Source: Vanrija pseudolonga (taxonomy: Eukaryota > Basidiomycota > Tremellomycetes > Trichosporonales > Trichosporonaceae). Taken from it: 64,000 nt of DNA. The stretch's first letter is position 1. Each line of letters opens with the position of its first letter. Below are positions 1 to 64,000 of the stretch, in pieces. The stretch spans positions 2,976,001 to 3,040,000 of the forward strand of contig NC_085852.1 in assembly GCF_020906515.1 (NCBI RefSeq). Direction: 5' to 3'. A model generated the notes under the pieces. That model made no database searches and was not told the DNA's origin. It saw nothing but the letters and a program-made list of their open reading frames with translations. A program made the translations under genes and the position numbers.

Positions 1-2
1 TG

Positions 3-878
3 TTTGACGGCTCGGCGCTGAGCTACGACGACGTCGCGCCGCTCGCCGCCGCCGTTAAGGACAACACAACCCTCGCGCGGCTGTGTGTCGGCGCATGCAA
101 CCGCCGGCTGTACATGCCCATGCGGCAGAGCTGCCAGTGCTTCCAGCCGCTCACCAAGATGTGGGGCCACGACGGCGCGTCCGGCCACCTGGGGCACATC
201 GCGCCCATGCTCCTCCGCAACCGCGACATGACGGCCAAGGTGCACAAGGCGGCGCTGCGCAGCCTCGTGCCCGCACGGATACTCCTGCGCGCGGCCGACG
301 TCGCGGCGGACACGAGCTCCGAGCTCTCGGGGTCAGCGCCGCGCGTCACGGCCCAGCCGTACCGCTCCAACGGGTTCACGGTCAAGCGGCCCGTCCGGAG
401 CCCGCCGCGCACGGCCGCCGTGCTGAGGTTACCCAGGGAGGCGCTGGCGCGGATACTGCACTTTGCGGCCGACGAGTCGGCGCTGCTGACCGACGACCAG
501 GTCGCCGTCGTGCTCGAGCATGCCGCCGACCCCGCCGCGCTGTCGAGACTCGCGCGCGAGATTGGGAGCGGTAGGACAGATACTGTCGAGAGCAGGCAGG
601 TGCGCGTCGAGTGGCTGTCCAAGGGCGGGTTCACGTGGGAGCGCGAGGTGGCCGCCAGGATACGGCTGCAGGCGCCGCCAGAGAAGGCGCCAGTGCCCGT
701 CAAGCCGCTGGCTGCTGTCCGTCCACCAGTACAGGCGCGGACGCCGTCCCAGACGGGTGGGGGGACGCTGCCTCGGCGGCCATCACAGACCCAACAGCCG
801 GCGCCGGCACCACCGCCGCCGCCAGCACAACAGCCGCTCAAGTCTGCGCTGAAGCAGCCGTCGAGCCGACTGATTTAG
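3..878 (+). CDS. Partial F-box-like family protein (family A, copy 1), C-terminal part
   Basis: An open frame enters from the left edge and stops at TAG 876-878; the start lies outside the window. The roughly 291 visible residues carry the marks shared by five genes of this window: a Cys-rich stretch, the motif LRSLVPARILLRA (near residue 94), an F-box-like LPREALARILHFA (near 144), and WLSKGGFTWE (near 203). The last 70 residues are Pro/Gln-rich low complexity. The LPxE..IL signature resembles an F-box core, which in known proteins binds Skp1 of SCF ubiquitin ligases. That role is an inference and weak by eye, because the motif is C-terminal rather than N-terminal. The closest relative here is 2396-3661. 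No characterised homologue is recognised. Confidence 0.75.
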   Translation, partial: FDGSALSYDDVAPLAAAVKDNTTLARLCVGACNRRLYMPMRQSCQCFQPLTKMWGHDGASGHLGHIAPMLLRNRDMTAKVHKAALRSLVPARILLRAADVAADTSSELSGSAPRVTAQPYRSNGFTVKRPVRSPPRTAAVLRLPREALARILHFAADESALLTDDQVAVVLEHAADPAALSRLAREIGSGRTDTVESRQVRVEWLSKGGFTWEREVAARIRLQAPPEKAPVPVKPLAAVRPPVQARTPSQTGGGTLPRRPSQTQQPAPAPPPPPAQQPLKSALKQPSSRLI

Positions 879-2395
879 GTTTACGACCAGACGATGATGA
901 GAGAAGGGCCAGAGGGGAAGGACGCTTCAACGAACATTTTACGTGTACATGGCATATAGTCTGTAGGTTAGGTTATGATATAGCTGTAATGTGAGAGATG
1001 CAATGCGATGCACAAGGTCGAGATGGCCGTGGCCGCGGGCACTGCCTGGCCTGCCCACTGCCCGATCAACTACTGTAAGCCGGCAGCGGTGACATTGCCC
1101 CGCCCAACGTCATACATGATCTTGCTACTGCTAGCTCGTGCGTAAAGGCCGTAAAGCGCAAAGGAGGAATGGAACGTGGCCTGGGCTGGGCGTTTGGGGG
1201 TGTCACGCTTTGGCTCCACCGACCAACCTTACAGCGGCCGTGCATGCAATTACGTGTGACTGGCAAGGCGAGTGAGGTGCAAGGTGGTGGTGTTCGTCGT
1301 CGTCGTCGCCGCCGTGCCCCTCACCACCTACCACTTGTCGCCCAAAGGCCGTGAGTGCCTGGGTGTTGTCGTCCGAGGGGTGCTTGTTTTGAACACGCCC
1401 GCTGGAGTTGTCATTGCCGTCGTCGTCGTCGTCGGCCCCCCCCCTCCTCCACCCACAGTCGATCTAATCAGCATCGCCCGCCAGGCCAGGGCAGGGGAAG
1501 GCGCGGGATGCGTGGCGTCCGGCAGCGGCGGCGGCTACGGCGTTGATGCAATGCTGCCGAACTGCACTACACTAGCCTTGCGCGGAAGAGGCCTTGGTTG
1601 TTGTTGCCAAGTCGAGGGTTGTGCCCGATGGGTAACTTGGCCCCTGTGCTCTTTTTCCCCTTCCGCTGCTAGAGTTTGCGCCGCCCCTTACCCCATCTTT
1701 GGGTTCTGCCGCAATCCTCTCGACAATCGCCAGTCCTCTGGAACGGGTAAGGCGGTGGGTGGGTGCGCGGGTGGTGTGGGCGTTGCGGGCTGAGCGGGTT
1801 GCAAGGAGGCGCAGGGGCTGGACCCCTGCCTTGTTTAGACTCGGAGTTGCTTGCTGCTGCCGAGCTGCCTGCCGCTCTGCCCACTTCCACTGCAAATAAA
1901 CAAACAAACCGCCAGGCCCTTGGACGACGTCGAGGCACGCCGCTCGTCGTCATTCTCTGGTTTCAGACTCGGGCGATATCACGTGCGGGGCGGTGATGAT
2001 GGCTCCGACTTTGTGCGTGACGGCCGTGTTCTGCTGATCGCTCTAGCTCGACAAGCAAGGGGCAACCAGCGCGGGGTATTGCAGAGAGTGCTGGGCTGCC
2101 TGGGTAGTCGGCTGTAACTCACAGACTTGTGCAACAAGGGGAAGAAGAGGGGCCCGGTGTGGTGGGTCGCCGGGTCCTGGCGGGCCTGGCTTGACTGCCT
2201 TGCCTCGCCTTGCTTGGCTCTGCCTCGTTGTCGTCCGTCGGTCCGAGCGAACGAGCCACTCCCCCGCCGTCGAGGTGCAATGTCCCAGAGGCCTCGAGAG
2301 GGGGCGTCAGAAATGAGGCCTTGACATGCGTTGCAGATGATCGCTCTTCCTGTCTTCATTGCTCCATCCCCCATTGCTCTGTTCACGTTGCAGCA
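879..2395. other. Intergenic region upstream of family A copy 2
   Basis: No supportable gene. It holds short GTC/CGT trinucleotide runs near 1290-1310 and 1415-1435 and a C-run near 1437-1450. The last few hundred bases should contain the promoter of the gene starting at 2396. Short open frames on both strands lack family features. Confidence 0.5.
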
Positions 2396-3661
2396 ATGAA
2401 CTTTGGCACTGTCGAGTGTGAGTAGCCAGCCCCCTGCCCGACACGCCGGGCCACCAGACCGACCAAAGCGACTGACCCCCCACCCCAGACTTTGACATCT
2501 TCATCCAGGCCACGGCGCAGACCGACAGCCTCCAGTGGTCGGCACAGCCCACCGAGCCCGCGGCAGTCGGCCACGGCGCGCTGGACCCGACCACGGCGCT
2601 CACTCGCGTCTACCGTCTCCAGTTCCGCGAGAAGCCGTGGGAGCGGCGCGCGAAAAAATGGCACAGCGACAAGCCGACGCTCCAGCTCCAGGGAAAATGG
2701 CGGACGGTGCGTTACATGCAAAGGGGGTGGTGGTGCACTCGGGCCTTATCTCAGGCCAGGCCAAGGAGGCTCCAGCTTACTAGGCTCGGATGCTGACACA
2801 CCCACCCAGGTGCACGACATTGAGACCATTGTCGGCCGGCTGAACGCCTCGCGGATCGACGACCTGGCCATCAAGATCTCTGGCGGCCCGCTCGAGTCGT
2901 ACGCCAAGCTGTTCGACACGCTCAATATCCCGGGCCTGCGCAAGCTGTGCGTCGAGGACGCTCTCCCAGCGTCGGCCGGCACGCCGCTCGAGCGCTTCCT
3001 CCGCTCGCCGCGGGCGCACGGGCTCGTCACGATCGACCTCGACGGCGGCTTCCTGCACGCCAAGGAGGTGGGGCGGATCGCCGATGCCCTCCGCACCACA
3101 AACCGGACAGTCACCCGCCTGTGCCTGTCCGAGTGCTACCTCTCGCAGCACCGGTGCGTGTGCGACCTGCGCCAGAACATCTGGTCGGAGCGCGGCGACA
3201 CGCGCCACCCGTACATCCAGAGCATCAAGCTCGCCGAGGACCGCAACCGGTTCCTCACGACGCGCGTGCGGCAGGCAGCGGTGCGCGCGCTCGTGCCTGC
3301 GCGTATCCTCCTGCGTGCGCGCGCACCAGAGGACTACGAGTCGAGCGACTCGGACCAGTCGGCAGAGACGTTCGCGTCGGCGTCGTCGACGACGAGCTTG
3401 GCGGGACATATCAACAAGCTGCCGCGCAACGTCGTCATCCGCATCATCCAGTTCGCGAGCCGCGACCCCGCCGCGCTGAGCGGCGCGCAGCTCGCGCGCA
3501 TCGTCGACCATGCGTCTGACTCCGAGTCCCTCAAGCGTGTTGCGCTGGCGCTCAGCACCGCCGCTGACCGCGGACAGACACACAACCTCGCCCGGCTGGA
3601 ATGGCTCAGCCGCGGCGGCTTCTTCTGGGATCACCTGCGGCCCGCAGTGGCGGCGGCGTGA
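2396..3661 (+). CDS. F-box-like family protein (family A, copy 2)
   Basis: Three exons by splice motif and frame: 2396-2417, 2489-2706, 2810-3661, giving 363 residues. Donors are GTGAGT and GTGCGT and acceptors CAG; the first exon encodes only seven full codons. The N-terminal half has short hydrophobic/charged blocks suggesting degenerate leucine-rich segments. It is followed by CVCDLRQNIW, the shared motif RALVPARILLRA, an F-box-like LPRNVVIRIIQFASRDP, and WLSRGGFFWD near the end. Copy 1 ends in the same order of motifs, so the two are tandem duplicates about 1.5 kb apart. A SCF/F-box adaptor role is only an inference. The exon 1 start was chosen because the adjacent family member 20782-22037 begins with a similarly tiny first exon ending in the same phase. 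Confidence 0.75.
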
Positions 3662-3995
3662 GGAGGGAGGCGGGTGAATGGCCGCGTGCGTGGGAAGTGC
3701 AGGTCGCCGGACGACACTAATAATGACCTTACGATGTGTATAATACCAGATGCAGTTGTAGACCAGACTACCCATGGACAGTCTGAACGGGTTTCGGAGG
3801 CTGGTGAGAATGCCGCGCGGACAAGGTGCTAGGCACCGACCATGTCGTAAACGACACAAACCAAACAAGTGCATCTGTTCCTAACAACGTTCTTTTGATT
3901 CCTTTAACAACCAACTGCAGCAGCGATGACTGAAACCCTCTACCCTCCTCCCTTCACTCGTCCGTGTTGCAACTCGCTCTCCTGCCCTCGCCCGC
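3662..3995. other. Convergent intergenic region
   Basis: This region lies between the stop of the plus-strand family gene and the stop of the minus-strand permease, so it holds two 3' ends. No gene or clear repeat is seen. Confidence 0.5.
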
Positions 3996-5633
3996 TCACG
4001 GGGTATACCTGAAGTGGGGGTTCTGCCTGTCGGTGAGGTCCTCCTCGGGCTTGAAGTCGTGCACACCGTTGAGCGCCTCGAGGCGGTCGCGCTTCTTGTT
4101 CTCGTGGCGGTAGATGAGGTCGATGCCGACCATGCACACGCCGGTGAGCACGACACACAGCACGCAGGTGAGGTACGCAGGCGTGTATTTGGGTGCGTCC
4201 TTGTCGCGGAAGATCTGCGGGCCGATGAGGTTGCCGACGCAGTAGAAGATGAGGTAGAGGCCGTTGACGGTCGACTTCTTCGTCTTGCCCGCGACGTTGG
4301 ACGTAATGAGCGACATTGTCGCGGCGAGGCAGATGATGTACGGGATGACAATGTAGCAGCCCACCAGGCGCCCGATCTTCATGTGCGGCGGGAGGAGCCA
4401 CACCAGACACAGGCCGACGACCGAGATGCAGCACGGCACAATGCCCACCAGGCAGCGGTTGCGCAGCTTGTCGCCGAGCCACAGCCAGCCAAAGTAGTTG
4501 AACGCGAGCCACGAGTTGACCATGCCGAGGAGGAGCGTCTGGAGGGCCGTGAAGCCGAAGCCCTGGATGATGATGGTGAAGAAGCTGGGCGCAGGGGTCA
4601 GCGATATCTCGACGAGAGAGCGAGCTTCCACGGCGCCGCCACTCACTTGGTGAGGAGACCGTTGGGGATGCACGTCAGGATACCGACGAGGCAGTACATG
4701 AGCGTGAGGGGGTCCGTCAAGGCCTCCTTGACCTGGCTCCACTCCCACTTGCTCTCGACAGGCTGCTGGTTTCCGCGGACGCGGATAGCGGCGAGCTTCT
4801 TCTCCTCCTCGGTGAGGAACCACGCCTTGTCCGGCGTGTCAGGAATGAACAACAACACCAGGATACCCGAGACGGCAGTCATCAGGCCGAGGAGGATATA
4901 GATGACCTTCCACCCTGGGATGGCGAGCTTGTGCTCCATGTCGGCCTTGACGAGCCCGTACGCAATCGCGCCGCCAAAGATGTATCCGAAGCCGTTCATC
5001 GCGAACCATACGCCCGTGCGCGTGCCCTGCTCGCGCAGCTTGTACCACTGTCCCGTGAACAGCGCGAGCGCGGGCGTGATGGACGACTCGAAGAAGCCGA
5101 GCAGGAACCGGATCACCATCAGGTAGATGAACCCCTTGTCGATGGCCATGAGGCACAGCACGGCGCCCCAGATGATCGCGTTGGTGCCGGTTACTTTGGC
5201 GATCGGGAAGCGCTGCAGGACGTAGCACATGGGGTACTCGCCGACCAGGTAGCCCAGGTCTGCGCGCGGGCGTCAGCGCAGGCGAGCGGGCGGGCGGGCG
5301 ACGCCACTCACAGAAGATGGAGCCGAGCCACGAGTACTGGCTAGTGTTGAGGTGGTTGGCCTGGCGGAACCCCATGATGGCTGCGTAGGACATGCAAGTC
5401 TTGTCCAACTGGGCTGGTCAGCGCTCCTTCTCTGCTATCGTGGGGCCACACACAAACTGCAGAGCATACACGGCACACAGAATCGGCAAGAGGTGCTTAT
5501 CCGCCTTCTTCCTGATCCGCACGTCGTCCTCCTTGGAGATGAACAGGTCCGGGTCGGCGTCGGCCGTGCGCACGGCCGTCGCGGCCTCCTTGTCGAGACT
5601 GGAGCGGGAGGGGGAGGGCTCGAGCTTGGTCAT
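3996..5633 (-). CDS. MFS anion:cation symporter, DAL5/allantoate-permease family (copy A)
   Basis: Four exons: 5633-5454, 5408-5312, 5259-4647, 4584-3996, giving 492 residues. The family imports allantoate, ureidosuccinate, vitamins or similar carboxylates by proton symport at the plasma membrane. Family marks are LDKTCMSYA early in the chain, GYLVGEYPMC (about 94-104), RFLLGFFESSITPALAL (about 144-160), the cytosolic loop after TM6 with DKAWFLTEEEKK, and the terminal HENKKRDRLEAL. Hydrophobic segments fit 12 membrane spans, and the length is typical. The substrate cannot be told from sequence. A close tandem relative follows upstream (6643-8398); the two share the first two intron positions and a 97-base exon 2. 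CGATAA/GATAA words occur upstream (near 6077 and 6157), compatible with GATA-factor nitrogen control, an inference. Confidence 0.92.
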
Positions 5634-6642
5634 GGCGTGCGTGTTCTGAGGTGTTGTGGTGGGATGTGAGCGCAGGCACTTGCGCGTGGAGAAGAAACAT
5701 GCCTCGAGACGCAGCGAACGCTTTAAGGCCTCGCGAGATCAATCACGCCCAGCGGCACTGGCATTGGAGCCCCACATCCCCACAGCGGCCCTGCCTCCCT
5801 GCCCTGGGCTCGACGTGTCGCTAATCTCGACAAGGACCGGGTCATCCAGCCGGCCAGCCTCAGATGTCTGTCTGCCTGCTGCGCTTCGCCGCTACCCTCT
5901 CCCCCTCCCCCACCCGACCCATCTTCATGCACACCGCACGCCATTCGCTCGGCCGCACCCCGACCGAGAGCGCCACACCACCTCCTGCCATTCGTCGACA
6001 ATCAGCGATTCCCTCGGCCAGCTACAGGGATCTCGAACCCAAGGTACCCAAGGTTGACCCGCTGGCGGCGCTAACCGATGATAACTCGACAGTGTGGTCG
6101 GGTCGGGAAAATTGGGCCGAATTTGTCCTACGCCGCGCAGACACCGTTGATTGCTGTTATCGAGCGGTGGTTTAGCCGCTGCGCCAAGCGCAGCTGGTGG
6201 CTCTCTGCGTCACGCGACTGGACTTGACTGTGGCATGTTGGCATGCACCGAATACCGTTGGCCTGTATCGTGCACGTACGGCCGCAGCTGCGTATGTTGC
6301 CTGCTCGGCCTGCGACGTGAATTGATATGGATATTGACACGGTGAAGTCGGCGTGCAGAGTCATCGCTGCTGACTCGTTCCCCCCGCCCAATTCCGCGGC
6401 TGCGATTTCCAAGACTGACCGCTGTCACCTAGCTCCATCCCACACCCTGGGAATCACCTGGATCCCCCACCTCACCGTATCTAGAGCGGGGACAGCGGCG
6501 ATCGCCGTGTTGGAAAACACCCGCTCAGCATCTCTTGGAAAATACAAGCAGCTGATTCATGTTTATCTCTGCTCGCCCGATAGGCACGGTTAAAGCGACG
6601 CAGGTGCCACTGTCATCCCACAGTACGTAGCCACTCGGCTGT
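5634..6642. other. Promoter region of permease copy A and 3' flank of copy B
   Basis: No gene is supportable. A CTTTAAAG-like AT element lies near 5719-5728, about 90 bases upstream of the permease start. GATAA-type words lie near 6077 (plus strand) and 6157 (minus strand), and could serve nitrogen-responsive GATA factors. Confidence 0.45.
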
Positions 6643-8398
6643 TCAATAAGTGTACCGGAAGTGGGGATTGGTTCTGCTCGATTAGCCAATGCCTGCCACA
6701 GCGTTCAACACCACTACCACCCACCTGTCGGTCAGGTCCTCGGACTCCTTGAACAGGTGCACGCCGTCGGTGCCCTCCAACCTGTCGCGCTTCGCGTTTT
6801 CGTGCCGGTACACAAAGTAGATGGCCACCTGCGTTGCGCCCACGAGGGCAACGCAGACGATACACGTCACGTAGCACGGCGTGTAGTTTGGCGCATCCTT
6901 GGCTCGGAACGTCTGCGGGCCAATGAGGTTGCCCACGCAGTCTGAAGAGTTAGGGTCTGCTGTCTAGCTTTAGCTCACAGAAGATGAGGTAGAGTGCATT
7001 GACTGTCGTCTTCTTGGTCGTTCCGGCAACATTGGACGTGATCAACGACAGGGTGATCGGCAGGCAGACAATGTACGGGATGATTCTGTGGCTATTTAGC
7101 TGGGCAAGAAATGGCTCACTCACAGATAGAACCCAGCCAGGCGCCCCGCCTGCATGTGCTTCGGGAGGGCCCACACGAGCGCGAAGCCTGTGATCGACTG
7201 CGCGCAAGGGAAGAGGGTCATCAGGTTTCGATTCTTGAACTTGTCACCCAGCCACGGGTAGACAATGTAGTTGATGCCCAGCCAGCTGTTGATCATGCCG
7301 AGGAGGAGCGAATCGGCCGTGGAGAAGTTGAGGGTCGAAAGGATAATGGTGAAGAAGTTTGTCGTGACACCGTTGGGGATACAGGCCAGAATGGCAACAA
7401 GTGAGTAAAGCCAGGTCTAACACGTCAGCGGCATTCGAGCTCGTCAGCTTACAAGTGGGTCGCGCAACGCCTCCCAGAACTGAGGCCACTCCCAAGCATT
7501 GTTGGTCGGCTGCTGGTTCTCCCTCGTCCTGATCTTGACGAGGCGGCGCTCCCTCTCGGTGAGGAACCACGCGGTGTCCGGACTGTCAGGAATGAAGAAG
7601 AGAACGAGGAGCCCCGCAGCGACGGTTGCGATACCGCAGGCGATGAAGATGATCTTCCAGCCGGCAATGGCGAGCTTGTGCTCGTTTGTCGCCTTGAGTA
7701 GGCCCCATCCCATGGCGCCGCCTACAATGTATCCGAGGCCGTTCATCGAGAACCACAGGCCAGTGCGGGTACCCTGCTCACGCAGGCGGTACCACTGGCC
7801 TGTGAAGAGGGCCAGGCCTGGTGTGATAGACGACTCAAAGAACCCGAGGAGGCTGGGCGTCAACAATGTTTGGACCTTGCACTCACAATCGGACGACCAT
7901 CAGACCTGCAAAGTTGTGCGCGACAGCCATCATGGCGAGGATGGCACCCCAGACAATCATGTTGGCCGCCGTCACCTTGGCGATCGGGAACTTTTGCAGC
8001 AGAATGCACATAGGATACTCGCCGACGAGGTATCCGAGGTCTGGGTGTTTGTCAGCCACGAACGACACAACACCCCTTTCGACGCAACGCACAGAAGATG
8101 CTGCCCAGCCACGAATAGTCGCCCAGCGAGAGATGGTTGTCCGGTCTAAAACCCATGACGGCGGCATAGCTCATCGAAGTTTTGTCGAGCTGGCATCAGC
8201 TTTGCTTTCCAGCGCACCACTCACAAACTGGAGAAAGTACCCGAGGCACAAGATCGGGAGCAGGTGGAGGTCGGCCTTGCGCTTGAGAGCAACATCCTCC
8301 TCGGGCGTGAGGACGTAGCCGTCCAGCTCGTCGCTGTCGGTCCGAGCCAGGGTGGGAACAAGGTCCCCCGCGATCTTCTCCTTGTCGTCCTTGGTCAT
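6643..8398 (-). CDS. MFS anion:cation symporter, DAL5/allantoate-permease family (copy B)
   Basis: Eight exons: 8398-8225, 8189-8093, 8040-7887, 7852-7453, 7416-7124, 7085-6979, 6941-6725, 6673-6643, giving 490 residues. The last 31-base exon is placed because it restores a C-terminus ending LTDR-TNPHFRYTY, matching copy A; without it the frame would run into unrelated sequence. Family marks are LDKTSMSYAAVMGF, GYLVGEYPMC, LLGFFESSITPGLALF and ERERRLVKIR. The role is proton-coupled uptake of an organic anion such as allantoate at the plasma membrane; the substrate is unknown. Copy B has seven introns against three in copy A, so A appears to have lost introns or B gained them after duplication. 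It is clearly an intact gene. Confidence 0.92.
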
Positions 8399-9752
8399 GT
8401 CGATCAGTGGGCACGGACTTCACGGCACGTCCTCTCCCAGTTTTAAAGACCTCCTCTCCCCCCTCAACGAGCCTCCACTTCGCTGTATCGGGGAGTATTC
8501 GGAGAAGACGTTGTCGCCATCGCTCGAGATCAGTCGCGAGTGAGTGGGTAGTGAGTGCGCGATCCAGACCCGCATGCCCGACCACCGAGAGTGGAGGAGG
8601 CGAACATGAGACGTTGTTGTTGGTTGAGCGTCACGAACGGTGGGGAGGGACAAAAGGTACGGGCGTGGGATCTACCTTCTCCGCCACCGAAGTTGAGCAC
8701 GCATGTCTTGTCAACGAGCACGCAACGTGTCGATCGCGACGAGCGTCTGAGCTGGGCTGCATGAGCTGCTCGTCAGCGAGCCGCAGCCACACATCCGCGC
8801 CATATCCACCGCAGCCGCGCCACCAAGACGACAGCAACGGGTAAATTCGCTTATCTCGCCATGGCAGGCCAGTTGATGTCGCCTATCCTCAAGCCACCGC
8901 CTGTCGAGTTGTCAACCGCAGGCGCAGGCAGTGAGCGGAGAAATGAGCAGAAATACTCCTGTGCACCTGGGCGCGGCCCGTGTCGGCGGGCGGGGCACGC
9001 CGTGGGGCGAGATAACGCCGCTGGCGGCGCCGATATCACACGCGGCTCGGCTTGATATCACACTTGGACCGCCAGGTCTGGGCTCGGCGCCCTTGGCTTG
9101 CACGTCAAAGTCACGCGCATTGACATTCCGCGTCGATCATGCGGGGTAGGCGGCAGTGCGGGGTTTGTCGGTGAGCAGCATTGTGGGCGGGTGACTGATG
9201 TTGAGAGGAGGGGGAGGGAGGGGGTGGGACGTCGATTGTCGCTCTGACTGTTGACTAGGGGTTGGTGACTGCGTGCGTCTGCAGACCTGAGGGGATGGGG
9301 AGGCCGGAGGAGGGAGCATGGTCGCTGGAGAGAGGTGCTAGACGTGAGTTTGTGTGTGTCAAGGGCAAGAAGAGTGGAGAAGGTGAAGAAGGAGAAGGGG
9401 AGTAAGGGGAGAGGGCCATGGCGGTGATGACGGCACGTGCCCCCACCACCCGTGATCCCCAGCAGCTCAGCGCGACTGACTTTGTCTTCCAAGCCACCCA
9501 AGCTCCCAAGATGCAACAATGTAGCCAACTCTAACACTCCTCGTGCATTATACTTTTCTACTACTGTACAAGGGCAACACTGGACCAGCCAAGCGTGCAA
9601 GGAATCCGTAGTCAGTTATAGCGACGTGACCAGGTCGGGGATCAGTTTTAGGACCTGAGTCTAGTCCAGTCAGTTAAAGCGACATGACCAGGTCGGGGAT
9701 CAATTTAAAGACGTGATCTAGTCGAGGTCGTTGCGGGGGTGGGTGAAGTTAC
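8399..9752. other. Intergenic region upstream of permease copy B, including a 3' repeat block
   Basis: No gene is supportable. A TTTAAA element lies at about 8440-8446, close upstream of the permease start. Pyrimidine/purine-skewed tracts lie near 9200-9420. The right end carries the repeat block annotated separately at 9578-9723. Confidence 0.45.
9578..9723. repeat. 3'-flank repeat block with two tandem units, shared with 18530-18606
   Basis: The 16-mer CACTGGACCAGCCAAG at 9578-9593 is followed by two imperfect tandem units, about 9610-9667 and 9668-9723. Each reads like AGTCAGTT, GCGACRTGACC, AGGTCGGGGATCA, then CTAGTC. The same 16-mer and one unit recur at 18530-18606. Both blocks lie just downstream of the stop codons of the small minus-strand genes 9753-10304 and 18636-19601, so the repeat marks a shared 3' flank. 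Confidence 0.8.
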
Positions 9753-10304
9753 TCAGTAGCCGAACTCGTTGAGCTGGTAGAGGCGGCACTTGAGGTCGTT
9801 CTCGCGCTGCACCATGTCGTAGGCCTGGCGGGAGCGGAACGAGAGCGGGGGTGGGGGTGGGAGGGCCTTGTGGACACCGGCGGTGGGGCTGGGGAGCGCG
9901 GGGAGGGGCTTACGGGCCGGCGAGGGCGGGGGCGTGGGGAGCGGCGAGATGGGGACGACGGTGAACTCGTCGTAGCCGAAGAGGAAGTTGTCCTCGTCAA
10001 TGTCGCAGCGGTCGCACTTGACGCGCAGTGCCGAGTGCCTGGGCTTGCCCGTGGCGCGGTGGCAGCGCTTGTGGTGCGGGAGGGTGCATGGGGCGGGGCG
10101 GTAAGCGACAAGAGTCGGCTCGGTGATGCGCGCGGTGTGCGAGGTGAGCCAGGTGCCCTCAAACTTGGGGTGAGCGATGGCCGTCGGAGCAAAGTCCTTG
10201 GCGTGGATGGTGTAGTGGCCGGTCGACGAGGCGGCGGCGGGGTCGTTGGGGCGCGTGCGCTGGATGTGGGCGATCTCGCGGGCGTGGGCGTAGAGGCCGG
10301 ACAT
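9753..10304 (-). CDS. Small Cys-motif, proline-rich protein (family B, copy 1)
   Basis: Single exon, 183 residues, no intron. The middle holds a Cys/His group (PCTLPHHKRC near 73-82, then CDRC near 97-100), which could bind one zinc ion. It is followed by a proline-rich tract (LPTPPPSP and similar, about 123-155) and a C-terminal charged segment ending LYQLNEFGY. There is no signal peptide or membrane segment. The gene shares flanking DNA with 18636-19601 both upstream (TATA-like palindrome 125 bases before ATG) and downstream (repeat block). I do not recognise the family. Proline tracts suggest SH3/WW-type binding, but that is speculative. A lineage-specific fast-evolving gene is the simplest reading. 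Confidence 0.65.
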   Translation of the reverse strand: MSGLYAHAREIAHIQRTRPNDPAAASSTGHYTIHAKDFAPTAIAHPKFEGTWLTSHTARITEPTLVAYRPAPCTLPHHKRCHRATGKPRHSALRVKCDRCDIDEDNFLFGYDEFTVVPISPLPTPPPSPARKPLPALPSPTAGVHKALPPPPPLSFRSRQAYDMVQRENDLKCRLYQLNEFGY

Positions 10305-11328
10305 TGTAACAGTGTGTAATGAGTGTGGGGTGTGTGCGGTGGTCGCTGTGGTAGTTGTAGTAGTGGTGGGGCTGGCTATGAAAGCTGGCGGGGGACGGTG
10401 CTGAAGAACTTGGAGAGGCGGGGGCAGGGCATGCTTTTAAGCCTGCTGCTGGTGGGAGCTGTCGGCAGAGTGCCATGTCGTGCTTGTTTGCTGTGGTATC
10501 CATTGCGGAAAGCGAGACGGTGAGGTCGATGAAAGCGGTCGCGATGTCACGAGCGCATCTGGACGCGTCGGAGTGCTAATGACTTTGTCAGGGAAAATTC
10601 AAATGGCACGAACAGGGTCATTTAGAAAAGTGTTCAACGTTGTAATGATTGCCAAACAACTGTCGCAAACGCTTGTGGCACCTGTCCGGACTGGGAACCG
10701 CAACCAACCTTCATACCTCACGACTGAATGCTCGCACCACCTCGCACTCTGCTCGCACCAGGTCCAATTGAAGTATCTCTTGAATGCATTGTACATTGCA
10801 GCGTGACGCATATGCAGGTTACGCAAACATCAGGCGGGACTGACTCCTGTAGCCCTGGCCACCGCCAGTTGCGATGTCATCGCTGAATTCGAGCGTGACG
10901 GCGTCAGGCCTTGTTGCGCGCGGGCAGCAACTCGCCCAGTATGTGCTTTGGGTGGGTGGTGAAAGCAGAGATTGTGTTGCCCGTGGAACTCGTCACGTGC
11001 ACCAAGAACGCCTAGGGGCCGGACCCAAGCAATGCTTAGCCACCAGTGTCATGGGAGTGGGTCAGGACGGGCAGTCATGAGCAACGTGTGAAATGAAGCC
11101 GCCGGTGTCTCTGACCCCCCAGAAACGAGGTGTCATACTTAGCGAGGGGGCTGGGGCCTAGGCGTCATGAGCTCATGCACGTCAGTTCACATCACCCTTG
11201 TCAGAAGCCTTAGAACTGCGTCAGACCGCTCCGAGGCATACAAGTACATTAGAATCTAAGGCTACAAGCATGTGAATGTCCAAGACCGGGAACTAGTACG
11301 AGTCCGAGTAGACGGGGTATCCACGGGC
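10305..11328. other. Promoter region of family B copy 1 and 3' flank of copy 2
   Basis: No gene is supportable. The first 300 bases upstream of 10304 resemble the upstream region of 18636-19601. Shared words are AGAGGCGG and GCATGCTT-TTAAGC at 10429-10442, GCATCTGGACG near 10550-10560, and AATGGCAC near 10602-10609, in the same order and at nearly the same distances from the ATG. Confidence 0.55.
10429..10442 (-). promoter_or_regulatory. TATA-like palindromic promoter element
   Basis: The plus strand reads GCATGCTTTTAAGC. It lies 125 bases upstream of the family B copy 1 start. The near-identical GCATGCTTATAAGC lies 124 bases upstream of the other copy (19725-19738). Both are preceded by AGAGGCGG. 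Conserved word and conserved distance support a core promoter element. Confidence 0.6.
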
Positions 11329-11818
11329 TCAGGCCTGCACGCGCTCGTTAAGGCAGACCGTCGATCCGGAAGCGGAGCGGTGCGTGGGCGCAAAGGCAGA
11401 GTAGAGGCGCGGGGGGTTGAGTTCGCGGAACGAGCTGCGCGGGTGGTCGAACATGGCGTCAAAGTCGTTGCGGAGGAGGATGGGGTGGCGCGTGAGGGCG
11501 GGGTACTCGGTGTGTGGGCGAGGCGGGCGGGATGGCTCGGCCAGTTCCTGCGAGTTCGCGTTCGCGTCGAAAGTGCGCTTGGTGCAAGCGGGGCAGTAGA
11601 CGTGGCTGCTCGTGCGCGCCTTGATGGCCTTGCGGGCGAAGACCTTCTGCGCGGGGCTCGGCGGGTTGCAGGTGATGCAGTCGCGGTGCGCGGGGTGCTC
11701 GAGCTCCGGCTGGGAGACGGCGGCGCGGTCGCGGGTGAGGATGCGAGCGATGGCGGTGTCTGGGGAGTCAGTGCCTGAAGGGAGGGGAGGGGAGGGGAGG
11801 CGGAGGGGACTTACTCAT
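11329..11818 (-). CDS. Small zinc-ribbon-like protein (family B-like, copy 2)
   Basis: Two exons, 11818-11815 and 11774-11329, giving 149 residues. The intron is 40 bases, has GTAAGT and CAG ends, and contains a GGGGA-type purine repeat on the plus strand. The start codon plus one base form the whole first coding exon. The protein has CITC and CPAC pairs about 28 residues apart (C-x2-C ... C-x2-C), a zinc-ribbon-like spacing, then DMFDHPRSSFRELNPP near the end. A TTTTATC (GATAAAAG on the coding strand) lies about 140 bases upstream. No signal peptide. Grouping with 9753-10304 and 18636-19601 rests on size, strand, location and paired cysteines, not on clear alignment. No known family is recognised. 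Confidence 0.6.
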
Positions 11819-13787
11819 TGTTGTGGTTGTTGTGACTGGAGTTGTGGCCGTGAGGCGAGGTTCTGACGTGGTGCGGTGGTTGTGGTGGTAGTGGTGCGGT
11901 GCGAAGGTCGCTGAGAGACTTTGTTGAGAAGAAGGTTGCACTCGTCACATCGCTGCCTTTTATCTCTTTCTGGAGAACACACCGGCAACCAGGTGGGGTA
12001 TGCGTTCATACGCAACTACTGCGTGCTGTGGTGGGGATCCTGCACGCACCCGCCGACTGGCTGCAGCACGTCCAAGTCGGTGCACGAACGTGCGTGAGTA
12101 TGGTGACCGCTTGCCTTGTCCGTATGAATTCGGTCAGTCAGCTGATGTCCATATAAGTTGCAAGATACGCATTGCGTCGTTGTTGTCGACGCAAAAGGAG
12201 TCGAGGAGCGCAAAGAGCAGTCGCGCATGGAGCAAGTGCCACGAACGAACGCTTACACCCAGCAATTTGATTCCCCTAATTTCCCGAAAGGGTAATTTTG
12301 ATGCGAGTGGCGTCGCAACGATTCCATTTGCGTGGAGTGTCAACCGCACTTGCGGAGACGTGCAGCTGCAAATGGAGCACGGCGGCAACGATCAAAGCGG
12401 GTATCGAGCCAAACGCGTATGCAAGGCAACGCATGGGTGCGAGCAGTAGGGCCGCGATGTCGGACTTTGGCAGCAGGACCCGGTGACATCACCCTCGCCT
12501 TCTCGAGCACGCCGAAACGAGACCCGGCGCAACGAGAGCAAGTGGCTGAACGAATGTAATCGGCAGTGCGCATGGAGTAGGTGGTCGCTCCCTTGAAACG
12601 GGCTCGGATTCTGGAGACGGAGTCTCGAAGGGGACATCCGGTGACATCATGGTAGAACCGTCGCCAACTGTCGCCGTCCCCGTTGCCGTCGAGTATCGTT
12701 ACGCCGCTAACGGAGCACGCGTGGGAATAGGGACCGCTGCGAGTCGAGAAAGATGTAGACTGAAAACAGATACGCTGCACACGCTGCGCCAATGACGTCG
12801 ACGGCCCGCGGCAGCTAGCACCAACTCGCCCCCTATCGAACGGAGACGGTGAGAAGTCCGACTACTCGGCCAACCGGCGGAGAACCACGCATCGGATGAT
12901 GTAATGCCTCGTCGCGAGATGGAAAAATCAGGCGCGCTGGGGGTGTGCATGTGGGCTGCCGCCGCCGCCGCCAGTGATCACCAACTTCCCCGCCTTCCTC
13001 GTCTTCCTTTGCATTGTTTGCCTCGCCGTCGCCGTCAATGTCGCCGTTCGCCCCGGCTCCTCACAATTACGTTTTGCACCACTCTACTCTGCTTCACGAC
13101 GTCGATGGCACGACTCAACACGGCTCCCCAAGGCCCCAAGCTCCCCACGACTCGTCACCCCCGCGGCGCCCGGCCCGGCGACTCGCACCCCTTCAACACA
13201 ACAACACAGCGCCCACGCCCAGCGTCTTGTTGTGTGCCAAGGGACGACGATGCTGGCGCTGCCATCTGCGCTTGGTTCGCAGTCACTCCCCACTCAGTCA
13301 CCCGCCCAACGCCTGTTCCTCAACCCCATCCTTCTTGCCCTCGACCGCACCCACAACGAACGCCGGCCTGGCCATTGTGGCTTGCTCCTGGCGTGATCAT
13401 CTCCTCGCTTCCATTCCTGCAACTCGCACGCACGGCCCGTACGCCACCGACCCAACTCGCGTCAAAGGGTGGCGACCACGCCTAAACGGTACCAGGCGAC
13501 CCCCGGTGACACTTGTGTGTGTCCCCTCCCCTCTGTCCTCGTGTTTCCATCCTTTCAACACTCGCACTGCCATCCCGTGCCAATCGGCGTTACGCATTGG
13601 CCAATCCCACTCTCTGCCAAGTCGATGCCCTGCCCAGATGGCTCACTCCGCCCTCCTGGTTGCGAGCGGCGTCGCAACTACAAGACTGTCCCACCAAGTG
13701 ACTCTGGCCGCCGACCCCCCGCACCCCCCACTCCCCTCTCCCTTCATTGTTGCACCCACCACATCACCAAACAACAACCTACCCAAT
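11819..13787. other. Intergenic region, divergent promoters of a small Cys protein and family A copy 3
   Basis: Nearly 2 kb with no supportable gene. Open frames at 12974-13780 on the plus strand are proline/serine/arginine-rich, run through the expected 5' leader of the next gene, and have no family features. No repeat was noticed. Confidence 0.45.
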
Positions 13788-15173
13788 ATGCCCCCCAAGC
13801 TCCTCAAGCCCCCTGGCGACAAGGCCAAGACCTCACTCAGCGACAACGAGACCTCCCAGATCTATCCACCCGACAACCCACCGCCGCCGGTCAAGCTCCC
13901 CCGTGTTTACGGGTACTCGGATGCACGTATGCGTCAACTCCAAGAGGAAAATCATCCTGTCGTCGCCCCCTTGGAGCGGGCCGAGACCCTCCAGTTCAAC
14001 GAGGCCTGGGTCAAGCTCTTCCCGAAGGGCGTCCCCGTTGACGACGAAACTCTCATGGGCATCAACCACATCGACCACCAGCTCCTCTTCAACGCGTTTG
14101 TCTCTCTGCTCTACAAGTATCCCTTCTTCATTCGCCAGGGCTATGACTTCTTTGAGGTCAACGTGATCGCCTTCAAGTACAATATCAATGTGGTGAGTGA
14201 CGCGACGCGACGTGCCTCCCCTCTCACCCTCACCCACTAAACAGTCCCAGGGATTCACCTTACCTTATCTCAAGGAGTTTACTTTCGCGCTCCACACGGA
14301 GCGTATCCGCGACCTCCGCGTCGCGCTTCCAATCAACCATACCAACCACGGAGACATCTACCGCCGCTTCACATGCTTTCTCCTCCAAGTGCTTGCAAAC
14401 CCGAACCTCGACACCCTGTTCCTCGATCTTGAGGCGGACTTCCACTTCCCATACCCCATGCTCGACTTATACCTTAGCTCTCCTCGTTCGGCTGGGCTTC
14501 ATAGGTTCAAGATCGGTGTCAAGGACAGCTTCTTTGCCCAGAAGCTCATCCGTGGCATTCCGTCTGCCAACACAGACCTGCAGCTCATCTGCTTTAACAA
14601 GTGCAAGGCCACCGATGCCGTCGCGTGTAGCTGCAAGGCCCGTTACCTTGGCCCCATTGATCCTGGTTACCATGTCCTGTTCAGTGCCGTGCTTGACCGC
14701 AACAAGGAGCGTGACCTTCGCCGCCGCGCCGCGGCGCCGCCATGGAAATCTTGAACTGCGCGTCGGTTCTCCTCTCTGGCGCCACGACGATCAGAGACTT
14801 CGACAGCTTGCCGCGCAAATCCCAGCAGCGCATCAACAACATCCTCACCCAGTCACTCCCTCCGGTACCAGCCCGTGCTGAGAATCTTCACCTCCCCGGC
14901 TGCTTTGTGACCTTAAAGTACCGCCGAGAGATCGCCGGTGACGTCGCTTGGGAGCCCGCAATCACCAAGGCGGAGGCTGTTTACATCCTCAAGAACGCCG
15001 GGTTAATCAACCATCTTCTCAAGAGCAACGCCACTCGCATGCTCCACGAGAGGCCAGAGATTGGCGCCCAGATCATCTGGGATGTCCTTCTCCGTGCTCC
15101 GTCTCGCAAGCAGCTCGCCGCCCAGGTGTGGGAGGGCGGTACCAGCATGGAGGCTGAGTGCAGTCGTCGTTAA
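13788..15173 (+). CDS. F-box-like family protein (family A, copy 3), frame break near 14720-14745
   Basis: Exon 1 is 13788-14192 and exon 2 begins at 14245 (GTGAGT donor, AACAG acceptor). Exon 2 reads LPYLKEFTFAL, LLQVLANPNLDTLFLDLE, IGVKDSFFAQKLI, a Cys cluster (VACSCKA) and HVLFSAVLDRNKERDLRRRA. The frame then closes at 14754, while the family-like sequence continues in another frame from about 14742 (FDSLPRKSQQRINNIL, an F-box-like LP motif) to a stop at 15171-15173. The paralogue 15846-17176 runs continuously across the equivalent place (HVLLANAQ ... NQAAAKFF), and no GT-AG pair fits the gap. A one- or two-base slip in the GC-rich run is therefore likely, either real or an assembly error. 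Unbroken, the protein would be about 440 residues. Confidence 0.65.
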
Positions 15174-15845
15174 CACGGGCTCCATCCCCCTGCCCCTCAT
15201 GATCGATTCTTTGACTCCGAGTACACGTGACAGCACGGACTGAACGCCAGTGTCATGCATAGTAGTCTGCGCACTTCAGCCTGTTGTGGAAGATACTAAT
15301 AGACTAATGCATACATACTAAGCTTGACGACCTGCCCTCACGCCGCCGCCCCCATTCCCGCGCTTTTTACAGTTTGAGGCTCGCTGTGGATCCCCCAGAC
15401 GATGGCGTACGCGCTGAGCTGATAACTCCGAGCTGGCGCCCCCGATATGTAACGCCATCACCTTCTTGTCCGGGATATTCATGCTGACGTTTGGTCTGTA
15501 GCGGTCGCTTGAGGCTCAAGACGGCAGATTGCAGGCGCCGGAGCCACCGCCGGCCCACACTGGCCCCGTTGTTCGTCAGAACCGTGCGCCACCTCATTGT
15601 GTAATTTTTATTCACCATATGCATAGCTATTGTCATTATTTCCACAGTCTGTCTTGAGCCTGGTATGTACAGAGTCCAGGCAAATTGTGCTTATGTCGAT
15701 GAGGAGTGGGGATGGGATGGGATGGGATGGTACGATGCGGACATACATATACTGTTGGGTGGGCTCAGCGAGGAAAGGTGATGCGTCATGGCGGTGGAGG
15801 TTGGTGACGGTGACGCTGGGGACGGACAGCAACGCTACCGCCGTC
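15174..15845. other. Convergent intergenic region with GGGAT repeats
   Basis: This region lies between the ends of family A copies 3 and 4. It contains four GGGAT-type units at about 15710-15731 and AT-richer sequence near 15290-15320. No gene is seen. Confidence 0.5.
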
Positions 15846-17176
15846 CTATGCAGCGTCGTAGTTGATAGACTCGAAGGGCTCAAAGCCGCGCAGGTTGGCC
15901 ATGGGAGCCGCGAGGATCTGCTTGAAGAACTCGTGGCGGTTGACGTCACGGTTGTAGTCCTCCTCATCGTCGCCGAAGCAGAGCGCCTCCAGCATGCGAC
16001 CGAGCCCGCGCCTCGAGAGGGCGTACTTGATGATGCGGTTCATCTCGTCGTCGGTGAGAGGCGACATGGGTGCGGGGGCAGGCGGAGCAGCCGGGGCCGG
16101 CGGGCCGGTGGGAGGGCTCGCAACCTCGGCAGGACGGGCAGGCGGGCCGGCGCGAGCGTTCGGAGCCTCGGCAGGAGGGGCAACGATGAAGATGACCGTG
16201 TCGGTGTAGGGGGCGGGCTGGATGGCGAAAGACGCGAGAAGCGCGCGAATCTGGGCCTCGGTGGGAGTCGTGGTGATGGGTTCGACCTCGAGGTACGACA
16301 GGACGAGGCGGATGACCTCGAGCGGAAGAACCCCGTTGACTGTGGAAGGGCTGGAAGGCGCGACGGGCGAGGACGAGTTGCCGACGGTCGGCGAGGCCGC
16401 ACCCGGAGGAGTGGGGGTGTGGGGCGCGAAGAGCTTCGACGTCGTGAAGGTCTGCACAAAGAACTTGGCGGCGGCCTGGTTGCGGATGAGCATCTTCTGG
16501 GCGTTGGCAAGGAGGACGTGGCTGGTCGCCGTGTGACCGCGGAAGGTCTGCGGGCAGCCGCAGCCCTCGTCCTCGGTGGGAGAGGCACAGTTGCACACCG
16601 TGATCTGGAGGAGGGTGCTGTTGACGGGGATGATGCTGGCGGTCATCCAGCGGGCCCAGTAGTCGGTGGGCTGGCCGTGTCCGAAGATCTTGAGGAAGTG
16701 GAGGCCGTGGCTGCGCCCTGACTTGAGGTAGCGTACGAGCTGGTCGTGGATGTGGTGGACGGGGACGTTGGCGACCAGGAGGCTCGTGATGCCGGGGTTG
16801 TGCAGCGTGTCGATGAGGTACGTGACGAACCGGCGGCGGTGGTCGGTGAGGCGGTGGCCCGTGGACTCGGTGGGCGCCTCGACCCACACCTGGCGAATGG
16901 GGGAGCGGTTGAGCGCGCGCATGAGCTCGGGGAAGAAAGCCTCGTCCTGGGGGGTGTCAGCATGCCGGCCGGAGAGAAAGAGAGACTCACGAGCTTGAGG
17001 AGGCCGTCGCGGATGAGCGAGCCGAGCGTGAGTGTGACGACGTTGTCCTCGACGCTAATGAAGAGGGGGTAGTTCACGAGGAGGCGCCGGAGCGGCGCCA
17101 GGGCCGGCTTGTCGAGGAGGCTGACGTCGACGAACGTCTTGAGGTGCAGGCGGACGACGAGGGTGGGCTTGGTCAT
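15846..17176 (-). CDS. F-box-like family protein (family A, copy 4)
   Basis: Two exons, 17176-16991 and 16946-15846, giving 428 residues, with GTGAGT and CCAG splice ends. The order of blocks matches copy 3: an N-terminal segment with LRRLLVNYPLFI and LTLGSLIRDGLLKL, then FVTYLIDTLHNPGITSLLV, LKSGRSHGLHFLKIFG, a Cys cluster (CNCASPTEDEGCGC), HVLLANAQKMLIRNQAAAKFF, an F-box-like LPLEVIRLVLSYLE, and an Ala/Pro-rich linker. The C-terminal helix-like block is DEMNRIIKYALSRRGL. Because it is uninterrupted it serves as the reference for the frame break in copy 3, which it faces tail to tail. It could be an SCF substrate adaptor; this is inference only. A TTTAAA element lies at about 17245-17252, 70 bases upstream. 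Confidence 0.8.
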
Positions 17177-18635
17177 GGTGCGAAAGAAGCGAGGGGGGCA
17201 AGGAGGGAGGCGAGAGGGGGTAACCAAGAGAGGAGCCCAGGCCATGTTTAAAGCACTTCGCGCCCTCGCAGCGGGCAGCGAGTCGAGCAAGGAGACGAGG
17301 GGGGCGGCGCGGCAGTGAACCGGTGTGGGGTGTACTTGCAATGGGGTAAGAGGGGGCAATGGGAGTAAGAGGAGTGTAGAGTGTAGAGTGTGGATGTCAA
17401 TGCTGGGCAACACCCACGCCCAGCAGACGGCCACGGCCACGGCACCGAGTAAGTGTGTGCTGCGACCGCAGGTGACGAGGTGCATGGGTGCGTGGTCGAG
17501 CGGTCGAGTCGAGGCGGACACACCATGGGCCGCGGCGTGGACGTTGGCCGCCGCCAAGTGACACACACAACCATCCAAGTCTCTCGAAATAGCGTTATCT
17601 GCAATCCAGGGCTGGGAGAGGGGCGCTGGGTGGATGGGTGCCGTGCGGCAGAAGCAAGCGCTGTAAACCCAAACAACTCGGCCGCCACGATCGCCGGTGG
17701 CGCCGCCTATTTCCACCTCGCGCGCGGAGCACGCATGCAATGCACGGCCAATAATGCGAACAGCTTGCCATAAGCTAGGTGTGCTGTAAAAGCGTTATTG
17801 TTGCGCGCTGGCGGCGTGCTGACGATCGAGCGCACACACACTCGCACCAGCCGGCCCTCCCTCGTCAGGCGCCACAAGCGACGCGACAACACACACTTAT
17901 TTTCCCCGGCTGTAGCCCTTGGCGATTGGTTCTTCCGGCGGGTGTGTAGCTTATGGTGGCGCTGGAGGGCTGAGAAAAAAGGCAGTGTAGAAGGGCTTGT
18001 TGTGGGGAGCGAGCGAGGGTGCGGCGCTGTGTGGCGGCTGCGAAGGTGCAGTAACCGGGCACGCCAGGTGCCCTTGTCGTGTGAGTGGGCAAATCAGGGC
18101 GTTATCGGTCGGTTCTGAGACGCGAAACGTGCCTGTAGAGTGACTGGGAGAGTATGTACGCACTGGCGCGACGGCCGGCACCAAACCTCGCGCCGTCACC
18201 CATTCCCCACGCCTGCACCCGTTCCTCTTGCTCGACTGTCCTTCATCCCTACTTATCTCTCCACACACCTGTCCTCCTTCCTCGCCGTTACCATGCCCTG
18301 TTACCATCTTCACACGCCTTGCTGTTGGAGGTAGCAACCCCGGCCAGCTCCGACTCGACCAGCCTATCCCCGATGACTCGACGCTCGCCACCCCTCCTCG
18401 TTTGCCACCCGTCGCCACCTCAAGTCGCCACCCGCCCTCAAGTCAGTCTCGTCCTCCGATCACAGTGCAACAGTGCAGCGAACCAATACACTACTAGCAT
18501 TATAATCCTACACTACTACAACAACGGCACACTGGACCAGCCAAGTGTGAGTCAGTTTTACGACGTGACCCGGTCGCCGATCCTAAAGGTGGGACTTGAT
18601 CTGGTCCGTGGGTGCGGTGGTGCCGTGTCTGTGAC
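17177..18635. other. Intergenic region between family A copy 4 and family B copy 3
   Basis: About 1.46 kb with no supportable gene. The left part is the promoter of the minus-strand gene at 17176. The right end holds the repeat block 18530-18606 annotated separately. Confidence 0.45.
18530..18606. repeat. 3'-flank repeat block, single unit, shared with 9578-9723
   Basis: CACTGGACCAGCCAAG at 18530-18545 is identical to 9578-9593. It is followed at 18550-18606 by one copy of the AGTCAGTT ... GACGTGACC ... GGTCG unit that is present twice near 9610-9723. It lies about 30 bases beyond the stop of 18636-19601. Confidence 0.8.
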
Positions 18636-19601
18636 TCAGAACTTAGGCGGGACGGGGAGTGGGTTCTGCTCGAGGTAGCGCGAGTACTCGGCGTGCCTCT
18701 GAGCGTGCTTCTTGGACTCGACGGGGATCCTCTGGACAGCGCGGTACGCAGAGACCTCGGCCTGGGCGCGAGTCGGGGCGGGCTTGCGCGGAACAGAGTA
18801 GGGGTTGGTGGGGCGGTCAGACGAAGCGACAGTGGGGAGGGGCTTGTACTGGTCCGGGAGCGTGTGCGTGACCTCGACGTCGTAGCGCGTGCGCGTCGAC
18901 GAGACCGAGACGACCGAGTCGCGGTTGCGAATCTTGGCGAGAGCCTGGTCGAGGGCCGAGACGGGGTTGGCACTGGGCTGGACGAGGCGCTGAGGCTGGG
19001 GCGAGATGATGGCGGGCGCGACCTGCGAAGAGGCGGTGTGGTACGACGAGGTCGAGACCATCGAGTCGCGGGGCGACGCGGCCGTGTAGTAGCTCGAGGC
19101 CGACGAGACGGTCGAGGCGCGCGACGAAGTGGGTGGGGTGGCGGGGAGGTGGTACGACGCCGGGAGAGTGTGGCGGTGAGGTGGGGTGGGCAGAGCCTTG
19201 TTGACCTTGGGCGGGGTGGCGGGCGGGGTCGGGAGCGCCTTGGCGACCTTGAGTGGGGCCGTCTTGCCAATGCTGGCGTTGTGACGAGCCCACGGGGTGC
19301 CGGAGGGGTGAGCGACCGAGGTGAGGTACTGGTAGTCGACCGCCGTGGCGTGAGCCTGGGCGGGGTTCGGGTTCTGCAGAACCTTGAGCTTGCGGTACTC
19401 CTCCCAGCAGCGCTCGCAGTTGATCTTAGCGAGGTGGGGGAGGGCGGGGTAGAGCGCCATGAAGCGCTTGGCGGCGTCGGGGCGCGTGCAGACGGGGCAC
19501 TGGGGGTGGATCGGGGCGAGCTCGGGCGAGAGGTTGATGCTGATGGGCGTCCACTGGAAGGTGGAGCCGGAGGTGGTAGCGGTGGCGGTCGAGCGCGACA
19601 T
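18636..19601 (-). CDS. Small Cys-motif, Pro/Ser-rich protein (family B, copy 3)
   Basis: Single exon, 321 residues. The N-terminal part has CPVC (near 36-39) and CERC (near 62-65), a C-x2-C ... C-x2-C zinc-ribbon-like arrangement. It is followed by a low-complexity central region with KALPTPPATPPK-type proline repeats (about 119-140) and a Ser/Tyr/Ala-rich stretch. A charged C-terminal tail has HAEYSRYLEQNPLPVPPKF. No signal peptide or membrane segment is seen. Upstream and downstream flanks match those of 9753-10304, so the two arose by duplication of a unit including promoter and 3' end, although the proteins now share little beyond paired cysteines and proline tracts. Function is unknown; protein binding or zinc binding is guesswork. 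Confidence 0.65.
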   Translation of the reverse strand: MSRSTATATTSGSTFQWTPISINLSPELAPIHPQCPVCTRPDAAKRFMALYPALPHLAKINCERCWEEYRKLKVLQNPNPAQAHATAVDYQYLTSVAHPSGTPWARHNASIGKTAPLKVAKALPTPPATPPKVNKALPTPPHRHTLPASYHLPATPPTSSRASTVSSASSYYTAASPRDSMVSTSSYHTASSQVAPAIISPQPQRLVQPSANPVSALDQALAKIRNRDSVVSVSSTRTRYDVEVTHTLPDQYKPLPTVASSDRPTNPYSVPRKPAPTRAQAEVSAYRAVQRIPVESKKHAQRHAEYSRYLEQNPLPVPPKF

Positions 19602-20781
19602 GGTAAGAGGTGTGATGGTGGTGGTGGTGCTGTAAGAGCGGAGTGGTGTGATGGTGGTGCTGGTACAGCGGTGGTGGTGGAACCCAATGGGCGATGAAGA
19701 AGAAGTTCGAAGAGGCGGAGGGGTGCATGCTTATAAGCCGCTCTCGCTGGGGGGTGAGCATGCAGGACGTTGTGTTGAGAGCAAATTTGCGCGACGAGAG
19801 AGGCAACAACAGCGACGACGCAAGTGTCGGTCGCGACGAACGCATCTGGACGATTAGGATGTGGCTCTAATGCGCCACTCGGATTTTGTGACATTTGTCA
19901 AGGTTATTAGGAAATTTCCTAATGGCACCGACGGCACCTTCCCTTTTCGTCGGCGCCGCTTCCGCAAACGTCGTTGAGCGCGACGCAACGGGTCGCGAAC
20001 ACGCCGGCGGCGGGGTTCGGCACACGGCGTTTGAGCCGTGTGCATCCGCTGTGGAGGGGAGGTGTGGCGCCGGTGCATGGGTGCTTGGGCGGGGTGGTTC
20101 ATGGAGGGGGTGGGTGGTGGTCGAGGAGGAGGGAGGGAGTCGGTGAGCGGTGAGCGCCGTGCGGCGGCGCCGAGGGGTCGAGGGCACGTCGCTGCGTGCT
20201 TGAGGGTGCATGAACCGGTCGTGTCGCCGTTCAACGCCACCGAGAGACAGTGATAGTGGTTATCGGCTGTACCAGTGACGAGGCCTTAGTGAAGGGGTGC
20301 CATGCCAGGCGCCATGCCCCACCTCCACTCGAACGAAATCAGGCGCGTCGCCGTTGTCATCGACTACATAGACACCGCAATTCACCGCGGGCGGCAGCGA
20401 CACTGCGCTCAAAGTCCGTCACCCGGCAGTCTCGCTCCAGCTCGTGGGGAGGGGCTAGCTCGTCGACGTGAGCTGTATGCTAGCGCGCTTGCGTAGTAGT
20501 TTGACGTGGCGTGCGATGTACATTGTGTCTGTGCCAAGGACGTGTCGGGTGCCCCGGGCGCCACGTAGTTCGCACACCATATACGCCACCGCGCCACCTC
20601 CACCGCCGCTATCCACCACCACCACGGCCCACATGGCCGCCGCCGCCGCTCGCACCGCCCTATGCACTCGCTCGACGCCTTCCGCGCACTGCATCTCACT
20701 CTTGCACGTCACTCGATCCACCAAGGCGATGGGTACATAACTCTGCGGCCGGAGCACCCAGCCAGCGCCTTGCACCCCAGC
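19602..20781. other. Divergent intergenic region (family B copy 3 and family A copy 5 promoters)
   Basis: The first 330 bases match the upstream region of 9753-10304 in word order (AGAGGCGG, GCATGCTTATAAGC, GCATCTGGACG, AATGGCAC). No gene is supportable in the remainder. An open frame at 20455-21090 on the minus strand is antisense to the family A gene. Confidence 0.5.
19725..19738 (-). promoter_or_regulatory. TATA-like palindromic promoter element
   Basis: GCATGCTTATAAGC lies 124 bases upstream of the start of 18636-19601; its core GCTTATAAGC is a perfect palindrome. The counterpart is at 10429-10442. Confidence 0.6.
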
Positions 20782-22037
20782 ATGTGTCTCCACAGTGCGT
20801 GCGCGTACGCGGTGCGGAACCCCAAACAACCTGCTAACGACAACCAACCAGACCTCGACGCCCTCTTCATGGCCGTCGCGCCGCGCCAGCCGCGCAACGC
20901 CTGGGGCCGGCGCGTCGACCCGCTCGCGACGCTCCGTGACCTCGGACATGCCCGCCACGAGTTCCTCAAGCCCAAGCCCATGTGGCCGGGGTACGACACG
21001 CTCGCGACGGGACAAGAGAGCCTGGTGCTCAGCGGCAAGATGTACTACTCGTTCATGAGTGGGGTGCGTGTGGGACGGCGCACGGCGCACGGGGGTGACT
21101 GCTGACAGGAGTACAGCATTCGACCGCCTGGTGGATCGTCAGCTGCCTCAACAAGGTTGCCCTGACGCACCTCGTCATCCACCTCACGTCGGACGGCTGC
21201 AACGCCGACTTCCAGAAACGCTTCTTCGACCAGTTCTACGTGCCGAGCATCAAGACGCTCATCTTTGCCGACGCGCTCGACGTCGACTCGGTCCCCTCGA
21301 TCGTCAAGTGGCTCTCCACGGCCGGCGCGACCGTCACGGCGCTCAGCTTCTCGGGGCTCAAGTACCCCAAGGACAGCTACGAGACTGTGCCGACAGAAGA
21401 AAACCTCGCGCCGCTGCTCGACGCGCTCACAAAGCACAAGGGCCTGCACCACTTCTGCATGTGCCGCGGGACCATGTGCACCGCCGACAGCAAGGGCTTC
21501 TGGGTGCGCAATGGCAAGGGCAAGCTCTGCCGGCCAAGCGACGTATTCATGGGCTTTGCGAGCCCCGAGGCGCGCCGCGCGCTCGATAACAGGATAGACG
21601 GCAACGCGACCCCAGCGAACGAGGTGCGCCGCGCCATCAGGGACACGCTTGTGCCGGCCCGTATCATCATGCGTGCGACTAACGCCGGGTTGCTGAGCAA
21701 GACGGATGCCTGGTCGACGTGGATCTGGGGCGGCGAGGCCGCCACGTCGGACAACCCGCTCCTCCGCGCCGAGGGCCCGCCGCGTCTCCCGCCCGAGATC
21801 ATGCTCCACATCCTCGGCATGCTCTCCCCTCCGGGGGTCCTCAGCGCCGCCGAGCGCAAGCGCCTGTATGACGAGGCGGGAGACAAGGTTGCGCTCAAGG
21901 CCCGCGCGAAGGAGGTCATCGCCGGCGCCAAAGAGGGGATGACCATGGACCAGATGATGGAGGAGTGGATCGTGAGCAGGAACTTTTTGGCCGGGTATGG
22001 CGTCAAGCACTTTGTCAGGTGGAAGGCGATCAGTTAG
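20782..22037 (+). CDS. F-box-like family protein (family A, copy 5)
   Basis: Three exons: 20782-20794, 20852-21063, 21117-22037, giving 381 residues. Exon 1 is only 13 bases and ends in the same phase as exon 1 of copy 2. The second intron uses GTGCGT and the second of two nearby CAG acceptors, which is the one that keeps the frame. Features are LVIHLTSDGCNADFQ and YVPSIKTLIFADALDV (leucine-rich-repeat-like), CMCRGTMC, the shared motif RDTLVPARIIMRA, and the clearest F-box-like sequence of the family, LPPEIMLHILGMLSPPG. It ends VKHFVRWKAIS. It lies close to the 3' end of the transcription factor gene at 22104. The SCF adaptor role is inferred from the LPPE motif alone. Confidence 0.75.
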
Positions 22038-22103
22038 TGTCGGACAGTCTGCGCCTGTGTGTTATATAGTATAGTTGTAGCTGGGTAATGGCAGTGCATG
22101 GTA

Positions 22104-24677
22104 TCACCGAGGCGTCGCGCTCACGCCGGCCGACGTGGCGGGGGTGGCATGAGGTTCGGCCACATCCATCAACTCGGCGTCGCGCAACGCGAAGTCTGTA
22201 GGGTCGATGTCGCTCGGCGGGCCTTGCCTCATGAGCTCGAGCTTCTCGGCCTCGAGTAGGCTGTGTGGGTTAGAGGACTTCTTCGAAGACGAGCACCACC
22301 CACACTAGGATCGACGTCTCGCCAATCTTGCGCATGGCCGCAAGGATAACCTCAATGTCGCTCTCGAGCGCGGGGATGGCGAGATCCTCGCCGTCGCGGC
22401 GGAGACGCTTGACCTCGCGTGTGAGGATCTTGCCGACCAGCATCCACATGATATGGATGGTGACACCCAGTGACGGGAGTTGCTGGGATGGTTAGGTAGC
22501 TCTAAGCCAGGATAAGCACCTACATTCTGATCAAGTAGCCGGATAATGTCGACACACTGCCGCGCATAGTACAGCGCCTTGGGGTTTGGCGTGTCGTAAG
22601 AGTTGGAGTCGTACAGGAACATCTTGGCCGCAAGGATGAGGATGTTCTAGGCGTGAGCTACATTCCGCGCGACTGCTCACCAAGGTTGCTGCCCGCGAGC
22701 TGATGGCTGTCTGCCCCTCCTCGTTCGTGGTGGTAGTCTTGCACTCGGCAGGCAGGTGCTGAACGAACCGCTGGATCGCGGCCTCAATCAGCTGCCGGGC
22801 CTGGGTAACGCCGACGGCCTGGCTGAACGGTGTCCTCTTCACGTTGGGCCACGAGTTCGGGTTATTGGCGTGTGCGTGGACTTTGAACACGGCGTAGTGA
22901 AGCAGCGCCGTCGCCTTGGCCAGCCGAGCGAGGTCGGCCTCGTGCTCCGGAGGCACGAACGTCGGGTCAAAGAGGTCCCACAAGAACTGGTCAGCCGGGG
23001 GGTCGGCGGCGCCGTAAGTATCCCATGGCCTTGGGAACGGGGTGCGAATCGCGTCGAGGTCGAGGTCGCCGGGGATTCCAGTCGCCACCGCCGCCGAAAT
23101 GTCCAAAAGCGCTACAGACCAACTAGGCGTGTGAGCTGAGCGCCATTCATTCAACTCACAATCCGTAGATCCTCTCCGCTAGACCCGCCCAGTCATTTGG
23201 GATCAAGTCGCGCGGCTCTCGCCTGCGGCGAAGGTTCATGAACACCGTTTCTGGCAGCTTGGTAGCGGAGACGATCTGATCATAGCATGAGGCAATGGCT
23301 GACCGGCAGCCCTTTGACGCCATGATAATCGCCTGGGGTGTGAGCGGGACGACGCGCGAGCTTCACTCACCTCGGAGTGGCGGCCTTGTCGCCAGAACCA
23401 CTCTGTGACTAGTACCGTTGCTCGCATGACGTCAAACAAGGCGAACGGGAGCGCGCGGGCATGCTGTATCCCTTCGTCAATCGCAGCAAGCACGGCCTCC
23501 AGGAACGCATCTTCTCGAAGGCGAATGTACTCGTAGGGCGAGGCCCTGCAAGCGACAAGGAACTGAGGGGGCCATATCAGCCTAGCACAGCCGAAGTTGA
23601 GACAGCCACAGATCCACTTACCATTGCATTGCGGAGTGACACGTGTGGCTTCTCTTCCGGCACCTGGCTCTTCAAGCGCTCGTAGAACCTCCTGACGTTC
23701 ATCTCAAGCCCAGTGGAACGCTGGTTGGAGAAGTAGAGGCGGTAGCAGTGTTCCTCTGTCTCGGGGTCCATGTCAGCGAGGTCCGTCGTGCCCTCGTTGG
23801 GCAGGTTGAGGAGCCATGAGAAGTCGACCTGGTCCCAGTGGGCTGGGAGGTCCTGGTCGTCCTCGAGGTTGCCGCCGAGGGAAGGCAGGAACGAGGAGAG
23901 CGACGCAGCAGGCGGGGGCGGAGGAAGGCGGGGTGCGCGCGGCGGGGGCGGTGGCGGTACCGGCTCGTGGCCTGGCGGCGCGGGAAGAGAAGACACCTGT
24001 GTCAATCCGGTCTGAGACTGAACGGCGGTCTTGGCCATGCCCTGCGCGATGGGGCAGTCGGCATAATGGGTCGACGTGAGCGGGTCGGATCCGTGACCGT
24101 GGGTGTGGGCATGCGGCGTGGTGCAGACGCTCCGTCCTGGCGTTGACGCTGGTAGCGAGGGGGCGGCATGATGCACGGGCTCGGGGGCGAGGAAGAGCGC
24201 CGAGGAGCGCGGCGCGTCCAACTCCATCGGGGAGAAGCCCGCGTCGCCGCTCACTGTCCGCGTGACGCCGCTACGCCGCGGCGCCTTCTTGCCTGGATAC
24301 TCGCATGTCCGCCCGAAGCGGATACAGTTTGTGCAGCGCGGTTTCTGCGCTGAGCATTTCTGTTGTCGTCGTCAGCTGGGCCGCCGCGCGCAGACTTACA
24401 ATCTTGCGTTCCTTGCACGCCGAGCAGGCGGCGCCCCTGATCTTATCAGCGGGGAAGGGGGGAGGGAGGGAGGGGGAAGGTGGTGGTCACAGCTTACTTT
24501 GGCAGCGGGCGCGCATCGACTAGGCGTCAGCTTGGCGCGGTCGAGGGCAGACTCACGGATCAGGCGCGGGCTCTGGCTCTGGGTCGGCGGCGTGGTCGGC
24601 GAGGCGGAGGTTGCCGATGCCGAGGTGATGTTCGACGAGCCCGGTCTGGGGTCGTCGCCCGGGGGCTGGAACGACAT
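22104..24677 (-). CDS. Zn2Cys6 fungal transcription factor
   Basis: Ten exons: 24677-24557, 24519-24498, 24436-24397, 24359-23622, 23562-23371, 23332-23160, 23122-22681, 22646-22524, 22482-22304, 22260-22104, about 728 residues. The first three exons are very short and the zinc cluster spans two of them. The cysteine spacing is C-x2-C-x6-C-x6-C-x2-C-x6-C at about residues 52-79, exactly the Gal4-type binuclear cluster, which binds DNA as a dimer at CGG half-sites. The middle is Pro-rich. The C-terminal half (NAMFLVACRASPYEYIRL onward) resembles the fungal-specific regulatory domain. It is divergent from the purine/cytosine permease at 25260 across a 582-base promoter, so regulation of that permease is possible but unproven. 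The 37-base intron 23159-23123 is the least certain boundary. Confidence 0.88.
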
Positions 24678-25259
24678 TACCAAGAGGGTGGAGGAGGAGG
24701 AGGCTGGGCACGAGCGGTAAGGGATATCTGATTGCGATAAGAGTGAGTGAGTGAGTAGCAGTGCTCGTCGTCGTGTCCGAGGTGTCGTAGGGTGTGATGC
24801 AGCAGTGTCCCGGCGCCGAGCCAGCGGTCAGTGGCCGTGGTTGCTCCGTCGGAGGCTCGGAGGCCGACCAACGACGCCGAGAATTTGGTCCCGTCGTCGA
24901 GGTCCGGCGTGACCGGCCTCCGCTTGGCCGTTTGGCGCCTGTCCTGATTTTTGGGCTATTTGCATCACGCTCCGCCCTCGTCTCCTCGCGCCGCAAGGCT
25001 CCACCTTATCAACACTCGAGCCGAGCCCATGCGGTCCACTGCTGCGGCGCGTGGTGCTGCTTGTCAGCCAGCGAGCAAGCGTCCCGAGGCGAGGATGGGT
25101 CCGGTTGGGCTGGCTGCGTACGCTCGCTCGCCCGCTCGATGCGGGGCTCGCTTGTGCCCGCCGCGGCAACTGACTATGGACGGTGGACGAGAATAACCAG
25201 AGAATATTTAGTGCGCCTTGGCAAGAGCAAGAAGAATCGACTGACCACACTCACCCACC
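24678..25259. promoter_or_regulatory. Divergent promoter with GATAAG sites
   Basis: This 582-base region separates the divergent starts of the Zn2Cys6 factor and the NCS1 permease. GATAAG occurs at 24736-24741 (plus) and 25005-25010 (minus strand). Such sites bind nitrogen-regulatory GATA factors in fungi. Function here is inferred from the words and from the permease class. Confidence 0.5.
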
Positions 25260-27266
25260 ATGTCGTCTGAGAAGGTTGACCTCGAGCAGGGGGTGCAAAC
25301 GGTACGCTGGCCGGTAGTTTGGGACGCGCTGACCTGGCAGCAGGATCACGAGCGCGTCGATGTCACTGCGCCTGTGGGCGACACTTCGGCGGAGCGCGAG
25401 GACGAGCTGCGGCACAAGAGCCCGCTGTTCAGATTCCTTGATAAGGCGTTCAGCAATGGTGTCGAGGCGCGCGGAATCGAGGTGGGTGCTAGAGTTCTCC
25501 GGCTGCAGCACTGACAACAGCGCGTACCGGAAGACGAGCGCTCGTCGAAGCATGCTATCGGTCTGCTTGTGTTCTGGTGGAGTGTAAACCTCGCCGTGTC
25601 GACCGTGCCAGTTGGCGTAAGTGTCGCGTGACCAACGGCACCCAACACCGGCAGCTCACACAACCCAGATGCTCGCGCAAGCCTTTTTCACTCTCACTCT
25701 CCGCTCCGCCGTCATCTGCATCGTCGTCTTCAACATCCTCGGCGCGGCGTGCGTGGGCTTCATCGCCACGCTCGGCCCGCAGACAGGCATGCGCACCATG
25801 GTGATCACGCGGTACAGCGTGGGGTATGTCGGCGCATCGATTTTCAGCATCTTCAACATCCTCACGCAGCTCGGGTAGGTTGCGCAACGCCACGTCTCGT
25901 GGTCCTGCTGCTGACGGACCCTAGCTTCTCGTGCACGGCCGTCATTCTTGGCGGACAGACACTCACCAATGTGTCAAACAACAAGCTGCCGCTCGAGGCG
26001 AGCGTCGTCATCGTCGGCGTCTTGGCGCTCGTGCTCTGCTTCTTCGGCTACAATGGTGTGTGGGAGCTGTGACTTTCGCTGACCCCAGCCATGCACTACT
26101 GGGAGCGCTATGCCTGGATCATCATGTTCATCTTCTACTGCTGCATGTACGGCCTCGGCGGCAAGGCCGGCTTCCGCCCGCACCTGCAGGACAGCGAGCA
26201 GGCGACTGGCAAGGCTTATTCCGGCTCGATGCTCAGCTTTGGCGGCATCATCTTCAGCTCGGCGGCGGGCTGGGCACCCGTCGCGGCCGACTTCAACTCG
26301 CGCCTCCCCGTCAACTATCCCAAGTGGAAGGTGTTCACCATGTCGTGGTTCGGCATCATGATCCCGCTCGTGTTTGTCGAGACGCTCGGCGCCGTGCTCA
26401 TGACTGTGCCGGAGTACGCTGCTGCCTTTGCTGAGGGCGACGCTGGCGGCGTCATCAACGCAGTCTTCAAGCCGTGGGGCGGAGGCGGCAAGTTTATCAT
26501 GGTCGTCTTCAGTTTCAGCATCATCTCAAACTGCATCCCAAACACATACTCGGCTGCCCTGTCGATCCAGACGTTGATGCCCTTGTTCCAAAAGGTGCCT
26601 AGGGCTATTTGGACTGTCCTCGTGTTTGTCATCTACAGTGCGTACAAGATGTCGCCGCAAACAGCATACCGTCGGTGTCCTCGGCGTTCGCTAACCCCGC
26701 CACTAGCTGTCGCTGCCATCGCTGGCCGGGAACACTTCAGCACGGTGCTGTCCAACTTCTTGGCCATTCTCGGGTGTAAGTGAAGTTTCGGCTTTGACTC
26801 TCGGGCGCCGGCTGACCCTGTCCCAGACTGGATCGCGTTCTTTGTGAGCCCTACCTACCCGGACCACTTATCGGGCTAACCCTATCCCAGATTGTCGTCG
26901 TCGCAGAGGAGCACTTCATCTTCCGCCGTTTCGTCATTCCTGGAGGATATGACCTGAACGTGGGTGACACGCGCGTGAGGCTAGCGCTCACATTCCAGGC
27001 CTACCACGATATCAAGCGCCTCCCCATTGGTATTGCGGGCATCTTTTCGTGTGCCGCGGGCGCCGGTTTGGCGGTCGTGTCAATGGCGCAGACGTGGTAC
27101 ATTGGCCCGTTGGCCGCCACGCTGGGCGAGTACGGTGGTGACTTGGGCTTTGAGATGAGGTGAGTAAACGAGCATGAGTTGCCCCGCTGATACCCCCAGC
27201 GCCATCACCACGGGTGTGCTTTACCCGCCGCTCCGGTACATCGAGTACAGGATGACTGGGCGGTAG
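25260..27266 (+). CDS. NCS1 purine-cytosine permease (Fcy2-like)
   Basis: Eleven exons: 25260-25301, 25341-25481, 25521-25616, 25669-25874, 25925-26055, 26089-26637, 26707-26775, 26827-26843, 26891-26959, 26999-27159, 27200-27266, about 515 residues. One exon is only 17 bases. The family takes up cytosine, adenine, hypoxanthine or related bases by proton symport at the plasma membrane. Visible marks are LVFWWSVNLAVSTVPVG (TM1), GPQTGMRTMVITRYSVG (about residues 115-130), GWAPVAADFNSRLP in the middle, NCIPNTYSAALSIQ, and EEHFIFRR-FVIPGGYDL near TM10. Length and spans fit the family. The substrate cannot be read with certainty. Confidence 0.93.
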
Positions 27267-28119
27267 TGGCAGCAGGCAGGCAGGGGGTTAGGTGTAGTTG
27301 TCGACGTCGATCGCACTGTCGCAAGCGCGGCGCGCGTGACGCGTCATGTCGTGGTGGTGGCACTTGATCCCTGTGGGATACGTCGATAATCCCACGGACG
27401 GCTCGCGTAGCGCGGCTGTAGCGTGCGGGATAACCGCCGGGATAAGGCTCCATGCAGGCTCCATGTGAATGAGGAGTTGGCTGTGGAGTGGAATGGAGTG
27501 GCTTGCATTGGCTTTCATTGGCAGCCGGCCTTGTCCGCCGGTAAGGCTTGGCCATTGCCGCAGCTACATCACGAGGGGGGGGGGGGTGCGGGTGTGCGGG
27601 GCCAAGGCGCCACTGCGGGGTGCTGCTGTTCGCTGATTGACGGCCGCCGCCCCGCCCACCTGCCGCCTTGGTTGGTTGGGCCTGCACGCACGCTGCCAAG
27701 TCGCCTTGTGCTGCTTTGCAACGCAGCCGAAACGACACAGTCTTAGCGTGTTGATATCCCCCGAGGTAGGCGGGGCACAACTCGCCGAGGCGACGGGGCC
27801 GCCTCGTCGCAGGGCCAAGAACGAGGTTGTGTCTGTTATGCTGTTTACTCGGGCACCCATCACCGAGTTAGCAAAAGGCACCTTTGGGTTCGCTCGGCTG
27901 CCAAGTTCTCGATCTCGTTGTCGAACGGCAAGCAGTGACCGCGTCCCAAGAAACCCAATGCTCACCGGCATCATCAACATGCCCGGGCATGCAACAGCAG
28001 CGGCAAGCATAAAAACTATACGGCTTCCATAGCCGGGGGGTCGACGCGCCCCTATCACTACTACTACCCCCCCTCAACAAACTACAGCGGCGATCAGTGC
28101 TGTAGCTAACCCCAACATC
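27267..28119. other. Intergenic region with G homopolymer
   Basis: A run of about 13 G lies near 27574-27586. No gene is supportable. The right end is the promoter of the P450 gene; CATAAAA at 28008-28014, about 110 bases before its ATG, is a plausible TATA element. Confidence 0.5.
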
Positions 28120-29966
28120 ATGTCCGCCTTGACCCGCTTCATCGAGCCGCTGCTCGAAGCGCTCCCAGCATGGACGCGGCACCCCGTCGCCGTCGTGGCC
28201 GGGGGGCTGCTCACGCTCGTGATCGCCGTGTTCGTCTACGTGCTCGTCAAGTCGCGCAGCTGGAAGTGGAGCAACCTCGACGGCCCGCCCTCGGCCAACC
28301 TCCTCTGGGGCAACATGCTGCAGATTATCCACGGCCAGCCAGGCGAGTACAACAAGATCTGGTTCGAAAAGTACGGCGGGACGCTCCGCGTCACTGCCCT
28401 GCTGGGCCGCAAGCAGCTCGTCACGAGCGACATCCAGGCGATCGGCTACGTCCTGCAGCACTCGTACAGCTTCACCAAGCCCGCGTCGTCGAGCCGTATC
28501 CTCGAGAGTGTGCTCGGCAACGGCCTCCTCTCGTCCGAGGGCCACAAGCACCGCGCACAGCGCCGAGTCCTCCAGCCCGCCTTCTCGCCCAACCACACCA
28601 AGAACCTCCTCCCGCCCTTCTGGGCAAAGAGCTACGAGCTGCAGGGCGTCTGGAACCGCATGATCGAGACGGGCGGCGACTGGGAGGGCTCCGATCCACC
28701 CAGCTACACGCCCCCGGTGCCCGAGGACATTGTGCCCGGCGCATGCAAGATTGACGTGCTCAACACTCTCAACAAGCTCTCCCTCGACATCCTCGGTCTC
28801 GCCGGCATGAACGTCGAGCTCGGCGCGCTGAGCAACACGGGCTCCGAGCTGTCCGACGCATACCGTGACATGGCCAACGCGACGCACCACATGACGCCTC
28901 TCATGATCGCCGAGGCCTGGTTCCCCATCCTGAAGAAGATTATCGTGCGTGCTCTGGGCGTGGGCGTGGGAACACGAATGCATGACTGACGCCACGTAGC
29001 CCAGCAAGCGCCGTGACATTGTCGAGAAGAACATGGCGATTTCCGCGGCTCACGGCATGGTGAGTACCGCGGTTGTTCTCCTCTCCGTTGGGAGAGTGGT
29101 GGTGCCTGGCCACTGACCCGTCGCCACAGAAATTGCTGCAGCAGAAGACAATTGCCATCAAGAAGGAGCGCGAGGCGGGCCTGAGTGAGAACGACGACCT
29201 GGCGGGCGAGAAGGACCTGCTCTCGCTCCTCATCCGCGCCAACACCGACCCCGATCTGCGCGACGACCAGAAGCTCACCGACGAGGAGGTGCTTAACCAG
29301 ATGACGACCTTCATGTTTGCCGGGCACGAGACGACGAGCGGCACGCTGAGCTGGTGTCTCGAGAAGCTGGCGTTCCACCCCGACATCCAGGAGAAGCTGT
29401 ATGCCGAGCTCGCGACCGTGCCCGACCCCGAGCCGACGTTTGACGAGCTTTCCAACCTACCCTACCTCGACAAGGTGGTCCGCGAGATCATGCGCACCGA
29501 CAACCCCGTCATCGGCACGATGCGCACGCCCATCGACGACATCACCCTCCCCCTCGGCACCCCCGTCAAGGGCCGCAACGGCAAGATGATCGACTCGGTC
29601 CACGTCCCCGCCGGCACCGAGATCTTCTTGTCTGTCATGGGCGTCAACCAGTCCGAGACCGTCTGGGGGCCCGACGCAAAGGAGTTCAACCCCGACCGCT
29701 TTGACCGCCCCGCCCTGCAAAAGGTGCCCGGCGTGTATGGCAACCTGCTCTCGTTCCTCGGCGGCGCGCGCCACTGCATCGGCTACCGCTTCGCCGTGCT
29801 CGAGATCAAGGCCGCCCTCTTCGTCATGATCCGCGGCTTCACCTTCGAGCCCCTCCCGTCCAGGCCCAAGATGGAGCGCGAGTGGATGATCGTGCAGCGT
29901 CCCGTCGTCGCGTCCGAGAAGAAGCTCGGCCCCCAGATGCCCCTCCTTGTCAGGAAGAGGGAGTAA
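28120..29966 (+). CDS. Cytochrome P450 monooxygenase, microsomal type
   Basis: Three exons: 28120-28944, 29000-29059, 29130-29966, giving 573 residues. An N-terminal hydrophobic anchor (about residues 23-45) points to the ER membrane. The I-helix oxygen-binding motif is AGHETT (about 359-364), the K-helix ExxR is EIMR (about 414-417), the PERF-like motif is FNPDRF, and the haem-binding motif is FLGGARHCIG with ligand Cys at about 511. All catalytic landmarks are intact. It would oxidise a lipophilic substrate with electrons from P450 reductase; the CYP family and substrate cannot be assigned by eye. The residues after ExxR (TDNPVIG) lack the usual LxPP sequence, which is mildly unusual. Neighbours do not suggest a biosynthetic cluster. 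Confidence 0.95.
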
Positions 29967-30155
29967 TGCCGAGGAGGAAGAAGTGCGAACAATGTCAAGA
30001 TATCAGCAGCAGCAAATTGAAATCAAAGTAGTCCTACTGTGCTAGTAGAATGTACGCATTGTATCGAGTACATTTAGTGGTACAGAGTCTATCCGGCACC
30101 GCCCTCGCGCCGTTCCCATCCAAACTGATCAATGTCCCTTGAGATAGCGTCCTCT

Positions 30156-31999
30156 TCACAGAACAAACTCCTCGCCGGTGTCCGTGCCCGCGATTCTTCG
30201 GTTGAGAATCGCCTCGGCGTACCCATGCCAGTCGGCGTCGACAAAGTCGGACAACCGCTTGTCTGCGCGCTCGGCACGCATGCGCTCAAAGCGGAGCGGG
30301 TACTCGAGGGGTGTGGATAACGCCTTGCGGATTGCGCCCACAAACGCAGTGTAGTTGAATGCTTCAATCTGGTATGCGTATCTGTCTTGTCAGCGCCAGC
30401 GGCTCCTGCCCGTGCACAACTTACGGCTCTGGCACCCGCTGCATCCCCTCGTGCTGGCGGTATCCCCAGTTGCGGTCGTCCTGCGGGTCGTCCTCGGGCT
30501 TGAGGTCGTCGCGCAGGCGGTGCGGGTGGCCAAAGGGCACGGCGCGGCTCATGGCACGGTACGGGCTCGGGCTGAGAGGCGGCGAGCCGACACCCAGCAT
30601 CATGCGCGAGACAGAATACTCCTTGTCAAACTCGGTCGCGTTGAGGCGGCCAAAGTTCTTGACCTCCTTCGGGATCGGGTTGGCCGCCTTCTCCTCGTCG
30701 TTCCGGTGGTCCTGCCACCCGCCGACAAACTCGAAGCCCTCAAACTCCTTGGAGAGCTCGTTGTGCGCGTCGGTGAAGAAGCTCAGGTTGTACACCTGCT
30801 GGTGGCCGTTGTGGAACAGGTGCGCCTCCTTGGTCATGACCCACACACGGTTCTTGCGCTCGTGCCACGGCGTGATCTGCGTCTCCTCGGGCGACGGGTG
30901 CAACGGGTATCCCAGCCACGTGAAGCGCGAGTGGTCGGGCGTCGCGCGCACCTGCAGGTCCTCGTCGCCAGTGTACAGCCACGCCACGCCGTTGTGCACC
31001 TCGATGTGGTGCTGCTCGGGCGGGTCGTTCTCGCACGTCACGATCCAGGCGTGGCCCACCTGCGTCTGCGACCCCGTCATGTAGTACGACACGCCAAAGT
31101 ACTTCCACACCGGGATGCCGTCCTTGCGTTCGAGCGTCTTGGTGTACTTCTTCCAGTTGCCGTTCCGGTCGTCATTCCCGTCATCAGATAAGATGACCTT
31201 GACGAGGTCGGGAATCTGGCGGTAGATGTTGTAGACGAACCCTGCGGGGGTAAGTATGCGTCTTCGGGATCGGTCTCAAAGTTCTCCCGCCCGTAGCCCA
31301 TCCCGCCGCACCACTCACTCCAGTCAACATCGCCACCGTGTAACACGGTGTATCCTTGGCGCTCCCACGACCTGATGAGGCCGAGGCACCACACACCCTC
31401 GCCGCCGTGGTATTCGTCGTCGAGGGCCCACTGGCAGTGGTACGTGTTGACAATGATGACCTGGGGGGCTTGTTAGTCGAGGCTCCGGCTCCATCTCGGG
31501 CGCTCCTCCGCAGCACTCCCGCCCCGCCCCGCCCCCGACTCACCTTGTCTGCGTTTTCCGGGCAGTCGTCGCGCGCGAGACACGCCGTCAGCCAGCGTAG
31601 CTTGGCCTCGGTGTACCAGCGGTAGTTGAAGGACTCGTTAGGGTCCGACTTCTCAAACTTTGGCACGGTCACGAGGTCGTGGTACGCCTTGTTTCCGATC
31701 AGCGACGGGAATCGCTTGCCAGCGAGCAGCATGGTGGTTGACATGATCGCGATGGCCGAAACGCATAGTAGCAGCCAGTTGCGCTTCTGGAAGAGCGTGT
31801 GCAACGATAGTGCTGCGCGCGGGGTCGTTAGCTTGCTTGCGCCCGTTGCCCCAGACGACGACGACGCGACGACAAACGTACTAGGCGACTTTGAGCGCGG
31901 ACGGGGCGCATGCACGACAAACTGCTCGTGGCCGTCGTCGTCGCTGCCTGCGCGCAGCGGGATGTTCTCCTCCTCCTCCCGGTCGTCGCGGTAGCCCAT
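30156..31999 (-). CDS. Type II membrane glycosyltransferase, GT18 (MGAT5)-like
   Basis: Four exons: 31999-31544, 31460-31319, 31241-30425, 30381-30156, giving 546 residues. A cytosolic Ser-rich N-terminus is followed by one membrane span at about residues 74-93 and a lumenal domain, the layout of Golgi glycosyltransferases. Near the C-terminus the segment LGVGSPPLSPSPYRAM resembles the conserved GxG-P-xSPTPYEA motif of alpha-1,6-mannosylglycoprotein beta-1,6-N-acetylglucosaminyltransferases (GT18). Motif matching is from memory, so family membership is moderately supported. The lumenal region contains the conserved-looking WALDDEYHGGEGVWCLGL. In basidiomycetes such genes are candidates for N-glycan or wall glycan modification. 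A second intron interrupts the block after VDW. Confidence 0.7.
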
Positions 32000-32507
32000 T
32001 GTATCGGGGTGCTGGTTGGTGTGAACGGCGGCGGCGACGATGTAAATGAGAGACAGATCGGCGCGTCAAGATGCCGTTGACAACAGCAGGCCAGTCTAAT
32101 CAACGTGCTTCAGCTTTTTACAAAATCCTTCAGGACCCAATACACTTTTTTTCAATTCATCCATTTCAGGTGGGCAACTAACCCAACTCGAGCTTGGGCG
32201 GGAAGGTGAGTCCCGCGCATGCGGCTGACGCGGCGGGCGTGCCTTGGCATCCGCCTTGGCCATGCATGCAGCTCGGCGAAGGCAGCCATCGCCGTCGCCG
32301 CGTCGCAGTCCGTCGAGGCACCACGCACCCGCGCGCGGCTGTTGCTGTCTTCACTTCACGACGATACACGACGCGTCGTGTGTGCCCCGCCAAGCACGGT
32401 TGTCACCACCGTGTGTGTGCACGGGCACGGCGGCGTGTGCTGACGCCGACGCCAGCTGATCGCTGACAATCTAATCTAAGGATACATGCCATGCCTTCCC
32501 TACAAGC
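32000..32507. other. Promoter region of the GT18-like gene
   Basis: This is the upstream region of 31999. No gene and no clear repeat beyond short CGTCG-rich words. Confidence 0.45.
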
Positions 32508-34585
32508 TCACCGCGGCGCGTCGTCGCCGCGCCGCAGCTCCTCCTTCATCTCCTCGTACCCGCTAATAGGCCCAGCCTCGGCCCCTCCCCCGCGCCTCAA
32601 GGCCTCCTTCATCTCCTCATACCCGCGCCTTGGGCGGCGGAGCGCGTCCTTCATCGCCGAGAAGCGGTCGCCCGGCGTCTCCGGCAGCGGGCGGGACCCC
32701 GAGGGCTTGCCTCCGTCCGGCTCTGGGTCCGCCGCGGCGGCCTGCGCAGCTGCCTTGGCCTGTGCCCTGCTCGGGCCCGCGCGCGGGGCAGGCGCCCGGC
32801 GCCGCCGGCCGCGGTCATCCTCGTCCCGCCAGTCGGGGTTATACGTCGGCGGCGGGCGCTCATGCGGGATACGGCCAGCGTCGACCTCGGGCTCGGGGTC
32901 GGGGTCGCTCGAGCTCGAGGCAAGCACCTCACGCCGGTCGGACAACGTGGTGCCGCTCGGGACGGGGAGCGCGGGCGTGACGACGCCGTTGCCCGGGGTG
33001 GTGGGGCTGCTGAGCGAGCTGGGGCCAGCACCGGCACCAGTGCGCCGCATGTTGCTCACGCTCACCTGCGGGCTCAGCCGGTCGTCGGCGGGCCGGTGGC
33101 CCAGGTCGCCAAAGCCCGACTTGGTGTCGTCGTACGCGTCGATCCGGAGCCGGTCCTCCTGCGCCAGGTTGGACATGTCGTTCAGGTCGAGCGTGTTCTT
33201 CGCGTCGGGCGTGAACGGTGTGGCGAGGGGGAGGGCGGCACGCTGGCGCCTTCGGCGGAGGCAGAGAGCCAGCCCGGCGAGCAGGGCAAGGAGGAACACC
33301 CCGCCGACTACTCCGCCGGCGATGGCGCCGGCGTTGGACTTGGGCGTGGACCCGCCGGTCGGGTTGGGGCTGCCCGTGTTCCCACCTCCGTTAGGCCCGC
33401 CAGTGGACCCATTGCCACCAGTTCCGCTGCCAGCCCCGCTTCCGCCGCCCGTCTCGATCGGCCCACCGCCACCAACCCCAGTCGCCGTGACCGTCGCGCT
33501 CGCGTCGCTTCCGTCAGCTCTGCCACAATGACCAACTCACGCCGAGCCCTGGTAGAACAGCATGGAGCTGAGCCCCGTCGTGGCGTTGTACGCCGCCTTG
33601 CTCAGCTGCAGCGAGTAGCTCTGCGCCGGGTCTAGCGGCCACGCAAAGTGCGTCGCGTTCGGCACGACGAACGGGCTCGCGGCGCTCAGGATGGCCCAGT
33701 TCTGGTCGCCGGCGCCAAACTTCCAGTTCGGCGGTGGCGGCACAATGCGAAGGTAGAAGTTGCCGTGGTCTGGCCCCGTCGTGCCGTGGAGGCTCATGAA
33801 GGCTGACCCGGCCGGAATCGGGGCCGTGATGTTCTCCCCCGCGAGGAGGTACATGATGTCCTGCTTGACGCTCACTTGGCCGCCCACGCCACCGAGCTGT
33901 GTCACGATCCGGATATTGTTGTCCAGCGTCGTGACTGCCGGATTCTTGGCACCGTTAACGACGAACGGGAACTCGGTGCGCGGCATGCCCTCGAACGAGG
34001 TCCTGCCGTCAGCCAGGCCGCCAAGAGCGCAACTTACGCGTTGCTCTGCAGGCCCGTGGTGAAGGTCACCCCATCCACCTCGATCAGCCCGTTGGTCGTG
34101 CCGAAGCGGAGCACCTGCGTGCCATACGGCCTGTTGCCCTCGCTGGCGAGCACGGGCCCGTCCAAACTCTTCACCGTCGACGCGAGATCCGTCTCGTCCA
34201 TCTTGAAGATGGGCACCGCGCCGCCCCCAGCCGCCGGCGCGGCCCCTCGCCCGTACACATACGCAGCCGTGAAGGGAAACACGAGGTCAAAGCTCCGCGC
34301 GCCGCTCGTTCCGTCCGGCGCAAAGTGGCGGCTTGGCCCCAGCCCCAGCATCCCGTCCTGCCGGCTCGCCCATGGCGTGCCATCGAAGCTCACGTTCCAC
34401 GGGAACTCGGGGTTATACCATAGCATCGGGGAGTGGTGGGGGAAGGTGTAGTTGAAGAAGAGGGTCGGGGTGAACGCCGCGTGTGTGGGCTTGAGCAGGA
34501 GCAGCACGAGGGGCAACGCGGACGCCACAAGGCGAGGCCTAGCCTGGCGCGGTGCCATCGCGAGCGTGGGCGGCGACAACGCCAT
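32508..34585 (-). CDS. Type I membrane protein with Gly/Ser stalk and C-terminal YEEMK repeats
   Basis: Three exons: 34585-34038, 34002-33541, 33507-32508, about 669 residues. The second intron is only 33 bases but has GTGAGT, an internal CTGAC and an AG acceptor, and reading through it would hit a stop. A signal peptide (about 1-36, hydrophobic core LVLLLL) precedes an ectodomain of about 300 residues with several N-glycosylation sites. A Gly/Ser-rich stalk (about 348-395), a single span (about 399-420) and a basic stop-transfer RRRR follow. The cytoplasmic tail is Pro/Asp/Arg-rich and ends in three copies of a MKxALRR unit, two of them with GYEEMK. The ectodomain is not identified. A wall-facing sensor or adhesin-like role is conceivable but not shown. 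Confidence 0.75.
32530..32665 (-). repeat. In-frame tandem repeat coding for MKxALRR/GYEEMK units
   Basis: On the plus strand, CTCCTTCATCTC-type words recur at about 32538, 32608 and 32646. Translated, they give MKDALRR, GYEEMKEALRR and GYEEMKEELRR, three degenerate copies of a 12 to 20 residue unit at the extreme C-terminus of the membrane protein. Confidence 0.75.
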
Positions 34586-35207
34586 CGGTGAGCGCTAGCC
34601 GTTGGCGGTGGTGAGTGGTCGGTTGTCGCCGCGCAGTCAGTTGGAGAAGCAGTTAGCAAAAGCGCGGAGCGGAGCGTCGTCCAGCCCAGCCAGCCAGATG
34701 GCCGCCTCGTCCACATGGTGCACCAGGCAGCAGCAGCGGGCTCGATGAAACGTTAATGGCCTGCCGAGCCCGTCATTGCATCCGACATTCCTGGAGAGTG
34801 GTTCAGGGTGTGCGGCGACTTGTCTCTGGGCATGTGGGTGGTCGCAGGTCCGGGTAGTCTCCACACTACTCACTGCTTAACATTGCATTCTCAGTGTTAG
34901 TTGCGTTCCAGACGCGCTATTGCTACACTATGCGCACCTTCTTTACCCTCGAGGGCAATGGTGCCTGCGGACAAAGGTAATGAATGGTTCAGCGGCGGCC
35001 CCGTGGCGAAACTGTCTCTCACCACCCTTGCCAACTGCAAGTCTGCCTCTGCGCGCCTCCGCCGCTGGTCAACACACCAACTAGCACCCCGCCGTCAAGC
35101 TGCTGCTTCATACCAGTTGCATCCCCATTACGTCCTGTCACGCCTCTTTACACACTACTGAGCACTGCTACTGATGACACACACCCTACCCTACTCTCCT
35201 GCCCTTC
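34586..35207. other. Intergenic region
   Basis: This is the promoter of the type I membrane protein gene and the 3' flank of the sugar transporter. No gene is supportable. Confidence 0.45.
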
Positions 35208-37281
35208 TTAAACCTTGCTGTCGCCGTGGAGCGCGCTAGCCGTCGAGAACTTGCGGCCAGTGTTGACGTCGACGGGGATGGCGTTGGGGTTGTTGAGCGC
35301 GCCACCGTCGTCCTCCTCGGAGATGATGGTGTTCTTGAACTGGCGGGCGGGGACCTTGCGCTCGAAGAGCAGGTCGAGTTCACGGTACGAGCGGCCCTTC
35401 ATCTCGGGGAGACGGAAGTAGCACCAGATGGTCATGATGACGGCGGTGAACGCCCATAGGAGAGCGGCACGGCCCTTCCAGTTCCAGGCAGTCTTGTTGA
35501 CCATGTACGTGTTGAGGATACCAGCGCAGACACCAGTGACGTTGTACGCGTTGCGGGCGAGGCCGACAGTCTTGGAGCGGAGGCGGGTAGCCGAGGTCTC
35601 GCCGACGATGCAGTAGGTCAAGGGCCCAATGGTGAAGTCGTAGGCAAAGACGAAAATCATGATGAGGATGGCCTGTCCCCAGCGAGCGCTGTTGTGGTGG
35701 TCGGCCGGCCACGAGATGCCGCCAATGATCCACATGATGCTGCTCATAAAGACCATGCCACCAATGAAGAAGGGACGACGGCCGCCAACAGTGAGGGTAA
35801 CCCAGGAGAGAAGGGTGCCGACAAAGGCCATGAAGGTGATGCCGAGGTTGGCGTCGAACGACTTGTCCTCGCTGAGACCAGCCTGCTGAAGGAAGTAGAC
35901 GGGCGAGCCACAGAAGACCATGCCGCACAAGTGCTGGCACATCCAGGTGAGGCACGAGATCTCGGTACGACGGAGGTCGGAGCCCCTGAAGCAGTCGGCA
36001 AACGTGCCACCAATCTCGGCCTCGACCTCCATCTGGTTGGTGCGGACCATCATGGCGACCGTCTTCGCAGGGTCGACCTTGTGGGTCTTGCTCGAGAGGC
36101 GGACAACAACGGCCTCGGCCTCCTCGAGGCGGCCCTTGCGGACGAGGAACCATGGCGACTCGGGCGCGACGAGGGCGACAATGAAGAGGGGAACGACCCA
36201 GACCCACTGGATGGCGAAGGGAACCTTGTAGCCCCACTTGCCCTCGAGCGTAATGGCTCCTGGGTGAAGTGTCAGTACCGGTAGAAAAAGAAAAGAAACA
36301 AAAAGAAAAGAAAATCCGGGAAACTCACGCTTAAGGATGCCAGCTGCCAAGATTTGTCCGATAATCCAGCAGAGGTTGACGTACGTCGTGAGGTAGCCGC
36401 GGAGGGGGATGGGGGTGACGTCGGAAGCGTACGAGACGGCCGAGGAGGAGAAGGCGCCCCAGGGGAGACCGCAGAGCAGCTCACCGACGAAGAGCATCTG
36501 GACATTGACGGCGAAGAAGTTGATGAAGATGAAGCCAGTGAGCGAGACGAGAGCAACCTGGATGGTGCGCTTGTAGCCCCAGCGGTCCTGAGCCCACGAG
36601 GCGATGAAGATACCGACGAAACAACCGATGGAGGGCGCCTGGCCAACAGCAGTCTGCCATGCGGCAGACAGCTGCCACTGCTGCGATGGGTCGGACGTGT
36701 CGCCAGTGTCGTAACCAAAGTGGCGACGGAACGACTCGAGACCGATAATGTTGTTGAGCACGGCCGTGTCGTAACCCTCCATGACTGCGGAGTGGTCAGC
36801 GGCATTCGGCGGGTGGGTGGGGGAGCGGTAGCACGCGGGTGGGTGGGCAGGAACGGAGTCTCTTGGCAGCTAGCCAAATAGCGCCACACACCATGTGACC
36901 TTGGCGCGGCGCCGTTACCGTGCGGCAGTGGCAATTTGTGACTGCCCGCAGGCTGACCTGACCGGCCATTTCGCAGTCCGCACGCTTTGCGGCAATGCTA
37001 AAGCCACTACTACTATTACTCACCGATGAGGAGGGAGATGGCGAACGACCAGAAGACGGCGGTGGGGTAGGTCTTGACTGTGAGGCTGGTCAGCATGTGC
37101 CTCCTGCGAGAGTATTCGCCGCGCGCAAAAACTCACGACCCTCGACGAGGCCCATACGGAGCTCGTTCTCCTCAGCCTCCATGGCATCGCTACGGATCTG
37201 GGCGGCCTCGGAAGACGCGGGCTGGTCGAGGTGCATCACGTCTCCCTTCTCGGCGTACTTCTCATCGTCAGAGGCGGCCAT
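35208..37281 (-). CDS. MFS sugar transporter, maltose/alpha-glucoside permease type
   Basis: Four exons: 37281-37137, 37077-37024, 36784-36329, 36259-35208, giving 568 residues. Family marks are GLKTYPTAVFWS leading into TM1, VMEGYDTAVLNN, QDRWGYKRTIQ (loop 2-3 motif), PESPWFLVRKGRLEEAE after TM6, the SETS-like VGETSATRLRSKT between TM10 and TM11, and PEMKGRSYRELDLLFE after TM12. These match fungal MAL11/AGT1-type proton:alpha-glucoside symporters at the plasma membrane. The spans and length are normal. Specific sugar not assignable. Intron 3 (36260-36328) is purine-rich on the plus strand (a pyrimidine-rich transcript tract). A TTTAAG element lies upstream near 37434-37441. Confidence 0.95.
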
Positions 37282-40200
37282 GGTGATGGCGGGTGTGTGA
37301 GGGAGTGGTAGTCGGGAGAGGGGGTAGTGTTCGTGTGGTCGGGCTCTGGGTCGCTCGGTCGGTCACTCGCGCAGTAGCTGTCGAGGTAGCAGTCACGAGG
37401 GGACGATGGGGGCCAAACAGCCTGGCGACACCAGGTTTAAGTACTTGTTGTCCACCGCGCCGTTCCCGAGGTGATGGCCGCGAGTCCTCGGCTCATACCC
37501 CCTGTTGAACCGGAGCCTCCACACCGGGAGGATTTCGGCGGGGGACCGATTGGGGTACACGGCCCCGGGAGATCGTCAGCACGGCAGGTCGCGAGCAGAG
37601 AGGGTTGGCCGTCTTCGTGGGTGCGCGCTGCGCGTTGCCCTCGCTTGGCCCTGCTCGCCCCTTGAGTTCTCTTTGCTGTCCCGCTCGCTCCGTGGGGTTG
37701 ATGGGGGACCGGGTCACGCGGGCCCACCGTGTTTTGCGTTGTCGGGCTTGCGGGCCAAATTGGGAGTGTCGGTTCGCTTCACCGAACCTAAAGGTCTGGC
37801 CTAGGGTGGCACACGCTGCGCGGAGAGTGTCCCTGAGCCAGGCCCCACTCATTTCGGCACCCTCCTTGTCTGTCGGTCCATCGTCGGTGGAGGCTCGGGG
37901 CTCGCCCGGGCGGGTCGCCGTTGATTGGGGCTCGACCCGGGTTTGTTCGCGCAACAAGAGCCAACAGCGAGTGCACAAACGGGAGGTCAAGGGCTGGCGG
38001 GAGTGTGCACGAGCTGTCCAAGAGCCGCGAACACGAGGGTAGCCCGCAGGCTGATGCCGCATCACGCGGCGCGCCGTGGAGCTTCACAGACCGGCGGGCT
38101 AGTTTCAAGTCATCCTTGTTTTTCCGCTTAGAGAATCCGCCATAATTGGCTTCCCTCACGTAGTGCGCTTGATGAGAGACGACTGGGCGCGCGCGCCTTG
38201 CGACAGACCGCACCGGCCGAACCCACTGTCACATGCCGACGCCGTCTGCGTCGTGCATGCGCCGTGCCTAGGTGCTCAGAGACCGACCTCGGTGGCCAAA
38301 TTAGGCCCACCTCTCGCCTACCTCGGCGCGGTCCTCCACATCTCGGTGTGTTTCCGATGGGGGCGGGTTATTTTCTATTCGTTCGGTGGGTCGGCGCCGT
38401 AACGTAGAGGCGCTTTGTGGGCTCAGAGTGGAGGTGGGGCCATGTCGTTTGTGGGGCAACGATGATGCAAGGCGTCATTCGAGGTATGCAGGGTGCCTGC
38501 AGAGGCACTGCATTGGCATGTTGTTGATTGTTGTTCGTCCTCTTGGTCGTCTGGTAACTTTGGCGAGGATGGCTGACAGCGGCATTGGAACATGTGACGT
38601 CGGGTGCTTTGGGAAAGGCTCACATCTGCCGACACGCGATCAACGGCACCTGCCGACGGAATCGTACCCAGGGTTTGAATCGAGTGGCAACACGAATGTG
38701 TGCATGAGGGGCCTCGGTTTCGTCTGCTTGAAGCCCCGCGTCCGCGGGATCTGCGTCTCTTCCAGTTCTCGTCGCACTACAGTAGTCAATGCAACAGTAC
38801 CGAGGAAGCAGTTCGCTTGCTCAAGGAACCCCCGTTGATCGACGTGACGGCAGCGTCGTTGTCGGCAGTTTCGTCGGTTACTCGCAGCTCTCGTCTCACT
38901 CGTTGGTATCGCTGGATCGTTTCGCTTAATCCGGTAGTGGACGGCAGAAACCAATTCTGTCGTTGTAGTGCACCCGTGTCTGCCAGCGTCAGCTGGTGGT
39001 TGACCGCAGCCATCCCGAGGAAGTGGCCGTCACCACCCCCTCTGTACCCGCATCCCAAATCTTGCCCACTTGTGCGCGTGGTCGCAGGGCACACGGGCAA
39101 GTGGAGTAAACAACCTGAGATCTGCACTGAGCGTACGTGGCCAGGTCCTGTGGCTTTGGTTCGCTTCCGCAGACCAGCAGGCAGAGGTATGGCACCCGTG
39201 CCATTGCTGGCCCGCGGCACGGTCAGACTTCGGCGCCACCCCGTGACGCCTGTTCCAGACGCCCGCAGACGCCAAACGCCTGGGGTTGTTCCTCAGCCAG
39301 CAGGGACGGCGCTCAGCTGATGGATTCCGACACATTCGGCGCATCTCCGGAGTGGAGGCCAAGAGATATGGACCACGCCACGCCATATCTCCCCAAATGT
39401 CTAGGTTGCGGTATTATCTGATCACAAAGTGGAGGCCAAGGGCGGGGCCAAGAGTGGTGTCTTGTGGAAACGCCTGGGGTAGCGGTCTTGGCGTGCTCAC
39501 AGCTGGGTCGTTCGGACCGGACACAGTGTGGAGGTCCAGACGCCGGCGCCGACCTTGGAGGAACGACATTTGGAGGCCAACGTGGTGGGAGATGTGGGGG
39601 ACGGTGCCCCTTGTGTCGTGACTCGTCATTCCCCAGATCGCGCGCAATCCAAGTTGGTGCTCCGACTCTCGCAGCACTGGGGAAGGGTCGTCGCGGCGGC
39701 CACCGTCCATCAACTCATCGCTGTGAGTAGACCCCGTGTCCCCCATCACGAGGGCCGACCCAGCCAATGCTCTCCCTCTCACACCTCGTCGGCACGCGAA
39801 ACCCGGGAGGATGACCTCTGCTCACCAACTCAATGTGTGGTGGCTTGTCATGAGTGAGTTCTCCGAGGTTGGAGCGGGGTCGTGCCGGACGCCTTGGCGT
39901 TGTCATCAAGCCACTTCGGTTTCGGTCGGGCCAGAACGGTGCCGCAGGGCAACGAAGCAACGGGCTCGGTGCCCACGGCTCGGCGGTCGGCGTTTGCTGT
40001 GGAAACTTGACGGCCGGCGAAAGAGTCATAATGGACACGCGATCGTTGTCGTGGACGGCGGGAGCCAGAGCGGTGTCTAGCAGGCTCTGCTGTGGGCCTC
40101 GCTACCGGCCAGAAGGCCGGAGGCCACATCGGTGGACGTTGACTCGTTGGAATGGACGCTGGTAGGTCTTGGTACGAAGAATGACCCCAGCCATCTCAAA

Positions 40201-41013
40201 ACGCTTCGACAACGATCTTAGCGCTACCCAATTCCTGGGCGAGTTGGAGGCAGTCGTTACCTCACCTTGGCATCGTCGTGACTTGTTGCGGGCTTCGATT
40301 GCGACGTTGATCAAACTTCGAGCTGTCGGGAGCGATGGAGTGGTGCCGACGTCTTGCCACTTCGTTCTGGAGCACGTCCTTTCGTGGCCGATGCTAGCAG
40401 GAGTTGCGACCCGCTGGTGGACGGGTGTGACCCGTCCGTGATGGAAATGTGCCTCACTCAACCTGCTTGCTCATCAAACGGAGCATTCCGCGCGCGTTGA
40501 GTACTTGGGAGCTGCCGCTCCGGAGTTAAGTTATGGTTAGCGTGGGTCGGCCATCCAAGTGTATCGGTTCGGGTCGGTTTAGAGGCGTGCACGGACCCGG
40601 CGAGCCTTGGGATGCCACCGGGTTGCCGAGATGTCGCAAGCCTGCCGGGTCCGAGATGAGCTGGTGAGGATCACAACAGCGGATCCGCTGTCGTAAGTTG
40701 GTCGTTGCTGCGCAGCAGGCTCGGGTGTGCGCTGAATCCACTGTACCAACTCTCGTGAAGGCTGTCGCTCGCACGACAGGCCTCGCGGTTGTTCCGTCTT
40801 GAGTGCGATCAGAACCTTGAGTGTGATCAGAGTGATGAGTTGCCTGAGGAATTATCTCGGGGCTTGAGTGAAGATCAGCCTCGCACGCCCTCCGTTCAGA
40901 TTCTTCAAGGTCTCCATTCCGATGTAGTTGCCCGAGAAATCCTCTCGAGGTTTTGTGAAGATCAGGCTCACAGGCTCCCGTTCGGATTCTTCAAGATCTT
41001 CATTTCACTTCAC
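37282..41013. other. 3.7 kb gene-poor island, no recognisable coding sequence
   Basis: Apart from the sugar transporter promoter at the left end, I find no frame with family features on either strand; all open frames are short and interrupted. The words GTGGAGGCCA and GTGGAGGTCCA recur between 39350 and 39590. AAACGCCTGGGGT occurs at about 39271 and 39467. A 73-base repeat pair lies near the right end. The texture (a long non-coding stretch with local repeats) would fit decayed mobile-element DNA or a heterochromatic patch, but I see no integrase, transposase, reverse transcriptase or terminal repeats, so no element family is named. Confidence 0.4.
40847..41006. repeat. Imperfect direct repeat of about 73 bases, two copies
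   Basis: Units at about 40847-40920 and 40934-41006 share TCTCG-GG, GTGAAGATCAG, TCCGTTC and GATTCTTCAAG in the same order. A shorter CTTGAGTG-GATCAGA duplication lies just before (40799-40832). The second unit ends seven bases from the stop codon of the dienelactone hydrolase gene, so it belongs to its 3' flank. Confidence 0.75.
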
Positions 41014-41882
41014 TTAGAGGCTCGCGCCCTGGCCAAAGGCCTTCTTGGTGAACTCGACGCCGAGCGTCGCCGCCTCCTCCTTCTCCTTCTTCTCGCGCTC
41101 GTTCTGGTCGTCGCCGCGGATCGTGAAGCCATGCACGGTGCCGGCGTAGCGCTTGACGAGCACCTTGGTTCCGCCGAGGTTCTTGGTGAGGACGGCCTCG
41201 AAGCCGTCGAGCTGGGCAGCGGGGAGGATCTCGTCCCTGTCGCCCCAGAAGATGGCGACGGGCGTCTTGGTCACGGCGGCGATGTCGTCCTCCGTGAGGA
41301 ACGACGGGTGGTTGCCCACCACGGCGTCGACGAGCGGCGAGGCACCGCCGCCGAGGAGCACGGCGTAACGCGCACCCCAGCAGAAGCCGACGGCTGCGAC
41401 CTTGCCGCTGTGTGTGTGTTAGGCGCGGTCGTTTCCTTCCCTTTCAACACCCACCTCTCGGCCTTGATGCCCTTGACAAACGTCTCGATGAGCGGCTGCA
41501 CAACCTGCTGGGAGTGCTTGCCGAGCCAGGGGCCGAGGATCTCCATAGTCTTGGCGCCCTGCTCCTCCTTGCCCTTGTCGGTGCGCTTGTCGAGGACGCC
41601 GTTGTTGGGCACGATGGTGTTGAGGTGCGAGAGCGGGACAGCGTCGCCCTGGAACACGTCGGGGATGACGACGCGCCAGCTGCCGAGGCGCGCCCACTCG
41701 TCGGCGAGCAGCTGCGCGTTGGGGTACACGCCAAAGATGTCGGGGATGAAGACGATCGTGTCCTTGCCCGTGCCGGTCACGTACGTGTTGAGGCCGTGCA
41801 GCTGCTTGAAGGCGCCCTCGGGGGTGCCGGCGTGGATGTGGCCCGAGGCGCAGCACGACTTGACAGAGGTTTGCTCAGACAT
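41014..41882 (-). CDS. Dienelactone hydrolase family protein
   Basis: Two exons, 41882-41455 and 41407-41014, giving 273 residues. It has an alpha/beta-hydrolase fold, and the putative triad is Cys152 in VGFCWGARY, Asp201 in WGDRDEILP and His235 in TVHGFTIRG, the arrangement of carboxymethylenebutenolidase-type enzymes. These hydrolyse dienelactones in chlorocatechol and related aromatic degradation; many fungal members have unknown substrates. It begins MSEQTSVKSCCASGH, with no targeting signal, so it is likely cytosolic. A TATATAA element lies about 80 bases upstream. The next gene (2-oxoglutarate dioxygenase) ends 297 bases upstream on the same strand, but co-function is not evident. The repeat pair 40847-41006 abuts the stop codon. 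Confidence 0.93.
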
Positions 41883-41960
41883 TGTGGGTGGTTGTGAGGT
41901 AGGTCGAGGTGATGTGGATGGTGAGAACGAGAGCGTTCCTTGGCGCGGCTAAGACGCGTG

Positions 41961-41970
41961 TTATATAGCC
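41961..41970 (-). promoter_or_regulatory. TATA box of the dienelactone hydrolase gene
   Basis: GGCTATATAA on the coding strand, about 80-88 bases upstream of the ATG at 41882. Good match to a TATA element. Confidence 0.55.
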
Positions 41971-42178
41971 CGAGCATCAGCATCACCATGACGTCGTGAC
42001 TAAAATAATGCCGGCGATGGGTACTGTATTTGGGGGCGGGCGGGCAGGGCCAGCAGCGCATGTAGCCGACACCGTCCACTGATGGGATTGCTCATCGCTA
42101 TGCATATCTTACAACAACGTCCACCCGTCCACTCGCGCCGTTATCAAGCATGCTTGCTAGCTCGCCCCCTTTCGCACG

Positions 42179-43264
42179 CTAGATCTCGGCGGGTTTGCTC
42201 GTCTGGTCAGGCGTCATCCTCAGCCCGGCGGCAGCGATGCCCTGGTCGAGCAGGTCCTGGTGGTAAATGGCCGCGACGTCGGGGTGGGCGCGGAGGCGGC
42301 CCTTGAGCGCGTTCCAGCCATACAGGTCAAAGTATGGGTTCTTGGGGTCGCGCGGGCGGGGGCGGGCCTTGTCTTTGAGCTCTGCGGGCAGGTCGATGAT
42401 GGGGAACTGGGCGTCGAGCGACGGGTTGTAGAAGAAGGGCACGGAGATGCGCTCGTTTGGCGCGAGCGGCGAGATGACGCGGTGCGGCGTCGCGCGCAGG
42501 TATCCCTGCGTGCAGAGCTCGAGCAGCTCGCCAATGTTGACGATGAAGCTGTGCGGCACGGGCGGCGCGTCGATCCACTCGCCGTCGGTGCGCTGCACTT
42601 GCAGCCCGCCGACACCAGGCTCGACCCACAGCAGCGTGAGCACGCCGGCGTCGTTGTGCGCGCCGACGCCCTGGCTCGGGCGCTCAGTGCCGGGGTAGCG
42701 CACAATCTTCATGAGCGTGAACGGGTCGCCGAAATGGTCGTCAAAGTAGTCGCCGCCGGCGCCGAGCGCGATCGCCCAGTTGCGCAGCAGCTTGCGGCTG
42801 ACCTCGTACAGCTTGGCCTGCCATTCTTCCGCGGTTGTGCGCAGCTCGGGCAGCTTGTCGTCCGGCCACAGGTTGGGTCCCACGAGGCGCTTGTACACTG
42901 GTGCCGAGGGGTCGGTGACAGCCTCCGACTCGGGGCAGATGTCGATCTGCTCGCGCCAGTCGACCTTGCCGTATGTTTGTTCGTCCCCGAGGCGCGTGTA
43001 CCCCCGGAACTGGGGCGACTTGTGGTTGCGGATCGCGAGCTTGTCCTCCTCTGGCAGGGCGAAGAACTCGCGCGAGACGCGCAGCATGCGCTCTTCGAGC
43101 TCGGGCGACACGCCCGTGCCGGTCAGGTAGAAGAAGCCGATCTCGTGGGTGACGCGCGTGAGCTCGTCGCGGAAGCGCTGGGCGGCTTCCTCGCCCTGGT
43201 CCAGCAGGGAGAGGTCGAGGATGGGGAGGGTGGCGACGGGCGCGGCGGGGGGCTCGATGGTCAT
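42179..43264 (-). CDS. 2-oxoglutarate/Fe(II)-dependent dioxygenase (isopenicillin-N-synthase-like)
   Basis: Single exon of 361 residues, unusual among its intron-rich neighbours. The N-terminal domain has LPILDLSLL and THEIGFFYLTGTGV, and the mid-region has REFFALPEEDK, typical of the DIOX_N segment. The iron ligands are His203 and Asp205 (AHNDAGVLTLL) and His261 (TPHRVI), with the 2-oxoglutarate-binding Arg at about 272 (NERISVPFF). All are present, so it should be active. The substrate is unknown; fungal members act on many small metabolites. Expected location is the cytosol. Lack of introns may reflect intron loss or transfer, which composition alone cannot decide. Confidence 0.93.
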   Translation of the reverse strand: MTIEPPAAPVATLPILDLSLLDQGEEAAQRFRDELTRVTHEIGFFYLTGTGVSPELEERMLRVSREFFALPEEDKLAIRNHKSPQFRGYTRLGDEQTYGKVDWREQIDICPESEAVTDPSAPVYKRLVGPNLWPDDKLPELRTTAEEWQAKLYEVSRKLLRNWAIALGAGGDYFDDHFGDPFTLMKIVRYPGTERPSQGVGAHNDAGVLTLLWVEPGVGGLQVQRTDGEWIDAPPVPHSFIVNIGELLELCTQGYLRATPHRVISPLAPNERISVPFFYNPSLDAQFPIIDLPAELKDKARPRPRDPKNPYFDLYGWNALKGRLRAHPDVAAIYHQDLLDQGIAAAGLRMTPDQTSKPAEI

Positions 43265-44136
43265 GGCAGAGGAGGAGTTGAGGGTGTGGTGTCAGTGGAA
43301 AAGTCAGTAACAACAACATTTGTACGACCACGTCGCGCTTGTCGATTTTATCGATGACGAGCTCGTGTAGGCACGTATGACGGAAACCGAAATCCAGCAC
43401 CAAAGCCGCGCGACTGTGTCCCGAGAGTCCTGTGCTTCGGGGCAGAATTTGTATTGCAGCAGGCAAGAGTCAGCTCGCGGCGTCAGCGGCCACGCCAGGG
43501 TTGGTTGCGCGCCGGCGGCGATGGTGAGGTCGCACGCCATTGATCTTGGCGATGGATTTCGGCGGCGAGGGGGTGAGGGTGAGCGAGGCTTTCGACGCGT
43601 ATGTATAGGAGGTAGACGGAGCTTGTGGGCGTGGATATGGTATCTGGGCATCTGATGATCTAATGAGCAGGCTGGGGGTGCAGAGATGGAGCTGTGCTGC
43701 ATAGGCGGCGTGATGTGCGTGCGACATTGCCGGCCGGCCGAGGGAGCCAGCCTTGGCACGACACGGCAGGTGGGCTGTAGACGCCGGTGCGTCGCTCCAA
43801 TGCTGCATATGCATGCATGCGCAGAGCAGCACCTAACCATGGCGGAGCAACTGGAGCAGCCGCGCCATGCCCCCAGACAGACTGAGCATGCTCCAGTTAA
43901 TCAGCTCGCCAGAGACACGAGCACCAGTAGAGTCAGCACCACCCACAATTGCCGCGCCGCCATTGGCCGCCCTCTCCCGGCCCGGTCCGACCAGCCAAAC
44001 CACCACGACCGTCTATGCATTCCCTATTCACTTTTACGACGTGCAGCGTTGCAAGCATGCAGCTCACGCCTGCCAGTTCAGAGCAAGAGCCCGCCAGCTC
44101 GCCGCTCGCTGCGCTCGCGACTAGCATACGCGCCGC
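43265..44136. other. Intergenic region
   Basis: This is the promoter of the dioxygenase gene (AT-rich ATAAAAT near 43345 on the coding strand) and the 3' flank of the COX VIIc-like gene. No gene is supportable. Confidence 0.45.
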
Positions 44137-44465
44137 TTAGTTTCCGCGGGCCTTGTCCTGCGAGATCTTGGTCGCGATGAATGGGAGCGAGAGGCCGACG
44201 GAGCCGTAGATGACGACCTTGATCGCGAGGGCCTTGTTGCCGCCGGGGATGGTCCTGGAAAGCATTAGTCTGAGCGGGCGAGCGGGAGAGGTCGCGAGGG
44301 GCGGGGCGGGGGGAGGTGACGAGGGAAGGGAAGGGAAGGACAGAGAGGGAGGAGGTGCGGCCCACACACTCACTTGTCGACCTTGTTCTCGACGTGCAGC
44401 GAGCGCACCTGCATCTGGCGGGCCGAGCGGGCGGCGCGGACGGTAGAGCGGAGGACGAGGGACAT
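44137..44465 (-). CDS. Cytochrome c oxidase subunit VIIc-like mitochondrial protein (copy 1)
   Basis: Two exons, 44465-44374 and 44254-44137, giving 69 residues. The N-terminus (MSLVLRSTVRAARSARQ) is basic with hydroxylated residues, a mitochondrial presequence. Then come HVENKVDKTIPGG and one hydrophobic span with LSLPFIATK, the layout of COX VIIc (yeast COX8). It would be a small single-span subunit of complex IV in the inner membrane. The family call rests on architecture and short motifs from memory. A related gene in opposite orientation is at 48629-48964. A (GGTGT/GTG)n tract lies just upstream at 44490-44545. Confidence 0.75.
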
Positions 44466-45176
44466 GGCGTGGGTGGGTGTGGGTTGGGGTGGTGGGTGAG
44501 TGGTGTGGTGGTGTGGTGTGGTGTGGTGTGGTGGTGGTGGTGTAAGCGGTGTCTTCAGTGGTGGGAGCCGTGGGTGGGTGGGTGAGATTTGCACCCCCCT
44601 CCTTCCCCTCCTCTCTGCCCACTCTGCGCCGCGACCTCTCGGACTCTTCGCAGCCCTCGTCGCGACAACGCCCGACGTCGTGGCGGTGAGTCACCTGGCG
44701 TCGTCGTGGCTTGGGCGGCCAGGTGGGGGGCGGTGGCGAGTGTCCGCCTGGCAAGTAAGGGGGTCAGTGCAGGTCAGTAGCTGCTGTCAGTCGTCTTTGT
44801 GTGTGCGTTTGTCCGTGTGCACTGGGTGAGGTGGGACATGCCGATGGGCTCGACGCGCATGTTGGTGGTGAGTGGGCGATGGGAGATGAGTTGCGGCCAA
44901 AGTCGCGAGCGAGTTCGGGCCAATCCGCCAGCCAATCCCGCAGACCCGTTCCTCGGTGCCTTGGATGAGATAGAGTTCGTTTACGCGTCACTACGACGCA
45001 TGCAAAACTGGCAATTGCTACATCTTCATGGTACAGATATCGCTACTGCGTGCGTGGCGGTCGAACAGATAGATGTATGGGATGGTGGGGTGGGGCGAGG
45101 TCGGGTGGGGGCGCGAGCGCGCGCGGCGCTGGCAACTCGCCCCCGGCGCCGCTCGCTCGCGCGAGTCAGCGACACC
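44466..45176. other. Intergenic region with GTG-rich simple repeat
   Basis: A GGTGTGGTGT/GTGGTG simple tract lies at about 44490-44545 in the promoter of the COX-like gene. No gene is supportable. Long open frames on the plus strand continuing past 45177 are antisense to the next gene. Confidence 0.5.
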
Positions 45177-46565
45177 CTAGTGCTCCAATGGCACGCGCGT
45201 GGCGAGCTCGGCCCGCGCCTTCTTGTGCCAGTTGGGGTCGGCGTCGCGGCGGGCCAGCTCCTTGAGCCACTGCTGGTACTTTGTGTCGGTGCCGTAGATT
45301 GCGTCAAAGAGGCCGACGGGGCCAAAGTTCTCCGTGTAGGCGTCTGGGCGAGGGTCAGCGCTGCGCTAGAGAACGAGGGCCACAGCACACAACTCACAGT
45401 GGTGCCAGTCGTGGCCGAGCGCGTCGTACAGGCCGGGAATGTTGTAGTCGGAGCTGTGGGGGTGAGCGTTGGCCTGGTGGCGAGGAGGCGCCCGACTTAC
45501 TGCGTGGCGAGCGTACCGCACGACAACGAGTTGAAGAACATGACCAGCATGCCCCAGTGCGTGTTCATGATCAGGAAGCCGAGGATGATGGGCAGCAGGT
45601 TGGACTGGGAGAGTTAGCGCCATTGTGATGTGCCACTCTAATGGAATAGCCCAGCACCGGTTGGCTGCCGTGGAGGTAGCCGTTTGCCACCGGCCACCGG
45701 CTCGGCGCCCACCAGATCCTGTCCCACCAGATCCTGTCCCACCAGATCCTGTCCCACCAACCCGCTACTCACGAAAAGGTGCTCGGTCATTGTCGCGTAC
45801 GTCGAGGCCAGCGCGACCGGCGCCGTGAAGGTGTGGTGGAGCTTGTGGATGGACGCGTACAGGCGCTTGTTGTGGCACAGTCGGTGGACGTAGAAGAAGC
45901 CCGCTTCCTCGCAGAAGAGCGCGAAGATGTAGATGCCGACGGTGGCCCACGCACCCGGCAGGTCCTCGTACCGCGTGGTCATGCTCTTGTACTTTGAGAC
46001 CACGAGCGTGAGGGGCACGTTGACAAACACAAAGTTGCGCACGTTGATGGGCAGGATCTGCTTGTAGTCGGCCCAGGTGATGCGCTTGTCGGGCTGGATC
46101 TTGTACCGCTTGAACAGGTTGTGCAGGGGCTCCCACAGGTCGACGGCCATGAACACAAACCCGAGGCCAAAGTAGACGGCTGTCGTGATGCCCAGCGTCC
46201 AGTACACGTTGATCTCCCACTCGGTGTAGTTTGCATTGAGCCAGGTGTAAAACTGCTTGGCGTAAACCGACTTGTTGAAGAGGATCGTGCCTACGATGAA
46301 GGCAATCGTCGGGATGAGGTTGAGCGACGGCTGGTGGTTGATGCGCGTCGCAGAGGACACGGCCCACTTGTGCTCCTCTGCGTGTGGTGTCAGCTAAGTG
46401 TGCGATGTGTGTCTTGCCGCCGCCAGCGCCGCCGCTGTCGCCGGTCGCTCGACACGCCGACTCACTGCCGGTGTATGGCTCGGGATCGGCAGCCGCGCCG
46501 TTGCCGTTGCTGCCCTTTGCATGGCCGTTGCCGTTCGCTACTGATGTCTGTGTTGTTGTCGCCAT
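45177..46565 (-). CDS. Fatty acid hydroxylase/sterol desaturase superfamily enzyme
   Basis: Five exons: 46565-46466, 46377-45773, 45604-45501, 45453-45398, 45343-45177, giving 343 residues. Diiron histidine boxes are HRLCH and HKLHH (about 190-210), then HDWHHY (spanning the exon 4/5 junction), as in C-5 sterol desaturase, C-4 methylsterol oxidase and sphingolipid hydroxylases. Hydrophobic segments ([14 protein letters not shown] and others) place it in the ER membrane. The reaction is a diiron-dependent hydroxylation or desaturation of a lipid; the exact substrate is not clear, although ERG25-like C-4 methylsterol oxidase is a fair candidate. Intron 2 (45605-45772) carries a 15-base tandem repeat. 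Confidence 0.92.
45715..45763 (-). repeat. Intronic minisatellite, 15-base unit, three copies
   Basis: The unit CCAGATCCTGTCCCA repeats three times in a row, with a partial unit, within intron 2 of the lipid hydroxylase gene. Copies are identical, so the array is young or actively homogenised. Confidence 0.9.
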
Positions 46566-47364
46566 CGTGGCTGTCGTGTCGTATCGTAGAAAGAAGAAGG
46601 AAACAAGAATGCGCCGAGATGTAGTGTCCCAGACTTTGCGTGCTTGTCGTTGCTGGCGCCTTCTTATTCAGTTGAGTGGTCAGTCACACAAAATGGGACA
46701 GTGGACAGTTGCCGGGTTGTCGTCGACCCTTTGCTTGCCTAGCTAGTAGCTCTAGTCCCGGTTATCTTGATCAGTTCCACATCGTACCGTGCCACAGCCA
46801 CCACCCCCATGCACCCACCCCACGCATTCACCCACGCCCGACGACCCGCCTTGTCGCAGCATCAGCGCGCATGCCCGAGTAACGATACCTTGCGCGGTCA
46901 CTGTCCGCGTGTCCATATGTCCGCGTAGAAACAATGATCGATGCACAAACAAGTAAAATATGGAGTGCGGGACGGGCTCGGATCACCGGCATGACGTATG
47001 CAACGCGCGCGTCCTTTAGTATGCGGCTACTGGTTGTCCGGTTGTGTTGATGTCAACAATCGCCAGCACCTTGCTGCAGCCAGGACATGCATCGGCTGCC
47101 ATCGCATCGGCTGCCTACAGCGACCTGCTCTCTCGCTCACCTTTCCTGCGGCCACTCGGCGCATCGTCGGCGAGTAGTTCGGCGCAGCCCTGAGAGACCT
47201 CCGCACAGCGGCTCCGGCCTCCACCACGACCAACACCGCCCCACATTCGGACGCCGTCAGGCCCCACTCCACTGCGAACCGACTCGACTTGGCAACCAGT
47301 GTCGTCGCCAGCACGACTCTTGGCATCTATCTCCCACTCACTTGCCCACTCACACACACCCGCA
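46566..47364. other. Divergent promoter region
   Basis: This region separates the divergent starts of the lipid hydroxylase and the DUF1349-like gene. No gene is supportable. Pyrimidine/CAC-rich stretches lie near 46790-46850 and 47330-47360. Confidence 0.45.
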
Positions 47365-48235
47365 ATGACCTCCGTCCCGTTCACCGACGCCTGCTGGAAG
47401 GCCCTGCACGCGGCGCACAAGCTCGCCGGCACGCCGCAGGAGGACGGCGCCATCCTCGCTGCCAACACTACGGGCGGGACCGACTGGTGGCGCACGACTG
47501 AGCGCGACTCGAGCGACGGCCCCACGCTGGGCTTTGAGCGCGAGATTGGAGAGGGGTTCGAGATTAGCGTCGAGCTGTTCGTCGAGCCGCGCGTGCAGGT
47601 GAGTGCGCGAGTCGCCGAGCGAGCCGCAGGCGAGCGAGGCGGGCGACGAGACATGGCGCTGACTCTTCGCAGTAGTAAGTACCGTGCTGCGTTGTTTGGC
47701 AACAGCCTGGCCTGCATCCACGCCCCCAGCCGAGGCCCACCGGCCCACAGCTCTGACACGGCCGCAGCGACCAAGCCGCCATCTTCCTCTGGATCTCGCC
47801 GACGCAGTGGATCAAGGCGGGCATCGAGTACGACAACGGCGCGCTGTGGAACGGCGCGGTGGTGTGCAACCCTTACTCTGACTGGTGCGTCGCCCCTTCC
47901 TTCCCTCCCTCTCCCCCTCCCCGCTCACCCCCACGCCCAGGTCCATCTCCAAGCGCCGCCTGTACGACTCGCCGCGCTTCACGATCGTGTGCCTGCCGAA
48001 CGAGCTCAAGGTGTTCCACGGCGACGACATGATCCGCGAGGTCAAGTGGTTTGGCCCGACGTCGTCCAACGACGCCAAGGGCTCCGAGGGCGGCCCGACC
48101 AAGGCTTTCGTCGGCGTCATGGCCTGCTCGCCCAAAGAGGGCGGGGCCGCCGTGAGCTTCAAGGACTTTACCGTCAAGGAGGGCTTCACGCCGCGCGAGG
48201 CCGAGGTGACGAAGAGTATCGAGGGCGAGGTGTAG
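47365..48235 (+). CDS. DUF1349-like (concanavalin-A-like fold) protein with 2-base micro-exon
   Basis: The model has exons 47365-47598, 47673-47674, 47768-47884 and 47941-48235, giving 215 residues. The second exon is just TA. It is inferred because both flanking introns have canonical ends (GTGAGT...CGCAG and GTAAGT...CGCAG, each with CTGAC near the acceptor) and because only TA restores the conserved-type sequence VQYDQAAIFLW across the junction. Skipping it shifts the frame. The family (DUF1349, beta-sandwich, related to the C-terminal domain of some glycosidases) includes MKVFHGDD-like and WxKxGIEYDNG-like segments seen here (WIKAGIEYDNG). Length fits. Biological function in fungi is not established. 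No signal peptide, so it is likely cytosolic. Confidence 0.78.
47673..47674 (+). other. Predicted 2-base micro-exon
   Basis: TA flanked by an upstream AG acceptor and a downstream GTAAGT donor. It joins CAG to C-GAC-CAA, giving Q-Y-D-Q. See the gene entry for the argument. Confidence 0.6.
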
Positions 48236-48628
48236 TGCGCTGCGCCGAGCGGACGAAGAATGCAGAGGACGTAGTGCTGTCCAGACAACGTGTGGTCGTG
48301 GCCGCCGCGCGCCGCGCACTCCCACGCCAAAAGCCTACTTACATACCTACTCACGACGCCACAAGTCCGAGCTCAGCCTCGCGCGTCCGAGCGCCCCGCT
48401 GACAGCGCGCGCTGTGGCGCACGCGCACCGAGCGGGCCCCACGCTGCCAGGCTGCATGTGACGACACTGGTGGCCGGTGGGCGCGTGGTGGGAAGCTGCG
48501 CGCGGCACGCAGCACACACTCATTGTCTGGTCTGGATCGATCGGTCGAGCGAAGCACGCACCGCACTAGCTCCTTTGTCTCTTCTTCTTCCTCCTATCAC
48601 CAACCCACCACTCACCACAACCACCACA
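48236..48628. other. Promoter region of COX VIIc-like copy 2
   Basis: This intergenic stretch lies between two plus-strand genes. No gene or repeat is seen. Confidence 0.45.
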
Positions 48629-48964
48629 ATGTCCATGATCCTCCGCTCCACCTCGCGCGCCGTCACGCGCCCCCACCTCGCCAAGGGCGTCCGCTTTGCC
48701 CACGTCGAGAACACGGTGGACAAGTGAGTGGCGCGGGGGGCGGCGGCGACGACACAGGCTCGCGTTCACCAGGCGAGCACACGCCGCCGCCGCACAGCCT
48801 CGCTCCGCTCGGCAGTGCTGACAGCCAGCACCATCCCCGGCGGCATCTCGCGTACTTCCTTCCGCATCAAGTTCATCATCTACTCCCTCACGGGCGGCAT
48901 CATCGTCCCCGTGGCCGGCTGGCTCATCCCCATCAAGAAGGCCGAGAACGGCGGGTCGATCTGA
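48629..48964 (+). CDS. Cytochrome c oxidase subunit VIIc-like mitochondrial protein (copy 2, divergent)
   Basis: Two exons, 48629-48723 and 48829-48964, giving 76 residues. The presequence MSMILRSTSRAVTRP is followed by HVENTVDNTIPGG and one hydrophobic span (IKFIIYSLTGGIIVPVAGW). The match to 44137-44465 covers the presequence, HVEN-VD and TIPGG. The single intron interrupts the same codon region (after VD) in both, so they are true paralogues. Copy 2 has lost the LPFIA motif of copy 1 after the span and ends KKAENGGSI. It could be an alternative complex IV subunit, for instance expressed under other oxygen or growth conditions; that is conjecture. Confidence 0.72.
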
Positions 48965-50443
48965 TCCAGGGGATGGGAGCCTGAGGCGGGGGTAGGACGG
49001 GCGAGAGTAGAACCAAAGAAAGAGAATGCAGTAGTCGAGTGTGTGTGTGTGCTGTGTGCTGTGTGTGGGGGGGACACGTGGTGGCGCGGTGCGAGCCGCT
49101 CTCTCGGCAAGGCCGGCTACTCGACGTCGACATAGGCGACTTGGCGCCATGACCAGTAGGTAGGTACACGCCACGGGGTGGACATGATGCGACGGCGCCA
49201 CGTGCCCGAGCTGGCGCCCGAACGAGTGCGCCAGGGTGACTCTGACCGCGCGTCTCGGCGCCAGCCCGAGGTCGGCTCTGACCAGGTCGTCGGGTCACTG
49301 GTGACAGGCAGCTGGCCCATTGTGGGATTCACGCAACGGGCGCGACCCGTAGAGCACGATACTGCGCACCTCCTAGAGGAGAGAGAGCTTGGAAGTCCCG
49401 TCGGCCGTCCCGTCCCAGCGGTCGTGCCACACACACCACCGTACACTCTGTCGCCCGGCCTCCAGTGCGAGCGACGAGCGCACAAACGCCGCCCTCCAAG
49501 CCGCCGACGCTCGCGCCAAGAGACGGCTTCGGCCGCGCCTGTCGTTCTCGGAGGCTGAAAGAGTACCTCCGAGGTGGGCAGGTACACGCTGATCGCTCGG
49601 TAGACGGCGCAGTGAACGCGTCGAGCAGTGGGCACAGTGGGGTGGCTGGAAGTGTGCGGGGCTCACTGTGGCGCTGGGGGTGAGCACGACAGCCGTGGCA
49701 CCGATGACGCAACGCCACTGCCACAACAAAGCATTCACGACAAAGCAGCGTAGGACGCGCTGCTCTACCAATCCGCCCAGGCATGTTCGTGCTGCGCGCT
49801 CACTTCGTTGTCAAATGCATGGCATGCTGCGTGCTTCGGCGTACCCCGTGGCTTGGGACACGGCGGCAGCGGGCCACAACTACTTGGCGCGGACGCTCTG
49901 CCAAGTGCTCCTCGTCCCAACAAAGTCGCGCCGCCGGGTCCTGCAGCAGCCCTGAAGTCCCTGAAGTCCTTGGTGAGTCCCAAGCTGGCTGCCAAGTCGG
50001 CAGCGGTTGCGTGCCGAAGGCCACGCTGGCATCGGCAATGTTCACGGGGCGGAAAAGGAACAGTCTTCACCATCCGTAGTGGGTCTCGCGAGCGCCGTGT
50101 TGATGTGATCCACAATAGGTGCGACGGATGGGGCTGGGATTGGCTCTACAGTCCGCCGTGATCTGCCGATGGACGCGTTGTGGAAGGCTTGGCACCAGCC
50201 CGACACTGTCATCAACCACGCTGTCATCACGCACGAGCCGCTTTCCACTGTTGCCATCTGCTAGTGGTGTGATGGTTCCGAGTAGAACCTGTATGTAGTA
50301 AGGTTTCATGACTCGTCGAGAGGATAACAGGAGGCGATGGTGAAAGGTGGGATGATGGAGGTTGGTTGGAGAGGCAACAACAACAAGGACATAAAGGAGG
50401 TGTGGCAGGTTGGTGATACCTCTCCATCCTCTCGCTCACAGCC
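48965..50443. other. Intergenic region with TG dinucleotide tract
   Basis: About 1.5 kb without a supportable gene. A (TG)n-type tract lies at about 49039-49069. Arg-rich open frames on both strands near 49117-49784 look like GC-driven chance frames. Confidence 0.45.
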
Positions 50444-52290
50444 ATGGCAACCAAAACCCTGGGGTACAGCGACGCCCCCCCGCGTCAAAACGACGTCGCG
50501 ACCAAGGCCGACGCAAGCGTCGACCTGCACAAGGAGATCAAAGCCACCTGGAAGGGCCGAATCTGGGACACGTTCGACCTGCCGCGCGACGAGCGCCGGC
50601 TGCTCTTCAAGGTCGACGCGCTGCTCCTCACCTTTGCGGCGCTGGGGTACTTTCTCAAGAACCTGGACCAAACCAATATAAATAACGCATTTCTGTAATT
50701 TTGGCGGATGTCAAGTCACGAGCGCCAGGCTGACACCACAGCTCGGGCATGAAGGAGGAGCTCGGGATGCTCGGCAACCAGCTCGTGACGGCCAACTCGA
50801 TCTGGACGGCGGGCTACATCGTCGGCCAGATCCCCTCCAACCTCCTCCTCACGCGCGTCTCACCGCGCTATGTCATCCCCGCGCTCGAGTTCCTCTGGGG
50901 CATCATGACGCTCGCGTCGTACTCGGTGAAAAACTACCAGGCGCTGTACGCCATTCGGTTCTTTGTTGGGTTGTTTGAGTCGGGGTTCTACCCTGGTATC
51001 CACTATCTCATTGGTGGTGAGTCTGACATGGGGTCGACCTCACCTCAGGCGGAAATTAGCCGCAGTGGAAGTACATAGCAGGGGCAGCTGCTCCTCCTTC
51101 CGTCACCATGCCCAGGTGGAGGGGGCGCAACCGCCACTTGTGGCATGCCACTGCCACATCCGGTCCTGCGCCCCATCCTTTCAAGCGCGTGTACCACACC
51201 CAATCCTGCGCCCCGAGTCAGACACCTCTGCTGACACACTGCAGGCTGGTACACCCCGCGCGAGATCGGCAAGCGCGCCGTCATCTTCTGGGTCGCCGGC
51301 GCCATAGGGCAAATGTTCAGCGGTTTCCTGCAAGCCGCGGCGTACACCAACCTGAACGGGGTGCACGGGCTCGCTGGGTGGCGATGGCTCTTCATCATCG
51401 ACGCGATCATCACCCTGCCGATCGCGCTCTTCGGGTTCTTCTTCCTGCCTGGTCTGCCGCTGCAGGACAAGAAGGAGTGGTGGCTCACTGAGGAGGAGCA
51501 CCAGCTCGCCATTGACCGGCTGAAGCGCGTTGGCCGGAAGGGGCGGACGCCGTGGACTTGGGACCGCGTAAAGGGCCTCTTCACCACCTGGCATATCTAC
51601 GTGCTCCCTTTCGTCTACATCTTCTGGAACAATGGAACCCCGCAACCGACAATGGGCTACTACCTCAAGAGCTTCAACGCCAAGAACCCGCCGGTACCAG
51701 GCCGCCACTACACCGTCCAGCAGATCAACAATCTCCCGCTACCTGGAACCGCGTTCTTCATCGTCGCGTCACTGATCCTCGCCTGGCTCTCCGACGGGCT
51801 TTTCCGCGGACGCCGCTGGCCGATCATCTACATTGGCATCATCATCACCCTGCCTATTTCAGCGACGCTTCGTGTGCTGCCACTGTACGACAACATCAAG
51901 GCGCACTTTGGGCTGTACTGGATTTCCAACGTCGGCCAAGGCGCTGGGCCGCTCATTCTCGCGTGGATCAACGAGATCAACTCGCACGACTCGGAGAAAC
52001 GCGCCCTGCTCGTGGCGCTCGCCAACGACCTCACGCATGTGGTTCAGGCTGTCGGCCCAAACTTTTACTGGAAGACGACGGATTTCCCGGCGGCGCGTAA
52101 GGGCTGGCTCGCGTCCATCATCTACCAGTGCTTGTTGGCCGTGTGGACGACGCTCGTGCTGTTCCTGCTGCACCGTGACAAGAAGAAGGCAGCGCTCAAC
52201 AAGGCCACCGAGCAACAGCCGAGCGACGTCGAGGCCGCCTCGGTTGATGGCGATGACAAGGATGTCAAGGCCCTCGAGGCCCCCAAGTAG
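50444..52290 (+). CDS. MFS pantothenate-type transporter (Liz1/Fen2-like)
   Basis: Three exons: 50444-50694, 50742-51016, 51245-52290, giving 523 residues. The second intron, 228 bases, is the longest clear one in the window. Marks are LLTFAALGYFLKNLDQTNI (TM1), SGMKEELGMLGNQL, GYIVGQIPSNLLLTR, FFVGLFESGFYPGIHYLIGGWY, the loop RREIGKR-like TPREIGKRAV, and WWLTEEEHQLAIDRLKRVGRKG after TM6. These match the anion:cation symporter branch that includes fungal pantothenate, biotin and related vitamin permeases at the plasma membrane. Exact substrate uncertain. It is more distant from the DAL5-like pair at 4-8 kb than those two are from each other. Confidence 0.92.
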
Positions 52291-52896
52291 TTGGAGGTGG
52301 ATGCGCAATCTAGGGTTGGATGATAAGCAGTAGCATGAATCTCATCTTGAATCAGCTTTGGCATGGTGTATGGACTACGTCTCAGTGCAGCAGGCCAAGG
52401 CGAAGGCGAAACCCGTCCACACGGCGCCACTTCGGCACGGCCCGAGAGAGCGGCACCGACGGCCACCGAGATGCCGGCGGCAGAATGTTGTTGGCTTACT
52501 CAGGCCCCCACTCGCTCGCCCGCCCGCGCGCGCTGAAATCGCCGCGTCCTGCCACCGGAGATAATGTCGTGCTGCAGCATTGCTGTGCACTGCAGGCAGG
52601 GCGGGGAACGGCTCCGCAGTCGTGTCCCGGCGCGGGGCTGCTCCGTGCTCCGTGTTGCAGTGTTACGCTGGCCGCGCGGCCTGGTAGTGCCAAGACCATG
52701 TCTTTGACTTCGGTCCCGATATCGGTTTGGTGGATTCTCCACTGCCAGGGCGGTGCGGAGCTGAGCTGAGAGCTACACACACCCCACCGCCGTCCCCGTC
52801 AACACTTGCCCGTGTCATTCTCAATCTTTGTGCCCTCTCGTTGATCTTGTCGTCGCCATCACTTGCGCTGCTCAGAGCTGACAGCCGCTCGACACC
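52291..52896. other. Intergenic region
   Basis: This is the 3' flank of the transporter and the promoter of the RTA1-like gene. No gene is supportable. Confidence 0.45.
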
Positions 52897-54294
52897 ATGA
52901 GCTCCATCGTCGCCCGTGAGTCCTCCGTCCACTCTCCATGCCCGCCGGCCATCACTCACACACCACACTGCAGCGTGCACAAACTACACGTGCAACCATG
53001 TCGTCGGGTCGCCAAACCTCGCGTCCGGCGAGATCGAGTACACGGCCTACGGATACTGGCTGAACAATGCCAGCGTTTATGCGTGAGTCGCGCGCGCCAC
53101 TGGGAACCTACGCTGACCGCTGCAGCTTTCTTGCGCTGTTCTGCCTGTCGTGGGGTGCGTCGCGCGGCGCTTGACACCGCTGACCTAGCCCAGTCATACA
53201 CGTGCTCCAGACGACATACTACCGCAAGATATGGACCTTCTTCACGCTCGGCATGGGGTGTGGGCGTGAGTTGGGCGTGCTGAGGCGTAGCTGACATTCC
53301 AGTTGAGGCTGTCGGCGTGAGTCGAGGCGACGTGAGGGAGGGCCAATACTAACCGCCGAAGTGGGGTGGCCGCCTGTGGTCCATTAAGACGACCTACTGG
53401 CAGCCTGCGGTCGGAGGGTTCTGGGATGAGACGGGGTCCGGCTTCATCATGCAGTGGGTCGCCATACCGCTTATCAGTGCTGATCGGCAGGATCGTGTGC
53501 CTCATCATCGCACCGACTTTCTTCTCGGCAGCAAACTACATCTTCCTCGGCAAGTGAGTAGCCATCTAGCCACACCCACGGGCCATGTCTCATCCCCGCG
53601 CAGCTTGGTGCGCGAAACAGGCGGTCGGTACACTTCCATCACGTCGAGCTCCATCTCGTGGATCTTCACCTTTGCCGACTTTATCTGCCTCGTAATCCAG
53701 GGCATTGGCGGAGGCATCACCGGCACGTCGGACGACTGGGAGACGTTCAACCACGGCATCAAGATCATGGCCATTGGCGTCGTTGTGCAGCGTGAGTGTC
53801 CCATGCGGGCATCGCTGATCCCCACCAGTCGCTGTCACGGCCATCTTTATCGTCCTGTTCGCCGAGTTCGCGTGGCGGTACAAGAACAACAGGCCAGCAA
53901 CGCGCCAGCGCGACCTCCTCTTCTGGGCCAAGTGGCTGCGCTGCTGGGGCCGCCGCCGCGAGCCCGCGGCCGTTACCAACTGGGAGGAGGAGAAGGAGGA
54001 TGAAGCGCAGCGTGCCGAGCCTAGCCGCCGCCTCATGTGGATCTCGCAGGCCGTGCTGGCGTTTGCCACGATCCTCATCATCATCCGGTCCGTGTACCGT
54101 GCCATCGAGCTCCTCAGCCTCAACCATGAGAACAAGTCAAGCTCCATTTACTATGACCAGCCCGCGTTCATCGCGCTCGACGCGGCTATGATGGTGAGTC
54201 TGGTGGCGCCTGTCAGCGCTGACTGTAGTGTATCCTCGTGTTCACTTACAATGTTGTTCACCCTGGCCTTGTCAACGGGCGGCCCCTGTTCTGA
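52897..54294 (+). CDS. RTA1-like seven-span membrane protein (lipid-translocating exporter family)
   Basis: Ten exons: 52897-52915, 52974-53082, 53126-53154, 53194-53265, 53303-53316, 53362-53453, 53491-53553, 53604-53791, 53829-54193, 54229-54294, giving 338 residues. Exon 5 has only 14 bases. Family marks are EYTAYGYWLNN at the start, FLALFCLSWVIHVLQTTYYRK, LEAVGWGGRL, APTFFSAANYIFLG, FTFADFICLVIQGIGGGI, and IRSVYRAIEL; these are the hallmarks of RTA1/RTM1/RSB1 proteins. The family confers resistance to 7-aminocholesterol or exports sphingoid bases in yeasts and acts at the plasma membrane. The specific role here is unknown. Small exons make this one of the most finely split genes in the window; most introns are 36 to 58 bases. 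Confidence 0.9.
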
Positions 54295-54329
54295 GGCCGG
54301 GCGTTTGAGCCACGTAGACTTCTCTCGAC

Positions 54330-54415
54330 TCGGACATAGACTGCTGTAGACTCAAGACTGGGACGGACGTTCTGTAGACTCAAAACTCGGCGTAGGCCTC
54401 TGTAGACGCAAGACC
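54330..54415. repeat. Short triplicated motif CTGTAGACKCAAGAC
   Basis: CTGTAGACTCAAGAC, CTGTAGACTCAAAAC and CTGTAGACGCAAGAC occur at about 54343, 54373 and 54402, spaced near 30 bases, in the convergent space between the RTA1-like and GST genes. Confidence 0.7.
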
Positions 54416-54553
54416 ACGCTGGTAAATCTAGACCTATCGATGTCAGTTCGGCGGCTCTTAGGCTCGTACAGCCTGCCCAGTCGCCTCAAGAAGCAGGCGA
54501 GATTGCTCATATGTACATCTACATCCCCTCCATTACCTACAACCCACGCCTCC

Positions 54554-55315
54554 TCACTGCAAGAACGCAGCATACTCCTGCTCCCAGTCACGCAGCGGCC
54601 CGAGGTCCTCGGCGACCTTCTCCTCGATCGCGAGCGGCGCCCAGGTTGGGCGGGCATGCATGCGCTCTCTGTACGCCTTAAGGTTGGGGAACTTGTTGGC
54701 GATGAGCTGGTGGATGAACGGCTCCCACGTCGTCGTGATGGTGAAGACAAAGTCGATGACGGACGGCGAGTCGCGGAAGGCGAGGTAGTCGTGGTCTGCG
54801 AGCTCGGCCTCGAGCACGCCGAGGTTGGCGACGAGGCGGCGGAGCGCGAGCTTGCGGATGCCGCGCACCTCGGCTGCGTCGGACGCCAGGGGCACGGGGA
54901 GCGCGCCGCCCTTCGCCACGGCGGCCTGCAGGGGCCCGTCCTCGACCTCGCGGATGACCTGGAGCCAGTCGCGCATGACGGGCAGGTGCGAGTTGATGAC
55001 GAAAGTGTACGTCTCGAGGAACTTGTTACGCCCCGGCGTGCCGACGGCAGGGAGGAGGCCGGCGTCGGGGTGCGATTCGCCGAGGTAGAAGGCGATCGCG
55101 CCGCTCTCGCTCAGCGGCTCGTGCTCGTCGCCGATGAGCAGGATCGGCACGCGGCCCTTGGGGTTGAGCGCGCGGAACGACGGGTCGCGCTGCTCCTCGA
55201 CCCCGCGCGCGAGGTTGACCAGCCTGTACTCGTAGGCGACGCCGAGCTCGGCGAGGATCCAGCGGATCGACGCCGATGCGCAGTTGTGCCAGCCGTAGAG
55301 GATGTACTTTGTCAT
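54554..55315 (-). CDS. Glutathione S-transferase
   Basis: Single exon, 253 residues. The thioredoxin-like N-terminal domain has MTKYILYGWHNCASASIRW (active-site region, Ser/Cys near residue 12-14), NPKGRVPILLIGD with the cis-Pro, and the glutathione gamma-glutamyl-binding motif ESGAIAFYL (about 67-75). An all-helical C-terminal domain follows with the DYLAF-SVIDFVFT region near 175-190, as in GST_C. It would be a cytosolic conjugating or glutathione-dependent enzyme; the class cannot be decided by eye. It is divergent from the asparaginase gene. It has no introns, like 42179-43264. Confidence 0.9.
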   Translation of the reverse strand: MTKYILYGWHNCASASIRWILAELGVAYEYRLVNLARGVEEQRDPSFRALNPKGRVPILLIGDEHEPLSESGAIAFYLGESHPDAGLLPAVGTPGRNKFLETYTFVINSHLPVMRDWLQVIREVEDGPLQAAVAKGGALPVPLASDAAEVRGIRKLALRRLVANLGVLEAELADHDYLAFRDSPSVIDFVFTITTTWEPFIHQLIANKFPNLKAYRERMHARPTWAPLAIEEKVAEDLGPLRDWEQEYAAFLQ

Positions 55316-56079
55316 GATGGTGTGAGTGGGGGTGAGTTGGGTGTGGATGACGGAGACGCCGTTAAGTAGTGCTCTAGAGTCCGGGTTGGGTGCCGCCGAC
55401 AGGGGCAGCGGTGCCAAGGGACATGATAAGCCGTGGCGGAGCATGTCCGACACACAAATGTCGTGCTTGAGATCTCGACGGGATCGCGTCCCGCTCGAGG
55501 CCCAGGTGACTGTGCTTCTGGACAACTGGGCCAGCCCGGGTATAGTTGTACACGCGGAGGGGTATCCCGCTGACTGACTCGACGCGTCGGAGTGTCTCGA
55601 GTCGTGGCGTGTGTCTTGGTCACAAACAAACAAAAGGCGGCCCATGGGCCGTGTTGGCGGACGGACTCGCCGAGCGACAGCCGAATCACGCCTTGATCTG
55701 CACACACACCGCCCATCGACATCTACTCTACTACATAAGCCATTCAGTCTCGTCATGTTTGATCTTCGCGTTTATCACCAGTGCACCCTCCACCTGCGGC
55801 TTGCCGATGCTTGCCTCGTCCTGCAGCAGCCGGCACCTGCCGAGTCCCACCCAGTACCCGCCATGCGGAGTCCCCGCAGCACGTGGTGTCCGTTTGTTGA
55901 CGCCAGCCAAATTGGACATTCCAGACTGTTAATATCCCATTGAGAGCTAACATCGCCCATCTCACCCCCATCGCTTCGAGTCTCGGCGCGGCGTCGAAGA
56001 TTGGGGAAAGGACACTCAAGGACTTACTGAGCAAAGTTTTAACCAGCAGCAGCGAGAAGCAAGCTCGCCGCCGCCCCCC
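55316..56079. promoter_or_regulatory. Divergent promoter of GST and L-asparaginase genes
   Basis: A 764-base spacer between divergent starts. No gene and no repeat seen. Confidence 0.45.
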
Positions 56080-57463
56080 ATGTCCAACCCCTCCACTCTC
56101 CAGCCGGTGGCCACCCTCCCCACAATGACGACGACGCCGCCCGTCGACCCGCCATACATCTCGTCCTGCACGCCGCAGCCCGTGCGCGTGGAGCACACCC
56201 ACGCCGACGGGAGCAAGGAGCACAAGGTGCTCGTGCTCGGCACGGGCGGGACGATCGCGAGCGAGCCCACAAGCGAGGGGTACAAGCCCATCTCGGAGCT
56301 GTGGGCGCGCAACGTCTTCTTCAAGCGGATCCGCCAGCATCCGCAGCTGTCGGACGCGCCCCCGGCCAGCTTCAACTCGGAGGTGGTCAGCACGCCGGTT
56401 GGCAAGAACCTCCGGTACCCCCCGCTCCGGACGCCGCCGCTCGACGAGCACGACAACACGGTCGTGTACGAGATTCTCGACCTCGAGAACCACATGGACA
56501 GCAGCGAGATGCAGCCGAGTGGTGGGTTGAACGAACGGAGGGGGCTGACGCCAAGACTGGAACAAGATTGCCGAGCTCATCCACGAGAACTGGGACGCGT
56601 ACGAGGGCTTTGTGGTCCTCTCGGGCACCGACACGCTCGCGTACACTTCGTCCATCTTGACCTTCTTGTTCGCCGGAGCGGGAAAGCCAATCGTCGTGAC
56701 GGGTGCCCAGATCCCGCTGCGTGAGCCGCGCAGTGACGGGTGGTACAACCTCCTTGAGAGCTTGCTGGTAGCTGGTACGCTGCCGTTCGCGGGCGTCAGC
56801 GTCGTGTTCTACCACCAGGCGTTGCAGGGGTGCAGGTGGGTGCTCCATGCGTCAGGCCTACCCACTGACATCTTCCAGGGCAACAAAGTCGTCCCCCAAC
56901 CTCCTCAAGGCGTTCGAGACGCCATCAGTGCCTGCCTGGATCAACCTCAACGTCAAGGTGACCGCCCTGCCCGACCTGCAGCGGCGCGACGACACGCCGC
57001 CGCCACCGCTCGTGACGCTCGAGTCGTTCCCCACTGTGCTCAGCTGCGCCATCTACCCCGGCATCACGGGCTCGGTGCTGGCAGCGCAGATCCACTCGAT
57101 GCCGACGTGCAAGGCGGTGATTGTGAGCGCGTTTGGGAGCGGTAATCTCCCCATCAAGGAGGAGACGGGCGTGCTCCAGGCGCTCGAGGCGGCCGTCAAG
57201 CGCGAGATTCTGGTGGTCGTGATCTCGACTTGTAGGTGTGCGGGATAGGACACAGTGCTGACACCCCAGGCCACGTACCCAACATCTACCCCCTCTACGC
57301 GCTCGGCGTGCGCCTGCTCTCCGTCGGCGTGCTCCCAGGCTTCGACATGACGCACGAGGCGGCGTTCGCAAAGTCGATCTGGCTCGTGTCGCGCAAGGAC
57401 TTGAACTTCAAGCAGCGGCAAGAGCTGTTCCAGACGCCGATCGCGGGCGAGATGACCATCTGA
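56080..57463 (+). CDS. L-asparaginase, type I-like (cytosolic)
   Basis: Four exons: 56080-56521, 56556-56835, 56879-57231, 57270-57463, giving 422 residues. It hydrolyses asparagine to aspartate and ammonia. Active-site regions are LVLGTGGTIASEP (nucleophile Thr about 58) and VVLSGTDTLAYTSS (Thr172-Asp173), with a Lys in GKPIVVTGAQIPL. RATKSSPNLLKAFE and GSGNLPI match the rest of the fold. No ankyrin repeats follow, unlike mammalian ASPG. The N-terminal 45 residues precede the fold and do not look like a signal peptide. The gene starts at 56080 rather than the downstream ATG because the leader is open. It could feed ammonia into the nitrogen pathways that the nearby transporters suggest. Confidence 0.94.
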
Positions 57464-59213
57464 GCAGTCTGAGCAGGGGACACTTCTTGGCCGCCGTGCC
57501 GCCTAATACACTGTACAGACCATGTATCCATCACATACACACAGACAAGCGAGGGGACCTCGCATGCAATGGTGCAAGCACATGGCGTCACGTCACGGCC
57601 GGCGGTACGGCACGGGGGACATTTCCGCTTCGGCGCCCTGGCTGAAGCTCCTGAACTGTGCAGCGCGCACGCGCACCCACACCACTCGCCCGCACCTCCT
57701 CGAATCACAGTCGCTTGGCGCGCGCCGCCTCGCCCATTCCGTGCGGCATGTTGTCCAGCGGCGTGCTCTTCCGTCCTCATCACCAGCGGCGGGGTGACGA
57801 GCGATGGGGTGCCGAGGCACACGGTGCATTCTTGCGTGTTGGTTGTACACTTTGCTGTTCAACTTATTCAAGACGAGAGCAGGCTGATCTCACCGTTGCT
57901 CTCCCCACCATCGGCCATACCATCCTCGACGGCAATTCCACTCCTCGCGGGTGCCCAGCTCCGTCCTCGAGGTACTGACTTGACCGGTGTCGGCTGCCTA
58001 TGGTCACGAGACCACCCACTGCCCCACCACATCGTCTTCGGCGTCAGCGCCCCCTCGCTGACCCCGCGAGGTCGCCGAGGTTCGCGGAGGTCGCAGCTCG
58101 CTGTGCGCCCCACCGTAGCCTGGTCACTCTGCCACCACGACCCACCAAAATTCACCTGCCACCCACCCACCCACCAACCCCCACCCCGTCGATCGTCCCC
58201 TCGCTCCCTCACACTTGTCCCACCCCCTGCCCATGTGTCCAAGCCATCCCATCCTCAGGGCTAGCCAGGGAGTGGTGCGAGCACGCGGCCGGAACCTGTC
58301 ACGACCTCGTCGTCGACGGCGCTGCTCTGCGCCGACGGACAGCAGCGCAGCGTTCCGCTCGCTCTGTCTGCTCAAAAAATAACCATCTAGGCGCGGTTTG
58401 TGCAGAGGTAGGCGCGCGTATGGGTGCTCGTTGAGGGCATTCGGGTTCAGGAATAACCCGACTGGTCGGCGACCTCGCTTGGCAAAAGTCCGACCTGCCA
58501 AGACTTTTCAGCGATCGTCTGCCTGCCTGCCAGCATGGGTGCTGCTGCTGCTGGCCGCAAAAGCCACACTTGGCGTTGTGCGGCAAGGCTGGCAACTCGG
58601 GTTCGCGGCAGGACAAGGCTTGGTTATGCCTGATGTGCAGCGCGCAGGTCAGCTGGGCACCCAGGCAGGCAGGTCTCGGCCCGCGGCGTCAGCCATATGT
58701 TGTTGGGTGGGTCGGTGGGTGGGGGCAGGGCGGGCCGGAATTGGCCGGTTGGGTTTGTCGACTCCGCGTCCCGCCGTTGCTGCTCTTGCTCTTACAGGCA
58801 CTCTACCAGCGCTCGCAGCCTCCTTCAGGCTTCAGGGAACGATGCGCGCGGAGCTTGTCCATGTGCTCTCTCTGCATGCGGGGAAACCAACAAGTGGAGA
58901 AGGTGGGGTTTGGCTGGGCGAGCAAAGGCCAGCCTGTCGTGCGAGTCCGGCCCACCCCTCATCCCTAGGCACTCCGCCCTGCGACCTAAGCGAGTTTGTC
59001 AGAAGAGCCACAGTCAGTAGTCAGTAGCAACAGCTGTCGTCGGCAGGTTCGCTGGCATAGCCGAAAGAACGCAGCCTGCCTGGTTTGAGTGGGCGCCGTG
59101 GGGCGAGTTGAGGGCGGGCCGTCCTGTCCTGTCGGGCAAAAGAGCAACCTCGCGACCCCTTGTTGCATCGTCTGTCTCTCTTCATCTCTCTCCCTACTCA
59201 CACCACCACAACC
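57464..59213. other. Intergenic region
   Basis: About 1.75 kb with no supportable gene. Pyrimidine-rich CCACCCACC stretches lie near 58140-58190. The right end includes the promoter of the amino-acid transporter. Confidence 0.45.
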
Positions 59214-60919
59214 ATGTTCGGCAGCAAGGAGAAGCACAGCAGCGAAAAGGAGTACTCGTACGCGCAGGACGTGGAGATCGCGCCCGCCGTCAACCGCGAG
59301 GGCGACGACCTGGTCTACGATGCCGTGTTCGGCGAGATCTCAGACAACGGCCCCAACTACCGAGGTGTGAGTGGGCGGTGTCCTCGAAAGGGGACACCGC
59401 GACGCGGGCTGGCCTCTCCAGCCAGCCCTTTCGCGAACCAGCGCTCATCATTAGGTCGGCTCCGTAGGCTCGTGGGTCCTCATCACCAAGGCCAACATCG
59501 GGCTGGGTATCCTCGGCATTCCGTCAGTGTTCATGACGGTCGGCCTTGTCCCCGGCATCCTCATCATCCTGGGCCTGCAGTCGGTCATTGCGTGTGAGTG
59601 GGCGTTGCGTTTGGAGGGGTTGGGGTTCGAGCCGGGCTCGAGCATGCTCGGTGTCTTGGGCGCTGGGCGGATCGCCGTCGCGGCAATTTTTCGGCCAGCC
59701 CCGAGGGAGGGCGTTTGAACCCCGAGCAGAGCAGAGCAACCGGCGTGGCATGTGGCATGGCATCCATCAACTGACCTCGTCGGCAGACTGCGGCGCCCAG
59801 ATCGGCCCCTTCAAGTCGCGCCACCCCGAGGTGTACGGCATCGCGGACGCGGCGTACATCCTCGGCGGACGCGTGTGGAAGGAGATCTTTTTTGTTGTCT
59901 TCTGGATCAACATGGTCATGGTCTTCTCGACGTGTATCGTGTCCATCTCGACGGCGATCAACGCCATCAGCGTGCACGCGGCGTGCACGGCCATCTGGAT
60001 GGTCGTCGCGTACGTGTTTGGCATGATGCTCGGCTCGATCCGCACCCTGGGCAAGATTACGTGGATCGGCTGGGCGGGCCTCGTGTCGCTCGTCGCCTCG
60101 GTGCTCATCGTCACTATCGCTGTCGGCGTGCAGGACCGCCCGGCCGCCGCGCCGCCCACTGGCCCTTGGGACAAGGACATCAAGATCTTTGCGCACGCCT
60201 CCTTCCAGCAGGTCATGGGCGCCATCTCGACCGTGCTCTTCTCGTACGGCGCCGTGCCCTGCAACTTTAGCATCATCTCCGAGATGCGCGACCACCGCGT
60301 CTATGTCAAGTCCATGTCGTACTCGATCTTCTTCCTCACCGCCGCCTACCTCATCATCGGCTGCGTCGTGTACCACTTCTGCGGCCAGTACGTGTCGTCG
60401 CCTGCCCTCGGCTCGGCGGGTCCCCTCCTCAAGAAGGTCTCGTACGGCATCGCGCTGCCCGCGCTCATCGCCTCGCTTACCCTCTTCGCTCACATCCCCG
60501 CCAAGCACATCTTTGTGCGTATCCTTAGCGGCTCGCCCCACCTCACCTCCAACACCCCCACCCACTGGATCACCTGGGAGCTCTGCATCTTCGCCGGCAG
60601 CACCCTCGGCTACATCCTCGCCTCGGCCGTCCCCACGTTCGGCGCCATCATCGGCCTCATCGGCTCGGTCGTTGTCCCTCTCACCGCCATCTGCCCGTAC
60701 CCTGTCATGTGGTGGCACGACAACTTCCGCTTCAAGGCTAGCCACGAGCGCACTGCCAAGCTCTGGATCGCCCTCGTCCTCAACTTCTTCATCCTCCTCA
60801 TTGGTCTCTTCATCTGGGTTGCCGGCACCTGGGCCGCCGTCAAGGACATCATCGCCGCCAGCGCCACTACCGGCCCTTGGACCTGCAAGGACAACTCGGG
60901 CAGTGTCAAGGAGGACTAG
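59214..60919 (+). CDS. AAAP-family amino acid transporter (Mtr-like neutral amino acid permease)
   Basis: Three exons: 59214-59366, 59455-59593, 59787-60919, giving 474 residues. Marks are WVLITKANIGLGILGIP in TM1, the loop FKSRHPEVYGIADAAYILGG, FASILSTVLFSYG-type QQVMGAISTVLFSYGAVP, and AHIPAKHIFVRILSGSPHLTS, typical of fungal neutral/aromatic amino-acid permeases such as N. crassa Mtr. Eleven or so membrane spans. Likely proton-coupled uptake at the plasma membrane; substrate range uncertain. The second intron, about 193 bases (59594-59786), is longer than usual. The long minus-strand open frame across the gene is only antisense. Confidence 0.92.
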
Positions 60920-61196
60920 GCGTGATGCTGCGGGCGGGGTTGCTTGGATGGCTGGGCTGGTTTCGTCGGGTTTGGCGTCACAGCACTGTGTATAGTAGTA
61001 GTGAAGCATATGGTATAGCATTGCGACAGTGTGTGAAGTGAGCAGGGCGAGTAGGCAGTTGTGTTGAGCGAGGGCCAAACAACATGACGGTCGACGGGTT
61101 GACAGCACAACCTACACCCAGGCAGGTGTCCCTTCCACCACCACCACCCACACCGTGGAAAGCCCCATTCTCAATGCAGCGGATTCATGCTTTGTC

Positions 61197-62023
61197 CTAC
61201 TTGGCCTCAGTCTTGCTTCCCTCGGCCTTGGCCTCGCCACCCTCAGCGGCCTGCTCGGCCTTGTACTCCTCAATCGCGGCCTCGACGACGCGGAAGCTGC
61301 GTGTGGTCAGTAGGGAAACGAGCGGGGTAACCACCGCCAAACTTCCGACGGTGCCGCTTCGGCGGCGCGCATGTAGCCGGCCGTCGCGGCGTCGCCAGTC
61401 TTGGTCTTGCCAGCTGTGCAGCCAGCAGCCAGCTGCACCATGCCCTCCCACACACACACCCACACTCACGCATTCAGGCCGACAGGGAACCCGGCGTAGC
61501 CCATGATCTGGAGCATGGCCTCGCGGATCTCGACCTCGGTGAGGCCGTTACGCAGTGCGCCCTTCGTGTGGCCCGCGAGCTCCTGGTTGTGCCCGCCGAC
61601 AGCGAGCACGGTAATGACGACGAGCGAGCGGTGCTTGAGCTCGAGCCCCGGGCGGCCCCACAGCCCGTCCCACGCGTTGCGGGTCACGTACTCCTGTGCG
61701 GGGCGCGCAAACTCCGAGCTGCCCTTGGCGAGCTGGCGGTCGACGTACGGGTCGCCGAGGACCTTGCGGCGCTGTGGCGGTGAGCTGGGTTCTGGGCAGG
61801 GTAGAGAGGCAGAGGGGCAGGGTAAGTAGGCGGGGCTAGCATGCTCGCTGCTTGGCCTCGGCGTGGTGCTCCTCGCCCATCCCGAGCGCAGTTCGGCGTC
61901 GGAGGAGTCCGATGGGGCCGAGCGCCATTCCCTCGATGACCACCTGCCACCACATCTGCTCACCGTCTGGATGCCGCGGTCGAAGAGGACGTCAAAGGCT
62001 GCCTGCTGCTCAGCGTCGGACAT
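61197..62023 (-). CDS. Carboxymuconolactone decarboxylase (CMD) family protein
   Basis: Three exons: 62023-61964, 61771-61470, 61296-61197, giving 153 residues. Marks are RRKVLGDPYVDRQL, YVTRNAWDGLWGRPGLELKHRSLVVITVLAVGGHNQEL (read in short blocks) and GLTEVEIREAMLQIMGYAGFPVGLNA, with the GL-EVEIRE-MLQ signature of 4-carboxymuconolactone decarboxylase-like proteins. That enzyme acts in the protocatechuate branch of aromatic degradation, but many members are uncharacterised AhpD-like proteins; the usual CxxC is absent. A second acceptor at 61414 would add 39 in-frame residues before the last exon. The C-terminal tail is Lys/Glu/Ala-rich. Confidence 0.9.
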
Positions 62024-64000
62024 GGTGATGATGAATGTGAGGTGTGAAGAGTGAGCACCGGACACAGCGTCAGTGATAATGTGCAAGTTATCAGTGTGAC
62101 GAGCAGCCGGCCAGCCGGCCAGCCCGGTTCGACTGGCGGATCTACCCGACGGGCGAGACTGCACGTGAGTGAGTGTCATGGGGGCCAAGTCAACCAAGTC
62201 TTGTCTCGCTCGCTTGCTAAACGGGCCCTCGAGTTAAGAGCTCGTTTGAGCCCCCGTTTCAAGCTCGACTTGGGGGCTAGTTAGGGCGACTCAGACGACA
62301 CTGGCGAGGAATGGAAGCCGTGACTCGACGTCGTGGCGGAGTTGGCGGGATACATGAGACGAGGTTTGGGGAGTTGGCTGATTTCAGTGGCAGCTGCCTG
62401 TTGCAGCTATAGCGAACTAGCAGCGAGGTCGTGCGGCGCTAACAAAGAGCCGCGTCGCGTGGCGTGGGCGTGCATGTGAGTAGGCCATGCCGCCAGCATG
62501 CAAAGCATGACAGCAGCAGCAGCAAGATCGCGAGATCCAAAGATATCAAACACGCGACCCTTCCGGACAAGGCGGATGACGACCACTTTAGCGTGCCGGC
62601 AATGTAACCCCCACCGGCAATGTAGCACTTACGGCTCTCGACATCACATCACCTCGATCTTTGATCAAAGTTGCCCCACATCTGCCAACTTGCGGTAACC
62701 GTAAGGCGCTTTTCAGCGCTTGGAACATCATTCCGAGACGGTAGTGCATGGATAGCGTGTGTTGGACACACGAGACAGTGCGGGGGAGGTGCGAGCATGT
62801 CTCAGAGAACTGGGCATGGCACTGAGCGTGATGCTCCTGCCTGCTGCCACTGCCACTGCTGCTGCCGCTGCGGTTGTTGTTGTCGAGGTCGTTGTCGATG
62901 TCGATGCCGATCTCCTTGCCGCAGTCACCTTCGTCATCGACGCAATGTCTTCATGCACCCGCCATATTGATACGGCATCTTGACAACGAGAACGAGAAGA
63001 GGCCCATCGCCGAGGTGCCTTTTTTCTTGCTCATCTATCCCGAGATCATCACATCGAGCAGTTGAGCCAGATCGCGCTCGCTCAGAGAGCCACTCGTACA
63101 CAACCAACTCATCTACCCCATGGAGGCTCCACGATTCAAACGAGCGTTACGGGCTTTGCACTCGAAAGAGGCGGCACGAAACACGTTCCAAGGCACTGCT
63201 CGGTCCTTGACGGTATTGGGTGCGTGATTATCCGTGATAACAAAGTCGGAGATCAGCTCGTTCTAAGAGATTCTGTTCGGGCGCATCTAGACAAGCGACA
63301 GGTGGAATCAACGTTGCCGCCGACGTCAGAGTCGCACGCAGAGTCGCACGACGGCACGCGTGGGGCCTCGTCTCGTCTGGTGGTTCGGTTCGTTTGGCTC
63401 GTCTTGTCTGGTCCTCGCCTGTCTCGCGCCGCGGCACGGTAGCACGGCGCGGCAGGGGCGCGCGTGTTCGCGATCCCAACTACATACTCCACCGGATTCT
63501 CCGGCAGTGCAGGTGACTGCCCCCACACCCGCAGGTCCTCTGCCCGCCGAGTGGGTGCGCGCAGCAGCGCTCTTCATTCTCCCTGCGGAGATGACAGTGC
63601 CTTAAAGTGGTGCCGAGCAGGTTCTGTTTTGGGTAACGGCGGTATGTCATATGTATAAAGTGACAGACCTCGTTTGCCCGAGGCAAATCCACTGATGGAA
63701 CACGAACCGGCTCAGGGAGCCCTCGCGGAGCAAGCAGACTAAAGTAATAATAGGCTAGTTGTCTTGGGGTGCGTGCGTGCGTGCGTGCAGCGACGGACGA
63801 GGACCACGGAGCGAGCAGTGTACGCGAGGTGGAGGAGCAGCACAAGTTGGTGCCTAGCTGCGCAGCACCACCACCACCACCACCACCACCACCTGTGTTG
63901 TTGTGCAGCTGAATGATCGGGACGCTTTCCGATTAAGCCATGGAGGTATGGAGGTATGGATGCCCACTCCGCGCCGCCGCCGCTGCCTGCCGCCTCGTCC
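62024..64000. other. Terminal region without a supportable gene; CAC microsatellite
   Basis: The left end is the promoter of the CMD-family gene. A CAC trinucleotide run lies at about 63866-63892, GTGC repeats at 63771-63788, and a duplicated GGAGGTAT near 63942-63958. An ATG at 63941 opens a frame to the window edge, but it is too short to judge. No tRNA fold was found. Confidence 0.45.

Follow-up and report, generated by a model that had tools for sequence, protein, structure and literature searches.

Genes in the window

Vanrija is a soil yeast of the order Trichosporonales. The window, which is the whole 64,000-nucleotide stretch of V. pseudolonga DNA that was analysed, corresponded to C4:2976001–3040000, where C4 is one of the 9 contigs of the 24.87 Mb genome. 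It contained five related genes of a family whose architecture was, in order, an N-terminal block, a phase-0 intron, ribonuclease inhibitor-type leucine-rich repeats (LRRs), often a Cys4 motif, a long helix, and a C-terminal helical core.

The C-terminal part of gene 1 was located at 3..878 on the forward strand, with the upstream exons to the left of the window. This part contained the last LRR units, the Cys4 motif, the long helix, the F-box-like core, and a proline-rich tail, and matched the V. albida orthologue P0003 (Q8F55_005442) at 85.4% over 287 residues. Gene 2 (2396..3661, forward strand) was complete, with exons 2396–2417, 2489–2706, and 2810–3661 encoding 363 aa, and matched the V. 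albida orthologue P0001 (Q8F55_005443) at 91.1% over 361 residues. Its LRRs, as predicted in the orthologue P0001, corresponded to 2813..3140, the Cys4 motif CLSECYLSQHRCVC with its surroundings to 3116..3168, and the piece contained in alignment A4, which spans the F-box-like core and the tail at the C terminus, to 3407..3634, all on the forward strand.

Genes 3 and 4 were divergent. Gene 3 (13788..15173, forward strand) was composed of an exon at 13788–14192, an LRR exon from 14245, and a tail frame to 15173. When re-read from the DNA, its frame changed near 14,740 and it was not a single open frame; gene 3 is broken in this assembly, either as a pseudogene or by a sequence error. Gene 4 (15846..17176, reverse strand) had the exons 17176–16991 and 16946–15846, both of which encoded exactly the sequence of V. 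pseudolonga LOC62_04G006448 (P0004); its core was interrupted by a long Pro/Ala-rich insert. Gene 5 (20782..22037, forward strand), with exons 20782–21063 (start uncertain) and 21117–22037, had the clearest F-box-like core of the window.

The phase-0 intron, as read from the DNA, was located directly 5′ of the first LRR in each of the five genes. In 13 of the 25 testable family rows, the LN-type codon was preceded by an AG at a distance of exactly 30 bases, and the next most frequent single offset, judged by eye, accounted for 6 of these rows. The intron of gene 4 agreed with the public protein P0004, and the family member L040 contained the tested 140-residue stretch of V. pseudolonga LOC62_04G005374 (P0008).

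The relatedness of the five genes, proposed for these positions in an earlier note, was confirmed by a profile HMM of 29 family sequences that was run over all 987 window ORFs of at least 40 aa. Genes 3, 4, and 5 were excluded from the profile, gene 2 itself was included, and gene 1 was represented through its V. albida orthologue. Just the five loci were selected. The held-out gene 5, gene 4, and LRR exon of gene 3 were matched with E values of 1.6e-29, 9e-18, and 1.2e-15, respectively, and genes 1 (orthologue inside the profile) and 2 (itself inside the profile) with 1.6e-58 and 3.7e-103; the next ORF had an E value of 0.028, and five shuffled sets gave 0.22 at best. A C-terminal LPxE core shared by all five had also been proposed, and the profile recovered it in genes 1, 2, and 5 but not in genes 3 and 4. 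The tail piece of gene 3 had no match to the family profile, and the C-terminal core of gene 4 matched over just a 27-residue stretch (E = 2.1).

Three small Cys-paired proteins among these genes had been regarded as a second family of the island. Their pairwise likeness was reached in 72, 8, and 90 of 200 shuffles; since they were not alike beyond shuffles, the description as two families is unsupported and the second family was discarded. Against Pfam, the small proteins matched no family above cut-off, and the single match of one of them across the genome was itself.

Leucine-rich repeat half, Cys4 motif, and long helix

The assignment of the N-terminal half as an RNase inhibitor-type LRR was well supported by sequence comparison and by the predicted fold, in agreement with its earlier description as LRR-like. 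When a 31-sequence profile was compared with PDB chains, ribonuclease inhibitor (1dfj) came first with an E value of 1.3e-17. Pfam LRR_6 and LRR_1 were each found in 5 of the 31 sequences, with best values of 6.8e-6 and 1.4e-4, respectively. The predicted LRR of P0001 was composed of four strand-helix units followed by a short final strand. Fold searches with the predicted P0001 and P0010 gave an alternating strand-helix horseshoe, with matches that covered residues up to about 235 and the C-terminal core in no row. Ribonuclease inhibitor, RanGAP, and NLRP proteins have LRRs of the same class by sequence and fold, whereas the Vanrija proteins have a short repeat array and add the Cys4 loop, the long helix, and the C-terminal core.

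In the fold search with P0001, CARMIL came first, and tropomodulin and leiomodin followed within one Z unit. This ranking would fit LRR proteins that regulate actin, such as tropomodulin, leiomodin, and CARMIL, in which a short LRR is combined with a capping helix. Such a role is scarcely credible for the present family, however. P0010 ranked ribonuclease inhibitor and NLRP3 first, the LRR fold is generic, ribonuclease inhibitor came first by sequence, and 70 divergent copies would be ill-suited to a conserved target such as actin.

The Cys4 motif, C-x(1-6)-C-x(2-13)-C-x-C, was present in 16 of 33 sequences, compared with 0.045 expected from shuffles. The Cys cluster that had been described as common to the five genes was found in genes 1–4, but gene 5 was without the motif. 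The Cys4 loop may hold zinc. The (V/L)PARI and RNQAAA blocks, noticed earlier, fell within one conserved predicted helix.

Family size and genomic clusters

With gene 2 as the sole query, 75 genomic stretches were matched at E ≤ 1. A consensus query matched 95 stretches at E ≤ 0.001, of which 6 had an internal stop, and these 95 together with four from other queries merged into 72 loci; the number falls to 71 if the two neighbours at C4:2410 kb belong to a single gene. These genomic locus counts are lower bounds, and the weakest matches are possibly due to chance. Both the LRR part and the C-terminal part were present in 51 of the 72 loci. Contig C4, which makes up 13.8% of the genome, carried 52 of the 72. 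Two clusters of 18 loci were located at C4:2.405–2.522 Mb and C4:2.927–2.998 Mb, a cluster of 12 on C3, and a cluster of 9 at C4:0.307–0.329 Mb. The cluster at C4:2.927–2.998 Mb ended inside the window, and the five window genes were its right-hand end. The cluster started about 49 kb further left than the first base of the window, where the island had been taken to begin. The suspected expansion in clusters was thus real and, at about 70 loci, far larger than supposed.

In a family tree of 30 rows, gene 2 was the sister of gene 1, for which the V. albida orthologue stood in, with a support of 99/96, and a canonical-LRR clade from C4:2.4–2.8 Mb was starred with 100/100. Four of the 27 inner branches were starred, and genes 4 and 5 formed long branches of unsure placement. 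The cluster labels changed 11 times on this tree, compared with 17.8 times when shuffled, and none of 200 shuffles was as low. Local duplication would explain the multiplication of the family.

Clustered and fast-diverging copies, with LRRs similar to those of NLRP proteins, would also be consistent with NLR-like immune or allorecognition receptors that have no nucleotide-binding domain. The LRRs of such receptors would sense foreign or non-self contents, and the tail would signal by a non-ubiquitin route. This identity is very unlikely, and neither NACHT nor NB-ARC was found by Pfam at E ≤ 1 in the 31 A1 sequences and P0004–P0012, some rows of which start after the first exon.

The homologue searches found 12 distinct homologues, the species-named ones being three from V. 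albida and three from V. pseudolonga. They missed most of the family in the same genome, and so no absence elsewhere is claimed. Literature searches for Vanrija with gene family expansion and for Trichosporonales with F-box found nothing, and the portions of PMC7026411 and PMC12820176 that were covered did not mention the F-box.

C-terminal core

The F-box is the part that connects receptors to the protein-disposal machinery of the cell. The C-terminal core had been described as F-box-like, and this description held as a distant resemblance between profiles and in P0007, but not by Pfam for the window proteins or by PDB profile search.

When the core was compared by hhalign with 30 canonical F-boxes taken from this genome (those with loci among 51 PF12937 matches), 37 collinear columns were aligned with Prob 90 and P = 1.5e-6. 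The score was 27.0, compared with a maximum of 16.0 in 300 column shuffles (0/300), and the core gave the best match of all windows slid along the family alignment; this F-box result applies at the family level, with genes 3 and 4 outside the profile. A comparison with 8 F-boxes of another list gave P = 3.8e-5 and 0/200 shuffles. P0007, a relative outside the window, scored 23.3 against PF13013 and passed the cut-off of 21.6, and P0006 was just under the cut-off. Weak Pfam matches were found to PF13013 in 6 and to PF12937 in 4 of 31 rows. Across the genome, PF13013 had just three matches at E ≤ 0.1, none above cut-off, and all three were in the LRR family.

A canonical F-box by Pfam was ruled out for the window proteins. 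None reached a Pfam F-box cut-off, and gene 5, the one window protein with any F-box match, scored 16.7 bits against PF12937 (cut-off 24.3). Among 94 genome-wide PF12937 matches at E ≤ 0.1, the family was represented by gene 5 alone, below cut-off; by eye, none of the 51 PF12937 matches at E ≤ 0.001 and none of the 23 PF00646 matches was within the 72 loci, which places the family outside the ordinary F-box complement of the genome. The profile of the C-terminal region gave 7 weak PDB matches at E ≤ 10, none of them to F-box proteins, and gene 5 alone gave nothing against PDB at E ≤ 1. With NCBIfam, no more than 1 or 2 of the 31 members were matched, and these weakly.

The core also showed features of its own. 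The canonical VSxxWR of helix 2 was missing, the loop joining the first two predicted helices was longer than usual, and a distinct pattern of Q, A, D, and W was nearly invariant. The predicted helices of the P0001 core (residues 289–299, 308–319, 321–336, and 341–351) numbered four, not three. Together with the absence of Pfam cut-off matches in the window and of F-boxes in the PDB profile search, these features would be expected if the core were a different small helical domain, in which the LPxE and the amphipathic helix are convergent, and the proteins were LRR scaffolds or regulators with no link to SCF. This explanation deserves tentative consideration, but the 37 collinear columns that exceeded all 300 shuffles and the PF13013 match of P0007 above cut-off argue against it. 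On these findings, the core is called F-box-like and the family is not filed as F-box proteins. F-box-like character is supported as a distant resemblance only, and it is at the profile level that we infer F-box homology. Automatic annotation leaves the family as hypothetical proteins because so divergent a core escapes Pfam searches made with single sequences.

Proposed function and comparison with known systems

The mean pairwise identity was 37.6% in the core, 34.9% in the long helix, and 26.0% in the LRR. The core and long helix were more conserved than the LRR, as would be predicted for a constant tail docking on a single partner and a variable front meeting many. The reading that we favour, with confidence evenly divided, is that this large multigene family would encode intracellular SCF-type substrate adaptors of reversed domain order, with a constant tail and a variable receptor multiplied by local duplication. 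The short RNase inhibitor-type LRR half, often ending in the Cys4 loop, would bind the target. The conserved long helix would lead through a flexible linker to the C-terminal F-box-like helical core, which would dock on the Skp1 of an SCF ubiquitin ligase, and the bound putative target would be ubiquitylated. Local duplication, with fast divergence of the receptor half and a steadier tail, may have produced the approximately 70 loci.

In ordinary LRR F-box proteins, the F-box comes first and the LRR after. The FBXL, Skp2, and Grr1 kind thus has the F-box ahead of the LRR, whereas in the alignments and models of the Vanrija family the core is C-terminal to an LRR of about five short units, and in the window it is under the Pfam cut-offs. 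In Table 3 of PMC7991009, LRR F-box proteins number 0–5 per fungal genome and 61 in rice. If its tail is functional, Vanrija would have an LRR F-box-like set of plant size.

According to PMC9414399, poxviral ankyrin-repeat F-box proteins are SCF substrate adapters. These poxviral PRANC proteins, like the Vanrija family, are multigene and have the repeats first and a divergent, F-box-like part last. The Vanrija family differs in having LRRs and not ankyrin repeats, in being cellular yeast genes, and in that its SCF link is a putative one; Pfam matched neither ankyrin nor PRANC among the 31 sequences (E ≤ 1). The F-box families of Caenorhabditis, as outlined in PMC8665587, have many tandem copies and are expanded at the species level. 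The Vanrija family resembles these families in its many tandem copies and expansion, and differs in domain order, LRR type, and organism.

About 70 clustered loci with LRR and F-box-like parts in reversed order, in one yeast genome, would give it an uncommonly rich store of adaptors. These adaptors might serve the ubiquitin-coupled recognition of foreign or non-self proteins, such as those of viruses, transposons, or incompatible partners, although so specific a role is rather unlikely. A set of this size would make it possible to test whether a fungus draws on adaptor diversity in conflict or allorecognition.

Relatives of the family

Among the relatives P0006, P0007, and P0010 (homologues from outside the window), members with canonical LRRs in other assemblies showed 48–50% identity to P0010, and a search of the V. 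pseudolonga genome with P0010 gave a top match of 49%. Because of these values, the family may extend beyond these Vanrija species, V. pseudolonga and V. albida. Clustering was also found among the ordinary F-box (PF12937) matches of the genome, at 2191–2240 kb of contig C7, 4129–4197 kb of C3, and 1573–1588 kb of C5.

Genes within and beside the island

The reading frame of gene 3, a divergent member of the family, shifted near window position 14,740 within a GC-rich stretch, which could represent a pseudogene, a sequence error, or unusual splicing. Two adjoining transporter-like genes on the minus strand (3881–5408 and 6590–8167), whose ORFs resembled each other, were located between family members; positions 3999–4838 gave an MFS_1 match under the cut-off (29.5 vs 33.4 bits).

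The three small proteins with paired cysteines proposed in the earlier note were present, all on the minus strand (9753–10304, 11332–11814, and 18636–19601), but were no more alike than shuffles. None matched a Pfam family above the cut-off, and a genome search with the protein at 18636–19601 found no second copy. To the right of the island, the sugar transporter (35211–36869, minus strand; PF00083, E = 2.4e-78), MFS transporter (51235–52287, plus strand), and glutathione S-transferase (54557–55771, minus strand) are ordinary genes. At 9608–9720, a motif of ~40 bases around gcgacrtgaccaggtcggggatca occurred twice, ~60 bases apart.
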